Positions 1-64,000 of a DNA stretch of 64,000 nucleotides are shown in pieces. Source of the DNA: Aphrocallistes beatrix (Eukaryota; Porifera; Hexactinellida; Sceptrulophora; Aphrocallistidae). The stretch's first letter is position 1. Every line of letters begins with the position of its first letter. The notes beneath the pieces were generated by a model, which saw only the letters and a program-made list of their open reading frames with translations, was not told the origin of the DNA and did no database searches. Made by a program: the position numbers and the translations under genes. Location of the stretch: contig OY725498.1 of the NCBI GenBank assembly GCA_963281255.1, positions 1,426,001-1,490,000 of the forward strand, given 5' to 3'.

Positions 1-1771
1 CCAACGCTTTTAACATTACAGAAACTTTCACTTTCTCCCAGTCGATACGGATCCATTTCTGTACGTTTGGAATGCGCGGGAAATCAAAAGCATCTCTTGG
101 AGTCTGCCTTGAACGAATAAATTTGGTGTATGGAGTTCCGACAAACTTTTGAGATTGAAAATAGTGCTCTGTAGTTGGCCATGAAACATTGTCAATAAAG
201 AGGTGTGTGCATTGGAAAAAGTTTGTGAATTCATAGAAGGGTGCATCTACGTCATAAAAGTTGATGTGATCATCATTTGGACGATACCACTTGGGTCCTA
301 ATGCAAAGTTAGTACTCTTCAACTCTCCACCAAATTTAGATGTGAATCTATTCTGGTATCTGTCCAAGTGTTCTCTCTTGCAGAAATCCCTCTCAGAGGT
401 AACACTAGAGTCACAGAGTGGAAACTTACACAGTCTCTTGTTCGTATTACTAACAGATTTCTCATACTTTCTGTGACACCATTCATTGAGAAGAAAGAAA
501 CATTTGTCAGAACACGCGACACCATGGATACTCTGGTTATTCTCACAGCACCAGTAACAACCTGGAATGATGGCATTGGAGTTTCCAGGAGTCGTCTTGA
601 TGCAAGAATCCGGAAGTGTCTCAAACAGTTTCCTAGGAATAGGACCGACATCAGACTTCTCATAAAGGAATCTCGTCAGGATCTCACAAAAGACAAGTTC
701 ACCTTTCTGAAACTGAATTGGTTTAGTTTGTGTAGATGGATTTTTCTTTGAAACTGAGACTGCGAATTGAGGAGTTTCAAAAGTAGAGTGGCACTGGTAC
801 CAAATTGGTCCTTCATCAACTTGGTCTGAGTTCAAATTTGGAAATTTTTTAATTTCTTTTTCATACTCTTTACCACAATACACAGTCCCACTTTTTGCTA
901 GGTTCCCACAACCAGGAAATTTACAAAATGTGACTCTACTCAAAAGCTTTTGCCTACACCACTCATTAAACGCGAAGTAGCATTTCTTCGAACAGAGATA
1001 TTCAGCAGTATCAGATACTTTCTTACCACACATGTAACACCCTGATATCTCTCTATTCCAGTTAGGAGAACTGGAGAACTCAGATATGAGGTGTTCTTCC
1101 CTTTTGAAGCTTCTAGGAATGGGCCCCACATCTGTGTAAAATATCAATCCATTTTTCAATTCAGATGCAACATCCATCTTACATTCGTTAGTAGACGGTT
1201 TGTTCTGTTGTTTTAGCTTGGGAGCCCTGTTATACATGTCAATGCTGATTGCCTTGTCATACCAATTAGGACCATTTCGAACAACAGTTTTCAATAATTT
1301 CTGATAATCAGAAAACTGTGAAAATGCTGCATCGAATTTACCCTCATCACTTCCACTGCAATATAGACTATCTTGATTATGAAGGATATTATCACAGCCT
1401 AGTAACCTGCAGAATCTTTTGTTGGTAAAGAACTCGACTCTCTCAATACACCAGTCATGGAAATAGACGAGACATTCCCTAGAACAACAGATTCCTAGAA
1501 ATTCAGCTGTCTTTACCTTTTCAACACACCAGTAACAACCATGAATAGTATATTTCCAATTTTTTGAATCTGCATATTGAGGTGTAGAAGCATTTTTATG
1601 GAAATTTCTACGAGGAATGCTGCCTACATCAGTTTCATAATAGAGCGATTTTAGGAGTTCTTCTGAAAACTGTAAATTAATTCCCACTGCACCTATAGCT
1701 TGGCCGAATGCGTCTTTACAATAGTATCCCCAGTAATTGAGAAAGGGACTCCACTCAGAGTTGGATGTCAT
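1..1771 (-). CDS. NADAR-domain protein with cysteine-rich modules, class I, cut by the window edge
   Basis: Reading minus-strand from the ATG at 1771, the frame stays open to base 1 (about 590 codons) with no stop, so the C-terminus lies outside the window. It starts MTSNSEWSPFLNYWG, then has three cysteine-rich modules, each with a TDVGxIPR-type signature, GC-Y-x-C, C-x3-C, a W-C, C-x4-C and a G-P-x-W-Y end. From about base 260 to the edge comes the start of a NADAR (YbiA/DUF1768) domain: INFYDVDAPFYEFTNFF, then WPTTEHYFQSQKF, then QKWIR and VMLKAL. The FWGDGGD part is not in the window. NADAR enzymes cleave N-glycosidic bonds of NAD/ADP-ribose-related compounds. The role of the modules is unknown; zinc binding is inferred. 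It is one of the least damaged copies in the cluster. Confidence 0.8.
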   Translation of the reverse strand, partial: MTSNSEWSPFLNYWGYYCKDAFGQAIGAVGINLQFSEELLKSLYYETDVGSIPRRNFHKNASTPQYADSKNWKYTIHGCYWCVEKVKTAEFLGICCSRECLVYFHDWCIERVEFFTNKRFCRLLGCDNILHNQDSLYCSGSDEGKFDAAFSQFSDYQKLLKTVVRNGPNWYDKAISIDMYNRAPKLKQQNKPSTNECKMDVASELKNGLIFYTDVGPIPRSFKREEHLISEFSSSPNWNREISGCYMCGKKVSDTAEYLCSKKCYFAFNEWCRQKLLSRVTFCKFPGCGNLAKSGTVYCGKEYEKEIKKFPNLNSDQVDEGPIWYQCHSTFETPQFAVSVSKKNPSTQTKPIQFQKGELVFCEILTRFLYEKSDVGPIPRKLFETLPDSCIKTTPGNSNAIIPGCYWCCENNQSIHGVACSDKCFFLLNEWCHRKYEKSVSNTNKRLCKFPLCDSSVTSERDFCKREHLDRYQNRFTSKFGGELKSTNFALGPKWYRPNDDHINFYDVDAPFYEFTNFFQCTHLFIDNVSWPTTEHYFQSQKFVGTPYTKFIRSRQTPRDAFDFPRIPNVQKWIRIDWEKVKVSVMLKAL

Positions 1772-1990
1772 TATCCAAAAAACTCGATCTTTCAAGAACT
1801 AATTAGAATAGAATAGATCAATCAATTTTTTACCAAAAGTGCCAACAATAATTTACTCTTAAATCAGTCTACTCTTAAATGGGATATTGCATACAATGAA
1901 GTGGCTAGTTTGTCTAAACTTTAGTTCAGTTATTGCTTAGTTCCATAGGACTTTACACATCTTGTTAAAATATATGCGTCACTAATTCGT
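1772..1990 (-). promoter_or_regulatory. Conserved 5' flank shared by cluster genes (copy 1)
   Basis: The bases just upstream of the ATG match the upstream regions at 6669, 20167 and 28864: an AAAAAATCGAT-like stretch, AGAACTAATTAGAA, AGAATAGAT and an AAAAGTGGCAAC-like stretch occur in the same order. Class I and class IV genes share it although their N-termini differ. I infer that it holds the promoter and 5' leader. No TATA box or start site was proven. Confidence 0.45.
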
Positions 1991-2089
1991 AACTGAATAC
2001 TAATTTAGAACAGAGAGGCATTCACTATTAACTAGAAAGCGTTCATTGGTAATCAGTGTAAAATGCAATGAAGAATCAATGAACTAACT

Positions 2090-2240
2090 ATTCTCGTAGA
2101 TTGGCGCAGGTACACCTGAATCGATCCTGCGAGGAGTGTAACCAATGTCTGTTCCGTAATAAAGAGTCTACAGAAGAATCTCTGAGAAAAGAACTATCAT
2201 GTAGGATTTTGTCTGTTTCCCAATATGTTTAAATGGAGCA
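2090..2240 (-). pseudogene. Fragment of a class III cysteine-module gene (N-terminal part)
   Basis: On the minus strand this matches the start of the class III genes at 12,517, 23,928 and 31,988. It covers the stretch that encodes IVPFSEILLTTLYYGTDIGY in those copies, including the TCTGTTCCGTAATAAAGAG block. The frame is broken and nothing beyond the first module start is kept. It marks an old duplication or recombination breakpoint. Confidence 0.6.
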
Positions 2241-3007
2241 AGTGAATAACGATAATCTTTAAAAAAAAACTCTTAAATGGGCATGCCCCTTTTAAATTGT
2301 GCGATCATGTGGGGGGTATTTGGGTGAGAAAAAGCCCAAGAAGCGCATCTGGGAGGATTTCTTTCACAAAATTCCTACTTTCGAATCGACTGGCGTAGTA
2401 TATCCTTGATAGAGGGCTGTATATTGAAAACATTCATCAATTAAGGCAAATATGTTGATGATTTATGAATAAATTACGTGTTTTTTCATTCGGGCAAGAA
2501 ATAGAGGCTTCTAGTGGTTACTAGACGCAATTACTCAATATAGGCAATCGCAACACTTGGTTTGTCATCAATTGACCATATATGGATATTTTCGATTTGT
2601 CCATTGCATTCCTTAGGGGATCAGCTTCCAAATTGTATATTGGCTTCTTTTAAAAGGACAATTATTGTGGTTCCTACTCTAGATTTTTGTACATTGGTGT
2701 GTATATATCAATGACCATGAGTAGACACAAATCAATTCTAACAAGTTACAGTATCAGTGAATGTATAGCAACAACTCAGCTTCAAATCACCAACCTAGAA
2801 TTCATGAATAGAATTCGACATGTCAATGAACAACTGAGCTACCAGTATTAAGTCAAAATACAGTGCCAGTTTTATAACAATAGCAGCTTTGTTTGTCCAA
2901 AGAGCGCAAAGTATGCGCTCGTGTGTACTTAAAAGAGGCTCGAATTCCTATCTATTTCACTTGATTTTGTATTCCGTTATTTGGAAAATCAAGTAATTTC
3001 CTAGTCT

Positions 3008-3087
3008 TGTTTTTACAAAAAGTGTCCCCCTTACAAAATATGTCCCCCCGGACAGATTTTGTAGGGGGGACACTTTTTGTAAAAACA
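3008..3087. repeat. Short perfect-arm hairpin
   Basis: The left arm TTTTTACAAAAAGTGTCCCC is repeated in reverse complement at 3065-3087, with a second inner pair (ACAAAAT / ATTTTGT) around the centre. The whole is about 80 bp. It looks like a tiny foldback or MITE remnant. No target duplication was identified. Confidence 0.6.
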
Positions 3088-3398
3088 GTCTTTAAACTGC
3101 TCATGCACGGATATTATTAATTTTTAAGGGTGTGAATGAGTCTGGTACTCGAGGGTGAGATCCCAAGTTCGATCACCATTAAGCATAACCGGAAACAGTC
3201 CTATAGTTCCATGTAGGGTGCGAGCGTGAGCGCAAGTTCAGCGCTCCCGCTCTTGGACATTACTGAATAGCAGGATGAAAATATATTCAAGTATTTACGA
3301 GCTATACAATAGACTGTGCCCAAAGAGTCTAGGAATATAGAAAATGCATTAAACATAAAATATTAATCAGAGATACAGTATGTTATGAGTAATTATAA

Positions 3399-5705
3399 TC
3401 ACTGCATATCATCTGTACTGCCAGGGGGAGAGAAGGTTGCAGAGTCGTGTGAAATTTCGTTACTATTGCCTGATGCTACTTGTACAACTTCAGGAGTATC
3501 AGAAGCTTGATCAGCAAGCGGGACTATAACTTGTTCGAACTTGTCGGATTGGTTAACTAAAACATTAGTCAATTGACTAGAAATAGGATTTAGTTGAGGA
3601 TTTAAACTATTCTGTACAGTGGAGTTGGCAGGATCAGGTTGATTGGTTTGCGAAGTATTGTTGACAGGAGGCGTGTCAGTCATAGACCTATCCTGGCTGC
3701 TAGTTCCAGCATTCACATCCTCTGGCTTAGAACTTCCGAGATAGGAAGGAGTAGGAGTCTGATCAAGGGTTGTGTCGGTCTTAGATTCATTGGACTGTAG
3801 TACACTGAAAGGTTCATTCAACACTTTAGTTGACGAATTAGCCGAACTAATATTTTCGCATTCACTAAAGGAACTATTCATACTCGGGAAGAATGTGGCG
3901 GCTTTTAACATTTCTCTCACACTCATTAATACGTATCCCAAATGAGCATTATCTCTACATACCAATGGACGAGATCCCGTCCTTAGCAACAGACCCTTCA
4001 ATACACAGTTCTGTTGGAACTTAGCCATCAGAGCCTGGTACAATACTCTCTTCCTCACTTCCTCCCAATCTGGTCTAACCCACTTCACACAACGTATTTC
4101 CCATTCTTCCAGCTCGTGGAGTCTCTCCATCTTCCTCACGTGATGGAGATAAGGAGTGCCTAACAACTTCTGAGCACACATGCAATGCTGCACTGTAGGC
4201 CAGATCATACGATACAAATTCAACAGAGATGGAAATGAGTTAGAAAGTTCAGAGAAAGGACCAGAGTCACTGAAATAGATAGGTGTTAAGTCCCTGTACC
4301 ATTTGGGACCCAGTGTTAATTCAATTTCTTCCTGCAAACGAATGGATACACCTCCTATCAGCAACGACCGCTTCTTCGCATGTTCAATGCTGCAACACTC
4401 ACAGGGATCAACTCGCGGTTCTTCACAACCAGGAAGACCACACAGCTTCAACCTACACACCTGCTCTACTCGCCTCACACACCACTCATGCAACAGCAGC
4501 CAACACCTGACACAGCAAGCTGTCTCTTCAAAGCGGGCGTTGCTATTTCCGCACCAGTAGCACCCGACTATGTCCACGTTGCTACAGGGATTCCTCGGAG
4601 GGAATTGATCAGAAGTGTGGCTCTGTTGTCCACTCCGACGAGGTATCAGACCGACATCTGTGTGCTGTGAAAGATATGCACTCAGTTTATTAGAAAACTT
4701 GAAAACGTTTATCTTAATGTCAGAACTAATGCTACTAGTAGGTAGAGGAAACGTCTGAGAGTGAGACTGAGGATTAGGAGGTATATCACCCTTAGACTTG
4801 TCTTGGCTATCAGCTCTAGTATTCAAGTTTATTTGTTTAGAACTACTGGGAGAGGAAGAAGTAAGAGTCTGTCTTGGAGATGTATCATTCTTAGTTTCAG
4901 GAATATCATCCTTTTCAGCTTTATTTTGAGCTAAATTTAACAAATGTTTTCCTTTCACACTAGGAGATTCATTGTAGTCAACTTCCATTGTTTCATTTCC
5001 ACTCATAGGAGAGGATGGATTATCAAATGGACACACATAGCCATCTGGGAGTTTATGTTTCAATTCACTTGGATCTGCATTAGGAGACTGATGTGATTCA
5101 GAAATAGCGTTCGTTTTAGCGATAGTACTATCCAGTTCCCAGGAAGAAGCACTTAATTGCATTGGCAGACATTCGGGATTTAAAGGAACATTATAAACGT
5201 TAAAAGGGCTGGAACTCGTGGAGTTATTTATATTACTTGATTGATCGAGGTAAGGAGTGTGAACTGAGGTTTGTTGTGGATTATATTGAGGTGTGATCTG
5301 TGGAAATACTTCTCGGATTTGATCCCTCACAAGCACAAGTAGCCGTCCCAAATGATTCTCACCACTTTCATCACCTCCATCACCCCAGAATCTGTCATTT
5401 TTCGTGTGCTCCACTAGCTGAGCATTACCAGTTTTTAACAGAATCTTAAGTAAAGTTTCATCTTGAGAAAACTTCTCCACTAATACACGTCGCATTACTG
5501 TTAACTTAATGCTTTGCCAATTTGGATGTATCCATTTCTGAACATTTCGTTCTCGAGAGAAGTTAAATGCATCTCGAGGAGATGGGAGAGTGCTGACGTA
5601 ATTGAAGTATGGAGTTCCAGCAAATTTGCTAGCTTGAAAATAGTGCTCCGAAGTCTTCCACTTAATATTGCCAATAATGAGATTTCTACAAGGATAGAAA
5701 TTCAT
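3399..5705 (-). CDS. NADAR plus degenerate NADAR-like protein ORF (3' part of a broken class I gene)
   Basis: This 768-codon ORF opens inside a NADAR domain. KTSEHYFQ lies at residues 17-24, W58 and W63 follow, and EHTKNDRFWGDGGD lies at 99-112, so the catalytic motif is intact. In-frame codons upstream (5706-5916) add GPSWYADYSRN and FYNLEAPFYEF, the true domain start, but have no ATG. A Ser/Pro-rich linker follows, then one cysteine-rich module (HTDVGLIPRR, GCYWCGN, HEWCVRR, CGLPGC) and a second NADAR-like domain. That second domain keeps W-P-T-x-x-H and the VRPDWEEVRKRVLYQALMAK helix but lacks FWGDGGD. Compared with the intact paralogue at 17,134-20,166, the upstream modules are lost. It may be translated from a late start or may be a pseudogene. 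Confidence 0.6.
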   Translation of the reverse strand: MNFYPCRNLIIGNIKWKTSEHYFQASKFAGTPYFNYVSTLPSPRDAFNFSRERNVQKWIHPNWQSIKLTVMRRVLVEKFSQDETLLKILLKTGNAQLVEHTKNDRFWGDGGDESGENHLGRLLVLVRDQIREVFPQITPQYNPQQTSVHTPYLDQSSNINNSTSSSPFNVYNVPLNPECLPMQLSASSWELDSTIAKTNAISESHQSPNADPSELKHKLPDGYVCPFDNPSSPMSGNETMEVDYNESPSVKGKHLLNLAQNKAEKDDIPETKNDTSPRQTLTSSSPSSSKQINLNTRADSQDKSKGDIPPNPQSHSQTFPLPTSSISSDIKINVFKFSNKLSAYLSQHTDVGLIPRRSGQQSHTSDQFPPRNPCSNVDIVGCYWCGNSNARFEETACCVRCWLLLHEWCVRRVEQVCRLKLCGLPGCEEPRVDPCECCSIEHAKKRSLLIGGVSIRLQEEIELTLGPKWYRDLTPIYFSDSGPFSELSNSFPSLLNLYRMIWPTVQHCMCAQKLLGTPYLHHVRKMERLHELEEWEIRCVKWVRPDWEEVRKRVLYQALMAKFQQNCVLKGLLLRTGSRPLVCRDNAHLGYVLMSVREMLKAATFFPSMNSSFSECENISSANSSTKVLNEPFSVLQSNESKTDTTLDQTPTPSYLGSSKPEDVNAGTSSQDRSMTDTPPVNNTSQTNQPDPANSTVQNSLNPQLNPISSQLTNVLVNQSDKFEQVIVPLADQASDTPEVVQVASGNSNEISHDSATFSPPGSTDDMQ

Positions 5706-5939
5706 GAATTCGTAAAAGGGAGCTTCTAGATTATAAAATTCAATCAGATTACGTGAGTAGTCGGCGTACCAGGAAGGTCCCAGAACGAAGTCAGTATCCT
5801 TTAGAAGGGAGAAGTACTTCTTGAAAGAAGACTCGAACTGAACAGAATGGTCACGGTTACAGCACTTGAAACTACCAGATGCATGCCTTTCAAACTCAGC
5901 ACTCGACAGAGTCGTTCGTTAGAGATATCAGTGAACTTG

Positions 5940-6668
5940 TTATGCAACCACTCGTTGAAGAAGAAAAAATTTTATCTCTGCTGACCAATTAGAAGAATTA
6001 TAATACTTGGAAGTGAGATGTTGCTGAGTAATCGTTCCTCGTGGAATAACTCCAACATCTGTGTTGTAGATTAGTTTTGTTCTGAACTGTTCAGGAAATT
6101 CCAAGTTATACTTTGCCCTGTTATACTTCATGTCAATGCTGATTACCTTTACATACCAACTAGGACCACTTCGAACAATATATTTCAATAATTTCTGATG
6201 ATCAGGAAATTGTCGAACTGCTGCATCAAATTTGGCCTGATCACTTACACTGCAATATGGCTTATCTTGGTTATGAAGGATCTTATCACAACCTAGTAAC
6301 CTACAGAATCTTTTGTTGGTAAAGAACTCGACTCTCTCAATACACCAGTCATGGAAATAGACAAGACATTTCCTAGAACAAAATATTCCTAGAAAATCAG
6401 CTGTCTTTACCTCGCCAACACACCAGTAACAACCATGAATATGATATTTCCAATTTTTTGAATCTGCATATTGAGGTGTAGAAGTAGTTCTGTGGGAATT
6501 TACTCCACGAGGAATGCTGCCTACATCAGTTTCATAATAAAGCGATTTTAGGAGTTCTTCTGAAAACTGGAAATTAATTCCCACTGCACCGATAGCTTGA
6601 CCGAATACGTCTTTACGATAATATCCCCAGTAATTGAGAAAGGAACTCCGCTCAGTGTTAGAAGCCAT
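5940..6668 (-). pseudogene. N-terminal part of the same broken class I gene
   Basis: The ORF starts MASNTERSSFLNYWG, as in the intact class I gene, and covers module 1 and the start of module 2 (YNTDVGVIPRG, NWSAEIK). A deletion then joins NWSAEIK directly to the FFFFNEWLHNK region of module 3 in the wrong frame, so translation stops at once. A further 1-bp deletion near 5885 shifts the frame again before the NADAR part. Relative to 17,134-20,166 the deletion removes about 190 codons. The locus 3399-6668 is therefore one former gene in two frames. Confidence 0.7.
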
Positions 6669-6900
6669 TATCTAAAAAATTGATCTAATTGTATCTTTCA
6701 AGAACTAATTAGAACAGAATAGATTAATCAGTTTTTCACTAAAAGTGGCAACTTAAATAATTTACACCCTTAAAATGGATCTTGTATACGTATAATGAAG
6801 TGGCTAGTTTGTCTAAACTTTAGTTCAGTCAGTGCTTAGGTCCATAGAACTTTACATATCTTGTTCAAATGTATGCGTCACTAATTAGTAGCTGAATACT
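6669..6900 (-). promoter_or_regulatory. Conserved 5' flank shared by cluster genes (copy 2)
   Basis: Nearly identical to 20,167-20,420 and similar to 1,772-1,990 and 28,864-29,010. It starts right at the ATG of the broken class I copy and probably contains the old promoter. Confidence 0.45.
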
Positions 6901-6984
6901 AATTTAGAACAGAGGGGCATTTACTATGAATTAGAAAGCGTTCGTTGGTAATCAGTGTAAGATGCAATGAGACATCAATTAACT

Positions 6985-7170
6985 ACTCTCAAACTATTCT
7001 CGTAGATGGTGCAGCTACACCTTCTTCTGAATCGATCCTGTGGAGGATGTAACTAATGTCTGTTCCGTAATAAAGAGTCTTAAGAAGTATCTCTGAGAAA
7101 GGAACTATCATGTAGGATTTTGTCTGTTTCCCAAATATGTTTTAAATGGAGCAAGTGAATATGATCTTAG
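6985..7170 (-). pseudogene. Fragment of a class III cysteine-module gene
   Basis: Same kind of remnant as at 2090-2240: the segment around ATGTCTGTTCCGTAATAAAG and the ATGGAGCAAGTGAAT edge match the 5' coding part of the class III genes. It sits at the same place relative to a class I gene, so the pair was duplicated together. Confidence 0.6.
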
Positions 7171-7393
7171 GCTGGAATTTTTTGAATAAACAATCCAATG
7201 GTTCCATGTAGGGTGCGAGCGTGAGCGCAAGTTCAGCGCTCCCGCTTTTGGACATTGCTGAATAGCAGGATGAAAATATATTCAAGTATTTACAAGCTAT
7301 ACAATAGACTGTGCCCAAAGAGTCTAGGAATATAGAAAATGCATTAAACATAAAATATGAATCAGAGATACAGTATGTTATGAGTAATTATAA

Positions 7394-8763
7394 TCACTGC
7401 ACATCATCTGTACTGCCAGGGGGAGAGAAGGCTGCAGAATCGTGTGAAATTTCGTTACTACCGCCTGATGTTACTTGCACAACTTCAGTAGTATCAGAAG
7501 AAGCCGGATCACTATGTGGGACTACAACTTCTTCGAACTTCTCGGATTGGATAACTGAAACATTAGTCAATTGACTAGAAATAGGATTTAGTTGAGGATT
7601 TAAACTATTCTGTGCAGTGGAGTTGGTTGGATCAGGTTGATAGGTATGCGAAGTATTGCCGACAGTAAGATGAGATAATGCATTTGAATTAGATCTTGTG
7701 TCACTACCCATTATAGCTTTGTTAGAAACTCCATAATGTGAACTTCAGTCGACGGTGAAATGAAGTTCCATTCAAATTGGATGCCAGTTCCAGAATTCAA
7801 GTTTAATAGGTTAGAACTAATGAGAGAGAAAGAAGTAGGAGTCTGATTAGGAGGCGTGTCAGTCAAAGACTTATCCTGACTACCAGTTCCAGCATTCACA
7901 TCCTCTGGCTTAGAACTACCGAGATAGGAAGGAGTAGGAGTCTGATCAAGGGTTGTGTTGGCCTTAGACTCATTGGACTGTAGCACACTGAAAGGTTCAT
8001 TCAACTTCACTTTAGTTGAGGAATTAGCTGAACTGTTATTTTCGCATCCACCAAAGGAACTATTCATACTCGGGAAGAATGTGGCGGCTTTTAACGCTTC
8101 TCTCACACTCATTAACACGTCTCCCAAATGAGCATTATCTCGACATACCAATGGACGAGATCCTGTCCTTAGCAACAGACCCTTCAATACACAGTTCTGT
8201 TGGAACTTAGCCATCAGAGCCTGGTACAATACTCTCTTCCTCACTCCCTCCCAATCTGGTCTAACCCACTTCACACAACGTATTTCCCATTCTTCCAGCT
8301 CGTGGAGTCTTAGAGTTAGAAAGTTCAGAGAAAGGACCAGAGTCACTGAAATAGATAGGTGTAAAGTCCCTGTACCATTTGGGACCCAGTGTTAATTCAA
8401 TTTCTTCCTGCAAACGAATGGATACACCTCCTATCAGTAACGACCGCTCCTTCACATGTTCAATGCTGCAACACTCACAGGGATCAACTCACGGTTCTTC
8501 ACAACCAGGAAGACCACACAGCTTCAACCTACACACCTGCTCCACTCGCCTCAACCACTCATGCAACAGCAGCCAACACCTGACACAGCAAGCTATCTCT
8601 TCAAAGCGGGCGTTGCTATTTCCGCACCAGTAGCACCCGACTATGTCCACGTTGCTACAGGGATTCCTCGGAGGGAATTGATCAGAAGTGTGGCTCTGTT
8701 GTCCACTCCGACGAGGTATCAGACCGACATCTGTGTGCTGTGAAAGATATGCACTCAGTTTAT
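7394..8763 (-). pseudogene. Broken copy of the module + degenerate NADAR C-terminal half
   Basis: Matches the last third of the intact class I protein. Visible damage: CGA to TGA at 8489-8491 (EEP-stop-VDPCE); loss of the WC in HEWCVRR (now HEWLRR); and an out-of-frame deletion near 8310 joining SELSNS to RLHELEEWE, which removes the first part of the degenerate NADAR domain. Pieces remain open as 7711-8346 (VKWVRPDWEGVRKRVLYQA) and 7394-7711 (the Asn/Pro/Ser-rich tail ending PPGSTDDVQ). It was once continuous with the next feature. Confidence 0.75.
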
Positions 8764-10178
8764 TAGAAAACTTGAAAACTTGATCTTAATATCAGAACTA
8801 ATGTTACTGGTAGGTAGAGAAAACGTCTGAGACTGAGGATTAGGATTAGGGGAAATATAATCTTTAGAATCTATTAGTTTAGAACCACCCAGAGAGGAAG
8901 AAATAGGAGTCTGTCTTGGAGGTGTGACATTCTTAGATTTGTCCTGGTTACCAGTTTCAGTATTCAAGTCTGTTAGTTCAGAACTACTGAGAGAGGAAGG
9001 AGAAGGAGAAGGAGTCTCTCTTGGAGGTGTGTCATTCTTAGATTTGTCCTGGTTACCAGTTCCAGTATTCAAGTATTCAAGTATCACTGGATGTTTTGTT
9101 GGATTTCCAATATGGTGAGGAATATACCAGTCAGGATTTCGTTCTACCAATTTTTCAATTTTTTTCAGCTTTTTAACTCCGGCGTATTCTTCTTCGATCT
9201 TTTGAGCATGCTCGTTGTTACAATAGTCAAAGCCAGTTTGTACAGGTTTCAAGCATCCGGGAAACTTACACAGAGTAATGCCAGTGAAAGACTTGATCTT
9301 CCTTCTGCACCACTCATAGAATATTAAGTAACAACTGTAACTGCAGACATAAGAATTCCCAGTAGAAGCACTCGACTTGTCACCACAACAGTAACACCCA
9401 CGTATCTCCTTCTTCCAGTTAGGATAGATGGAATATGGAGAAGCTAATTGCTGCTCACTAGGTTTCTCTCTAGGAATGATGCCAACGTCAGTTTGGAATA
9501 TCAGATAATCTCTAAATTCGATTGGAATGTATTTGTCAGGATTTTCGCTTACCTTAATCTTTCCTGGGAATTTATTTTGTGAATGCTCTGATGTTTTGGA
9601 TTTATCATTCGGGAAAAAAGTAGTATTTGGTTCGGGTTGAGATTGAGGATGATTAATCGTGCGATGATAGTGGAGGGATTTAGAATCATACCAATTTGGG
9701 CCATTCCGTAAAATAAGTTTCGAGAGAGATTCTTGATCCACCCATTCAGGAAATGCCTTTCCAAATTCATCTCTATGTGTGGTGTTACAATAAGAATTAT
9801 TGGTACATGCATGCCTTGTCACATCCAGGAAATCGACAAAATTTCCTGGTGTTAGAAACTCCACTCTCTCAATGCACCAATCATGAAAATAGAAGAGACA
9901 ATCTTTCGAACAACAAATTCCAAACCATTCTTTCTGAGCATCAGAACACCAGTAACATCCTTGAATAGGGAAATTCCAATTCGTTGAATCCATATATTTA
10001 GGTTTATTCATGCTGACATCAAGATCAATTCCTCGTGGAATTGGGCCGATATCAGTTACATAGCAAAGTGTTCGGAGGAGTCCTTCTGAAATCTCAATTT
10101 TTTTGATACTTCCAAAAAAGAATTTTTGAAAGTCCTTGGCAGCGTCTGCCCCAAAGAATATCTAGATTGAGCAGACAT
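8755..10178 (-). pseudogene. Class II cysteine-module gene, disrupted at both ends
   Basis: The ATG at 10,178 (MSAQSRYSLG) is followed by a 2-bp insertion relative to the class II copy at 32,673, so the start is out of frame with the rest. From 10,011 a 418-codon ORF stays open. It holds module 1 (GCYWCSDAQKEWFGICCSKDC, with FHDWCIERVEF), module 2 (FQTDVGIIPREKPSEQQLAS, GCYCCGD, YEWCRRKIKSF, CKFPGC) and a repeated linker of about 27 residues built on GNQDKSKNDTPPRETPSPS. A 1-bp deletion near 8,780 throws the frame before KFSNKLSAYLSQ, cutting off the module and NADAR-like part at 7,394-8,763. An internal start at 10,011 could still give a two-module protein. Confidence 0.65.
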
Positions 10179-10556
10179 CACAGAACTCTAATTAATAGTG
10201 CAGTTTTAATGAGCTAAATAACTAATTTAACAAATTATATTTTCTTATACCAGTTGAGTCCATGGAATACTTTGGAATGTCTGGGATTTAAATTTGTATT
10301 TTACAGTAGAGAATATATTGAAATATCCTGAAAATCCAGCTTGAACATCCATCACAGACTCTAACTGACCAATTACAAGTGGGTGATAGGATTCATAATC
10401 GGGAAAATAACACAATATAAAATTTTGATTCTCGCCTCAGCGGCTGACTTTGTTTTGTGGAAAATGCCAGATCGCGTTTCAATCGCGATTGAGACGTTCA
10501 TTGTTAATTAACATAAAATGCAATGAGATATCAATTAACTACTCTCACAAACTAAT
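10179..10556. other. Spacer shared with 32,690-32,990
   Basis: No gene. It matches the region between the class II fragment and C1D at the right edge of the cluster, including GATCGCGTTTCAATCGCGAT. This shows that class II gene, spacer and C1D formed one duplicated block. Confidence 0.5.
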
Positions 10557-10967
10557 TCACTCTGGAATAATATACAGTACAGCTGTGTGATTATTTGCCT
10601 CTTTGCATCTTCTTTCCCCTCTTCCTCTACCTCCACGTGGTATTCCAGCCTTGACCAGCCTCTTGGCCACCTCCCTATCCACATGCGGTCTCTTGTGCTT
10701 GCTGCCGATCTCTTTCAGCTGATTGATGTACTTCTTGATCCTCTCCAGCTCGTGCTGAATGTCGTGAGTCTCCGGCTCCTGTCCACTCAGCCTGAGGTAG
10801 CTGAAGAAGAGAGAGTTGACGCCATACAGCTGCAGCAGCTTCAGCGTGGCCTGCTTCTCAGGGCTGAGGGACTGCTCTAGCTGAGTCAAGTCAGAGGAGA
10901 AGAGAGGTTGGAGGAGTTTCTCCAAACTGACGAGTTGTCTGAAGAACTTCTCACAATTCTCTTCTAT
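10557..10967 (-). pseudogene. C1D: Truncated C1D copy 1
   Basis: Nearly identical to the C-terminal three quarters of the intact C1D gene (33,073-33,525), from the start of the EKLLQPLFSSDLTQLEQSL stretch to IPRGGRGR. It then differs by a small insertion that replaces the KKMGK end. Homology stops sharply at 10,967 (CTTCTAT), so the first exon part and the promoter are absent. It is a passenger in a segmental duplication, not a retrocopy, because downstream flank is also shared. Confidence 0.8.
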
Positions 10968-11189
10968 TTTAATGAATTAGTATTTGTTTATTTGTTTACA
11001 AAACATAGATACATTAAGGAAACAGATCTCAAAAATGTGATTGAATCTAGCTTTCAACTATTGATCATCTGTTGTTACGAAGGGCATAGATTCCGAATAC
11101 AGTACACCTTTGCAGTGTTTATATAGTGGCTTGTTGTGATAAGATAATTATTGTGGCCCGTGCACTCGATTCATACACCCCTGTTAAAA

Positions 11190-12245
11190 TTCTTGTCTAG
11201 ATTAGAGGTTACACTGCCTGGTAAAGCCCCTACGGCGGCACGTCGGACCTCTTGAGGAACCTTCTGCCATTCTGCCACCAAAGATCTCTTCAAAGACTCA
11301 ATACTTTTGTGAGATTTACTACAGGCATTTGTTTCGAGAATGGACCATATCGAATATCCATGGGGTCTATGTCTGGGCTGTAGGGAGGCCATTATACTCC
11401 GGGATATTGCTGCGAAGCCAATCTTGAGTGGAATTAGCGGTGTGGGCAGGAGCTCCATCTTGTTGGAAGACGAAGGAACTCCTATAAATACTGTTTGCCT
11501 TAGGTTCTTCAAAACCAGTTCTAAAATTAACTCACGGTAGGTAATAGCGTTGATTTCAACCTCACTACTGGGCCATTAGCAGATATTCCAGCCCAAACCA
11601 TCACTGAGAGAGATTTTGCATCTGAGGGACATATCTGATCATTTCTTTAGTGCTGCATGTCGTGGGTAATATTATTCTATCATTTTGACTATTAGAAACT
11701 TCGTGGATTGTGAAGATTTTCTCATCTGAAAACAGATATTTTCCAGACCACAATTAGCTTGCCGACAAAGTTCTCCCTTACATCTCAGTAGTTTCTTCTC
11801 TTTAACTGTTCGCTAAGGAAATGTACTTTCTTTCTTTTGTAAACTCGCATCCCTAAATCTGTTTTTACAACTGTCCGGATTGGAAACTCAGAAACTTTGA
11901 GTTCAAGAACCATTTTTCTCATCGAACGCCGGGGATTTCGAAGAATCCGCTCCCTCACAGCCTTCTAGAGTTTTCGAGTCCTTATTGAACGCGGAAGACC
12001 ACTTCTTGTCCCACAGCTCCTCCGGTCTCATTGCATCTACTAATAATACGATAGACAACTCTCGTCTTGATCCAACAATTTCATTATTTCTACACGTGTC
12101 CGCCCGGTTTTCAATAATTCAATAATTTCACACCTCTCTTGCTCCATCAGGAATAAATTTTCAAAATCTGTTCATTTTGTGTAATTAAGTTAGATCTTTA
12201 CAGTAAAGTGTTACTTAACTTAAATATGTTTGTATAATAACTAAA
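11190..12245 (-). mobile_element. Dead Tc1/mariner-type transposon, copy 1
   Basis: In pieces on the minus strand it encodes typical transposase motifs: an N-terminal stretch starting MEQERCEIIELL, RRSMRKMVLELKVSEFPIR with GMRVYKRKKVHFL, a SDEKIFTIHEVSNSQNDRI catalytic region, and a C-terminal Y-S-I-W-S-I-L-x-x-N-A-C-S-K-S-H block. Many stops and shifts. It is duplicated at 21,225-22,256 with the same damage, so it was already inactive before the segmental duplication. Its right end (near AAAACACTGGTT, 12,245) interrupts a class III gene. The exact left end was not resolved. Confidence 0.7.
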
Positions 12246-12517
12246 ACACTGGTTAGGCTTCGATCTGTCGATTTATTACCACACCAGTAACATCCGATTA
12301 TATCTTTCCCCCAATCACTATTCTCGTAGATTGGCACAGTTTTACCTTCTGAATCGATCCTCCGAGGAATGTAACCAATGTCTGTTCCGTAATAAAGAGT
12401 GGTAAGAAGAATCTCTGAGAAAGGAACTATCATGTATGGTATTGTCTTCCCAAATCTTCTTTTCAAAATATTTTCCCATCGAGTATTAAATGGAGCAGAG
12501 GAACCATACCCAGCCAT
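12246..12517 (-). pseudogene. Class III cysteine-module gene cut by the Tc1/mariner copy
   Basis: Starts at ATG 12,517 (MAGYGSSAPFNTRWENILK), runs through YYGTDIGYIPRR and GCYWCGNKSTD, then passes into transposon-linked sequence and stops at 12,215. About 85 codons of the class III start are kept. The rest of the gene is missing. Confidence 0.7.
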
Positions 12518-12597
12518 GTGTAGAGTATACAATTAACCTATCTAAATCTATACGTTGTACGATGAGTAGCAATAATATGCAGTTGTTAGATAGTTAA

Positions 12598-13756
12598 GGT
12601 TGGCCTTTCCTATGGGAATTTTGTTTTTCATCAAAAATCAACCAAAAGACCTTTTTAACCATTTTTAGATACCTAAAGGGGTTCTAAACCTCAATTTCGA
12701 TTTTCAGAATTTCAAAGCCAATATTTTGCCACTTAGAGCCACTTGAACCACCTGGTGTCGCCCAAAAAAGGACACATTTTTGTCTCATATCAATAACTTC
12801 TTTAAACAATGCTAAATTCATGGTCAGCATTAAATTTCCAACAATTTGATATATATATTGGACACATTCGGAGAAACTTTTTGACTGCGGGTCCCTAGCA
12901 ACGACCAGGAATGTGAAAAAATTCCTGACCGTTGCTATGCACGGACATCCAAAAGATTCTCTAACTATGGTCAATATACATATCAAATTGCTGGAAATTC
13001 AATGAGGAACACGAATTGAGGATTCAAATAATGATTTGACACGGTTAAAAAAAGTTATTGATCTGGGATTCCGGCGGACACTATTCAAAGTGGCTATTTT
13101 TGGGGGCCCAGCCATCAATGACCACTTATTCACACTTTTGACGGCAAAAATTTTTCATATACCATATTTTGAAGTTTAGTACTGCTATAAGTTGTCGAAT
13201 ATGTATATTTGTATGCTATTTAATATTCTAAAGCAGTTATATACGGATAGATATTGAGGGCATATATAAATATTTATTAAAACCTATTTTCTGGGACTTT
13301 TTTTTCAGCAATTATAAAGTTGATAACTTTTTGAAAATTCAACCTAGGGACGAAAACTCAACGGTTTCTGATAGATCTCAAAGAGTAGAACATAATGAAC
13401 AGACAGAATTTTGATATTATGAATAAAAAGAGAATTATAAAAAAAATAGTGTCAAAATTACTAAAAATAGGTGTTTTGGTGTGAATTTTTAACAATTTTC
13501 AAAATTTCAAAAATCTGTCTGTTCATTAGTTAGATTATCGATTTATGAATGAATTTGAAAAGTTTCTAAAAGATTGTTAGAATACGATTTTTTCCTTGTA
13601 AAATGACAAAAAAATTTTAAAAATTTTTTTATCTGTTGCATTATTTCAATTATTAATGCAGTTTTGCAGATAACTCTGCGATTCAAATCTGCACTGAAAA
13701 AATTAAATGAATCGGTTGAAAAAGTCAAAAGTTAGCTATTATAGGAAAGGCCAACC
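12598..13756. mobile_element. TTAA-flanked element with 16-bp terminal inverted repeats
   Basis: GGTTGGCCTTTCCTAT at 12,598 is repeated in exact reverse complement ending at 13,756, and both ends are flanked by TTAA (12,594-12,597 and 13,757-13,760). The 1.16-kb interior is AT-rich with no recognisable transposase. A 100-codon ORF (12,684-12,986, minus) is not recognised. The TTAA target is typical of piggyBac-type elements, but the TIR does not begin with the usual CCC, so the superfamily is uncertain. Confidence 0.65.
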
Positions 13757-13854
13757 TTAAATATATTAGATCTAAAATATTTGTACTAAAAAGATGTTAC
13801 AACCAAGGTTGAAACCGATTGGACCGAATATCAGTATTCATGAATAGTTCCTGA

Positions 13855-14098
13855 ACCGAATACGAATACTGACAATATTCGGTACTCTAACCGAATACGA
13901 ATACTGATAATATTCGGTACTCTAACCGAATACGAATACTGATAATATTCGGTACTCTAACCGAATACGAATACGTACTGATAATATTCGGTGCTCTAAC
14001 CGAATACGAATATTGATAATATTCGGTACTCTAACCGAATATGAATACTGATAATATTCAGTACTCTAACCAGATACGAATACTGATATTATTCAGGT
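13855..14098. repeat. 35-bp minisatellite, about 7 copies, each self-complementary
   Basis: Six nearly identical units of 35 bp (one of 39 bp) plus a diverged seventh, each starting ACCGAATACGAATACTGATA and ending TATTCGGTACTCTA. Each unit contains CCGAATA...TATTCGG, so it can form a small hairpin. The array abuts, and overlaps the last codons of, the NADAR gene remnant at 14,058-15,218. Confidence 0.85.
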
Positions 14099-15707
14099 AC
14101 TTCATAAATCCTAATACTGTTATTAGATTAGTACAACTTTCTGGATTTCCTGTTTCTGAAACTGGGAGAATCTTAGTCTGATCGTTCTTCATTTCTTTAA
14201 CTGGAGTAACTGCTCTAGCATTCTCCGTATATAGATCTGGATCAGTAGCCATTAGTAGGTTAAACTTCGAGTAAACATCATCAGGTCTAAATTTTTCTTG
14301 CCTAGATATATCAACTAGGTTCTCAGGAGCTGGGAGAGTTGCTGTTTCTAAATATCTGCTTAGCTCCCCTGAGGTGCTGATACCTATAATCTGATCTGAA
14401 TTTTTGAATGCTGGATACACTCCTAATTCCTCTGTCCGTCGAAGATCTTGTTGCGTATTTGATAATTGTTTTTGCAAGATTACAGTATCCATATCCATTG
14501 GGTCAGAACTACCGAGATGAGAAGCAATATGAGTTTGATTAGTGGGTAGGTCAGCTGTAGACTTGTCCTGTCTAACAGTTCCAATATTTACATCTGGGTT
14601 AGAACTACTGGGATAGGAAGGAGTAGGAGTCTGATCAGGTGGTATATCCACCTTATCCGGTATTGGGAAATGATTCAGTGTGTTTGGAAGGTAAGGAGTG
14701 CTTATGCGTAGCTCGCTTCTAACTTTCATCAACAATTCTCCTAGTTTATTAGCTCCTGTTCTGTCTCCACCATCTCCCCAGAATTTATCATTACTCGTAT
14801 GTTCAAAGATTCGCTTCTCACCAGTTCTGTTCAGAATATCAGCGAGATCTGGATTCTGTACAAACTTGTGCCTCAGCACATTGAGCATTACCTGTGTCTT
14901 AATGCTATGCCAGTCAGGACGGATCCATCGTTGGACCATTGGTATTCTTGCAAACTCAAAAGCCTTTCTAGGAGTGTCCAGCTTGCTAACATAAGTCATT
15001 AGTGGAGTTCCAACAAACATATTTCCATCAAAAGCGTGTTCTGATGTAGTCCAGGAAATAAGATCCATAAAAAGTTTGTCACAATTATAGAAATTATTAA
15101 ATTCGTAGAAAGGTTCATCACTGTCGTAGAAGTCAATGTGAGTAGTTTCTACATTATCGTACCATTTAGGACCAAGTGTGAATTCAGTACTCTTTAACAG
15201 GGGACGGAATTCTTTCAATTTGTCATAACGTAAAGAGTGAGTTTGCGTACAACATTCGAAATTTGGAGATGAATAAGAGTCACAAACTAAATATCTACAT
15301 AATTTCCTTTTTGATAACTTTGTGAATTTTCTATGGAGCCATTCATTGAATAGAAATAAACACTTATTAGAACAGACAACACTGTTCTTCTTAGGATGTG
15401 TACAGCACCAGTAACATCCAGGAATCTCTGCATTCTAGTTAGAATCGACAATCTTGTGGGGAGGAAGAGGCATAAGAGGAAGTATTTCTCTGGGAATTGG
15501 TCCTACATCAGTGCGGTAGTATAAAAACTGTGCCAATTCCCAAGCAAATACGAAGTTAAGTGATTGTTTATTATCTAGAATAGGTTGTGTATTTTCAATT
15601 ATTTTTGACTGTGAAATGTCATCTGTTACTGGCTGTTTTCTTGGATTTGTATGGTGAGGAATATACCAATCAGGATCTCGTTCTACCAATTTTTCAATGT
15701 TTTTCAC
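14058..15707 (-). pseudogene. Class IV NADAR gene with an internal stop
   Basis: Reads MKNIEKLVERDPDWYIPHH, then YYRTDVGPIPREI, then meets TAG at 15,435-15,437 where paralogues have TGG (NW of the module). Past the stop the same frame continues: a full module (GCYWCC, FNEWLHRKF, KLCRYL, ECC) and a complete NADAR domain (FYDSDEPFYEFNNFY, SWTTSEHAF, RPDWHSIKTQVMLN, EHTSNDKFWGDGGDRTG). The part from 15,218 down is 386 codons and could be made alone as a NADAR protein. The tail (DQTPTPSYPSSSNPDVNIG linker and onward) runs into the minisatellite. The 5' end is cut at about 15,725 against C1D-flank sequence. Confidence 0.75.
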
Positions 15708-15806
15708 CTTTTTAACTCTGGCGTAATTAACATAAAATGCAATGAAATATCAATTAACTACTCTCACAAACTAATTCACGGAAGAATATACAGTACAGCT
15801 GTGTGA

Positions 15807-15947
15807 TTATTTGCCCATCTTCTTTCCCCTCTTCCCTCTACCTCCACGTGATATTCCAGCCTTAACCAGCCTCTTGGCCACCTCCCTATCCACATGCGGT
15901 CTCTTGTGCTTGCTGGGGATCTCTTTCAGCTGATTGATGTACTTCTT
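15807..15947 (-). pseudogene. C1D: Truncated C1D copy 2 (short)
   Basis: Only the last 45 or so codons of C1D remain, covering the ISRGGRG...KKMGK end and the shared 3' flank, before homology breaks at 15,947 within the KKYINQLKE region. It lies at the junction of a class IV copy and a class III copy. Confidence 0.75.
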
Positions 15948-16084
15948 TTATTTATGTTGTTGAAACATTCCTGCTCTCAATTCTGAACAAATAAGCAAAC
16001 ATAAATTGTGTTTCAGTGTGCATTCAGCACTTTATATAGGATCAATGATCCAAATATTTGTACAAGATCTTATAACTAAAATGA

Positions 16085-16525
16085 CTTTGATATCCGCCTG
16101 GTAATTTCTTGGGATACGACGTACGTCTGTGTAGAACAAGAGTGCCGCCGTACTCAACTCTTCTGCCAAACGCATTTGTGTTAGAGCTTGTTTTTCACCC
16201 GACTTGCGGGTGATATTATCATACCATGAAGGTCCTAGGGATAATTATATAATTGCTTCTTCAGTTTGTCTCCATCATGAAATGTTACAAAATTGCGTAT
16301 ATATTTATTGTGTATAGCAGCACAACACTCGTATTTACTTTGAAAGAATAAATAATAATTTATCACTTTCACAACCTGATAATTTCAAAAACGCTATTGT
16401 TTAGACATTCCACACACCACGCATAAAAATAGAAAATACAATCATTACCATAACATATACTTTGAACATCCATCGGTTTATTATCACACCAGTAAAATCC
16501 AGAAATTAAATATTTTTCCCAATTA
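16085..16525 (-). pseudogene. Decayed class III cysteine-module gene
   Basis: The minus strand matches the middle of the class III genes: the YWCDNK, FYFYAWCVE, and SWYDNIT parts, then the start of the LFYTDVRRIP module. It carries several stops and frameshifts and has lost cysteines (for example the WCG of GCYWCG is kept but GC became GF). Non-functional. Confidence 0.65.
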
Positions 16526-16544
16526 CTATAGTAATTGGGAACGA

Positions 16545-16690
16545 CCAAATATTATTTGGGGGGCAGGATATATTTTAGGGGGGGGCCATTATTTAGATCA
16601 AATTTCAAATTTCAAAGTTATTTATTTATTTTGGGGGGGCCGAGTGAAATTTTTTTGGGGGGCCAGGCCCCCCCATGGCTACGTCCATGC
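16545..16690. repeat. G-run transposon-like segment
   Basis: Several runs of 6-9 G on the plus strand and an end reading CCCCCCATGGCTACGTCCATG, a style common for ends of small hAT-like elements. The other end was not clearly found. Confidence 0.35.
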
Positions 16691-16888
16691 ATACTTGCCA
16701 ACTGTACCGTTTTAGCGGGACGTCCCGCTTTTTTAACTCTTCTAAAGAGCTAATTTTCTCAAGTGTCCCGCTCTAACATAAAATTTCCCCATTATGTCCC
16801 GCTTTTTTGTACTCTATGTAGTATAATACTTTTCTATTGCGTCCAACCATGTCCCGCGAAATTCAATGCCGCGTCCCGCTTCCAGTTT
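16690..16888. repeat. Dispersed TGTCCCG-rich repeat, copy 1
   Basis: Contains repeated TGTCCCG / CGTCCCG motifs and the block ATAATACTTTTCTAT, and shares them in the same order with 61,772-61,943. One end carries CATACTTGCCAAC; the other copy ends GTTGGCATGCATGC, its approximate inverse. I infer a small DNA transposon with terminal inverted repeats. Confidence 0.55.
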
Positions 16889-17133
16889 TATGACAATAGC
16901 AGCTTTGTTTGTCCAAAGAGCGCAAAGTATGCACTCGTGTGTACTTAAAAGAGGCTCGAATTCCTATCAATTTCACTTGATTTTGTATTCCGTTATTTGG
17001 ATAATAGGATGAAAATATATTCAAGTATTTACAAGCTATACAATAGATTGTGCCCAAAGAGTCTAGGAATATAGAAAATGCATTAAACATAAAATATTAA
17101 TCAGATACAGTATGTTACAAGTAATTATAATCA

Positions 17134-20100
17134 CTACATATCATCTGTACTGCCAGGGGGAGAGAAGGTTGCAGAGTCGTGCGAAATGTCGCCTGATGTT
17201 ACTCGTATTTGTACAACCTCAGTAGTATCAGAAGCTTGATCAGCAAGCGGGACTATAACTTGTTCGGACTTGTCGGATTGGTTAACTGAAACATCAGTCA
17301 ATTGACTAGAAATAGGATTTAGTTGAGGATTTAAACTATTCTGTACAATGGAGTTGGCAGGATCAGGTTGATTGGTTTGCGAAGTATTGTTGACAGGAGG
17401 CGTGTCAGTCATAAACGTGTCCTGGCTACCAGTTCCAACATTCACATCCTCTGGCTGAGAACTTCCGAGATAGGAAGGAGTAGGAGTCTGATCAAGGGTT
17501 GTGTCGGCCTTAGACTCATTGGACTGTAGTACACTGAAAGGTTCATTCAATTTCACTTTAGTCGACGAATTAGCCGAACTAATATTTTCACATTCACTAA
17601 AGGAACTATTCATACTCGGGAAGAATGTGGCGGCTTTTAACATTTCTCTCACACTCATTAACAAGTCTCCCAAATGAACATTATCTCTACATACCAATGG
17701 ACGAGATCCCGTCCTTAGCAACAGACCCTTCAATACACAGTTCTGTTGGAACTTAGCCATCAGAGCCTGGTACAATACTCTCTTCCTCACTCCCTCCCAA
17801 TCTGGTCTAACCCACTTCACACAACGTATTTCCCATTCTTCCAGCTCGTGGAGTCTCTCCATCTTCCTCACGTGATGGAGGTAAGGAGTGCCTAACAACT
17901 TCTGAGCACACATGCAATGCTGAACTGTGGGCCAGATCATACGATACAATATCAACAGAGATGGAAATGAGTTGGAAAGTTCAGAGAAAGGACCAGATTC
18001 ACTGAAGTAGATAGGTGTAAAGTCCCTGTACCATTTGGGACCCAGTGTTAATTCAATTTCTTCCTGCAAACGAATGGATTCACCTTTTATCAGCAACGAC
18101 CGCTCCTTCACATGTTCAATGCTGCAACACTCACAGGGATCAACTCGCGGTTCTTCACAACCAGAAAGACCACACAACTTCAACCTACACACCTGCTCCA
18201 CTCTCCTCACACACCACTCATGCAACAGCAACCAACACCTGACACAGCAAGCTATCTCTTCAAAGCGGGCGTTGCTATTTCCGCACCAGTAGCACCCGAC
18301 TATGTCCACGTTGCTACAGGGATTCCTCAGAGGGAATTGATCAGAAGTGTGGCTCTGTTGTCCACTCCGACGAGGTATCAGACCGACATCTGTGTGCTGT
18401 GAAAGATATGCACTCAGTTTATTAGAAAACTTGAAAACGTTTATCTTAATGTCAGAACTAATACTACTAGTAGGTAGAGAAAACGTCTGAGACTGAGGAT
18501 TAGGAGGAATATCGCTCTTAGACTTGTCTTGACTATCAGCTATAGTATTCACATTCGCTGGCTTAGAACTACTGGGATAGGAAGGAGTAGGAGTCTGATC
18601 AGGAGGGGTGTCGGCCTTAGACTTGTACTTTGTGAATTCGTAAAAGGGAACTTCTAGATTATAAAATTCAATCCGATTACGTGAGTAGTCGGCGTACCAG
18701 GAAGGTCCTAGAATAAACTCAGTATCCTTTAGAAGGGAGAAGTACTGCTTGAAAGAAGACTCGAACTGAACTGAATGGTCACGGTTACAGCATTTGAAAC
18801 TACCAGATGGATACCTTTTACAACTCAGCACTCGACAGAGTCGTTTGTTAGAGATATCAGTAAACTTGTTATGCAACCACTCATTGAAGAAGAAAAAACA
18901 TTTGTTTGAACAAGCAATGTTATGGACAGTGCAAGGTCTAGCACAGCACCAGTAGCATTGAGTGATGGGAACTGTCCAGTTCTGGTTAACTGTATTGGGA
19001 GGAGAAGTCAGGAACGGCTGTATTTCTCTTGGAATAGGTCCAACATCTGTTTGGAAATAGAGAAATTCTGTCAGCTGTCTTGAGAATATGAAGCTACTAC
19101 TGGAGGACTGAAGGTGTGAATGGGATATTTGGGTCTTGGTAGTTGATGTTTGTTGGTTCATTGGTTGAATTGATTCAAAAGGAGTGACCGATCTGTTGTA
19201 CCAAGTAGGAGACATACTACTCATCCTCTTAATATTAATAATCTTACTTTCTGTGTACTTCTGTTCAATTTGATTAGAATGTTCTCTGTTACAACATTCA
19301 AATCCTTCAGAAGCAAGTTTAGGACATCCTGGTAACTGACAGAATCTGATGGTAGTTTCACGCTCTATCTTCTTTCTGCACCATTCATAGAACACTAACT
19401 GACAACGCTCCTTACAAAACATTTCATTATAGAACTTCGATACATTTCTATTATCACAGTTGTAACAGCCTTTTATCTCTGCTGACCAATTAGAAGTATC
19501 TGAATACTTAGAAGTGAGATGTTCATGAATAACCCTTCCCCGCGGAATAACTCCAACATCTGTGTTGTAGATTAGTTTTGTTCTGAACAGTTCAGGAAAT
19601 TCCAAGTTATATTTTGCCCTGTTATACTTCATGTCAATGCTGATTGCCTTGTCATACCAATTAGGACCACTTCGAACAACACTTTTAAATAATTTCTGAT
19701 AATCAGAAAACTGTAAAAATGCTGCATCGAATTTACCCTCATCACTTCCACTGCAATATGGCTTATCTCGATTATGAAGGATCTTATCACAACCTAGTAA
19801 CCTACAGAATCTTTTGTTGGTAAAGAACTCGACTTTCTCAATACACCAGTCATGGAAATAGATGAGACATTCCCTAGAACAGAAGATTCCTAGAAAATCA
19901 GTTGTCTTTACCTTTTCAACACACCAGTAACAACCATGAATAGGATATTTCCAATTTTTTGAATCTGCATATTGAGCTGTAGTAGTTTTGTGGAAATTTA
20001 TTCCACGAGGAATGCTGCCTACATCAGTTTCATAATAAAGCGATTTTACGAGTCCTTCTGAAAACTGGAAATTAATTCCCACTGCACTGATAGCTTGACC

Positions 20101-20166
20101 GAATGCGTCTTTACAATAGTGTCCCCAGTAATTGAGAAAGGGACTCCGCTCAGTGTTAGATGCCAT
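17134..20166 (-). CDS. Intact class I protein: four cysteine-rich modules and a degenerate NADAR domain
   Basis: One uninterrupted ORF of 1010 codons from ATG 20,166. Modules lie at about residues 35-171, 190-323, 359-491 and 578-713. Each has Y-x-T-D-V-G-x-I-P-R, C-x2-C, C-x3-C, a W followed by C (L in module 3), C-x4-C, a CC-x3-H-like end and G-P-x-W-Y. In module 3 the cysteines are C404, C407, C419, C423, C444, C449, C459 and C460, with H464. Right after module 3 a NADAR start (IEFYNLEVPFYEFTKY, 499-514) is cut off and joins a Pro/Ser-rich linker, so the catalytic NADAR is gone. A NADAR-like domain at about 718-845 keeps W-P-T-x-x-H and the VRPDW helix but has no FWGDGGD. The tail is Asn/Ser/Pro-rich. 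No signal peptide or membrane helix is seen. Function unknown; a binding or sensing role is an inference. Confidence 0.85.
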   Translation of the reverse strand: MASNTERSPFLNYWGHYCKDAFGQAISAVGINFQFSEGLVKSLYYETDVGSIPRGINFHKTTTAQYADSKNWKYPIHGCYWCVEKVKTTDFLGIFCSRECLIYFHDWCIEKVEFFTNKRFCRLLGCDKILHNRDKPYCSGSDEGKFDAAFLQFSDYQKLFKSVVRSGPNWYDKAISIDMKYNRAKYNLEFPELFRTKLIYNTDVGVIPRGRVIHEHLTSKYSDTSNWSAEIKGCYNCDNRNVSKFYNEMFCKERCQLVFYEWCRKKIERETTIRFCQLPGCPKLASEGFECCNREHSNQIEQKYTESKIINIKRMSSMSPTWYNRSVTPFESIQPMNQQTSTTKTQISHSHLQSSSSSFIFSRQLTEFLYFQTDVGPIPREIQPFLTSPPNTVNQNWTVPITQCYWCCARPCTVHNIACSNKCFFFFNEWLHNKFTDISNKRLCRVLSCKRYPSGSFKCCNRDHSVQFESSFKQYFSLLKDTEFILGPSWYADYSRNRIEFYNLEVPFYEFTKYKSKADTPPDQTPTPSYPSSSKPANVNTIADSQDKSKSDIPPNPQSQTFSLPTSSISSDIKINVFKFSNKLSAYLSQHTDVGLIPRRSGQQSHTSDQFPLRNPCSNVDIVGCYWCGNSNARFEEIACCVRCWLLLHEWCVRRVEQVCRLKLCGLSGCEEPRVDPCECCSIEHVKERSLLIKGESIRLQEEIELTLGPKWYRDFTPIYFSESGPFSELSNSFPSLLILYRMIWPTVQHCMCAQKLLGTPYLHHVRKMERLHELEEWEIRCVKWVRPDWEGVRKRVLYQALMAKFQQNCVLKGLLLRTGSRPLVCRDNVHLGDLLMSVREMLKAATFFPSMNSSFSECENISSANSSTKVKLNEPFSVLQSNESKADTTLDQTPTPSYLGSSQPEDVNVGTGSQDTFMTDTPPVNNTSQTNQPDPANSIVQNSLNPQLNPISSQLTDVSVNQSDKSEQVIVPLADQASDTTEVVQIRVTSGDISHDSATFSPPGSTDDM

Positions 20167-20420
20167 TATCTAAAAAATCGATCTAATTGTATCTTTCAAG
20201 AACTAATTAGAACAGAATAGATTAATCAGTTTTTACTAAAAGTGGCAACTTAAATAATTTACAATCTTAATTAAAACACTTAAAATGGATCTTCATACAA
20301 TGGAGTGGCTAGTTTGTCTAAATCTTAGTTCAGTCAGTGCTTAGGTCCATATGAGTTCACACATCTTGTTTAAATATATGTGTCACTAATTAGTAACTGA
20401 ATACTAATTTAGAACAGAGG
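20167..20420 (-). promoter_or_regulatory. Conserved 5' flank of the intact class I gene (copy 3)
   Basis: Upstream block shared with 6,669-6,900 almost base for base and with 1,772 and 28,864 more loosely. As it precedes the only intact full-length copy, it is the best candidate for the active cluster promoter. Confidence 0.5.
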
Positions 20421-20539
20421 GTTATTCACTATGAACTAGAAAGCGTTCGTTGGTAATCCGTGCAAAATGCAATGAAATATCAATTAACTACTCTCACAAA
20501 CTAATTCACTCTGGAAGAATATACAGTACAGCTGTGTGA

Positions 20540-20911
20540 TTATTTGCCCATCTTCTTTCCCCTCTCCCCTCTACCTCCACGTGGAATTCCAGCCTTGACC
20601 AGCCTCTTGGCCACCTCCCTATCCACATGCGGTCTCTTGTGCTTGCTGCCGATCTCTTTCAGCTGATTGATGTACTTCTTGATCCTCTCCAGCTCGTGCT
20701 GAATGTCGTGAGTCTCAGGCTCCTGTCCACTCAGCCTGAGGTAGCTGAAGAAGAGAGAGTTGACGCCGTACAGCTGCAGCAGCTTCAGCGTGGCCTGCTT
20801 CTCAGGGCTGAGGGACTGCTCTAGCTGAGTCAAGTCAGAGGAGAAGAGAGGTTGGAGGAGTTTCTCCAAACTGACGAGTTGTCTGAAGAACTTCTCACAA
20901 CTCTCTTCTAT
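20540..20911 (-). pseudogene. C1D: Truncated C1D copy 3
   Basis: Near-identical to the C-terminal 100 or so codons of C1D, keeping the GKKMGK end and stop, and broken at exactly the same base as copy 1 (CTTCTAT, 20,911). Copies 1 and 3 therefore descend from one truncated ancestor. Confidence 0.8.
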
Positions 20912-21224
20912 TTTAATAAATTAGTATTTGTTTATTTTTGTTTACAATACATAGATACATGAAGAAAACAAATATCAAAAAATGTGATCGAATCTAGCTT
21001 TCAACTATTGATCTGTTGTTACGAAGGGTATAGATTCGGAATACAGTAAACTCTCGCAGTGTTCATATAGTGGTTTGCTGTGGCAAGGTCATTATTGTGG
21101 CCCACGCACTCGATTCATACACCCCTGTTAAAATCTCGTCTAGATTAGAGGTTCTACTACAATGCGAATTATGAATTGCTATTCAATTTATCTATCTTTG
21201 TTTTTAATTACAGCTTTTATTCTG

Positions 21225-22256
21225 CCTGGTAAAGCCCCTACGGGGACACCTCGGACCTCTTGGAGAAGATTCTGCTACCAAAGATCTCTTCAAAGACTCA
21301 ATACTTTTGTGAGATTTACTACAGGCATTTGTTATGGGAATGGACCATATCGAATATCCATGGGATCTATGTCTGGCCTGTAGGGAGGCCATTATACTCC
21401 GGAATATTATTGCTGCGAAGCCAATCTTGAGTGGAATTAGCTGTGTGGGCAGGATCTCCATCTTGTTGGAATACGAAGGAACTCCTATAAATACTGTTTG
21501 CCCTAGGTTTTTCATAACCAGTTCTAAAATTAACTCACGATAGGTAGAAGCGTTTATTTCAACCTTACAACTGGGCCAATTAGCAGATATTCCAGCCCAA
21601 ACCAACACTGAGAGAGGTTTTGCATCTGAGGGACATATCTGACCATTTCTTTAGTGCTGCATGTCGTGGGTAATATTATTCTATCATTTTGACTATTAGA
21701 AACTTCGTGGATTGTGAAGATTTTCTCATCTGAAAACAGATATTTTCCAGACCACAATTAGCTTGCCGACAAAGTTCTCTCTTACATCTCAGTAGTTTCT
21801 TCTCTTTAACCTGTTCGTTAAGGAAATGTACTTTCTTTCTTTTGTAAACTCGCATCCCTAAATCTGTTTTTACAACTTTCCGGATTGGAAACTCAGAAAC
21901 TTTGAGTTCAAGAACCATTTTTCTCATCGAACGCCGGGGATTTAGAAGAATCCGCTCCCTCACAGCCTTCTAGAGTTTTCGAGTCCTCATTGAACGCGGA
22001 AGACCACTTCTTGTCCCACAGCTCCTCCGGTCCCCATTGTACCTACTAATAATACGATAGACAACTCTCGTCTTGATCCAACAATTTCATTATTTCTACA
22101 CGTGTCCGCCCGGTTTTCAATAATTCAATAATTTCACACCTCTCTTGCTCCATCAGGAATAAATTTTCAAAATCTGTTCATTTTGTGTAATTAAGTTAGA
22201 TCTTTACAGTAAAGTGTTACTTAACTTAAATATGTTTGTATAATATCTAAAACACT
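21225..22256 (-). mobile_element. Dead Tc1/mariner-type transposon, copy 2
   Basis: Colinear with 11,190-12,245 and with mostly the same defects. The open pieces show YSIWSIPITNACSKSHKSI, SDEKIFTIHEVSNSQNDRI and RRSMRKMVLELKVSEFP with GMRVYKRKKVHFLNEQ. About 65 bp at 21,160-21,225 is absent from copy 1. To its right the class III gene it interrupted in copy 1 is missing and unrelated sequence follows. Confidence 0.7.
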
Positions 22257-22440
22257 GGTTGTAGGTAGTCTAAATTGGGGACAGAACTTAAATCGTAAAA
22301 AGAAGAATAACATAATTAGAACAATAAAATAAGAATCAAAATCTAAAATTGATCAATTTAGGGTATCAGTTCGCAATTGAGACCTGAGCTATAATCTCAA
22401 TTAATAGGGAGGGGAAGACTCTTCCGCTAATTAATCGATA

Positions 22441-22508
22441 TAATTCCCGACTTACAACATTCCTCCTCAAAGAAGAGCTTTGAGGAGGAATGTTGTAAGT
22501 CGGGATTA
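22441..22508. repeat. Near-perfect 68-nt hairpin
   Basis: The arms CCCGACTTACAACATTCCTC... and its exact reverse complement enclose a 5-base loop (AAGAG), giving about 30 paired bases. It lies in the 3' flank of a class III copy. The paralogous flank near 29,700-29,760 lacks it, so the hairpin is recent. Confidence 0.75.
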
Positions 22509-22704
22509 GGGACTTTCAGGAATGCGGACCCGGCCATAGGGGACTTTTTCAAGAGTATAGAAATATAGAAAATGCATAAATATAAAATATGAATCAGACA
22601 CAGTATGTCAGGTATTACAATCACTGCATATCATCTGTATTGCAAGGGGGAGAACGCAACACTTGCAGGGTCGTGTGATATTTCGTTAGTACCGCCTGAT
22701 GCTC

Positions 22705-23928
22705 TTATACAACCTCAGGAATATCAGGATAATCCTGATCACTATGTGGGACTACTACTGCTTCCAAAATGTCGGATTGGTTAGCTGAAGCATCTTGATG
22801 CGGTTTGTCAACTTTAGAAGGAGTTACAATTTTAGAGTGAACAGATGTAGGAACATCTGGAGTTTTAGGATATTCCGTTTTAGAGGGATCAGATGTAGGA
22901 GCAGCTGTGGATTTAAAAGTAGCTCCAGTTTTAGAGGAATCAGAGGTGACATTATTAGATGGTTCTGAGTTATCATACCAATAAGGACCTTGAGCTCCAA
23001 GTCTTGACTTGACCTCATTAAATGTTAGGTTACATATTTTATAATTGTCTCGTAGGAGTTTTAAATGAGCATCACTACATGTGAAAACACTCGACCGAGA
23101 CTTGTGCTTACATCCAGGTTGTTCGCAATAGTTATTTTTAGTATTTGCATATACCTTCAATCTACACCACTCGTGGAATATCAGATAGCATCTTCCTGAA
23201 CACAGATATTCATTGTCACTTGTATGTTTCTTACAAAGATAACAGCCTTCAATCTTTCTATTCCAGTTTGCATGTGTAGAGTATTGGGAACTAGAATCAC
23301 CACTTAACCTGTAACTTCTCGGGATAGGATCTACGTCTGTGTAGAATAAGAGGGCAGTACTCAAATTGTGCTAGAACTTGTTTGTACCTGATTATTTATG
23401 AGATGAATCTGACTTGCGAGTGATATTATCATACCATGAAGGTCTTAGGGATAATTCCCTTCTCAGTTTGTCTCTATCAAGAAATGTTAAAAAATCGCGT
23501 ATATATTTATCTCGGTGTGCAACAGAACAACACTCGTCTTTAGTTTGAGAAGAATAAACACTTTCACAACCTGGTAGTTTACAAAAACGCCGTTGGTGAA
23601 GCATTCCTGCTTTCTCCACACACCACTCATGGAAATAGAAAATACAATCACTACCACAACATATACCCTGAACATCTGTCGATTTATAACCACACCAGTA
23701 ACATCCTATTATATCTTTCTTCTTATTACTATTCTCGTATATTGGCACAGTTAAACCTTCTGAATCGATCGTGCGAGGAATGTAACTAATGTCTGTTCCG
23801 TAATAAAGAGTGTTCAGAAGAATCTCTGAGAAAGGAATTATCATGTAGGGTTTTGTCTTCCCAAATCTTCTTTCCAAAATATTTTCCCATCGAGTTTTAA
23901 ATGGAGCAGAGGAACCATACCCAGCCAT
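22705..23928 (-). pseudogene. Class III cysteine-module gene with a 4-bp insertion
   Basis: From ATG 23,928 (MAGYGSSAPFKTRWENILE) it encodes module 1 (YYGTDISYIPRT, GCYWCGYK, FHEWCVEKAG, CKLPGC, ECC-x3-H, RPSWYDN), then stops at 23,392 because TCATAAATAATCAGG has 4 bases more than the 31-kb copy. The second half (22,705-23,364) stays open: FYTDVDPIPRSYRLSGD, GCYLC, FHEWCRLKV, CEQPGCKHKS, GPYWYDN, then a Thr/Ser/Pro-rich tail ending DYPDIPEVV. No NADAR domain is present. If the insertion is real, only a one-module protein is made. Confidence 0.7.
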
Positions 23929-23943
23929 GTGTAGAGTATACAA

Positions 23944-25226
23944 TTAACTTATCTATATATATATACATACGTTGTACGATGAGTAGCGATAATATGCAGT
24001 TGTTAGATACGTAGTTATTTAATAATTATAATTATACTGAAGACAGCAGAAAATCTTAAGGCAAATACCCCAACGATTCATGAAATATATTATGCGGCTT
24101 TTCATTTGGACAAGAAAATAGAGCCATATAGTGGTTACTATCGATTTGACAATCACAGCACTTGGGCTGTCATCAATTTTGAATAGAATTATTAATTGGA
24201 AAGACCATACGCCGGAGAAAAGTGAAATTTTGTGTATAAGGATATTTTCGCGATGCGTCCGAGCCCAAAGTGATCGCATTATAATATAACTAGTTAGCCA
24301 TAAATATAATTTGCTATCTCCAATGTTAAATCATATTGCAAAATCCATCCAAGAAAATCTTGTCACAAATCCCAGCTTAGAATGTCTATTAAATATATAC
24401 GGTAAGCCTCTCAACTCTAACGATCTCGTCGTGTGTCTCACGATTTCGCTGTTATACGTATGAGACAATTACTCACAAATATTTCACGATTTTCTACATA
24501 ACATCACACGAATTAATTATATTACAGGTTGAAAGGCATGTATACATATTACGTATCGTATATGGTCATAAACAAACATAATTCGCAGTTCTAGTGTGCA
24601 TTCTATGCTAATATATTAGATCTAAAATATTTGTACTAAAAAGATGCTACAACTAAAATGCTAATCCGGCCGGACGTAATTTCTCTATTAACAGTAAGTG
24701 TCAAAAGATAATGACCAATATTTAAGGTTCGAGAATGGTGAGGGGTAACAAATTAGGGGTGAAAAAAATCCGAGTGTGGAGTGTGTTTCCACATGCTTTG
24801 GTTTGATAGTCTTTAGGAGGCTTTTTATGAGCTTTAAATGACCATGAGTAGACAAAAATATATCGCAACAAGTCACAGTATCAGAATATGTAACAACAAC
24901 TATTGGTGCTCCAAATCGTCAACCTAGATATCACAAATAGAATTCGACATGTTAATGAACTTCAACTAAGCTATTACTATTTGGGGAGACATATAAAACA
25001 CAATTATAGTTTTACAACAATAGTCGGATGGAGAAAGTATATTCGAGTATATACAGGGCTAGAGAATTGACTGCCAGAAAGTTCTAGGAATGTAAAAAAT
25101 GTATAAAATAAAGAATCAGATACAGTAGGATAGGTAATTAAAATCAATGCATGGCATCTGTATTGTCAAGGGAAGAGAGCGCAACACCTGCAGAGTCGTG
25201 TGATCCTTCGTTACTACCGCCTGATG
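23944..25226. other. Gene-free spacer with inverted duplicate segment
   Basis: No supported gene. Bases about 24,185-24,300 are the reverse complement of 29,415-29,550, including CTAACTAGTTATATTATAAT and TTTGGGCTCGG. The region 24,590-24,660 matches the right flank of the TTAA element at 13,760. Confidence 0.5.
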
Positions 25227-28200
25227 TTATTTGTAGACAGTCTTAAGTTCGTCCTGATTACCAGTTCCAGCATTCATGACTATAAGGTTTGAACTACTGG
25301 GATAGGAAGGAGTAGGAGGCTGATCAGGAGGTACATCCACCTTGTCCGATATCGGAAAATGATTCAGTATGTTTGGAAGGTAAGGAGTGCTCATGCGTAG
25401 TTCGCTTCTAACTTTCATCAACAATTCTCCTAGTTTATTAGCTCCTGTTCTGTCTCCACCATCTCCCCAGAATTTATCATTACTCGTATGTTCAAAGATT
25501 CGCTTCTCACCAGTTCTGTTCAGAATATCAGCGAGATCTGGATTCTGTACAAACTTGTGCCTCAGCACATTGAGCATTACCTGTGTCTTAATGTTATGCC
25601 AGTCAGGGCGGATCCATCGTTGGACCATTGATATTCTTGCGAACTCAAAAGCATTTTCAGGAGTGTCCAGCTTGCTAACATAAGTCATTAGTGGAGTTCC
25701 AACAAACTTATTTCCCTCAAAAGCGTGTTCTGATGTCGTCCAGGAAATAAGATCCATAAAAAGTTCTTCACATTTATAGAAATTATTAAATTCGTAGAAA
25801 GGTTCATCACTGTTGTAGAAGTCAATGTGAGTAGTTTCTACATCATCGTACCATTTGGGACCAAGTGCGAATTCAGTACTCTTTAACAGGGGACGGAATT
25901 CTTTCAATTTGTCATAACGTAAAGAGTGAGTTTGCGTACAACATTCGAAATTTGGAGATGAATAAGAGTCACAGCCTGAATATCTACATAATTTCCTTTT
26001 TGATAACTTTGTGTATTTTCTATGGACCCATTCATTGAATAGAAAGAAACACTTTTTAGAACAGACAACACTGTTCTGTTTAGGACGTGTACAGCACCAG
26101 TAACATTCAGGAATCTCTAGATTCCAGTTAGAATCGACCTTCTTGTGCAGAGGAGGCATGAGAGGAAATATTTCTCTGGGAATTGGTCCTACATCAGTGT
26201 GGTAGTATAAAAACTGTGTCAATTCCCAAGCAAATGCTAAGTTAGGTGATATATGGTGAGGAATATACCAGTCAGGATCTCGTTCTACCAATTTTTCAAT
26301 GTTTTTCAGCTTTTTAATTCTGGCGTATTCTTCTTCGATCTTTTGAGCATGCTCGTTGTTACAATAGTCAAAGTCAGCTTGTACAGGTTTCATGCATCTG
26401 GGAAACTTACACAGAGTAATAGCAGTGAAAGACTTGATCTTCCTTCTGCACCACTCATAGAATATTAAGTAACAACTGTAACTGCAGACACAAGAATTCC
26501 CAGTAGAAGCACTCAACTTGTCACCACAACAGTAACACCCACGTATCTCCTTCTTCCAGTTAGGATAGACGGAATAAGGAGAAGCTAATTGCTGCTCACT
26601 AGGTTTCTCCCTAGGAATGATGCCAACGTCAGTTTGGAATATCAGATAATCTCTGAATTCGATTGGAATGTATTTGTCAGGATTTTCGCTTACCTTAATC
26701 TTTCCTGGGAATTTATTTTGTGAATGCTCTGATGTTTTGGATTTATCATTCGGGAAAAAATTAGTAGTTGGTTCAGGTTGAGATTTAGGATGATTAATCG
26801 TTGGTTGATAGTCAAGGGATTTAGAATTATACAAACTTGGGCCTTTCCGTAAAACTTTTTTAGAGAGAGCTTCTTGATCTACCCATTGAGGCAAGGACTT
26901 TCCAAATTCATCTTTATGCGAGGTGTCACAATAAGAATCATTCGTACATGCCTTGTCACATCCAGGAAATCGACAAAACTCCCTTTGTGTTAGCGTTCTG
27001 AATCCTGAACTACTCACCTTCTTCAAGGCCACCTTAGACTTAAGATAATCTCTCTCAGCTCTTTGATTAAATTTGACAGGTTCAGTATAATGTTTAGGAA
27101 TCTTCCTTCCTTCTAATGGTGCAGCAGTAATGTTCTTTGTTTGTGTAATAATATTGCGTTCAATTGAACTGGTCTTCTTAACAACGATATCTGTATCCTT
27201 CGTATTCACTTCAGAGTCTCTACGACTTCTTCCTTCGAGCACAGTAATAGTTTCCATTTTATCTGTTATTAGATTAGTACAACTTTCTGGATTTCCTGTT
27301 TCTGAAACTGGGAGAATCTTAGTCCGATCGTTCTTCATTTCTTTAACTGGAGTAACATTCTCCGTATATAGATCTGGATCAGTAGCCATTAGTAGGTTAA
27401 ACTTCGAGTAAACATCATCAGGTCTAAATTTTTCTTGCCTAGATATATCAACTAGGTTCTCAGGAGCTGGGAGAGTTGCTGCTTCTAAATATCTGCTTAG
27501 CTCCCCTGAGGTGCTGATACCTATAATCTGATCTGAATTTTTGAATGCTGGATACACTCCTAATTCCTCTGTCCGTCGAAGATCTTGTTGCGTATTTGAT
27601 AATTGTTTTTGCAAGATGACAGTATTCATATCCATTGGGTTAGGACTACCGAGATGAGAAGCAATATGAGTTTGATTAGTGGGTAGGTCAGCTGTAGACT
27701 TGTCCTGTCTACCAGTTCCAATATTTACATCTGGGTTTGAACTACCGGGATAGGAAGGAGTAGGAGTCTGATTTGGAGGTATATCCACCTTATCCGGTAT
27801 CGGGAAATGATTCAGTGTATTTGGAAGGTAAGGAGTGCTCATGCGTAGTTCGCTTCTGACTTTTATCAACAATTCTCCTAGTTTATTAGCTCCTGTTCTG
27901 TCTCCACCATCTCCCCAGAATTTATCATTACTCGTATGTTCATAGATTCGCTTCTCACCAGTTCTGTTCAGAATATCAGCGAGATCTGGATTCTGTACAA
28001 ACTTGTGTCTCAGCACATTGAGCATTACCTGTGTCTTAATGCTATGCCAGTCTGGACGGATCCATCGTTGGACCATTGATATTCTTGCGAACTCAAAAGC
28101 CTTTCTAGGAGTGTCCAGCTTGCTAACATAAGTCATTAGTGGAGTTCCAACAAACTTATTTCCCTCAAAAGCGTGTTCTGATGTGGTCCAGGAAATAGGA

Positions 28201-28571
28201 TCGATAAAAAGTTTTTCACATTTATAAAAATTATTAAATTCGTAGAAAGGTTCATCACTGTTGTAGAAGTCAATGTGAGTAGTTTCTACATCATCGTACC
28301 ATTTGGGACCAAGTGCGAATTCAGTACTCTTTAACAGGGGACGGAATTCTTTCAATTTGTCATAACGTAAAGAGTGAGTTTGCGTACAACATTCGAAATT
28401 TGGAGATGAATAAGAGTCACAACCTAAATATCTACATAATTTCCTTTTTGATAATTTAGTATATTTTCTATGGAGCCATTCATTGAAGAGAAAGAAACAC
28501 TTATTAGAACAGACAACAGTTTTTCTGTTTAGGACGTGTACAGCACCAGTAACATCCAGGAATCTCTGCAT
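25227..28571 (-). CDS. Class IV protein with two complete NADAR domains
   Basis: The 1114-codon ORF is the main body of a larger gene whose 5' part is the next feature. Order: end of a cysteine-rich module (residues 21-92), NADAR 1 (about 100-242, with DFYNSDEPFYEFNNFY, SWTTSEHAF, EHTSNDKFWGDGGD at 211-224), a linker with QTPTPSYPGSS, half a class II module (CRFPGCDKACTNDSYC), a full class II-like module (FQTDVGIIPREKPS, GCYCCGD, YEWCRRK), a class IV module (YYHTDVGPIPREIF, ECYWCC, FNEWVHRKY), then NADAR 2 close to the C-terminus with the same EHT-x-ND-x-FWGDGGD motif. The two NADAR domains are almost identical. No membrane helix. Expected activity, from the family, is hydrolysis of an N-glycosidic bond of an ADP-ribose-type substrate. 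Substrate unknown. Confidence 0.8.
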   Translation of the reverse strand: MQRFLDVTGAVHVLNRKTVVCSNKCFFLFNEWLHRKYTKLSKRKLCRYLGCDSYSSPNFECCTQTHSLRYDKLKEFRPLLKSTEFALGPKWYDDVETTHIDFYNSDEPFYEFNNFYKCEKLFIDPISWTTSEHAFEGNKFVGTPLMTYVSKLDTPRKAFEFARISMVQRWIRPDWHSIKTQVMLNVLRHKFVQNPDLADILNRTGEKRIYEHTSNDKFWGDGGDRTGANKLGELLIKVRSELRMSTPYLPNTLNHFPIPDKVDIPPNQTPTPSYPGSSNPDVNIGTGRQDKSTADLPTNQTHIASHLGSPNPMDMNTVILQKQLSNTQQDLRRTEELGVYPAFKNSDQIIGISTSGELSRYLEAATLPAPENLVDISRQEKFRPDDVYSKFNLLMATDPDLYTENVTPVKEMKNDRTKILPVSETGNPESCTNLITDKMETITVLEGRSRRDSEVNTKDTDIVVKKTSSIERNIITQTKNITAAPLEGRKIPKHYTEPVKFNQRAERDYLKSKVALKKVSSSGFRTLTQREFCRFPGCDKACTNDSYCDTSHKDEFGKSLPQWVDQEALSKKVLRKGPSLYNSKSLDYQPTINHPKSQPEPTTNFFPNDKSKTSEHSQNKFPGKIKVSENPDKYIPIEFRDYLIFQTDVGIIPREKPSEQQLASPYSVYPNWKKEIRGCYCCGDKLSASTGNSCVCSYSCYLIFYEWCRRKIKSFTAITLCKFPRCMKPVQADFDYCNNEHAQKIEEEYARIKKLKNIEKLVERDPDWYIPHHISPNLAFAWELTQFLYYHTDVGPIPREIFPLMPPLHKKVDSNWNLEIPECYWCCTRPKQNSVVCSKKCFFLFNEWVHRKYTKLSKRKLCRYSGCDSYSSPNFECCTQTHSLRYDKLKEFRPLLKSTEFALGPKWYDDVETTHIDFYNSDEPFYEFNNFYKCEELFMDLISWTTSEHAFEGNKFVGTPLMTYVSKLDTPENAFEFARISMVQRWIRPDWHNIKTQVMLNVLRHKFVQNPDLADILNRTGEKRIFEHTSNDKFWGDGGDRTGANKLGELLMKVRSELRMSTPYLPNILNHFPISDKVDVPPDQPPTPSYPSSSNLIVMNAGTGNQDELKTVYK

Positions 28572-28863
28572 TCCAGTTAGGATCGACCTTCTTGTGCGGA
28601 GGAAGAGGCATAAGAGGAAATATTTCTCTGGGAATTGGTCCTACATCAGTGTGGTAGTATAAAAACTGTGTCAATTCCCAAGAAAATACAAAGTTCGGTG
28701 ATTGTTTATTATCTATAATAGATTGTGTACTTTCAATTATCTTTGACTGTGAAATGTCGTCTGTTACTGGCTGTTTTGTTGGATTTCCAATATGGTGAGG
28801 AATATACCAGTCAGGATCTCGTTCTACCAATTTTTCAATGTTCTTCTGCTTTTTAAATGCCAT
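28504..28863 (-). pseudogene. 5' part of the class IV two-NADAR gene, joined by a +1 shift
   Basis: Starts MAFKKQKNIEKLVERDPDWY at 28,863 and runs through YYHTDVGPIPREIF and GCYWCCTRPKQK, then stops at 28,504. An extra base in a 5-A run (28,520-28,524 on the plus strand as T) compared with the second module at 26,075 puts the rest in another frame. It is either a sequencing or assembly slip in a homopolymer, or a true break. Without it, one protein of about 1,210 residues would span 25,227-28,863. Confidence 0.7.
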
Positions 28864-29010
28864 TATCCAAAAAATCGATCTAATTTTATCTAGAACTAAT
28901 TAGAACAGAATAGATTAATCAGTATTTCAAAAGTGGCTACTTAAATAATTTACTCTTAAAATGGATCTTCATACAATGAAGTGGCTAGTTTGTCTAAACT
29001 TTAGTTTAGT
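28864..29010 (-). promoter_or_regulatory. Conserved 5' flank (copy 4, class IV gene)
   Basis: Begins TTATCCAAAAAATCGATC and shares AGAACTAATTAGAACAGAAT and AAAAGTGGCTACTTAAATAA with the class I flanks, although the proteins start differently. This supports promoter sharing by segmental duplication. Confidence 0.45.
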
Positions 29011-29029
29011 TATTGCTTATTGGGAACTA

Positions 29030-29430
29030 GAATCACCACTTAACCTGTAAGCAGTACTCAGCTCTTCTGCTAAACACGTTTTTGTTGTACCAAAGTCAGG
29101 TTGAACTGTGCTAGAACTTGTTTGTACCTGATTATGAGATGAATCTGACTTGCGAGTGATATTATCATACCATGAAGGTCTAGGGATAATTCCCTTTTCA
29201 GTTTGTCTCCATCATAAAATATAATATGTATTATTTCTCAGTGTATATAACAGAACAACACTTGTATTTACTTTGACAAAAATAAACACTTTCACAACCT
29301 GGTAATTTACAAAAACGCTGTTGTTGAAACATTAATACTGTCTCTACACACCATTCATGAAGATATGATACAATCATTCTACTGTGAGACCTGATTTGCT
29401 TGGAGATATCAAATTGTGACATTTTATAAC
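29030..29430 (-). pseudogene. Decayed class III cysteine-module gene
   Basis: Matches the class III module 1 end and spacer: YLHEWCVETVLMF, FCKLPGCESVYFC, KCCSV, then the PSWYDNIT and SSHNQVQTSS parts and a piece of the next module. Several frame breaks and a missing 5' start. The longest open piece is 29,231-29,422. Confidence 0.65.
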
Positions 29431-29916
29431 TAACTAGTTATATTATAATACGATCTCTTTGGGCTCGGTCGCATCGTGAAATGACCCCTGTATATAAATT
29501 TTCACATTTCTCCGGTCTGGCCTTTCCAAATAAAAATTCTGAACGAATATACAAACATAAATCGTGTTTCTAGTGTGCATCCTACACTAATATATAGGAT
29601 CTATGATCCAAATATTTGTACAGGATTAGAACTAAAAGACTATGATTTCCGGCTACTCAAATACGCTCATTGACTGAAGCTGGAACATTCTTTGAGCTTG
29701 ATAGCGCAATATTGCGTCACCAACTATCAGGAATGAGGACCCGGCTATAGGTGACTTTTTCTAAAGAATATAGAAATATAAAAATGCATAGAAATAAAAT
29801 ATGAATCAGACACAGTATGTCAGGTATTACAATCACTGCATATCATCTGTACTGCAAGGGGGAGAACGCTACACCTGTAGGGTCATGTGATCTTTCGTTA
29901 GTACCGCCTGATGCTC

Positions 29917-30462
29917 TTATACAACCTCAGGAATATCAGGATAATCCTGATCACTATGTGGGACTACTACTGCTTCCAAAATGTCGGATTGGTTAGCTGA
30001 AGCATCTTGATGCGGTTTGTCAACAAAAATCCATTGATTGGTCAGCGAAGTATTGTTGATAGTATTATAAGATAATGCACCTGATTTAGGTCTCGTGTTG
30101 TTACCTATTATAACATTGTTAGAGGTTCTATAATGTGAAACGTAAGTGGATGCTGGACTTAAGCTAGAATCAACTTCGTCATTGGGCTGGAGTGCACTGA
30201 AAGGTTCATTCAACTTCACTTTAGTTAATGAATTAACTGAATTATCATTTTTGCTTTTACCGTGCTTTGTATCGTTGCTGTTAGGACTAGAGGTAGTACT
30301 AGGAGTATCGGAGTTAACAGGTATAAAAATTTGCTGCGGTAAGTCACCCTTAGATATAGGGTGGCTATCAGTTCCAGTATTCCCATTCCTTGGATTATAA
30401 TCACCTAGACAGGAAGGAGTAGGAGTCTGATTAGGGGCTGTATAGGCCTTAGTTTCATTCAC
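29917..30462 (-). pseudogene. Linker and tail piece of a family gene
   Basis: A 181-codon open piece with no cysteine-rich module: NQTPTPSCLGDYNPRNGN linker, VKLNEPFSALQPND and the ILEAVVVPHSDQDYPDIPEVV tail identical to the end of 22,705-23,364. It mixes parts seen in class I (KVKLNEPF) and class III (PDIPEVV) genes, so it is a recombinant fragment. Confidence 0.6.
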
Positions 30463-31988
30463 ACTTCCTGGATTATAACTGGAGACATGAATGGTTAATG
30501 GTGGGTTGATGGTCGAGGGATTGAGAATTATACCAACTTGGGCTATTCCGTAAAACTGTTTTTGAACGAGATTCTTGATCTACCGATTGATTACGTGTGT
30601 AACATCCCGATATTCCAGTATTGGGGGAGGTAGGACCTCCAAACTTTAATTCCATTGAAAATTCTTTGTGCTGTACCTCTTACTTGCTTTAAGAGCAGTT
30701 TCAGTTTTAAAGAGATCAGCTGTAGGAACATCTGGAGCTTTAAAAGCAGCTCTATAATTAGATAGATCAGATGTACGAGCACCTGTGTCTTTAAGAGTAA
30801 TTCCAATTTTAAAGAGATCAGATATAGGAACGTCTTTAGAAGGAGTTTCAATTTTAGAGTGAAGAACGTCTGTAGTTTTAGGATATTCCGTTTTAGAAGG
30901 ATCAGATGTAGGAGCACCTGTGTATTGAAGAGTAACTCCAGTTTTAGAAGGATCTAATGCGACATTAGTGATAGTATTAGATGTTTCTAAGGCATCATAC
31001 CAATAAGGACCTTGAGCTGTAAGTCTTGACTTGACCTCATTAAATGTTAGATTACATCTTTTATAATTGTCTAGTAGGAGTTTTACATGAGCATCACTAC
31101 ATGTGAAAACATCCGATCAAGACTTGTGCTTACATCCAGGTTGTTTGCAATAGTTATTTTTAGTATTTGCATATACCTTCAATTTACACCACTCGTGGAA
31201 TATCAGATAGCATCTTCCTGAACACAGATATTCATTGTCACTTGTACGCTGCTTACAAAGATAACAGCCTTCAATCTGTCTATTCCAGTTTGCATGTGTA
31301 GAGTATTGGGAATTAGAATCACCACTTAACCTGTAACTTCTCGGGATAGGACCTACGTCTGTGTAGAACAAGAGTGCAGTACTCAACTCTTCTGATAAAC
31401 GCATTTTTGCTTTGCTGAAGTCAGGTTGAATTGTGTTAGAACTTGTTTGTACTTGATTATGAGATGAATGCGACTTATGAGTGATATTATCATACCATGA
31501 AGGTCCTAGGGATAATTGCTTCTTCAGTTTGTCTCCATCATGAAATGTTAAAAAATCGCGTATATATTTATCTCGGTGTGCAACAGAACAACACTCGAAC
31601 TTACTTTGAGAAGAAGAAAAATTTTCACAACCTGGTAATTTACAAAAACGCCGTTGGTTAAGCATTCCTGCTTTCTCCACACACCACTCATGGAAATAGA
31701 AAATACAATCACTACTACAACATATACCCTGAACATCTGTCGATTTATTACCACACCAGTAACATGTTATATCTCATTCTCCTTATTACTATTCTCGTAG
31801 ATTGGCACAGTTAAATCTTCTGAATCGATCCTGCGAGGAATGTAACCAATGTCTGTTCCGTAATAAAGAGTGGTAAGAAGAATCTCTGAGAAAGGAACTA
31901 TCATGCATGGTTTTGTCTTCCCAAATCTTCTTTTCAAAATATTTTCCCATCGAGTGTTAAATGGAGCAGAGGAACCATACCCAGCCAT
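30463..31988 (-). pseudogene. Class III cysteine-module gene with several breaks
   Basis: Begins MAGYGSSAPFNTRWENILK at 31,988 and goes through YYGTDIGYIPRR. It is broken near 31,770 (ENSNKENEI-stop) by a small deletion where others have KDIIGCYWCG. The frame reopens at 31,680: EKAGMLNQRRFCKLPGC, LGPSWYDN, LFYTDVGPIPRSYRLSGD, GCYLCKQ, FHEWCKLKV, CKQPGCKHKS, then TGA at 31,117-31,119. Beyond the stop a long repeated Thr/Ser/Lys linker follows down to about 30,660, with units like APTSDPSKTEYPKT. Close sister of 22,705-23,928. Confidence 0.7.
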
Positions 31989-32003
31989 GTGTAGAGCATA
32001 CAA

Positions 32004-32396
32004 TTAACCTATCTAAATATATACGTTGTATGATGAGTAGCAATAATATGCAGTGTTAGATAGGTTAGTATTGAATAATTTATACCGAAGACGGACGACA
32101 ATATTTTATCATTTATTTATATTACACGGTTTTTCATTTGGACAAGAAAATAGAGGCTTCTAGTAAAATTTCTTATATTCAAACAATCTTAGTTATTATG
32201 GTCTTTAGAGATTGTAATTCGAATATTTCAGTGATGTTAAAAGATATTTCGAGTCTAATACTTAGAAATGTGTTTTGTAGGGTGATTTTTGTGTAAAGAA
32301 ACTGACTCACAGCCAAAATCGAGAGTCAGGGCTTAATTAACTTTTCAGTCTTCAAATTCTAGGAAAAATTAGCTCACACATTTTCCTCGAGAGACA
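32004..32396. other. Spacer, nothing recognised
   Basis: AT-rich sequence between the class III and class II remnants. Apart from a short match to the 2,500 and 24,090 spacers (GTTTTTCATTTGGACAAG), I see no gene or element. Confidence 0.4.
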
Positions 32397-32673
32397 ATCT
32401 TTCGAACAACAAATTCCAAACAAATCTTTCTGAGCATCAGAACACCAGTAACATCCTTGAATAGAGAAATTCCAATTAGTTGAATCCTTGTATTTAGGTT
32501 TATTCATGCTGACATCAAAGTAAATTCCTCGTGGAATTGGGCCGATATCAGTTTCATAGCAAAAATATTCGGAGGAGTCCTTCTGAAAACTCTATTTTTG
32601 TGCTATTTCCAAAAACGAATTTTTGAAAGCCCTTGGCAGCGTCTGCCAAAGAATATCCAGATTGAGCAGCCAT
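32397..32673 (-). pseudogene. Class II cysteine-module gene, 5' fragment
   Basis: ATG at 32,673 gives MAAQSGYSLADAAKGFQKF, the best-kept class II start. A base insertion near 32,566 (CGAATATTTTTGC) causes a stop before TDIGPIPRGI. The module then continues in another frame (MNKPKYKDSTNWNF, GCYWCSDAQKDLFGICC) and is cut at 32,397 after CSKDC. Confidence 0.7.
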
Positions 32674-33072
32674 CGTAGAAGAAACTGAAGTTTTAATCAG
32701 CTAAATGACAAATTTAACAAAGTATATTTTCTTACACACTGGTACCTGGACCATGGAATACTTAGGAATGCCTGGGATTTAAGTTCGTATTTTACAGTCG
32801 AGGATTTATTAAAATATCCTGAAAATACTGCTTGAACATCCATCAGACTCTAACTGACCAATTACAAGTGGTAATAGGATTCATAATTGGGTGAATAACA
32901 CACAATAAAATATAGATTCTCGACTCAGCGGCTTTGTTTTGTGGAAAATGCCAGATCGCGTTTCAATCGCGATTGAGACGTTCGTTGTTAACTAACATAA
33001 AATGCAATGAGATCAATTAACTACTCTCACAAACTAATTCACTCTGGAATAATATACAGTACAGCTGTGTGA

Positions 33073-33525
33073 TTATTTGCCCATCTTCTTTCCCCTCTTC
33101 CCTCTACCTCCACGTGGTATTCCAGCCTTGACCAGCCTCTTGGCCACCTCCCTATCCACATGCGGTCTCTTGTGCTTGCTGCCGATCTCTCTCAGCTGAT
33201 TGATGTACTTCTTGATCCTCTCCAGCTCGTGCTGGATGTCGTGAGTCTCCGGCTCCTGTCCACTCAGCCTGAGGTAGCTGAAGAAGAGAGAGTTGACGCC
33301 GTACAGCTGCAGCAGCTTCAGCGTGGCCTGCTTCTCAGGGCTGAGGGACTGCTCTAGCTGAGTCAAGTCAGAGGAGAAGAGAGGTTGGAGGAGTTTCTCC
33401 AAACTCACGAGTTGTCTGAAGAACTTCTCACAACTCTCTTCTATCTCGGGGGGAAGAGATTCGTCTGCAGATTCGGAATCATCGCTCTTTCTTTTTCCAC
33501 TGCGTTCAGAAGTTGTTTTTGACAT
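33073..33525 (-). CDS. C1D: C1D nuclear nucleic-acid-binding protein
   Basis: 150 residues from ATG 33,525 (MSKTTSERSGKRKSDD). The core from about residue 45, LFSSDLTQLEQSLSPEKQ, then LLQLYGVNSLFFSYLRLSGQ and HELERIKKYINQLREI, is the Sas10/Utp3/C1D domain. The tail VDREVAKRLVKAGIPRGG plus KRGKKMGK is basic. C1D assists the nuclear RNA exosome (with Rrp6 and Mtr4) in rRNA and snoRNA processing and binds nucleic acid. Length is near the family norm of about 140. No intron is visible. It lies 236 bp from the spastin stop, both on the minus strand. Three truncated copies of its 3' part lie inside the NADAR cluster. Confidence 0.93.
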   Translation of the reverse strand: MSKTTSERSGKRKSDDSESADESLPPEIEESCEKFFRQLVSLEKLLQPLFSSDLTQLEQSLSPEKQATLKLLQLYGVNSLFFSYLRLSGQEPETHDIQHELERIKKYINQLREIGSKHKRPHVDREVAKRLVKAGIPRGGRGKRGKKMGK

Positions 33526-33760
33526 CAATATTTTTTGCTAGCTAATAAACCATAATCCTCTCTTAGAATGCTAGAATACTTCCTAACAGTAGTGAAGTTA
33601 AACATTAAATCTGAAGAAAAAGACTCTTTCTAGATTAATGTAACGTATTTTGTACAAATTTTCTCAGAAACTCAGTTCAGTTATCGATTAAAGTTGGTTG
33701 TTGACGTTTGCAGTAATATTATACAGTTATATAGACTCTCAATGATGCAAGTAACAATAA

Positions 33761-36400
33761 TCAAATAATCGTACCAAACTTTGCATTCCATTCCGCGTAC
33801 CCGAGGGTGTTCACGCTGGACACGCTGGCCCTCACCTTCTTCTGAGCGTCTTCAAAGTCACCCCGTCCAATGGGACGGACGGATTTGGGATTGACTCTGA
33901 GAACTTCTGAGGGAGTGAGTTCGCGTATCGGTCCGTAGGCCGCTTCTCTAGCTAGAGCAGTGATGTCACTCCCGGAGTACCCCTCCAGCTGCGAGGCGAG
34001 GGTGTGTATGTCCCTGTCAGATACTTTGTGTCTCTGGTTTCGGAGGAGTGACTTTATGAGAGCGGTCCTAGACTCGATGGTGGGCAGGGGGACATAGATC
34101 CTCTTCACGAAACGGCGCAGCACTGCTTCGTCCAGGTCCTGCGGTCTGTTGGTGGCTCCCATGACCAGAAACCTCTCCTTAGGATCGGACACCACTCCAT
34201 CGAACTGCACCAGGAACTCGGTCTTCAGTCTCCGCATGGCGTCGTTCTCGCCCGACTTCCTCTCAGTCAGGATGGAGTCTATCTCGTCGAGGAAAATGAT
34301 GGCGGGCTGTCGCTCTCTCGCCGCCGTGAACAGAGCTCGCACCAGCTTCTCGCCCTCCCCCACCCACTTGGAGGTGAGGGAAGAGGCGCTGATGTTGAAG
34401 AAGGTTGCCTGGCACTCGCTGGCCACCGCGCGGGCTATCATGGTCTTCCCGTTCCCCGGCGGTCCGAACAGGAGCAGCCCCTTGGCCGGCTGTCTCAGAC
34501 CGTCGAACAGATCGGGACGCAGGCTGGGGAGAATGACGATCTCGTGGAGGGCAGATTTCGCCTCTGTCAGTCCGGCGATGTCATCGAACCTGACAGCCGG
34601 CCCGGTGTCCAGGATCTCGTTCAGGATGATCTCTGCTATCTTGGGGTCCACCCCCGAGATGGTGCTTTCTGGCGGGGAGGGGGTCTTTTTGACAGGATTG
34701 GGAGACTGCTTGAAAGTTTTCTTCACAGGAGCGGCGGATTTGTAGGTGGGAGTCTTGGGGAGTTGGGAGTGCCGGTTAGTTGGGCTAAGTGCGGAGGCAG
34801 ATGGAGGTGTGGCGTAGTAAGAAGTGCGGTCTGTGGTACCAGTAGCTCCCGAATGGAGAGGCCGTCTAGTGAGATTGTCAATCCTGCTAGCACCATTCCT
34901 ATCACCCACTTGTGTAGTTGTGGAAGTAGAACTGTCCTGGTGCATACGTTTAAAGTCTTTAGCGCGGGTCCTGATGGAGATGATCCTGTCAGTAGCGGAG
35001 TCCCGGTGCTGTTCCAGTTTCTTCCTCAGTTTGAGGGACTCTTGGAAACTTGGGTCGGAAGGACTGATACTCATGGAGAGAGCCCGCTCGATTTCTCTCA
35101 GACTTGCTTCGTATTGCTGCATCACAGCCGTCTTGTTATCATCTGAGGGAATAGCACGAGTAAACTCGAGGGTATATCTCCTCGTTTATTCAATACGATA
35201 CCTTAAAAATAGTCATGCGAATAAGAAATTCTCAGCCACCATTATTAGGACCAAGAATAATGTAATGAATCAATGTGCAAATTGAATAGAAAAGATCATA
35301 TGCTAATTCGATTGGGAGAAAGGTTGTTAGAAGGAAGCAGAATGATTACAAACAGCTAGCGTAGTTGTGACGCTACTAATGGACAGTTTGTCAGGACCTG
35401 TGACTGATGTAATCGATGATTTCTACTTCTGTCTCACAGTACTACACCTCTCGCTAGCAAATGTTATTAGTTCAAGTGAGTCTCATGCATTCTCATCATT
35501 TGTTCGCTCCCTTCTATCTCAATTCTGTACTTATCTCCCTCTGTAAGACAGTCAATATCATTTCGTGTACTACACACAATCCTAATTTTTAGTACGCTCT
35601 AGCATAACTGGAGCAATAAGCAGTCCAGATTCGTACGCTGGGAGAGGAGAGGTAGGGTTCTGTCCTAGCGTAACAATGAGGCCAACTGCTGGAATTAAAT
35701 CTTTCGTACGTTTCTTTCAATTCCATAATTTTATAAATGTATTAATCAGAAAAGTATAGACTAACCTGAGGATTTCTCATCCAAGGATATAGCTTTAGCA
35801 AGATAAGAGAGAGCTGTTTTGTGTTGAGCAGAGAGAGCTTCCATCTTGTGGAAAGCCTTCTTCCCTACTGGAGTGCTCATCTACACAGACATACGAACAG
35901 ATAATACATCAGGAATATTTGGATTTAGTCATTTGATGATGATACAAGTATTATTACAATTCTAAACTTACAGTTTCACCCATTATGGAGTGTGGCTATA
36001 ATATACAGAAAGAATACCTGACAAACTAATACAAATTATCATTCATTCATTCTATGCTGGAGAATCAGTGGAGATAAATGGATACTGAATACGTATACGA
36101 CTCAATGTATTAGGTTACATTCAACTAGGATAACTTATAAGGGAGTTTTATCAATGTTTTGTGAAAATTATTAATGAAAATTAGCTTTAGGAACGTACTC
36201 ACTATGAATTTTTTTATTCTCTGTAGAATATTGTACTTTTTTGTCACAATTCCACCCCCAAGAATGAGGAGAATGAGAAGAGAGGTAGCAGCGAGTGCGA
36301 TGGAGAGATCTAGGTCCTGAGTAGGAGTAGCACTACAACACTCAGATAGCAGATCCCAATACTTACTGGGTTGACTATAGGACCAATGGAAGGCAGCCAT
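33761..36400 (-). CDS. SPAST: Spastin, microtubule-severing AAA ATPase
   Basis: Four exons by GT..AG sites and phase: 36,400-36,203 (66 codons, with a hydrophobic stretch of the ER-hairpin type around [15 protein letters not shown]), 35,995-35,972 (24 nt), 35,880-35,766, and 35,142-33,761. Total about 572 residues (human about 616). The MIT domain spans exons 3 and 4 ([20 protein letters not shown] to KDFKRMH), followed by a Ser/Pro/Thr linker and the AAA core: Walker A GPPGNGKT, Walker B IIFLDEID, the pore stretch [33 protein letters not shown], and the C-terminal EWNAKFG. Spastin removes tubulin from microtubules at ER and endosome contacts and in cytokinesis. Intron 3 (623 bp) holds no recognised feature. 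The exon is GC-richer than the neighbouring cluster. Confidence 0.93.
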
Positions 36401-36562
36401 CAAGCACGTTACAATACTAAATATAACACATTGATAATTACTACGATTAAAGACGAATAATCTAAAATGCCTAAACTTAATTAATACAGTCTTCGCTTGT
36501 ACCAGGGCTTCCCAAATGGCGGCGCCTATACTATATATTGAAAATTCAATTATCCATAATCA

Positions 36563-36820
36563 GTAGTGGGCCCACAAGGGGGGGGGGGGGCATTCCCCTC
36601 ACAAATATATTTAGAATAGCTGTAGATCAATATTTCAGCATCTAAGATTTGAAAATTTTCTGGGGGGTAAGCCCTCCAGACCACCTTATTTGCTCGCTGC
36701 GCTTGCTGAGGACCACCAATCCAAAATCATGGTTAGTACATTAACGCTGGTCTTCTAATTCTAGGACAGTCGAATTTAAGTTAGCCCCCAAATTAAAATC
36801 TCTGGAGCTGCCACTGCCCA
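36563..36820. repeat. Small element with G-run ends
   Basis: The left end CAGTAGTGGGCCCACAAGGG and the right end CTCTGGAGCTGCCACTGCCC are roughly inverted, and a 12-G run lies just inside the left end. This is the style of small hAT-like MITEs. Ends are tentative. Confidence 0.35.
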
Positions 36821-36861
36821 TACTATTCTCAACAGTTAAGGTTGTTATGGGCAATATGAGA

Positions 36862-36975
36862 AATTGGCCATTTTGCATAATGCCTAGGCAATATGCATAA
36901 TGCTATTTTCTGAGTCAATATGCATAATGTCCAGACAATATGCATAATGCTTCTCTCATTGGACAATATACGAAA
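36862..36975. repeat. Short cluster of CAATATGCATAATG repeats
   Basis: CAATATGCATAATG occurs three times exactly and twice in weaker form (TTTTGCATAATG, CAATATACGAAAT) over about 110 bp, with irregular spacing. Confidence 0.55.
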
Positions 36976-37264
36976 TACAATTTTCCATACGCATTATACA
37001 AATTTTCTTGTTGTCAGCATTATTTTTACTAAACACAACACGTAAAATTAAGACATATAAAATGATGTTTGATCAATTAATGATACGAATAATATACGTA
37101 AAAATCACTAATTATAAATAATTTGGGTTACACTCCTAATGTGTTTTGTCTAGTCATTCTTCGATGATACTCAGCTATTTGGCCTATGTGTATGCTTAAC
37201 TCATTCGTAGTACTATAAGGTCTTTATTTTCAAGACTCTACTTGTTACTGCAGCTTTGGTTGTA

Positions 37265-37742
37265 CTATATAATCCAGTCAAACTATGATTTGAGTTGGAA
37301 AAATAGCAACAGAATTTATTTCAGTGGTAAATGAACGAGTGAAGGTACTTAAGTAACATTAAAAATCCAAAAAATCCCTTAGGTGGAACATCCCTAAAAT
37401 GTCACTTTAAGTGCCACATTTGGACACATTTTAAGGTGTTAAAATGCATATAACAGTTTTACTATTCCAATTTCTATTACGATATTCGTGATCAGCGTAA
37501 AATTTCCCTTCGTTCAAGTGGCCACTTGACTACATATATTTGGAAATATTTTTTCCTAGTAACACCTTAAAATGTGTCCAAATGTGGCACTTAAAGTGAC
37601 ATTTTAGGGATGTTCCACCTAAGGGATTTTTTGGATTTTTAATATGTTACTTACGTAAGTACCTTCATTCGTTCATTTACCACTGAAATAATTATGTTGC
37701 TATTTGCTCCAACTCAAACCATAGTTAGACTGAACTATATAG
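37265..37742. mobile_element. Foldback element with about 176-bp arms
   Basis: The left arm (37,265-37,440) and the reverse complement of the right arm (37,561-37,742) match at roughly 90%, including CCTAAAATGTCACTTTAAGT and TTTCAGTGGTAAATGAACGA. A central 120-bp loop separates them. Farther out, CCACTGCCCATACTAT at 36,812 and ATAGTATGGGCAGTGG at 37,795 form another inverted pair, so the full element may be about 1 kb (36,808-37,812). No ORF. Confidence 0.75.
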
Positions 37743-37945
37743 TATAACTATACAAGCAACCCAAGGAATTATACTGAGACCTCAACTGTTGAGCATAGTA
37801 TGGGCAGTGGCGGAATTTGTTTACCTTATATACCTAATGTAAACAAAAGTAAACAAATAATTTATCATATAGACCTGAAAATATGATATTCGAAATCTAC
37901 ACCCCTAAAAACCACATGTCACCCGTTGGAAGCTAGTCTCGATCA

Positions 37946-38391
37946 TATATAATAATTATATAATAATATATAATAATTATATAATAATTATATAATAATT
38001 ATATAATAATTATATAATAATTATATAATAATTATATAATAATTGTATAATAATTATATAATAATTGTATAATAATTATATAATAATTATATAATAATTG
38101 TATAATAATTATATAATAATTATATAATAATTGTATAATAATTATATAATAATTATATAATAATTATATAATAATTGTATAATAATTATACAATAATTAT
38201 ATAATAATTGTATAATAATTATATAATAATTATATAATAATTGTATAATAATTATATAATAATTGTATAATAATTATATAATAATTGTATAATAATTATA
38301 TAATAATTGTATAATAATTATATAATAATTATATAATAATTGTATAATAATTATATAATAATTATATAACAATTATATTATAATTATATAA
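37946..38391. repeat. AT-rich microsatellite (11-bp unit), left block
   Basis: About 40 tandem units of ATATAATAATT, with scattered GTATAATAATT variants. Continues at 38,711-38,822 after an inserted transposon, so it was one array. Confidence 0.9.
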
Positions 38392-38393
38392 TA

Positions 38394-38710
38394 CAGTACA
38401 CCCTCGCTAGTCCGAACCCTCGCTAATCCGAACAATTCATTCTTAAAATCCGAACACCCAAAATATAATTTTATTTGCTTCTATGATTTGAATAAACGTT
38501 TATAAACTTAAATTTATCATTAAGATTGAGAAACCTCGTTAAATAAGCAATCATAGCGAAATAATATCCTTAATATTCTAACAATACAAATTTATTATAA
38601 TTAATGCCCTATTGAATTAGTGTTATTTCACTAATCGGAACAAATTCACTAATCCGAACGATTTTTTCGAACATTGGAACGGAGCTGTTCGGATTAGCGA
38701 GGGTGTACTG
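38394..38710. mobile_element. pogo/Tigger-type MITE
   Basis: CAGTACACCCTCGCTAGTCC at the left end and GGATTAGCGAGGGTGTACTG at the right end are inverted repeats of about 24 bp, flanked by TA on both sides (38,392-38,393 and 38,711-38,712). It is 317 bp long with no ORF. The CCTCGCTAATCCGAAC terminus is typical of the pogo/Tigger group. Confidence 0.85.
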
Positions 38711-38822
38711 TAATTATATAATAATTGTATAATAATTATATAATAATTATTTAATAATTATATAATAATTATTTAATAATTATATAATAATTGTATAATA
38801 ATTATATAATAATTTTACAATA
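38711..38822. repeat. AT-rich microsatellite, right block
   Basis: Same 11-bp unit as 37,946-38,391, split from it by the MITE, with some TTTAATAATT variants. Confidence 0.85.
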
Positions 38823-39891
38823 AAGCCTGTAAACTAAGATTCTATCTTCAAATGTCGAGTATTTATATGGCTTCAGTGGCATAGAAAATGGCTGGGAGAC
38901 ATCCGCGATACCGGGGATACTGTGTCCCCAGTCGGAATTCTACGGTTAAAGGGTGTAATTTTTCTTATCTAGTCCTGTATTCATGATTCACCGTAGATGA
39001 ATAACGTTTTTTAGTAGGAGTTAGAAGAAAACAATCAACCGTTTCTTTGATACTCCAGGCGCCCGCAGTGTCCGCAAGCCGCGCAGCGCAAGCAGGTGAA
39101 GCACGCTTGTATCTCTTAAAATTCGATTGATTAAACTACCAGCTAAAGAAAATTGGGCATACCAGAGTATTTGTGACTGGCTATGAAGCGTCCCGGTATA
39201 GGTGCAGGGCCATTTTAAAGGGAATGTCTTTACCTAGTCCTCAGAACCTAGTTGTACTACTACATATGCTTCCGGGAACCTCGATAATATATAACTGAAG
39301 ATACCACTGCGTTACAAAGTTCAACATGAGCGATGGGGATACGTCACATTTTCATAGCTTAATTTAAAGTGAGAAATGTTGTGCAGGAGACTTCTATATT
39401 GAAACAATCAAAGGGATTATCGCCACTGTCAAGTGAGTGCAATAGCCTTACGTTGAAAAATAATCTATGCAAATTAATCCGAAAAGTAAAAACTTTGAAA
39501 TAATATTTTTACAAGGTTATTGATTATTATAGGCCCGAATGAAGCGGTGCGGCTGGAAATATAATTGACTTGCCTACTTTGTTATAAACTGTGTTAGTTC
39601 TATGGAAGATGGATGAACTGCACACCTTTGATTAATATGACAACAAAGGCCTTACATACCACTTTATATGAGCTATGCACAAAGTACATAAATAAAATAT
39701 TCTAAGATTAAACAAGTACATATTTCCGCATTCATACGTACCTACTCAGTATGTGAATGAAAAGCAAATATATAGATTAATCACACAGTATAAAAACTTC
39801 TAAACCAAGATTCTAATTTTAACCTTCAATTCAGGTGTAAACTAAGATATTCCTACGAAACGGAATTTTTAGACATTAAATAGAGTTCAAT

Positions 39892-42342
39892 CTAATTTTC
39901 AGAGTTTTGGTTGGAAGGATCCCTTCCTGTCCCCTCAGTAGGTAGAACCCTGATAATAGAATCAATTTCTTGATACTTTTGCATGACTTCATCTTTGTAC
40001 ACCTGTGGGAGGGATATTTTGCAAAACCTCACTGTGAAAATCCTCAATTTCTTCCAGTAGAGAAGCTGGTGCCACATTTCGTACTCACACAGGTAAGACC
40101 TAGCTCTGTCATATAACTCAAGAAACATGACATTCTCCTCTTTTTCGATTTCAGAAAAATTGTGAGTCAAATAGTGAAAAGCTTTCCAGACATCTGCGTT
40201 AAATCTCTTCGGTCCTAAATTCAATTCGTCTGCAAGGGCCATAACTTGATTTAGAAGTTTGAAATGTGATTGTTTCATGCATGCGGTGGGATTCGATTGA
40301 GAAAGCAGTTTAGATTGAATTCTTAAATCGATAGCTCTTTGCAGAATATCTGTATTATTTGCATCAGATTCGAATTCACATGAATTACAATTACAAAATC
40401 TTTGCATTTTCTTCAAACTGGCTCTGCGTTCTCCGAGGTTAAATTCAGAGAATAAATTGAGACAAGAAAGGGTCAATTCGCCGTTTTTAGGAATAAACGA
40501 ACAAGCACGCACTATACATATATCGCGAAGAATGCAAAAATATGTGTTAGGGTTACAGGAATGGTTTATGTAAGAAGGGAGTAGCCAGATACCAGCATGA
40601 GAGATGACATCAACAGATTCGAGGCTCTGTTCATTCTCGTAACGAACTGAAAACATATTCTGACTAGCAATTGTACGTATTAGCTCTGCTTGATAAGGTG
40701 GCTTAGCTTTATCTCGAATAAGATGGTAGCCCTTGCCTGTGTATATCTCTATGTTAACGGAATCTTTATTCAAACGTTTATTGTGCAAATAAAATATTCT
40801 AAATGCTGATAATTTAGAGGTTGATATTTTTTCAGTTAATATTTGAATAATTTTCCTTTCGCAAGTTGATAGTCCTGATGCTTCATCAGTTTCAGTGTTA
40901 AACTCAAGATACTCGTGATAGAGCTGATCTTCGAGTTTTTTCATTTCCGTCCCAAAATAAGCCACTGCTTTACAGACCACCAATAACTCTCCCTTCTGAA
41001 TATCCCTGGTAGCGAACACACCATGTCCATGTGTGGGAGAGGGACCGATAGCAACTGGACCTATATAGTCGCCAATAACCACATCTTCTCCTTGCTTCAG
41101 CTTCTTCTCGATCTCGTCAAAATCAAACTCTCCCCGGGCATTAGTTAGCAGTGTTCTCTCTGTTTTGAGAAAAGATGTGACATCAGAACTATTCACGTTT
41201 TTATTTATACCTTGTAAAATGTTCACACTTTTTTCATGATCACCCAGTCCAGACCATGCCGTCGCCATTCTGTATAGACACTTGTGGTTGTTTGGATCTA
41301 ACTTCACAGCTGCTTCGGAATCTAAGAGAGCCTCTTCATACAATTCTAGCTTAACGAAGCAGAAAGCTCGGTTACGTAAATAAACTGGATTGGATTTGTC
41401 AATTTCTATCGCACGCGTATAGCATTCAATGGCTTTATGATATTCAGCAGAGTCGAAGAATTTGTTTCCTTCCTTCTTATGATCTTCACTTGACTTATTC
41501 CCTCCCTCCTCTTCATCTATTATAACCAGCACTTCATCTGGAGAATCGATTCGGATGAAATGGAATCCATCTAAGCCACACTTATAGAAAGGATTAACAA
41601 TTGCGATTTTTGTACCTTTTATCAAATAGTGAAGGAGTCGCTTAGTGATGTTATAAATGCCTATTCTAGCACACTGCCCGTACTCATCCTCAATAATAGT
41701 GTAACATCCTGTCGTCTTAGACAATTCATCAACGCATACTTTAGCATAAATCACTTTATTAGAATGGATAATTCCAGGAACTAAGTCAATTATTTTGATT
41801 TTTTGATACTTGTTGAGGTCATAATTTGATTCTGTCACCTTTGAAGTGCTCTGAATATGGTGCAAACTCATATGAAAGTTTGAAGGAATAAGACACTCTG
41901 CTCCGCTAGAAGTTATCATATTTGATATCCTCACAGTTTCACACTTCAGACTATGATCCATTAACAGGTATTCTTTAGTATAATGGCAGTTAGATCCCGG
42001 AATCAAGGTCTCTGGCTGTAGGATGCCAGGTTTAAGGTATTCCTGGGGTAGTAAATTACGCGGTTCAATATATTGGAAAGTGTTTTTCAATACCAGAAAA
42101 ATCCTCTTTTTTTGTTTTTCAGGAATTCCCACACAAACTTGATCAACAGCTTCTTGAACCAACTGATCTTCAGTCTTATTAATACCTGCAATCGTATCTC
42201 TTAAACCAAAGTTGACTCTTGAAACTGCGTTGCAGTACTTTCTGACTATTTTCTGATCACTGTCCGGTAAATTCGAACAATATTCTTCCAAAATTGGTTG
42301 TTTGAAGTAATGATCCGAGGGAGGATCAGGGATATCTGCCAT
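39892..42342 (-). CDS. TPR-SET protein, copy A
   Basis: 816 residues, no intron, start MADIPDPPSDHYF. The N-terminal 280 residues are not recognised. About 285-400 holds TPR repeats (HKKEGNKFFDSAEYHKAIEC, NPVYLRNRAFCFVKLELYEE, NNHKCLYRMATAWSGLGDHE). From about 425 a SET domain: GPSPTHGHGVFATRDIQKGE, then the cofactor motif INHSCNPNTYFC, then GELTLSCLNLF and a CNCNSC post-SET cluster. There is no MYND finger. Most SET lysine methyltransferases have SY where this has SC, so activity is uncertain. A family with TPR before SET is known in plants and algae, and SMYD4 has a similar order. The 3' flank is duplicated with the gene. Confidence 0.85.
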   Translation of the reverse strand: MADIPDPPSDHYFKQPILEEYCSNLPDSDQKIVRKYCNAVSRVNFGLRDTIAGINKTEDQLVQEAVDQVCVGIPEKQKKRIFLVLKNTFQYIEPRNLLPQEYLKPGILQPETLIPGSNCHYTKEYLLMDHSLKCETVRISNMITSSGAECLIPSNFHMSLHHIQSTSKVTESNYDLNKYQKIKIIDLVPGIIHSNKVIYAKVCVDELSKTTGCYTIIEDEYGQCARIGIYNITKRLLHYLIKGTKIAIVNPFYKCGLDGFHFIRIDSPDEVLVIIDEEEGGNKSSEDHKKEGNKFFDSAEYHKAIECYTRAIEIDKSNPVYLRNRAFCFVKLELYEEALLDSEAAVKLDPNNHKCLYRMATAWSGLGDHEKSVNILQGINKNVNSSDVTSFLKTERTLLTNARGEFDFDEIEKKLKQGEDVVIGDYIGPVAIGPSPTHGHGVFATRDIQKGELLVVCKAVAYFGTEMKKLEDQLYHEYLEFNTETDEASGLSTCERKIIQILTEKISTSKLSAFRIFYLHNKRLNKDSVNIEIYTGKGYHLIRDKAKPPYQAELIRTIASQNMFSVRYENEQSLESVDVISHAGIWLLPSYINHSCNPNTYFCILRDICIVRACSFIPKNGELTLSCLNLFSEFNLGERRASLKKMQRFCNCNSCEFESDANNTDILQRAIDLRIQSKLLSQSNPTACMKQSHFKLLNQVMALADELNLGPKRFNADVWKAFHYLTHNFSEIEKEENVMFLELYDRARSYLCEYEMWHQLLYWKKLRIFTVRFCKISLPQVYKDEVMQKYQEIDSIIRVLPTEGTGRDPSNQNSEN

Positions 42343-43150
42343 TCTTTCACAAAGACTCGTAAATATTTGGTTTTATTACGCCAGGAAATATACGGCTAGC
42401 TAGTATTGATTCTTTAAAAAAGGTATTTACAAATAACAAGAAAGGGTTACAATTCGGTAAATTGCAATAATTCGTGGTCATACCTGGAATTAATTGGTAT
42501 ACATCTGTAACACAATCAATTGGAACAAACTGACAGTTAAAGAAACTGGTCTTGGGCATGCCAGAGTATTTTCACATTAACAATAATGAGTATGTATGTT
42601 TGGCCCTGGGATAACGTGTGCTAATATACGAATCTGGCTATTAGAGCAAAGCTAAAAAGCAAAATATAATGTAATATCAATACATATTTTGAAATGTTGT
42701 GTGGGAAACTTCCAACTTATAAATGAGAATTAATTGTGGTGTATGGAAGATGGGTCAATAATCTATCAAATATAATATTATCTTTGTATATTGGAGAATA
42801 AGTGGCTATTGCAACTGGCTAAGTGCAATAGCCTTACCGTAAGCAGAAAAAGAACCCATGCATATTAAATCCACAAAAATACTATTTTTAAGAAAAAATA
42901 CACAAGGGTAATTGATTAATATCACACTTTTATGTAAAAAGCACACAAATAAAATATTCTCAAGAGTAAAAATGTATCTCCGCATGCCGACCTACCTACT
43001 CAGCAATGAGTCAGCATGCAGATGGCCATATTCAGCAGTATAAAAGCTTCTAAAACTAAATTTATTTTTCAACAGCAATTCAGTGGTAGAGTATAACTAG
43101 TGCTCCTACGAAACGAAATTTCTTTAGCGACTAAGTCGAGTATTTAATTT
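42343..43150. other. Spacer between the two TPR-SET copies
   Basis: No gene. Its right part (42,343-42,560) resembles the 5' flank of copy B (45,566-45,730), and its left part resembles the 3' flank of copy A, so it is the joint of a tandem duplication with a period of about 3.2 kb. Confidence 0.55.
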
Positions 43151-45565
43151 TCAGAATTTTGGGTTGAAGTTTTCCCTCCAGATCCTCCTCCTCATTCCAA
43201 CCCTGATAATAGAATCAATTTCTTGATACTTTTGCATGACTTCACTCTTGTACTCACATGGGAGGGGTATTTTGCAAAACCTCACTGTGAAAATCCTCAA
43301 TTTCTTCCAGAAGAGAAGCTGGTGCCACATCTCGTACTCACACAGGTAAGACCTAGCTCTGTCATATAATTCAAGAAACATGACATTCTCCTCTTTTTCG
43401 ATTTCAGAAAAATTGTGAGTCAAATAGTGAAAAGCTTTCCAGACATCTGCGTTAAATCTCTTCGGTCCTAAATTCAATTCGTCTGCAAGGGCCATTACTT
43501 GATTTAGAAGTTTGAAATGTGATCGTTTCATGCATGCGTCGGGATTTAATTCAGAAAGCAGTTTAGATTGAATTCTTAAATCGATAGCTCTTTGCAGAAT
43601 ATCTGTATTATTTGCATCAGATTCGAATTCACATGAATTACAATTACAAAATCTTTGCATTTTCTTCAAACTGGCTCTGCGTTCTCCGAGGTTAAATTCA
43701 GAGAATAAATTGAGACAAGAAAGGGTCAATTCGCTTTTTTTAGGAATAAACGAACAAGCACGCACTATACATATATCGCGAAGAATGCAAAAATATGTGT
43801 TAGGGTTACAGGAATGGTTTATGTAAGAAGGGAGTAGCCAGATACCAGCATGAGAGATAACATCAACAGAATCGAGGCTCTGTTCATTCTCGTAACGAAC
43901 TGAAAACATATTCTGACTAGCAATTGTACGTATTAGCTCTGCTTGATACGGTGGCTTAGCTTTACCTCGAATAAGATGGTAGGCTTTGCCTGTGTATATA
44001 TCTATGCTAACGACATCTTTATTCAAACGTTTATTGTGCAAATAAAATATTCTAAATGCTGATAGTTTAGAGTCTGATATTTTTTCAGTTAATATTTGAA
44101 TAATGTTCCTTTCGCAAGTTGATAGTCCTGAAGGTTCTTCAGTTTCAGTGTTAAACTCGGGAAGATAATTGAACTGGTCTTCTAGCTTCTTCATTTCCGT
44201 CCCAAAATAAGCCACTGCTTTACAGACCACCAATAACTCTCCCTTCTGAATATCCCTGGTAGCGAACACACCATGTCCGTGTGTGGGAGAGGGACCGATA
44301 GCAACTGGACCTATATAGTCGCCAATAACCACATCTTCTCCTTGCTTCAGCTTCTTCTCGATCTCGTCAAAATCAAACTCTCCCCGGACATTAGTTAGTA
44401 GTATTCTCTCTGTTTTGAGAAAAGATGTGGCATCAGAACTATTCACGTTTTTATTTATACCTTGTAAAATTTTCACACTTTTTTCATGATCACCCAGTCC
44501 AGACCATGCCGTCGCCATTCTGTATAGACACTTGTGGTTGTTTGGATCCACCTTCACAGCTGATTCTGAATCTAAGAGAGCCTCTTCATACAATTCCAGT
44601 TTGAAATAGCAGACAGATCGGTTACAGAGATAAACTGGATTGGATCTGTCAATTCTTATCGCACGCGTATAGCATTCAATGGCTTTAGGATAGTCAGCAG
44701 ATTTGAAGAATTCGTTCCCTTCCTTCTTATGATCTTCACTTGACTTATTCCCTCCCTTCTCTTCACCTATTATAACCAGTAGTTCAGCTGGAGAGTCAAT
44801 TCGGATGAAATGGTATCCATCTACGCCTAATTTATAGAAAGGATTTACAATCGCGATTTTTCTACCTTGATTCAATGAGCGAAGAAGTCGCTTAGTGATG
44901 TTATAAACGCCTATTCTAGCACACTGCCCGTACTCATCCTCAATAATAGTGTAATATCCTGTCGTCTTAGCTCCTTCATTAACGCATACTTTAGCATAGA
45001 TCACTTTATTAGAATGGATAATTCCAGAAACCAATTCTGTTATTTTGATCTTTTGATACTTTTTGAGATCATAAATTGATTCTGTCCCCTTCGAAGTGCT
45101 CTGAACATTGTGCAAACTCATATGAATGGTTGAAGGAGCATCGCGGAACCTTCTAAACACTCCACATGTCAAACTATGGTACATTAATAAGAATTGTTTA
45201 GTGTAATGACAATGAGATCCCGGAGTCAAGATCTCTGGATGTAGGACATCAGCTTTATGATATGCTTCTGATAGGAAAATGCGCGGTTCACAATATTGGA
45301 AAGTGTTCTTCAAAACCTGAAAAATCCTCTTCATCTCTCTTTCAGGAATTCCCAAGCAAACTTGAGCAACAGCTTCTCGAATCAACTGATCTTTAGTCTT
45401 ATTAAAACCTGCAATCGTACCTCTTAAACCAAAGTTGACTCTTGAAACTGCGTTGCAGTACTTTCTGACTATTTTCTGATCACTATCCGGTAAATTCGAA
45501 CAATATTCTTCCAAAATTGGTTGTCTGAAGTAATGGTCCGAGGGAGGATCAGGGATATTTGCCAT
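43151..45565 (-). CDS. TPR-SET protein, copy B
   Basis: 804 residues, start MANIPDPPSDHYF. Same order as copy A: an unknown N-terminal part, TPR repeats (HKKEGNEFFKSADYPKAIEC, NPVYLCNRSVCYFKLELYEE), a SET domain with GHGVFATRDIQKGE and INHSCNPNTYFC, SELTLSCLNLF in place of the usual SY, and CNCNSC. The SET half is nearly identical to copy A, while residues about 75-180 differ strongly, including a short deletion. Tail ends RRIWRENFNPKF, unlike copy A. Confidence 0.85.
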   Translation of the reverse strand: MANIPDPPSDHYFRQPILEEYCSNLPDSDQKIVRKYCNAVSRVNFGLRGTIAGFNKTKDQLIREAVAQVCLGIPEREMKRIFQVLKNTFQYCEPRIFLSEAYHKADVLHPEILTPGSHCHYTKQFLLMYHSLTCGVFRRFRDAPSTIHMSLHNVQSTSKGTESIYDLKKYQKIKITELVSGIIHSNKVIYAKVCVNEGAKTTGYYTIIEDEYGQCARIGVYNITKRLLRSLNQGRKIAIVNPFYKLGVDGYHFIRIDSPAELLVIIGEEKGGNKSSEDHKKEGNEFFKSADYPKAIECYTRAIRIDRSNPVYLCNRSVCYFKLELYEEALLDSESAVKVDPNNHKCLYRMATAWSGLGDHEKSVKILQGINKNVNSSDATSFLKTERILLTNVRGEFDFDEIEKKLKQGEDVVIGDYIGPVAIGPSPTHGHGVFATRDIQKGELLVVCKAVAYFGTEMKKLEDQFNYLPEFNTETEEPSGLSTCERNIIQILTEKISDSKLSAFRIFYLHNKRLNKDVVSIDIYTGKAYHLIRGKAKPPYQAELIRTIASQNMFSVRYENEQSLDSVDVISHAGIWLLPSYINHSCNPNTYFCILRDICIVRACSFIPKKSELTLSCLNLFSEFNLGERRASLKKMQRFCNCNSCEFESDANNTDILQRAIDLRIQSKLLSELNPDACMKRSHFKLLNQVMALADELNLGPKRFNADVWKAFHYLTHNFSEIEKEENVMFLELYDRARSYLCEYEMWHQLLFWKKLRIFTVRFCKIPLPCEYKSEVMQKYQEIDSIIRVGMRRRIWRENFNPKF

Positions 45566-45826
45566 TCTTTCACAAAGACTTAAAATAAAATAAAATAAAA
45601 TATTATAAACGGAATGAGTTTGATTTTATTAAGTTAAGGCAAATATCTAGGCAGTATTGCTCCTTGTAGAAGTATTTACGGAGAACGGAAATAAGTACAT
45701 ACTATTCGTTAATTCGTAATCATGCCTGGCAGTGTCCAGAGTATACACTTAGGCGTTCAATACCGTACTTAGATAGGGATTTATATTGTACTGCAACTCG
45801 AGTTGTATTAATGTGAGTCTCTCATA

Positions 45827-46376
45827 CAAGGTAGGGCATAAGTTCTGTACCCAGCATAATTGGGCATATTTTTTCCACGGCTCCCATAATCTTAGTTAAT
45901 ACAGGGTGTTTCATGAATCATGCACGAAACTAAGTTACTCTCGCCTCATTTGTGATTGGGATAATATGATTATTTTAGTCACGTTTAAAAGGAAAACCTC
46001 TGTCATTTATGAAACTAATGGAATAAGCATTTGGTTTAAGAATTAATTTATTTCAATTCGTGCTCAATATGGGATCTTTTTTCGCTATAACGTGAGGTAA
46101 GCTAAAGTTTGTTTGACTTTTCTGCAAATATGATGTTTTATTGCCGAGATAAAACTCTCAATCTCAATTCAACTAAGGTTTGAGAATTGTTTTTGTAAAG
46201 AAAAAAACTTCCTGCAAATTGTAGTTCAAGGTTCTAGAATCTAGATTGAATAAACTCTCACAAAATCGTTCAGAATATTCTCTCTACAATATCTGATCAT
46301 TAAATAACTAAGATTATGGGAGTCATGGAAAAAAAGTGCCCAATTATGCTGGGGACAGAACTTACGCCCAACCCTG
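45827..46376. mobile_element. Tc1/mariner-like MITE with 70-bp inverted ends
   Basis: The left end (GCATAAGTTCTGTACCCAGC, CATAATTGGGCA, CTCCCATAATCTTAG) and the right end in reverse complement agree over about 70 bp at roughly 80%. TA flanks both sides (45,825-45,826 and 46,377-46,378). 550 bp, no ORF. Confidence 0.7.
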
Positions 46377-46468
46377 TAAACACTTGGAAAGCTAATGAAG
46401 TTCAATGAAAGCAAAGAATCACATAACTTTAATCAAAATAATCTAGTATATGAATAGCTAGTGATAGG

Positions 46469-48732
46469 TCAGATTCTAGAAGTTTGAAAATACTGGCTTA
46501 TGGCGTCTAGTTTATCACTCAAAGTGTGCTGCACAAAGTGGCTGAGGAAAATATTGGAATAAAACCAGTCTGAAAATATGTCAAATTTCGCGAGCAAGTA
46601 CATCCATGCTGGGTAACAGTAGCCTAAGATAGCTTCAGAAACAGAGACTAAGTAGTTGAGGAGTGCCTTCATGTAGCGAGGAAAAATATCATCTGCAAAT
46701 AACTTAGAATATGCAAAGGCGAGTTCTGTTTGTTGCTTACTCCACACCCAGGCAGATTCTGCGAACTCTACCGCCTGAGGGAATCTCTCAACCAGAGTGT
46801 TCTTGCCCAACAGTATCCACGGAAGAACGCCGATATCGTCTAGAAATCTACCGAAGAATGTCACCCTCAGTGTCTCGTGGCTGGCTACGTCCACGATGAG
46901 TGCTGAGACAAAGAAGAGGAAAGAAAACCAGAAAATACTCCGGAGCCAGCTTCCTTTTTTCTTGGCGGGACTTTTAAGATCATTCACAAGAACGCGCCTA
47001 GAAGCACTCTCCTTCTCAAGCCTGATCACCAGCTCCATTACCGAATTGTACTCCTCAGACTTGTGAGATTTCGCGAAGAGATCGTTCTCCTGGTCCTTTA
47101 GCTCCTCTTTGAGACCAGCGAAGAGGTTCTGACTGGAGCTGACCTGCTTCACACCTTCCCTCTTAATGTTGATCTTGTTGATCGCATCGATCGTCTTCTC
47201 CTTCCTGTCCAGCATGTAGCGGAGGAGCAGGAGGGTAGCGGGCAGCCGACCCAGGGCGTCCTTCCACCAGAGCCTGGAGCAGTGGGGGTCACTCTCCACG
47301 CACGCCAGGACACAGCCCAGGTACTGCTCCTGGAGGAACCGGGACCCACCTGTCCTTGAGTTGAGGAGGTAGAGGAGGTGCGAGAAGTGAGCTCGTAGCG
47401 TGTTCTGCGGTTCGTATTGATACGTGAACTGCTGCAGCAGTCTACACACGCGATGGAACTCCTGCTTTATCTCGTCGCTGGCGTTGTTGTCATGGTGCCG
47501 AGCGAATGCAATTAAGATGTCAGTGTGGTCGAAAGGCTTCAACAGCTGTCGACCTAACTCAGTGCGGATTGAGTGATGGTAGGCCAGCAGGTTGGAGAGA
47601 GAATTCCAAACACAGCGGCTGACGTCCTTAGCTGCTGGGGCTAGCAGGACTGGGAACATCGCATCTTTCCACGTGTTGAAAGCATGGAACAGAGATTCTA
47701 TGTCGTAGATAGCCCACATGATGGAGAGGCAGATCTTGGGGTGAGTCGCATACGAGCGAACCAGCTCGGGCAGTTTCTTACAGTGCGCGACCACTTGGTA
47801 CCTGTGTGTGCAGACGGCCTTGAGCATCACTCTGACTCCGTACGTGGGTCTGTTCTGGTTCAGCTGCGGAATGAGAACATCCCGGATGCAGTCAACGAAC
47901 AGGTTCTCCAGCACCCGGTCTGATTGAGGCTCCAGCGCATCCAGTAAGATCTAGCAGAGAGCAATGGTGACACAGTTGAACAGTAGGACCGCAACCCCAA
48001 TCGTTCTAAACCAGGTTAATAGCAACTACCATGGGAGACACCACCAGTTTCACATCCATGTTAAAAAGGTGTCAAATTAGTGTCAAATCAGTGAATTTGG
48101 TACAGGTTTGACCCTGTGGGGGAGGGCACCTGGGCCATTCTGGTTAATTATGGAAGGTTTGTAATGAATAGTTCAGAAGGATTCTACATTCTATCAAATA
48201 ATAAACTGAAAAGAGTCGTCACTACCTTCTTGGCATCGTTGGAGAGAGCAGAGAAGGGGAATAAGCTCTCCTGAGGATCCATTAGCGGTCCGTACTGCTT
48301 GGGGTCTGCCTCAAGGTGTGTCTGTAAGAAGGAGACCACATCTCGCAGCCACACGAGTGGATCTTCGAACCTCTTGCTCTGTCTGTCAATATAAGAGCTG
48401 AGTTCAACCGAGCTGAGCTCTGACAGGACTTCTTCAAACGAAGGTCTGGGGGGAGGCGGCGGTTCCTGCTTGAGTGCCTTCTTCTTCTTCTTCCCCTGGT
48501 CCAGTCCGTTGGTCCCTTTCCCTCGCTTCTGACTGATGTCAGGGTCGGTGTCGGCGTGAAGGGTGAGAGCCTCGAACTTTGTCGTAGTTCCCTCGATCGG
48601 ATCCCGCTTCAGTCGATTCGCGTTAAAATTAGATTTTTTCTTTCCAGCCTGCGCATCTCTTGTCTTTCCCTGCTTGTCTATCTGCTTCCACCTGTGAGGA
48701 ATGTCAGGGAACTCCCGGGGCTCTAGCGACAT
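46469..48732 (-). CDS. TMEM214: TMEM214-like ER membrane protein
   Basis: Two exons: 48,732-48,226 (169 codons; donor AAG|GTAGTG keeps phase 0) and 47,950-46,469 (acceptor GCTAG|ATCTT). Total about 662 residues, close to human TMEM214 (689). The N-terminus is basic and Lys-rich (QGKKKKKALKQEPPPPPRP), then SFEEVLSELSSVELSSYI, and an alpha-solenoid middle with the family pattern CLSIMWAIYD. A hydrophobic segment follows near SIFWFSFLFFVSALIVD, with more near the C-terminus. TMEM214 is an ER membrane protein known for caspase-4 recruitment in stress-induced apoptosis. The start is 177 bp from the PSMD8 stop. Exon 2 is GC-rich. Confidence 0.85.
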
Positions 48733-48908
48733 TGTCGATCTGAGAATGGATATTTCTTAGAATATAGACACTATAGTTTATATAAGCAAGAATGTAAGTA
48801 TAAAATGGTAGAATAGACATTCTAGTTTAATTTCTACACCGCATCACCACACACATACTCCACTAGCTAACACAGTATGCATAGATAATAGCTCTCTTTC
48901 GGATGAGG

Positions 48909-49703
48909 TTACACGATCGCTTCCAGATCGCGTGCGTACTCGAAACATTTGAGGAGAATGCCCATCGAGGGAACGGACTGTCCCTTCTTCTCTTCTTCAA
49001 AAACAAACCTGAACACATCCCCATCCAACCGCCAGCCATGTCTACGGCCGAACTCCTTCATCTCGTCTAGCCCTGAGATGTAGAGCATGCGGGCGGCCTC
49101 GGAGAGGCTGAGCTGTGAGTAGCTGCGCGTCATGCAGGAGATGATCTCCTCCCGCACCGTCTCGAGGAGGATGTCCACGAAGAGACGGTAGTAGGGGGCG
49201 GGGACGTTGTCTCGCGAGAGGAAGACCTTGTTGTAGCTGCCCTCCTGGAGGAACTGCTCCAGGTGGATGGGGTGCGAGAGGTAGATGTCTGTCAGCAGCT
49301 GCTCTGGAGGAAGCAGTTCCACCTCTGTGTGGAATTCTGCGAGTTTGTTTTTCGACAGCAGACAGAGCAGATTCAGCCCCATCAGCTGGTTCGTGTAGGG
49401 AGAGGGCTCTAAGTGAGACCTGTAGTCCAGGTAGTAGTGCTTCAGTTGCGCCATGTAGCGCTCAAACCCCACTATGTCCCCCTTCTCCACCGAGGCCATC
49501 ACTCCGATCTCGAGCATCTCTCTGGCCAGGAGCAGTGCTTGCGGGTCAGAGCCTCCCTGCGCGGGGGCCTCTGTGGGGAGGAAGGACACCTCCAGAAGAG
49601 ACACCTTCATCTCCTCCAGCAGCCCGTCTATCTGGGGGAGGTTGTGAGAAGACGCTTTCCAGGCTCTGCGGAGTTTGTTACAAACGGACTTAGCTTTATC
49701 CAT
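48909..49703 (-). CDS. PSMD8: 26S proteasome regulatory subunit Rpn12 (PSMD8)
   Basis: The ATG at 49,703 (MDKAKSVCNKLRRAWKA) gives 264 residues, fitting the core PSMD8 length. An in-frame ATG at 49,793 adds 30 residues that look non-coding. Family stretches are clear: LAREMLEIGVMASVEKGDI, FERYMAQLKHYYLDY, LMGLNLLCLLSKNKLAEFHTE, LEQFLQEGSYNKVFLSR and a PCI/winged-helix end finishing CFEYARDLEAIV. Rpn12 is a lid subunit needed for late lid-base assembly. Intronless. Confidence 0.95.
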   Translation of the reverse strand: MDKAKSVCNKLRRAWKASSHNLPQIDGLLEEMKVSLLEVSFLPTEAPAQGGSDPQALLLAREMLEIGVMASVEKGDIVGFERYMAQLKHYYLDYRSHLEPSPYTNQLMGLNLLCLLSKNKLAEFHTEVELLPPEQLLTDIYLSHPIHLEQFLQEGSYNKVFLSRDNVPAPYYRLFVDILLETVREEIISCMTRSYSQLSLSEAARMLYISGLDEMKEFGRRHGWRLDGDVFRFVFEEEKKGQSVPSMGILLKCFEYARDLEAIV

Positions 49704-49877
49704 CGCTATCCTCGATCTACGTACTAGATAAGAATAAAATACGTACAGGCCTTCAGATTCTTTCAAACTCAATTTTAGATCAATTTTAACCAATTTTCAG
49801 ATCATTTAATTAACTCAATATCTTTTTCCGCTCAATATCAGATCATTTTCAAATCATTCGATAAATGTAACCTAGCC

Positions 49878-50248
49878 CAGTGGTTCTTAAACTGTGGAAC
49901 ACGCCCCCCTGGGCAAGGCCTTCCGGCAAAAAAACTCTGACAGGCCCGGCGAGGAGTGACAGGCTACGCCCCTGCCCCTAGGGGGTGTATCAGTATTTTA
50001 ATATATAAAGAATTTAAGAATAATGCATACCTATGGATCATTCAAATTCTGACATACTCAGCACTTACTATATTTGATTGTACAGTATATAGATTCAAGC
50101 ACGTTGATCCAAATAATTGTAATCTATAAAAACTGGTTGAACCATGTAATATTCATTTACAGATTCATAGTCAGGGGAGGGGTTAGGAGTATTAATATAT
50201 AGTAATTGTCCAAGAGAATCAAATAGGCCAAAAGTTTAAGAACTCCTG
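49878..50248. mobile_element. hAT-type MITE
   Basis: Ends CAGTGGTTCTTAAACTGTGG and, inverted, CAGGAGTTCTTAAACTTTTG, the usual style of Charlie-like hAT elements. 371 bp, no ORF. The flanking octamers ACCTAGCC and CCTTAGTC agree only partly, so the insertion is old or the ends are off by a base. Confidence 0.7.
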
Positions 50249-50314
50249 CCTTAGTCTGTCGTGGGTTCTATTGTAGTACGTTACGAAGAATACATTGCTT
50301 GTTTCTAAATACTA

Positions 50315-50371
50315 TAAGGTGACATAAAGTCTATATACATGTGATGTATATATAGACTTGATGTCACCTTA
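50315..50371. repeat. Small hairpin
   Basis: TAAGGTGACATAAAGTCTAT is mirrored by ATAGACTTGATGTCACCTTA a few bases on, giving about 26 paired bases with a very short loop. Confidence 0.6.
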
Positions 50372-50606
50372 CAGAATTGTAAAATACATTTGATCTTGTA
50401 AGATTATGTATTTCCCTTTGAAAGTAATTAAACAGTAACAAGTACGTGTACCTAAGGTTAATACCCCGTCAGGAGTAATAATGTTACAAGCAAACAACAC
50501 AAGTATTGCTAATCAATAGCTGTAGTCATGCTGACCAATTATCCTTATTATGATTATGATGAATAATAACTAAAAATGTGGCAGCATTTGACAGTCTATA
50601 AATAAG

Positions 50607-51740
50607 ATGTATTATATATTTATGAAGTTAATGAAGATGCCTTTTCATGGACTAACAAGATTTAATTACTACTTTGCAGCTGTTATATATATTTTGATAT
50701 GTTTAGCGATTGTTCTGGGGATCATCTGGCTGATCAAATTCCTAATCGAATGCTGGAGGGTCAATAGACTGTACAGAATATGCAAATGTACTCCCAATCT
50801 TCACCCTGTCTACTCAGATGTCCAGTTCCTGTCCCAGCAGAGGAAGCTGTACAACCTGGAGACTCACCTTATTAAGTATATAATCGCCATCATATGTAGC
50901 GCCGTGGAGATACTAAGCTTCGTATGGGTAATGGTCACTGACTTGGTACGCAATGAATTGCATAGGGAGAGAATGCAAAAACCAGATGAAAATAGAGGAT
51001 GTCATAATTTCTATTCAAATGGTTACATCCTGACATTCAACGCACAGTTTTTCCTCTTCTTCATACAATTCTTTCTAATATCTTTTCTAACACGATATCT
51101 AGCCGCTAGATACTTGGTTCATCCTTACAAAAAAATACTGTTGAAATACCTTGTTTGGTTCGGGATGCAGACCCTCATCACTATCTCCTGCTCCACCGAT
51201 TACACCGTAATATTCTCCTTTGTGCTGTTCCCGATTATCTCGTTAACGAACTGGGCTGTCCTGCTGAGGGATAGTTTACTACTATCTCGAGTACTCAAGT
51301 CTCATTTGAGAGAAATTCGATTGTTTTCGAGTAATACTGCTCATTACAGGGGACAACAAGCTGCCGTTCGATTTTATTCCATCTTTCGGACAATTATCTT
51401 GATTTCGTACGCTTTTCTTGTGATATTTTCCATCGTTACTTGCACAATGGAGGGTGTCACCTTTTTGTTTAACTCCTGCCAAATCAACTCTGTGTACAGT
51501 TATGGCTTCTCTTTGCCTAGCTCAGTTCTCAACAGTTCGGTTGAAAGTATAAAGGTTTTCAATTCTTTTGCTGAACTAATCGGGGAACTTTCTATTTTCA
51601 TCTTTTCTGTCACACTCACAATGCCCGTGCTGGCATTAACCCTCGCCCCAACCTTGCATAAGTGTTACCAGAGGTTTACAGATAGTGAAGCCAAGTACAG
51701 ATTTAATTATGAAAATATAAAGAAGCCTTTATTGGTATAA
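50607..51740 (+). CDS. Orphan seven-helix membrane protein
   Basis: 377 residues, intronless, plus strand. About seven hydrophobic segments: AAVIYILICLAIVLGIIWLI, YIIAIICSAVEILSFVWVMV, FNAQFFLFFIQFFLISFL, YLVWFGMQTLITI, FSFVLFPIISLTNWAVLL, IILISYAFLVIFSIVTC and ELSIFIFSVTLTMPVLALTL. No cleavable signal peptide is obvious. Between helices 1 and 2 lies a cysteine-containing stretch ending HPVYSDVQFLSQQRKLYNLE. I do not recognise the family and see no DRY or NPxxY motif. A receptor or channel role is possible but not supported. The second start at MKLMKMPFHG is also plausible. Confidence 0.75.
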   Translation: MYYIFMKLMKMPFHGLTRFNYYFAAVIYILICLAIVLGIIWLIKFLIECWRVNRLYRICKCTPNLHPVYSDVQFLSQQRKLYNLETHLIKYIIAIICSAVEILSFVWVMVTDLVRNELHRERMQKPDENRGCHNFYSNGYILTFNAQFFLFFIQFFLISFLTRYLAARYLVHPYKKILLKYLVWFGMQTLITISCSTDYTVIFSFVLFPIISLTNWAVLLRDSLLLSRVLKSHLREIRLFSSNTAHYRGQQAAVRFYSIFRTIILISYAFLVIFSIVTCTMEGVTFLFNSCQINSVYSYGFSLPSSVLNSSVESIKVFNSFAELIGELSIFIFSVTLTMPVLALTLAPTLHKCYQRFTDSEAKYRFNYENIKKPLLV

Positions 51741-51947
51741 CATTCTCCATAATTTTATTCGTTATAGAAACTGTATGTCCTACGTGTAATTGTTTTTTAA
51801 AGCTTAAAATAATGTACACTAAATTTCTATAATCAAATCGCTTTACAATCACAAGAAATGACACATACTACACGTAATGTAATCAGATGGAGGATAGGGA
51901 GGGGTTGGTCGGTATCCGGGACTTCCGCCTCGTATACATAGGTCCTT

Positions 51948-52082
51948 AGGCGCCGAATCCGGGGGCTTGAGCCCCCTCTCTGAATTCAAAGATGGCCCAT
52001 AGACAATAAAAATTTAGGACTGAAATCCCTCCTAGAACGCTCAAATTGCCCATAGATTTCGAAAGTTCGGCGCCCCTACATA
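51948..52082. mobile_element. Small MITE-like inverted repeat
   Basis: TTAGGCGCCGAATCCGGGGG at the left and CGAAAGTTCGGCGCCCCTA at the right are inverted (GGCGCCGAA shared). About 130 bp, inside the 3' spacer of the 7TM gene. GC-rich against an AT-rich background. Confidence 0.5.
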
Positions 52083-52389
52083 GATCGGTCCGCACATATC
52101 ATGCCAGACTCCGGATTCAGGCTCCGTCGCCGTGATTTATAAATCTAGAGGCAGTGGTTGATTGTACTTGTATGAACGTTCACCCAAAATTACCTAAAAG
52201 ATAATCCCTAACAATTAACAAAAAATTGTCTCCAGTCTTCTGAATCAGTTTTTTACTTCTCACAAATTATAATTACACCAACTGACAATATAAATATCTA
52301 TGTAATTAGTTTCCATCACGAGTTAATCTAAAGAAATAGCCTAACAGCATTTTCAATATAAAACATATTGAGTTCGTAAAAGCAATGCA

Positions 52390-52938
52390 TCAATCTTCCC
52401 CAGGAGGTACCGTGTCCTCGATCCTCCGCACACACCTGAGATAGAGCTCTGTCTTCTCATCTCCTCTCAACACATCCTGCAGGAACTTCACCTCTACTTC
52501 GAGATGCACCACCTCCAGCGACCCTCTCAGCACCCCACACAGGAGGTTCCCGTACCAAAGAGAGGCGTGTTCCGGCGGGAGTTCTACAAACTCCGCGAGA
52601 GGGTTGTGATCGAAGAGAAGAGAGAAGGAGAGGTCGCCTGGATTCCACTTGTCCACCTGAGCTACCACTCCCAGATAGGTTTTGAAAGCAAGTTTAGCGA
52701 TTATGTCGGCAGTGTCTCGGAAGTCACTGCACTTCGTTTGAATGTGCCTAGCGAGGAAATCATCAGCCAGCCTCAACCCGATGTTGTAGCCCATCTTGTC
52801 GAGCTGACTGTTGATCTCGTCATTGTCCTCGTAGTCCTGTATCAGCTGCGCGACGAGAGAGCCGTACGTGAGCAAGAACAGCTCAGTGCCGACTTTCTTT
52901 GAGAAGGATTCGCTGTACGATTGCTTGACTCGAGTCAT
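52390..52938 (-). CDS. TRAPPC3: TRAPP complex subunit Bet3 (TRAPPC3)
   Basis: 182 residues from ATG 52,938 (MTRVKQSYSESF); an upstream in-frame ATG at 52,953 is less likely. Human TRAPPC3 has 180. Family core: ELFLLTYGSLVAQLIQDYED, LDKMGYNIGLRLADDFLAR, CSDFRDTADIIAKLAFKTYL and NLLCGVLRGSLEVV. The cysteine of KCSDFRDTADI corresponds to the acylated Bet3 cysteine. TRAPP is a Rab-GEF complex tethering ER-to-Golgi vesicles. The start is 262 bp from the PTP stop. Confidence 0.95.
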   Translation of the reverse strand: MTRVKQSYSESFSKKVGTELFLLTYGSLVAQLIQDYEDNDEINSQLDKMGYNIGLRLADDFLARHIQTKCSDFRDTADIIAKLAFKTYLGVVAQVDKWNPGDLSFSLLFDHNPLAEFVELPPEHASLWYGNLLCGVLRGSLEVVHLEVEVKFLQDVLRGDEKTELYLRCVRRIEDTVPPGED

Positions 52939-53199
52939 AATGAAATAAATCACTGGTGTTATATGATAAATAGGACGTATTTATGCAAGCTACACATTTG
53001 TTTAGTTTGTATTTACCCAAATTGTTGTTGTTTTTACTTATTCGTCGTAGGAAACACTTTTGACAATTAAAAACGCATAGAATGTTGAATTGTTGATAAT
53101 ACTATACGCATGTTATGTCAGTGATGTCAAATATTTATCAAATAATATAAAAAAGTGAATTATCTAGAATGAGAAGTCTTCTTCTCTCAGGAAACAAGA

Positions 53200-54573
53200 T
53201 CAAAGAGGGTCGACTGAGAGGATTGAACCATCTTCCAATTGCTTTTGTCTCTTCACTCCTCGCTCATTGTCAGGCACCAGTTCTTCACAAGAACGCTTGC
53301 TCTTCTTAACCAAAGATACCTCTCCATCTAGTCCGTTATTATCCCCTACTGATCTCTCCTCAAATCTACCCCGATTCTCAACTCCATAGACAACGCATCG
53401 GTAAGAGAACCTAAGCTGCTCCTTGCTCTGAATGCAACCAGATCTCTGTCCTCGCATCTCGACTATCACCTCCTCGATATCTATATCTCCACAGTCAAAT
53501 TCCAACTCGCCCATACGCAGGCAGGAGTCAATCAGTATGAAGGTGCCTGACCGTCCTACCCCAGCACTGCAGTGGATGATAGGGGGAGCGCGCGAGTCGT
53601 CTAGAATTCCTGTAGCGCGTATTGAGTAGAGAAAGGTGAGGAAAGCCGCACGGGAAGCAGGAACTCCGAAATCAGGCCATGTCTTGTACTGAAAATGTGT
53701 TAAAAACCGCATATTAGAATCGTCGTCTATTTCAAGATTCTCTACTCGGAGTTTACTAAGAATGTAATCGTATTTACATTCCCTACTCACACAGGAAATC
53801 TTAAAACGACCAAACTTGAGGAGGCTCCCCTGTGAGTTGGGATAGTATGGGTGGCATTTCTCACTATTCCTCTCCAGTATCTTGTTGAGCATCACAATGC
53901 CAGGCGTCTCCGTCTGCCATGCCATGTGCCAGAACTGCTCGCTGGTGTGAGAAAGAGGACCTTGCGTCATCACGTATCTCCTCCCTGCTCTCTTCACCTC
54001 GACAAAGTTCGCGTTTATATAGTCTGTGTGTGCGTGTCCGACTAGCCGCACCCGAGTGGAGTCGTTGGGCAGGATGTTGGTGTACCTGTTGAGGACGCTG
54101 TTACACGGCAGTTCTCCGACAGAACTGGACGGCGTGCTGGCACTGGATAGAGTATTGAGACGTGAATATAGTATGGACCAGTCGGCTCCAAACAGGGAAG
54201 AGTCATCTTCCTGACCCAACTTGATTCTAGCTGTGATGACGTCATTATCTCTCTCCACAGGTGAACTGGATGGTATATTACAAGCTTCGTATGTTAGAGA
54301 ACTATCTTTTGATTTTTTCAAATCATATCTGTCTAGTTTTTCTCCTTTTCCGACTTTTAAAGTGTTAGAACTGTTATTTTTTTCTGATGTATTCACACTT
54401 TCACAAGCTTTAGTTTTCGCCGGTTCATTTCCATCCTCAGTAGAATCTCTGTCAGCCTCTATTAACAATGGATCATTTGAATTCTCATTTAAACTGTCCT
54501 CAGGATTATTCGCCTTCTTCTCTTCAAGTTTTGTAGATGTCAGTTCATTATCTTTCAGCTCCTTCTGACTCAT
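53200..54573 (-). CDS. Non-receptor protein tyrosine phosphatase, PTP1B/TCPTP type
   Basis: 457 residues, intronless. The N-terminal 130 residues are Ser/Asn/Glu-rich and probably disordered. The PTP domain runs about 130-410: NRYTNILPNDSTRVRL, DYINANFVEVKRAGRRYVMT, QGPLSHTSEQFWHMAWQ, the WPD loop TWPDFGVP, the P-loop HCSAGVGRSGTF with catalytic Cys and Arg, and the Q-loop QSKEQLRFSYRCVVYG, which resembles PTP1B. The C-terminus is Lys/Arg-rich (KKSKRSCEELVPDNERGVKR), a possible nuclear signal, with no hydrophobic ER anchor as in PTP1B. Vertebrate PTP1B/TCPTP start right at the domain, so the long N-terminal extension is unusual. Confidence 0.88.
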   Translation of the reverse strand: MSQKELKDNELTSTKLEEKKANNPEDSLNENSNDPLLIEADRDSTEDGNEPAKTKACESVNTSEKNNSSNTLKVGKGEKLDRYDLKKSKDSSLTYEACNIPSSSPVERDNDVITARIKLGQEDDSSLFGADWSILYSRLNTLSSASTPSSSVGELPCNSVLNRYTNILPNDSTRVRLVGHAHTDYINANFVEVKRAGRRYVMTQGPLSHTSEQFWHMAWQTETPGIVMLNKILERNSEKCHPYYPNSQGSLLKFGRFKISCVSRECKYDYILSKLRVENLEIDDDSNMRFLTHFQYKTWPDFGVPASRAAFLTFLYSIRATGILDDSRAPPIIHCSAGVGRSGTFILIDSCLRMGELEFDCGDIDIEEVIVEMRGQRSGCIQSKEQLRFSYRCVVYGVENRGRFEERSVGDNNGLDGEVSLVKKSKRSCEELVPDNERGVKRQKQLEDGSILSVDPL

Positions 54574-54750
54574 AGAGCGCGAACGAATTAAAAATTGTAA
54601 ATATCTTTCCTAATAAAGTAGAAAATTCAAATTGATTTGGAACATTAAAATACAACAAAAAAACTTTAGCTAAAGATTCCAAATGATTTTAAGTCAGTAA
54701 ATCACAGACGAAGTAAAATACTAACATTATTATCAGGCAAATTCGTTACA

Positions 54751-55626
54751 CTAGATAGAAACGACAGTAGTGTTGAGAGTCCTGGTGATGTCAGGATGAA
54801 ACACAGCCCATCTCTCATTGAACTCCATCACACTCCTCGCCCCTTCCTGTCTCCAGAATTTATCGAACTCTACGAACACAAACACGAAGAGCTCATTGAA
54901 TCTGTCCAGCGTGAAGGCATCCGTGTTCCTGTCAGCCAGGGTGAAGAGCTGGAACCTGAGTGAGCGAGTGGAGAGTAGGTTGGAGAGGAATTGAGTCGTG
55001 TGGATGCCGACCAGTGCGAATGGGTATCCTTGGTGTGGAGATTGCGACTTCAACAGCACACTACGAGCTAATTCGGTGTGAACAGTCGCGAAGTAGCTGA
55101 GCTGTATCAGAGCTAGGTATCCCATGCCCCTAAAGTCAGTAGCTGGGTCTTTCCCTTGGAAACCGAGCTTCTCCCACTGCTTGCACTTCCGGTCTTCCAG
55201 TTTTTCATCCGGCATAAGAACCCGCCATAACTCCAGTAGAGAGTCCTCGTGCTTGGAATTCTCGCTGGAATACGGCTTCTTCGACTCTTGGACGCAGCTA
55301 ATCAGAGCGTTGTAGTGTATGATCAGGTACACCCAATACTTCAGCCTCTCTCTGAACCCCGTACATTCGTCCTTGACCCATTTCAGCCGGAGAATAACGT
55401 CGATAAAATTATGCACTGTCAGTTCTTCATATTTGCTCATCGTAACGAGGTCTCTCACTTCTTTGCTCTTGGATAGACACATCGACGCTTCTAACGCTAC
55501 GCAACCCTGTACCACATCGAAACTCGTGTTCTCACAGATTCGTTGAATTTCGCATTTTCGCGTCCACCAACGAATTAATTTCTTATAAATCCTCCAGAAA
55601 AATAAGTGTATAATTCCGAATAGCAT
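54751..55626 (-). CDS. ELMOD2: ELMO-domain protein (ELMOD1/2 type ARL2 GAP)
   Basis: 291 residues, intronless; human ELMOD2 has 293. N-terminal hydrophobic start MLFGIIHLFFWRIYKKLIRW, then the ELMO domain: LLELWRVLMPDEKLEDRKCK, WEKLGFQGKDPATDFRGMGY, FALVGIHTTQFLSNLLS, FNELFVFVFVEFDKFWRQEG. The FQG-x-DP-x-TDFRGMG signature and its Arg (the GAP finger of ELMOD proteins) are kept. ELMODs act as GAPs for ARL2 and ARF. The stop is 177 bp from the PTP start. A 178-bp gap must serve both the 3' end and a promoter. Confidence 0.9.
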   Translation of the reverse strand: MLFGIIHLFFWRIYKKLIRWWTRKCEIQRICENTSFDVVQGCVALEASMCLSKSKEVRDLVTMSKYEELTVHNFIDVILRLKWVKDECTGFRERLKYWVYLIIHYNALISCVQESKKPYSSENSKHEDSLLELWRVLMPDEKLEDRKCKQWEKLGFQGKDPATDFRGMGYLALIQLSYFATVHTELARSVLLKSQSPHQGYPFALVGIHTTQFLSNLLSTRSLRFQLFTLADRNTDAFTLDRFNELFVFVFVEFDKFWRQEGARSVMEFNERWAVFHPDITRTLNTTVVSI

Positions 55627-56397
55627 TACTCTATACTAAAGAGTAGAACTACGTATTAAGGCGACCCTTATTATATATAGACTTCCTAACAGTGTCGTAC
55701 GTATCCACCAATCGAATAATTAGCAAATCACGTTTTAAATTGTTGTAATTCCACCTAGCTTCACCCACTCCCTCAGTTAGGCAATCCCACATATTACCAC
55801 TCATTCAGACATTGGTCTAAAATGAATATTTAATTCAGAATATTTGTAAATGACTACTAGAGATAGTCACACTGACTCACAGCAATAAACTACATAGAAA
55901 TCTTAACAAATGGTTTGAAAGGGGTAGCCAGCAGGATGGTACCTACTGACTACATAGAACTGAGAAAACTACTAACTACATAGAACTGGGAAAACTAACT
56001 ACATATGTAGTACTGGGAAAACTACTAACTACATAGTACTGGGAAAACTCCCAACTACATAGTACTGGGAAAACTACTAACTGCATAGTACTGAGAAATC
56101 TAATTACATAGTACTGAGAAATCTAATTAACATAGTGTATCAATTTTTCCCTACTAACCATTGCTTAGTCGGTGAACTAAAAATGGCGCCTACCCACGCC
56201 GCACCAAATGACATTTTAACACCCCTTGAAGACTGACTGGTTACGACTCTGTTGGTGAATAAGCATCAACCACCAACCTAAATCAAGTTTTTCAGCTGTA
56301 AAATGACGGAGTAAAAAGCTAAGTGAGGTTGTCACGGTAACTTTAAGTTATTCATGTTGGGATGCTCCCACTACCAATCTATGAACTCTCTCCGCAC
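55627..56397. other. Spacer between ELMOD and WDR55
   Basis: No gene. Contains the short tandem repeat at 55,949-56,135; otherwise nothing recognised. Confidence 0.5.
55949..56135. repeat. Tandem repeat of about 22-26 bp, seven copies
   Basis: The block ACTACATAGTACTGGGAAAA recurs with small changes (GAAC for GTAC, GAGAAATC for GGGAAAAC), irregular in length. Non-coding. Confidence 0.8.
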
Positions 56398-57531
56398 TCA
56401 GAGCAGTCCGTCAAAGAACATTGCTCGCCTAGAACGGCTGTCATATTTCTGTTTCTTCTGCTTCTTCTTCCCTTTCCGCAACCCTCTCACCACGATACCT
56501 TCTTTAGCAGGCTCGCTTCTCACGGCCTGTTCAGTTTCACACTCTGCATCTACTCTACCCTTCTTCCTCTGTTCCGGATTCTCATCGTCTTCTCTTTGAT
56601 TGCGCTTTCTCTCAATCTGTTCTACACCAGAGAGTATGTCCGCCGTCCTCCACAATATCACCTTATCCCCGGTGGAACAGCACAACATGCCCAATGGGCT
56701 TGATACGACCAAACCAGCTATGTGCATCTTCTGCCTACGCCCCACAACCCCTAGCACCTGTAGGGAGAGGGTGTTCACAATCCTGACCACTCCGTCTCCA
56801 CACCCTACGCACACCAAACTCAGCGGCAGCTGTTCACAGCTGTCCACCGAGGTCTCACTCGCACAATTGACATGCGCGTACGGGTGTAGAGGGCAATCGA
56901 GCCATGTGAAGAAGTGTATTCTCCCCTCAGTGTCACCTGCTATGCACTTCTTCTCGCCTTCAATCCAGCAAACACACAACAACTCATTCTTGCAATAGAA
57001 TTTCTTCTTCAGGACAAGCTCACGAATGTCTATCAGTGCTATCTGCCCTTCCCCCGTAGAGACGACCAGCTGTCTCCCACTGGGGGTGTGGCACATCCCA
57101 GAGATGTACTCCTCTCCTTCTGTGAGGTGGAGAGAACCTACAGCAGCCAGATCCTTAGCCTCATACACACTAACTACTCCATTGTCGTGAGCACAAATCA
57201 AACGGTCTGACAAACAGAGCATCACGTTGACGGGACTTTTGACAGCTGAGGCAACACAGCACATCTCTTTGCCATCCTCAGAATTGAGAGCGTACAGGTG
57301 TCTATCCTTAGACGCGGAATACAGAATATCTCCACTCGGAGAGTAGCAGAGAGATCTACAGCACTCACTATGCTGCAGAGAAAATACTTCATCTAGCTCC
57401 TCCCCATCAACGTCAGTGGGAGCGTAGCCAGCGACTCTCCCAGTAATGCTGCCTACAGCTAGCTGGGAGCTGGTAGGGTGCGCAGCCACACTGAACACGA
57501 GGTCATCTGTTGTAACACTGACTGAGTCCAT
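56398..57531 (-). CDS. WDR55: WDR55-like WD40 protein
   Basis: 377 residues from ATG 57,531 (MDSVSVTTDDLVFSVAAHPT), intronless; human WDR55 has 383. Seven weak WD40 blades are visible: SEDGKEMCCVASAVKSPV, NGVVSVYEAKDLAAVGSL, GEEYISGMCHTPSGRQLVVS, GQIALIDIRELVLKKKF, GEKKCIAGDTEGRIHFFTW, CGDGVVRIVNTLSLQVLGVV and CSTGDKVILWRTADI. It ends in a Lys/Arg-rich tail and RRAMFFDGLL, like the FF-x-x-L end of yeast Jip5. WDR55 acts in the nucleolus in rRNA processing. The basic tail fits nucleolar targeting. Confidence 0.88.
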   Translation of the reverse strand: MDSVSVTTDDLVFSVAAHPTSSQLAVGSITGRVAGYAPTDVDGEELDEVFSLQHSECCRSLCYSPSGDILYSASKDRHLYALNSEDGKEMCCVASAVKSPVNVMLCLSDRLICAHDNGVVSVYEAKDLAAVGSLHLTEGEEYISGMCHTPSGRQLVVSTGEGQIALIDIRELVLKKKFYCKNELLCVCWIEGEKKCIAGDTEGRIHFFTWLDCPLHPYAHVNCASETSVDSCEQLPLSLVCVGCGDGVVRIVNTLSLQVLGVVGRRQKMHIAGLVVSSPLGMLCCSTGDKVILWRTADILSGVEQIERKRNQREDDENPEQRKKGRVDAECETEQAVRSEPAKEGIVVRGLRKGKKKQKKQKYDSRSRRAMFFDGLL

Positions 57532-58197
57532 CTGGCATTGTTATGAAGAACTGTGAGAATTGAGACTATGCTAGACAGAGTGCAAAGAGCAAATGTAGAT
57601 TTAATGTTAAAAACAACGTAAATTTCTTATTAACTTAAAGTACCGTAAAGAATTATTGAATCACCAAAAAAGAATTTTAAAAGTCTTGAAAAATAATTCT
57701 TAATTAAAGTAAAGACTTAAAAATAATTATAAAGTACATTCTTCTTAGATGAGTGTTTAATTTGCTAAAATGAATAATGTGAAGGCCAAGGGAACTAAAG
57801 CAAGCATGCTTTTTCGTAATTGGAATTAGTGCCCCCCTGAAAATATTTTATACCTTCTTAGCCCCCTCTGAGTTCCAGGGCTGGGTATTTCTTAATGTCT
57901 ATCAGATAATTAAGATTTATTATCAAAACTAAATTTAATTCTGTTAAAGCTACTATTCTCTACTAGTATGTATGCATAAATCTTATAGAAGTTTTTTCAT
58001 GAAAAGTGTTTTTCACGGAATGACTAGCATTTTATTTGACTCTTCTATCAATAGGATTATTCTATAAGATAAATTATATAATACAAGCACCATTCCAATA
58101 CAATATGCATATTAAAATAACAGCAAACAATATTTCCTATAAAATTAGACAAAGTATACATGTTGCAAAATGAATTTCTGGCTCTCAAGACTAACTT
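57532..58197. other. Spacer between WDR55 and the GPCR-like gene
   Basis: AT-rich, no gene. A short GCCCCCCTGAAAATATTTTA / CTTAGCCCCCTCTGAG pair near 57,830-57,890 may be a worn transposon end. Confidence 0.4.
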
Positions 58198-59382
58198 TCA
58201 CAAGATCCTTGAGTTGTCAGTTTCTGGATTGCTGTAGCATATATCCTGTGAGTTTATCTCCTCCATCGGCAGTTGCTCCAGAATCCTCTCTGAACTAAGC
58301 TGAGCGGGGAGACGGAAGCTGTGCTCGAGATGGAGCGTGGTTTGCTTGAAGTTATGGTCCATCTGTGTGATGGGATATTCCTTTATTTTAGTTCTCTTCA
58401 AGTGAGAGAGAAATCCCAACTTAATATGTTTCCAACTTAATTGTTTTCGATTGTCTTTCTTCGAAATATAAACAATGCTAATCAGGAACCCTACGAGTGG
58501 ACGAGTAAAGGCGGCTACGACTATCAGGAAGTAGAGGTACCTCAGTTCGATATTGGTTTCTGAGAGGTTGATAAGTGCGAGCAGTAGCGGAATACAATAC
58601 GCTGCTAATATGACCACGGGGTACATTATCAGCGACTTGATATCTTGCACAAGAACCTTACTGATTTCTAAATCTTGTCTCTTCACTCTTATCTTCACCA
58701 TGATCAGAAATATGATCAAATACGCGATTATGACAGTTATGAAAGCAATTGTGGAAGGAGCTACCCAGATGGAACCGTAGAAGGCCTGGGCTGCTCTGAT
58801 GTTAAAATGACGCGTGGCATTCCAGCTATTCCACTGGCACTGGAAGGTTATATCTTGAATGAACTGAGGGAGAATAGTGAGGGAAGCAAATAGAATCGGG
58901 ATAACGAGTGCGGTAGCTATGAACATTTTCTCAAACCATTTCGGTGAGGTTTTCCATAAAACAATATTGAGGAATAGTTTAAAGGTGATGCTGAGGTTCC
59001 ATATTATGACAGACCAAATTGAGAAGGTTAAGAAGAAAATGAAAGCGGCGCATCCATCATTAGACGAGCTGAAGAATCTGAAAATCTCAGTGACTGCATA
59101 CATGAGGCTGGAGAATAGAGCGGATAGACTGAGGTAGAGGATCAGCCGTTGAGTGTCGAAGATGTACCTCTTGAACACCCAGATGATGAAGACAACGAAA
59201 CAGCAGCTTACCAAAGAAAGAATGGCAGCGATCTCTCTCACTGAGAACATGACATAGCAGTAGATAGCTCCGCTGGCATGGTTGTAGGGATCAAAGATGG
59301 CCGCACAGTCCAACAGTTCCTCTCTCTCTAGAGCAGCAGTGCTGTACCGCGTGTAGTTCTTCCAGAGAAACGTCTTAGACAT
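58198..59382 (-). CDS. Seven-transmembrane receptor-like protein
   Basis: 394 residues, intronless, start MSKTFLWKNYTRYSTAALER. Seven hydrophobic segments are seen: IAAILSLVSCCFVVFIIWVF, LILYLSLSALFSSLMYAVTE, FIFFLTFSIWSVIIWNLSIT, MFIATALVIPILFASLTILP, WVAPSTIAFITVIIAYLIIF, LIMYPVVILAAYCIPLLLAL and FLIVVAAFTRPLVGFLISIV. The order and the W in helix 4 region resemble secretin/cAMP-receptor-like GPCRs (the GPR157 type) more than rhodopsin-like ones, with a charged C-terminal tail of 80 residues. The assignment is by overall shape, not a single diagnostic motif. Confidence 0.7.
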   Translation of the reverse strand: MSKTFLWKNYTRYSTAALEREELLDCAAIFDPYNHASGAIYCYVMFSVREIAAILSLVSCCFVVFIIWVFKRYIFDTQRLILYLSLSALFSSLMYAVTEIFRFFSSSNDGCAAFIFFLTFSIWSVIIWNLSITFKLFLNIVLWKTSPKWFEKMFIATALVIPILFASLTILPQFIQDITFQCQWNSWNATRHFNIRAAQAFYGSIWVAPSTIAFITVIIAYLIIFLIMVKIRVKRQDLEISKVLVQDIKSLIMYPVVILAAYCIPLLLALINLSETNIELRYLYFLIVVAAFTRPLVGFLISIVYISKKDNRKQLSWKHIKLGFLSHLKRTKIKEYPITQMDHNFKQTTLHLEHSFRLPAQLSSERILEQLPMEEINSQDICYSNPETDNSRIL

Positions 59383-59655
59383 GTTATATCACCCACTGCT
59401 GCTGCTCAAGGATGTTCTGTGAAACTAAGTGTGCTAGTATTTAGAACTAATTCTCATCAACAAATTTTCTTGCATATATTCTATTTAAGATATCTGTATT
59501 AGCTCGAAATAGGACTATACTATATGGCTAGTTTAATTAACTAGGAGTAAATATCCTGATTAATGCAAATTTTAGGAATTACAATTCGATAATTAAATCA
59601 TATAACTAAATATAATTAAGTGAATAAAGGTGTATAAAATGTTATAAAAATAGAA

Positions 59656-61071
59656 TCAGAAAGATCGTAAAGTGAACGAGCGTGCATAGGCAGGATCCGA
59701 CTCACCGATTCTAGCGCGAATGAAAGACTTGAGTGCGTGAAGGACAGACTGCACACTCTGCAACTGAACTCGGATCCTATCCGGCTTGTCAGGACTTGGC
59801 TCGAAGTGAATGACAAGGAAACTGTTGGCCGCTTCTTCCGTGTGAGAAATCGCACTGAGAGGCCAGGAGTGAATCAGGTTGTCAGTTTTAGGATTTATAG
59901 CCCGAACACAGGAGAGAGGGAAATTAAGTTCCAATAAAATATTCCTATTCTCGAACACTCCTGGAAACCGCACAAATGAATCCTGCATAATCAACGCAAC
60001 GACCGCAGAGTTCAGAGAATGGATCCATGAGACCAGATCGTCCCACGTCTCTGGGGACAGAATGTGCTCGCTCCCCATCCCGGAGGAGAGCAGGAAGGAG
60101 TTAGAGCGGAGTGGTTTCTTCTCTTTAAGAATGTGGCAGGAGAGTGTCATCAGATCGTACCTCGCATCACATCGCTCCCAGTCGTGTCCGTTCGAGGGAG
60201 GAGCTGTGAAAAGTCGCACTTGACTGCGTGTACACACGACGAACCGACGAACCCAGTAAGTCTGGTTAGGAGACTGCCGCACCATCTCAAACATCCACCC
60301 CATCGCCATGACCACATTGGCAGGGGGCAGGAGGCGATTCAGCTGGTCCAGGTGGGGCTGCTGCTGTCGCTGGATGGCTCTCTTCAGAGAGAGGACGCAC
60401 AGCAACAGCTCCGCGCTCTCGCGGCCGTCGCACTGCAGAGTGGCTTCTTCGCTTCCTGACACGTCCCGGATGCAGAAGCCGTTCTCTATCCGCAGAGCCG
60501 AGCCCGGCTTGTACAGACTGACTGTGGCGTGGAGCAGAGGGATCATCTTGTAGATCTTCCATCCGGAGGGAATGAGATCCGGCTGTTCTCCTCTCTGGAT
60601 CTGTTTGGTTCGCTGCACGGTGATGGATACAGCTCCGGCTAGGTTCTTCAGGATGTGAGCTACTCTTTCATGCTCAAGCCGAGACACGTTATTCCCATTC
60701 ACAGCCGTAATCAGGTCGTCTGTCTGCATGTTGTAGTTGTCTGCAGGCGAGTTAGAGAATATCCTACTCACTCGCACTGGTTGCTCTCCTAAGATAGTTA
60801 CACCCAGACCTTCATTCTCTCCGATCTCGAACTCAAACTCGATCTCTTCCACCTCCTTATTGTCAAGAGAAGAGGCCGTAGATCCGCTCAGATAGTCCCT
60901 GCGGTAGAGGAGGAGGGTATCCTCGTGAAGAAAGATCTTCACCTTCTCTCGGATTCCAAAGGCTGGTAGCAGTAGGTCCAAAACGTCAGGGAAGTGGACA
61001 CCCACTGGAGGAGTTGGAGGAATTTCAGGGAGCACATGACTGTCTGTGCTCTCATCTAATTCAATTTCCAT
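59656..61071 (-). CDS. SNTG1: Syntrophin, gamma-like
   Basis: 471 residues, start MEIELDESTDSHVLPEIPPT, intronless. A split PH domain begins before the PDZ: VKIFLHEDTLLLYRRDYLSG. The PDZ domain lies about 82-165 (EIGENEGLGVTILGEQPVRV, IFSNSPADNYNMQTDDLITA, NGNNVSRLEHERVAHILKNL). PH and syntrophin-unique parts follow: AMGWMFEMVRQSPNQTYWVR, FLVIHFEPSPD. The GLGVT loop fits the carboxylate-binding GLGF site. Gamma syntrophins bind dystrophin or dystrobrevin and organise membrane signalling scaffolds. No Walker-type or membrane features. Confidence 0.88.
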   Translation of the reverse strand: MEIELDESTDSHVLPEIPPTPPVGVHFPDVLDLLLPAFGIREKVKIFLHEDTLLLYRRDYLSGSTASSLDNKEVEEIEFEFEIGENEGLGVTILGEQPVRVSRIFSNSPADNYNMQTDDLITAVNGNNVSRLEHERVAHILKNLAGAVSITVQRTKQIQRGEQPDLIPSGWKIYKMIPLLHATVSLYKPGSALRIENGFCIRDVSGSEEATLQCDGRESAELLLCVLSLKRAIQRQQQPHLDQLNRLLPPANVVMAMGWMFEMVRQSPNQTYWVRRFVVCTRSQVRLFTAPPSNGHDWERCDARYDLMTLSCHILKEKKPLRSNSFLLSSGMGSEHILSPETWDDLVSWIHSLNSAVVALIMQDSFVRFPGVFENRNILLELNFPLSCVRAINPKTDNLIHSWPLSAISHTEEAANSFLVIHFEPSPDKPDRIRVQLQSVQSVLHALKSFIRARIGESDPAYARSFTLRSF

Positions 61072-62585
61072 TGTAAACCCCTAACATCCAATAGAGTATA
61101 TGAAAAGAGTCTCAAACATTTTTCACTCCTTTGGAACTTTAAAAGTTCCAATACAGGTTACTGAAGTGGAAGAGGCTCGCATTTTTTGCAGAGGTTTTAA
61201 TATTTTTTCATTAAAACTTTTCTAAATAATCCGTCCCTGTGATTAATGGTCCTGGGGACAACCTATTTGGATGTAACTTGTCCCCAGGACAGTTTAACGC
61301 GGAGTAGGTTGCTCCAAGTAAAGTGTCCACTCGGATAATCAAAATTTAAACAAAACTAATGAGATGGATCTTCGTATTTCTAATAATACAATTTATATAT
61401 GGCATAATAAGGGTCTAATAATGGGAGACAATCCACAACTTTATGGAGAGGTAGGTTACTTTGTAGTAAATCATCCGGGACAGATGGATTATACCGAACA
61501 GGTTACTTCATTGCAGAAGCTAGAATAACGATACGAGTTCATCAGTTTTTTTACGATGTATACCTCTTTTTCATAGTTAGTTAATACTATCGGACTTTTT
61601 ATTTTAACAATAAGAAAAAATGTCGGTCACCGAGGTGCAGCCCCAGTAAGTAACTCGAAGGAACGTAGAATGTGGATATCGTATTGCATTGGGAAATACT
61701 CTTAGAGCTTGTTAAGTGCGAAAATTGCATGTTCTATATATATTTGAAACACCCTCTATAGCCGTTAACATACATGCCTTCTCCTGAGCTAATTTTTAAG
61801 TGTCCCGTTTTTACATGAAATCTCCCCATTATGTCCCGTTTTTTTTTTGATTCTGTGTATAATACTTTTCTATAGCGTCCCGCCATGTCCCGCGAGATTC
61901 AACGCTGCGTCCCGCTTTTATCATGGCTCAGGTTGGCATGCATGCGTTAAGATCTCGCTTCTAACATAAAATAAAAATTTTCTCAAAACGTGTGAAAATA
62001 TGCATATATACAGATGGTATGTTATGTGTTGTTGACTTGATTTGTTTGAATAGATGTTTGAATAAATCAGAAAGATAATATCTTCTCTTCAAAGATTGTA
62101 ACTCAAATGAAAAACTATCTGAAGCTGAAGACCATTAAAATTTGCGAAATCCTAATTGAGTGAGGCAATTGTACTACAAGTTTGCAATTTAATACTGTGT
62201 ACAGTATAGGCTCTATCCCACCATAGATACATATGTTAACTGAATATATTATAATTTAAATGTTTAAAATTGATGTTATACATATTCAACAATACTTCAA
62301 GTTGTCCTTATAGTTGTACATTTTATGAATTTGTTCTAGCTTCAAGCATCAAAAGGTAATATCTATATTTTATATTTATAGTATACCGCACACGTAATTA
62401 TGGCAGCAGTAGTACCCACTGGCAAATTAATTAAGTTCATAATATCGGGGTTTTAAGGTGCTGCCTGGTGAAAATACAAACTTGGTCAAGACCTGCAGCA
62501 TGACATGAATCGATAATGGTACTCTACAAGGGGAGTGCAATTGTTCGATGTTGTCAGGTTTTTACTCGATTTGAGAAGAGCTACC
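61072..62585. other. Gene-free interval
   Basis: Between the divergent syntrophin and the plus-strand terminal gene. Contains the TGTCCCG-rich repeat copy at 61,772-61,943. No ORF of note otherwise. An upstream exon of the plus-strand gene could lie here, but none was seen. Confidence 0.45.
61772..61943. repeat. Dispersed TGTCCCG-rich repeat, copy 2
   Basis: Shares AATCTCCCCATTATGTCCCG-like, ATAATACTTTTCTAT and CCATGTCCCGCGA blocks in order with 16,690-16,888. Its end GTTGGCATGCATGC mirrors the CATACTTGCCAAC of copy 1. Confidence 0.55.
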
Positions 62586-63912
62586 ATGTCTAATCGGCAG
62601 TATTTATTCACTGCCGAGTACCAAGGAATGAATCTAACCCTTCTGAGCAATGAGTGCCGAGTGTTCCGTAAGTTATATTAGTAAATACTAGGGATGAAGC
62701 GGATATACCGAATTTTCGAATATTCGTTCGAAATGAATTAAACGAATATTTTTCAGTTTTAATTATACAAGTAGAAGCGCACATAGAAATAAATATTTTG
62801 TTCTGTATATTCTTATTGTACGTGTATGTAACTAAGAAACGTATCTTTATCTTGTATTGAGTCTAAAAATTGACTTATTGGTGGGACACTACCATTGGTT
62901 CGGTTAAATGACAGAGGCAGAAAAATGTTTCCGTAATCTAAACCAGCGCTGTCCAACAGGCGGCCCGCGGCCTTGCTTTGTGCGGCCCGCGTTGCCTGCT
63001 TCAATCTCCCCCTTTTTTACCCACTTTTAGACAAATTCTCCAAATTTTTCCATATCATGCATCTCGTTTTCTTCCACAAGTATTATTCGCGCCATGATTG
63101 CCTTATTTTATCATTCGTTATAGTATATTAGCTTCTATTGTTCACGATACAAATTGTCCAAAATGCCTCTATCCATATCCATCCCGAGTGCACGCCCCTG
63201 TATTGCGGCCCGCCACTAAATGGTATGAAGCAGTTCCGGCCTGAAGTAAATATAGTTGGACATCCCTGATCTAAACGAACGAATATTCTAATATTCATTT
63301 CAGCCCTATTAAATACTACATCCTTGGTTTCTGTATGTATACCCTATTTCTTACACAGATCCTGCTGCAAAAGCTTCTATCGAGAGTCTTACAATTACAA
63401 ATGGGTCCATTTCTGTCAACCACCCCTTCGACGCGACTATCCACACGCTGTACGAGTGGCCTCTCGACTCAGGGAACTTCTCTGTCCTCACAGAGGGGCC
63501 GCATTCTCGCCTCAACGTGGACTGCTATGTCCATTACAAGTTTAAGCGTGTTACGCGAAGTCGTGACGTAGGCGGGAATATCCATAAGGTTTTAGACACG
63601 GATGTGACGCTAGGTGGAACTGGCGTGATTGAGAATGCAAAGTTTGATCTTATGATTCGGAAACGTGCCATGAATGGTGAGGCGATTTTCCAAGGAGTCC
63701 GAATTTTGGATGTGATGGACTTTGTACAGTTGAATTTCACTCAAACACTTCCCTTTTTTCCATGGGAGAGACGTCCATTCGGTTACAATGAAAAATGGAC
63801 AGACAACCCTGACCGAACCAAGGATATCCAAGTGCCAGCCGTTTACTCTCCAGCTGTCGCTATCTCAGATAACTTCAGCGTCACTCGTGAGTTCTATAAT
63901 CCTAATCTTTGA
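62586..63912 (+). CDS. Two-exon protein of unknown function
   Basis: Exon 1 62,586-62,667 (MSNRQYLFTAEYQGMNLTLL to VF, donor GTAAGT) and exon 2 63,359-63,912 (acceptor TTACACAG). Phases agree (1 + 2) and give 211 residues. Exon 2 reads ASIESLTITNGSISVNHPFD, TLYEWPLDSGNFSVL, VDCYVHYKFKRVTRSRDVGG, ARGG-free beta-rich sequence, then FFPWERRPFGYNEKWTDNPD, and ends REFYNPNL. There are no membrane helices or obvious family motifs. NxS/T sites (NGS, NFS, NFT) are present, but there is no signal peptide. The 691-bp intron contains two nested transposons. More 5' exons are possible. I do not recognise the protein. Confidence 0.65.
62689..63308. mobile_element. hAT-type element (outer) in the intron
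   Basis: Begins TAGGGATGAAG and ends, inverted, TAGGGCTGAAA; both carry TTCGAATATTCG-like blocks (GAATATTCGTTCG). Flanking octamers GTAAATAC and TTAAATAC agree in 7 of 8, as expected for hAT target duplication. Interrupted by the inner element. Confidence 0.7.
62944..63268. mobile_element. hAT-type MITE (inner, nested)
   Basis: Starts CAGCGCTGTCCAACAGGCGG and ends AGTTGGACATCCCTG, inverted. Exact 8-bp duplication ATCTAAAC on both sides (62,936-62,943 and 63,269-63,276). 325 bp, contains GCGGCCCGC blocks. It landed inside the outer element. Confidence 0.88.
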
Positions 63913-63938
63913 GATTAAATTTTGGAAATATAAGCCGA

Positions 63939-63995
63939 CTCCGCTTAATTGGGTCACATCGGTCAGAGGACATTTTGCCCCGATTAAGCGGAGAA
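63939..63995. repeat. Inverted repeat at the window edge
   Basis: CTCCGCTTAATTGGG and CCCCGATTAAGCGGAG form a hairpin of about 15 bp, just after the stop of the unknown gene. It may be the end of another small DNA transposon cut by the window. Confidence 0.4.
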
Positions 63996-64000
63996 CCCTA

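Follow-up and report, generated by a model that had tools for sequence, protein, structure and literature searches.

An array of tandem genes in the 100.5-Mb genome of the glass sponge Aphrocallistes beatrix encodes, in our best reading, an undescribed, lineage-restricted intracellular protein family, so far found only in glass-sponge-like sequences, whose mode of evolution is best read as birth-and-death, conflict-like turnover. The usual gene plan consists of three cysteine modules, followed by a YbiA-type NADAR, an enzyme domain known to cleave ADP-ribose from guanine, and then a disordered tail. A second gene type carries a class 3' module and a terminal pseudo-NADAR without the catalytic loop (8/8). 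This unnamed protein family, with a predicted active and a conserved dead version, hints at a defence or repair system.

The window, meaning the whole stretch of 64,000 nucleotides that was analysed, holds the decaying right half of the array, with the open genes sitting further left. The first-pass annotation had placed a 33-kb cluster of this family at 1..32700, on a single strand of an animal genome. The host is an animal and the array is real, but it does not start at base 1: its left end lies beyond the window at C12:1391206, its total length is ~67 kb, and a second site is found at C8:911-936 kb. Every match in the whole array is on the minus strand, including 42/42 NADAR and module matches in the window. 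Our own profiles assign to the window 5 active-type NADARs, 3 pseudo-NADARs and, with fragments counted, 34 module matches, of which 15 span at least 120 of 135 positions; module matches elsewhere in the genome, outside the profiled regions, rest on one protein query. The domain map supports the proposed module-NADAR fusion. The four N-terminal classes proposed earlier turn out to be mixtures inside a single family; 105 modules sort into the positional classes 1, 2, 3 and 3'. Most window copies are broken or fused, leaving only two open genes that run from a start across modules to a NADAR or pseudo-NADAR, namely the left-edge gene (711 aa, cut off by the window edge) and a 1011-aa gene at 17137-20169. 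Open genes have one NADAR each and mostly three modules; two NADARs occur only in the fused ORFs 3402-5918 and 25230-28640. The features of the window are as follows.

1..1798, minus strand: enzyme-type gene with three modules and a NADAR, a chimera; 711-aa ORF reaching window position -334 (ORF and domain map)
284..694, minus strand: cysteine module of class 3, adjoining the NADAR (150.2 bits)
797..1177, minus strand: cysteine module of class 2 (150.3 bits)
1259..1672, minus strand: cysteine module of class 1 (138.8 bits)
3402..5918, minus strand: 839-aa ORF in which an active-type NADAR is joined in frame to a class 3' module plus pseudo-NADAR
3885..4292, minus strand: pseudo-NADAR without the catalytic loop
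5310..5759, minus strand: active-type NADAR of the 839-aa ORF (the ORF matches PDB YbiA, E 3.7e-29)
5943..6671, minus strand: 243-aa ORF with module 1 and the start of module 2, the 5' part of the 839-aa ORF's copy
7013..10161, minus strand: broken pseudoenzyme-type copy with modules 1 and 2, a split class 3' module and a partial pseudo-NADAR (8071-8304)
10560..10976, minus strand: C1D-like (Sas10_Utp3) exon copy, a duplication passenger (Pfam E 3.6e-10; 93.7% to 20464-21153)
12218..15749, minus strand: broken enzyme-type copy with a module 1 piece (12260), a two-frame module 3 and a NADAR (14682-15149)
17137..20169, minus strand: 1011-aa open gene with modules 1, 2 and 3, a few NADAR-start residues and, after these, a class 3' module plus pseudo-NADAR
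17617..18024, minus strand: pseudo-NADAR of the 1011-aa gene
20543..20920, minus strand: second C1D-like exon copy (20464-20911 is 97.8% to 32999-33444)
22708..23943, minus strand: remnant whose modules 1 and 2 fall in two ORFs
25230..28640, minus strand: 1137-aa ORF of two joined enzyme-type copies with a broken 5' end (NADARs 27819-28289 and 25371-25841)
29240..32582, minus strand: module remnants with a tail
33076..33537, minus strand: C1D-like gene, the apparent source of the exon copies, at the right border of the array (Pfam Sas10_Utp3 E 6.6e-10, 39.9 bits)

The birth-and-death pattern suspected earlier is visible in chimeras and broken copies. In the left-edge gene, module 1 resembles that of an 860-aa gene, while modules 2-3 and the NADAR, which retains E, K, E, D and W, resemble those of a 693-aa gene; the best self-BLAST partner switches between positions 1211 and 1224. 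The 5' part of the 839-aa ORF is broken, with ~0.6 kb absent at 5969/5970 relative to the 860-aa gene, plus frame changes. The product of the 1011-aa gene has an identical 1010-aa database protein, P0016. Stretches similar to the source C1D-like gene recur inside the array. A transposon origin was considered and rejected: the ORF at 11174-11575 looks mariner-like by eye but matched no Pfam family.

The NADAR identity was upheld by the PF08719 HMM, against which four window ORFs score 161.1, 198.1, 47.2 and 41.8 bits (curated cut-off 35.1), with E values of 3.5e-47 for 3402-5918, 1.5e-58 for 25230-28640, 3.7e-12 for 17137-20169 and 1.7e-10 for 2-1798. The YbiA fold is confirmed for the NADAR of the cluster. 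E43, K50 and the glutamate at the E125 position are kept in 25/27 active-type domains, the exceptions being P0029, where E125 is replaced by K, and the broken copy at 14682-15149, where M replaces the catalytic K50. Because the catalytic residues are conserved, the active-type NADAR is predicted from sequence to be a hydrolase that takes ADP-ribose off guanines of DNA or RNA. Two enzyme-type proteins also pass the TIGR02464 riboflavin-intermediate N-glycosidase model (109 and 108.8 bits; cut-off 73.7), so another substrate is possible; two pseudo-type proteins stay under this cut-off at 41.5 and 44.1 bits. The NADAR anti-phage model NF053876 is not reached (66.1 and 63.6 bits vs 240). With E. 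coli YbiA and its branch (PF08719, TIGR02464) the glass-sponge NADAR shares the fold, the catalytic glutamates and lysine, and the EHTxND.(FY)WGDGG loop. However, YbiA is a single-domain protein, whereas the glass-sponge domain sits between cysteine modules and a long disordered tail, and its genes form a tandem array in an animal, alongside pseudoenzyme paralogues. The predicted removal of ADP-ribose from guanine also recalls the DarT1-NADAR (DarTG1) toxin-antitoxin system, but the glass-sponge domain has a glutamate, not an aspartate, at the E125 position, and a DarT-type partner did not appear in this one genome (0 matches in a search that took no account of introns and was positive in 1/14 control genomes). 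A search of the genome for a Scabin/pierisin-like partner also gave 0 matches; the control genomes were equally silent (0/14), which makes this result uninformative.

The module is ~135 residues long. Among 25 modules, C47, C50, C62, C66, C87, C92 and C103 are invariant and H107 is near-invariant; on account of these residues, two zinc sites are predicted per module, which is a new kind of cysteine-rich module that probably binds zinc. Its structure model is confident (pLDDT 92.8) and found no match in the PDB at Foldseek E 0.001, a result that does not by itself establish a new fold. The module profile weakly resembles treble-clef fingers (best E 0.033). CxxC and CxxxC or CxxxH ligands are shared with zf-HC5HC2H, the Pygopus PHD and other treble-clef fingers, and 3/25 single modules match zf-HC5HC2H (best E 0.0059); however, three window ORFs score only 11.9, 14.6 and 13.9 bits against its Pfam cut-off of 29.1. 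A viral origin of the modules was rejected: the fold search against viral structure models gave 0/60 at E 0.001, and a viral-contig scan with modules 1-2 gave three pattern matches and no relative. The module end of an ankyrin ORF on C7, used as query, retrieved one protein, 100% identical, and no relatives. The idea that the module of that ORF might occupy the place of the FYVE finger of Rabankyrin-like proteins was dropped.

E43, E125, D130 and W133 are kept in 0/8 pseudo-NADARs, a ninth, partial one (8071-8304) standing outside this count. The pseudo-NADAR is thus predicted not to catalyse, and it retains specific invariant residues. The C-halves of the pseudo-type form one old clade (100/100). 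The N-halves cluster with enzyme-type genes, and a single-clade tree is rejected (p-AU 3e-42). For three of six pseudo-type proteins, the contig also carries a close enzyme-type partner, with N-half identity of 86-94%; the closest partners of P0019 (89%) and P0017 (72%) are on different contigs, and P0021 has no close partner (45%). The pattern of shared N-half and distinct C-half recurs across several lineages. It is noted that the split into enzyme and pseudoenzyme goes beyond the earlier reading.

NADAR dN/dS is below 1 in 15/15 pairs (0.26-0.96), so that positive selection is not demonstrated for this domain and was set aside as an explanation. Close module pairs range from 0.09 to 1.38; the three above 1 (1.01, 1.19 and 1.38) have few changes each, and two involve a broken copy.

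In the one protein database searched, the module-NADAR architecture occurs in members of this family alone (27/28 hits). The two hits that carry an organism name are both from Oopsacas minuta, the sole named relatives; LOD99_16298 (P0018) is a relative of the pseudo-type and the 'PYRR-like' protein (P0009) one of the enzyme type, with the same architecture, and they bear only hypothetical/NADAR or riboflavin protein names. The first-pass annotation had named a single-copy cluster, conserved with constant function in relatives, as evidence against its reading. This is partly the case, since relatives retain conserved classes (enzyme type, pseudoenzyme type and a third, divergent type); the set is thus conserved but has expanded in a lineage-specific way. 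The observation itself is confirmed, on a larger scale than first annotated, and its interpretation as a whole is partly supported. No literature combining NADAR and hexactinellid was found, no title among the matches listed for NADAR/sponge, DUF1768 and NADAR domain/zinc finger describes the family, and the O. minuta and A. vastus genome papers do not mention NADAR in their main texts.

We propose, with a probability of roughly 0.45, that the cluster encodes an intracellular guanine-ADP-ribose eraser and a pseudoenzyme partner with a common N-terminal module pair, evolving in a conflict-like manner. The tandem modules, with their predicted zinc sites, would form a recognition or assembly array, and the C-terminal NADAR would free guanines of DNA or RNA from ADP-ribose. 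The sister type, which has its first two modules in common with the enzyme type and ends in module 3' and a pseudo-NADAR predicted to be non-catalytic, may pair with the enzyme through the common N-half to sense, hold or regulate the substrate. The set would keep being renewed as copies duplicate in tandem, swap modules and decay, as in families fighting ADP-ribosylating toxins or viruses. A wider form of this idea, which we regard as doubtful, is an ADP-ribose-based intracellular glass-sponge defence in which eraser and dead-enzyme sensor share a repeatedly homogenised N-terminal zinc-module array of a new fold, with a common target or co-assembly and distinct C-terminal effectors; modules also present in ankyrin and coiled-coil proteins would then be a general recognition domain of glass sponges. 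Several observations count against the eraser-pair reading: neutral gene conversion among neighbours could account for the shared N-halves, a close same-contig partner exists for only half of the pseudo-type proteins, the search of this genome gave no DarT, NADAR dN/dS stays below 1 and the riboflavin-intermediate model is passed.

About as unlikely as the wider defence idea is that tandem duplication gave rise to the shared N-halves and the fusions as neutral side effects, with a constant, unrelated family function and a merely structural pseudo-NADAR. The copies are indeed in tandem, many are 85-97% identical with crossovers visible in self-BLAST, an unrelated neighbour gene pair at 39.7-45.6 kb is likewise duplicated, and a NADAR dN/dS below 1 fits, but the recurrence of the N-shared, C-distinct pattern in several lineages and the invariant residues of the pseudo-NADARs argue otherwise. 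Less probable still is metabolic housekeeping, in which a damage-control N-glycosidase acts on reactive intermediates of the nucleotide or riboflavin type and has multiplied without any conflict. The curated model and the riboflavin biosynthesis name on one Oopsacas protein favour it; module arrays, conserved pseudoenzymes and turnover ill suit a metabolic repair enzyme, and riboflavin synthesis is not known in animals.

We consider equally improbable a role in RNA processing, either spliced-leader trans-splicing or RNA-cap metabolism, on the model of C. elegans SNA-3. According to the excerpted text of PMC9303266, that multi-domain animal protein has three NADARs, needs its NADAR residues and includes one NADAR without them, and trans-spliced leaders are reported for the glass sponge A. 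vastus in the excerpt of PMC10282587. However, the same SNA-3 excerpt describes the protein as essential and nematode-specific and mentions no cysteine modules, and chimeric and broken copies in an array are unexpected for an essential splicing factor.

The roles of NADAR across eukaryotes, animals included, are called unclear in the excerpted text of PMC11125620. The cluster makes the role in animals testable, as it offers many NADARs that are catalytically complete by sequence, and the conserved natural deletion of the catalytic loop is a built-in control. The cysteine-rich module, which has no known relatives, may be a targeting device. If the pairing of enzyme and pseudoenzyme is true, an animal player would be added to the ADP-ribose conflict network. 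It may be speculated that in a syncytial host a spreading toxin or virus would be especially dangerous.

Four open reading frames (ORFs) in the window match the NADAR profile (PF08719) above the cut-off, and at least 37 NADAR matches were found in the genome search, which covered 100,537,919 bases in 28 contigs. The window spans C12:1426001-1490000, and its contig has 14 of these, all within 1391-1454 kb; the others lie on contigs C13 (10), C18 (5), C8 (3), C7 (2) and C14, C20 and C16 (one each). Profiles of the cysteine-rich module (made from 25 examples), of enzyme-type NADAR and of pseudo-type NADAR were used to scan C12:1376001-1490000 and C8:893001-940000. The 66 matches on C12 run from 1391548 to 1458582 and the 19 on C8 from 911172 to 935954, and all 85 are on the minus strand; those in the window comprise 34 for the module, 5 for active-type NADAR and 3 for pseudo-NADAR. 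The array of module-NADAR genes described in the first-pass annotation stands, and it extends beyond that first reading. A small NADAR array of 5 matches is also present at C18:1177957-1181781. The 10 matches on C13 form another NADAR region (429-503 kb), interspersed with several ORFs that by eye resemble Argonaute; one of them was tested and contains a Piwi domain (E 2.5e-95).

The array genes are of two types. The enzyme type typically has three modules and an active-type NADAR, and the pseudo type has modules 1-2, a module 3' and a pseudo-NADAR. Left of the window, NADAR-bearing unbroken frames of 793, 892, 3034, 860, 693 and 687 aa were found, with two modules in the 687-aa frame and three in the other five, together with a 448-aa unbroken frame containing a single module only. 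A 711-aa gene crosses the window's left edge, and C8 carries two comparable frames, one of 840 aa that has three modules and one of 537 aa that has two. In the 1011-aa ORF at 17137-20169 the frame stays open from the second residue, a methionine, and the product is letter for letter the 1010-aa database protein P0016. In an 839-aa ORF an active-type NADAR is fused to a module 3' and pseudo-NADAR, and a 1137-aa ORF combines two enzyme-type copies. Because the copies in the window other than the 1011-aa ORF and the edge-spanning 711-aa gene are broken or fused, the window as assembled appears to be the decaying half of the array. The disordered parts of the family are labile: the 3034-aa ORF has 69 near-identical repeats of 33 residues in its tail, and in the homologues P0028 and P0029 alike, module 2 is separated from module 3 by 18 repeat units of ~21 residues. 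It is noted that the strand opposite the 3034-aa frame (C12:1404018-1413119) is likewise open for 2325 codons. One broken copy carries a 35-bp minisatellite of ~7 copies at its 3' end (13854-14101).

In the alignment of 25 modules, C47, C50, C62, C66, W73, C87, C92 and C103 are invariant and H107 is near-invariant, with a DVGxIPR-like motif leading and a P-x-WY motif closing. The AlphaFold2 model of the module (pLDDT 92.8, pTM 0.89) places helices at 64-82 and 105-117, beginning at the C62/C66 and C103/H107 pairs, and two tandem treble-clef-like zinc sites are predicted. Over the 25 modules the lowest Pfam E-value is 0.0039 (C1_2), each family matching at most three modules, and no zinc-finger Pfam hit reached the cut-off in the window ORFs. 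A profile search of the PDB gave weak matches to PHD fingers (best E 0.033), and a PDB fold search with the model found no structural match. A tree of 105 modules resolves the positional classes 1 (37 rows), 2 (33), 3 (26) and 3' (9) with SH-aLRT values of 90, 93, 98 and 96, respectively; the deepest fork has 65. A single module ending a 2116-aa ankyrin ORF on C7 falls in class 3' on a long branch. Another ORF, which contains two NADAR stretches (C7:1260173-1261384), lies 9 kb away from this ankyrin ORF (C7:1244640-1250987).

Eight near-complete pseudo-NADARs, six from database proteins and two in the window, were compared. The loop bearing the catalytic D130 and W133 is absent in all eight, and E43 and E125 are substituted; K50 is present in seven and replaced by R in the remaining one. 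The pseudo-NADARs form a single clade (SH-aLRT 100) and share 32 invariant columns, of which 10 are rarely seen in the enzymes. The loss of catalytic residues is old and conserved rather than recent decay.

To compare the histories of the two halves, 27 proteins having all parts were divided into an N-half (modules 1-2) and a C-half (module 3 or 3' plus NADAR), with groups set by the C-half; the module tree had hinted at the N-half result beforehand. In the C-half tree the six pseudo-type proteins form one clade (100/100). Forcing the N-half tree to unite the same six costs 1082 log-likelihood units (p-AU 3.46e-42).

Identity (%) of each pseudo-type protein to the enzyme-type protein nearest by N-half, N-half/C-half
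Oopsacas minuta, partner on the same contig: 94/36
Partner on the same contig (205,903 bases): 86/38
Window genome, 1011-aa gene to 860-aa gene: 93/33
P0019 to P0008, different contigs, common species assumed: 89/33
P0017, partner on another contig: 72/35
P0021 to nearest enzyme type: 45/37

By these identities, the N-halves were recently swapped or homogenised in three, and perhaps a fourth, of the six pseudo-type proteins, with the C-halves remaining distinct. Exchange is also seen at the DNA level in the window genome, where the left-edge gene matches the 693-aa gene as far as position 1211 and, beginning at 1224, the 860-aa gene.

Values of dN/dS are 0.26-0.96 for NADAR (15 pairs, dS < 1) and 0.09-1.38 for close module pairs, exceeding 1 in three; no positive selection is claimed from them. 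In the group of the 693-aa, 711-aa and C8 genes, module 3 is better conserved than NADAR: at similar dS, dN is 0.012-0.018 for the module and 0.039-0.060 for NADAR.

Both homologues with an organism name among the first 26 found are from the hexactinellid sponge Oopsacas minuta, and four database proteins (P0001, P0002, P0013 and P0016) are identical letter for letter to genes of the window's genome. The host is probably a glass sponge. A query with a 22-member alignment returned 28 proteins, 27 of them family members; the other, P0026, combines a phosphatase with NADAR and lacks modules. Within this search, which reached proteins of limited length sharing short words with the query, the family is apparently lineage-restricted; it is new in its module and its enzyme-pseudoenzyme split, the enzyme fold being known. 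In the relative P0025, encoded on another contig, a coiled-coil piece comes after the modules. Its resemblance to an ORF adjoining the array at C12:1388717 (29%, E 3e-14) hints at synteny of the locus.

A possible mechanism takes as its observed basis the domain order, the catalytic residues, the conserved pseudoenzyme, the mosaic evolution and the turnover. Judging from the NADAR family, the active NADAR would hydrolyse ADP-ribose on guanine; the modules would bind zinc, and the enzyme and pseudo types could pair via the N-half. The family may serve in conflict, a role favoured because of the turnover, the candidate writers in the same genome and the proposed tie of Macro and NADAR domains to ADP-ribose-based virus-host conflict (PMC9503650). 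The possible ADP-ribose writers lie in tandem at C11:4342-4362 kb. They are three open frames, 1027-1036 aa long, each with both Macro and PARP matches, the two being paired by place and equal frame length. Counting against a conflict role, no DarT partner was found in the window's genome. The tandem mode of expansion is not unique to the array, since AIG1-domain genes, mostly single-exon, are described as tandemly expanded in the glass sponge A. vastus (PMC10282587).

Exons of a C1D-like (Sas10_Utp3) gene have been carried along within the array.

10560-10976, C1D-like exon copy inside the array
20543-20920, C1D-like exon copy inside the array
33076-33537, apparent C1D-like source gene at the array's right border

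Identity of the copies to the apparent source gene reaches 97.8%, and they mark the duplication unit of the array. Repeated ORFs at 11174-11575 and 21207-21650 are mariner-like by eye; the former gave no Pfam match on scan. AT-rich 11-bp tandem arrays of ~41 and 10 copies occur at 37946-38823, and a SET + TPR gene pair lies in tandem at 39674-45580, with 88.7% identity across 2.7 kb.
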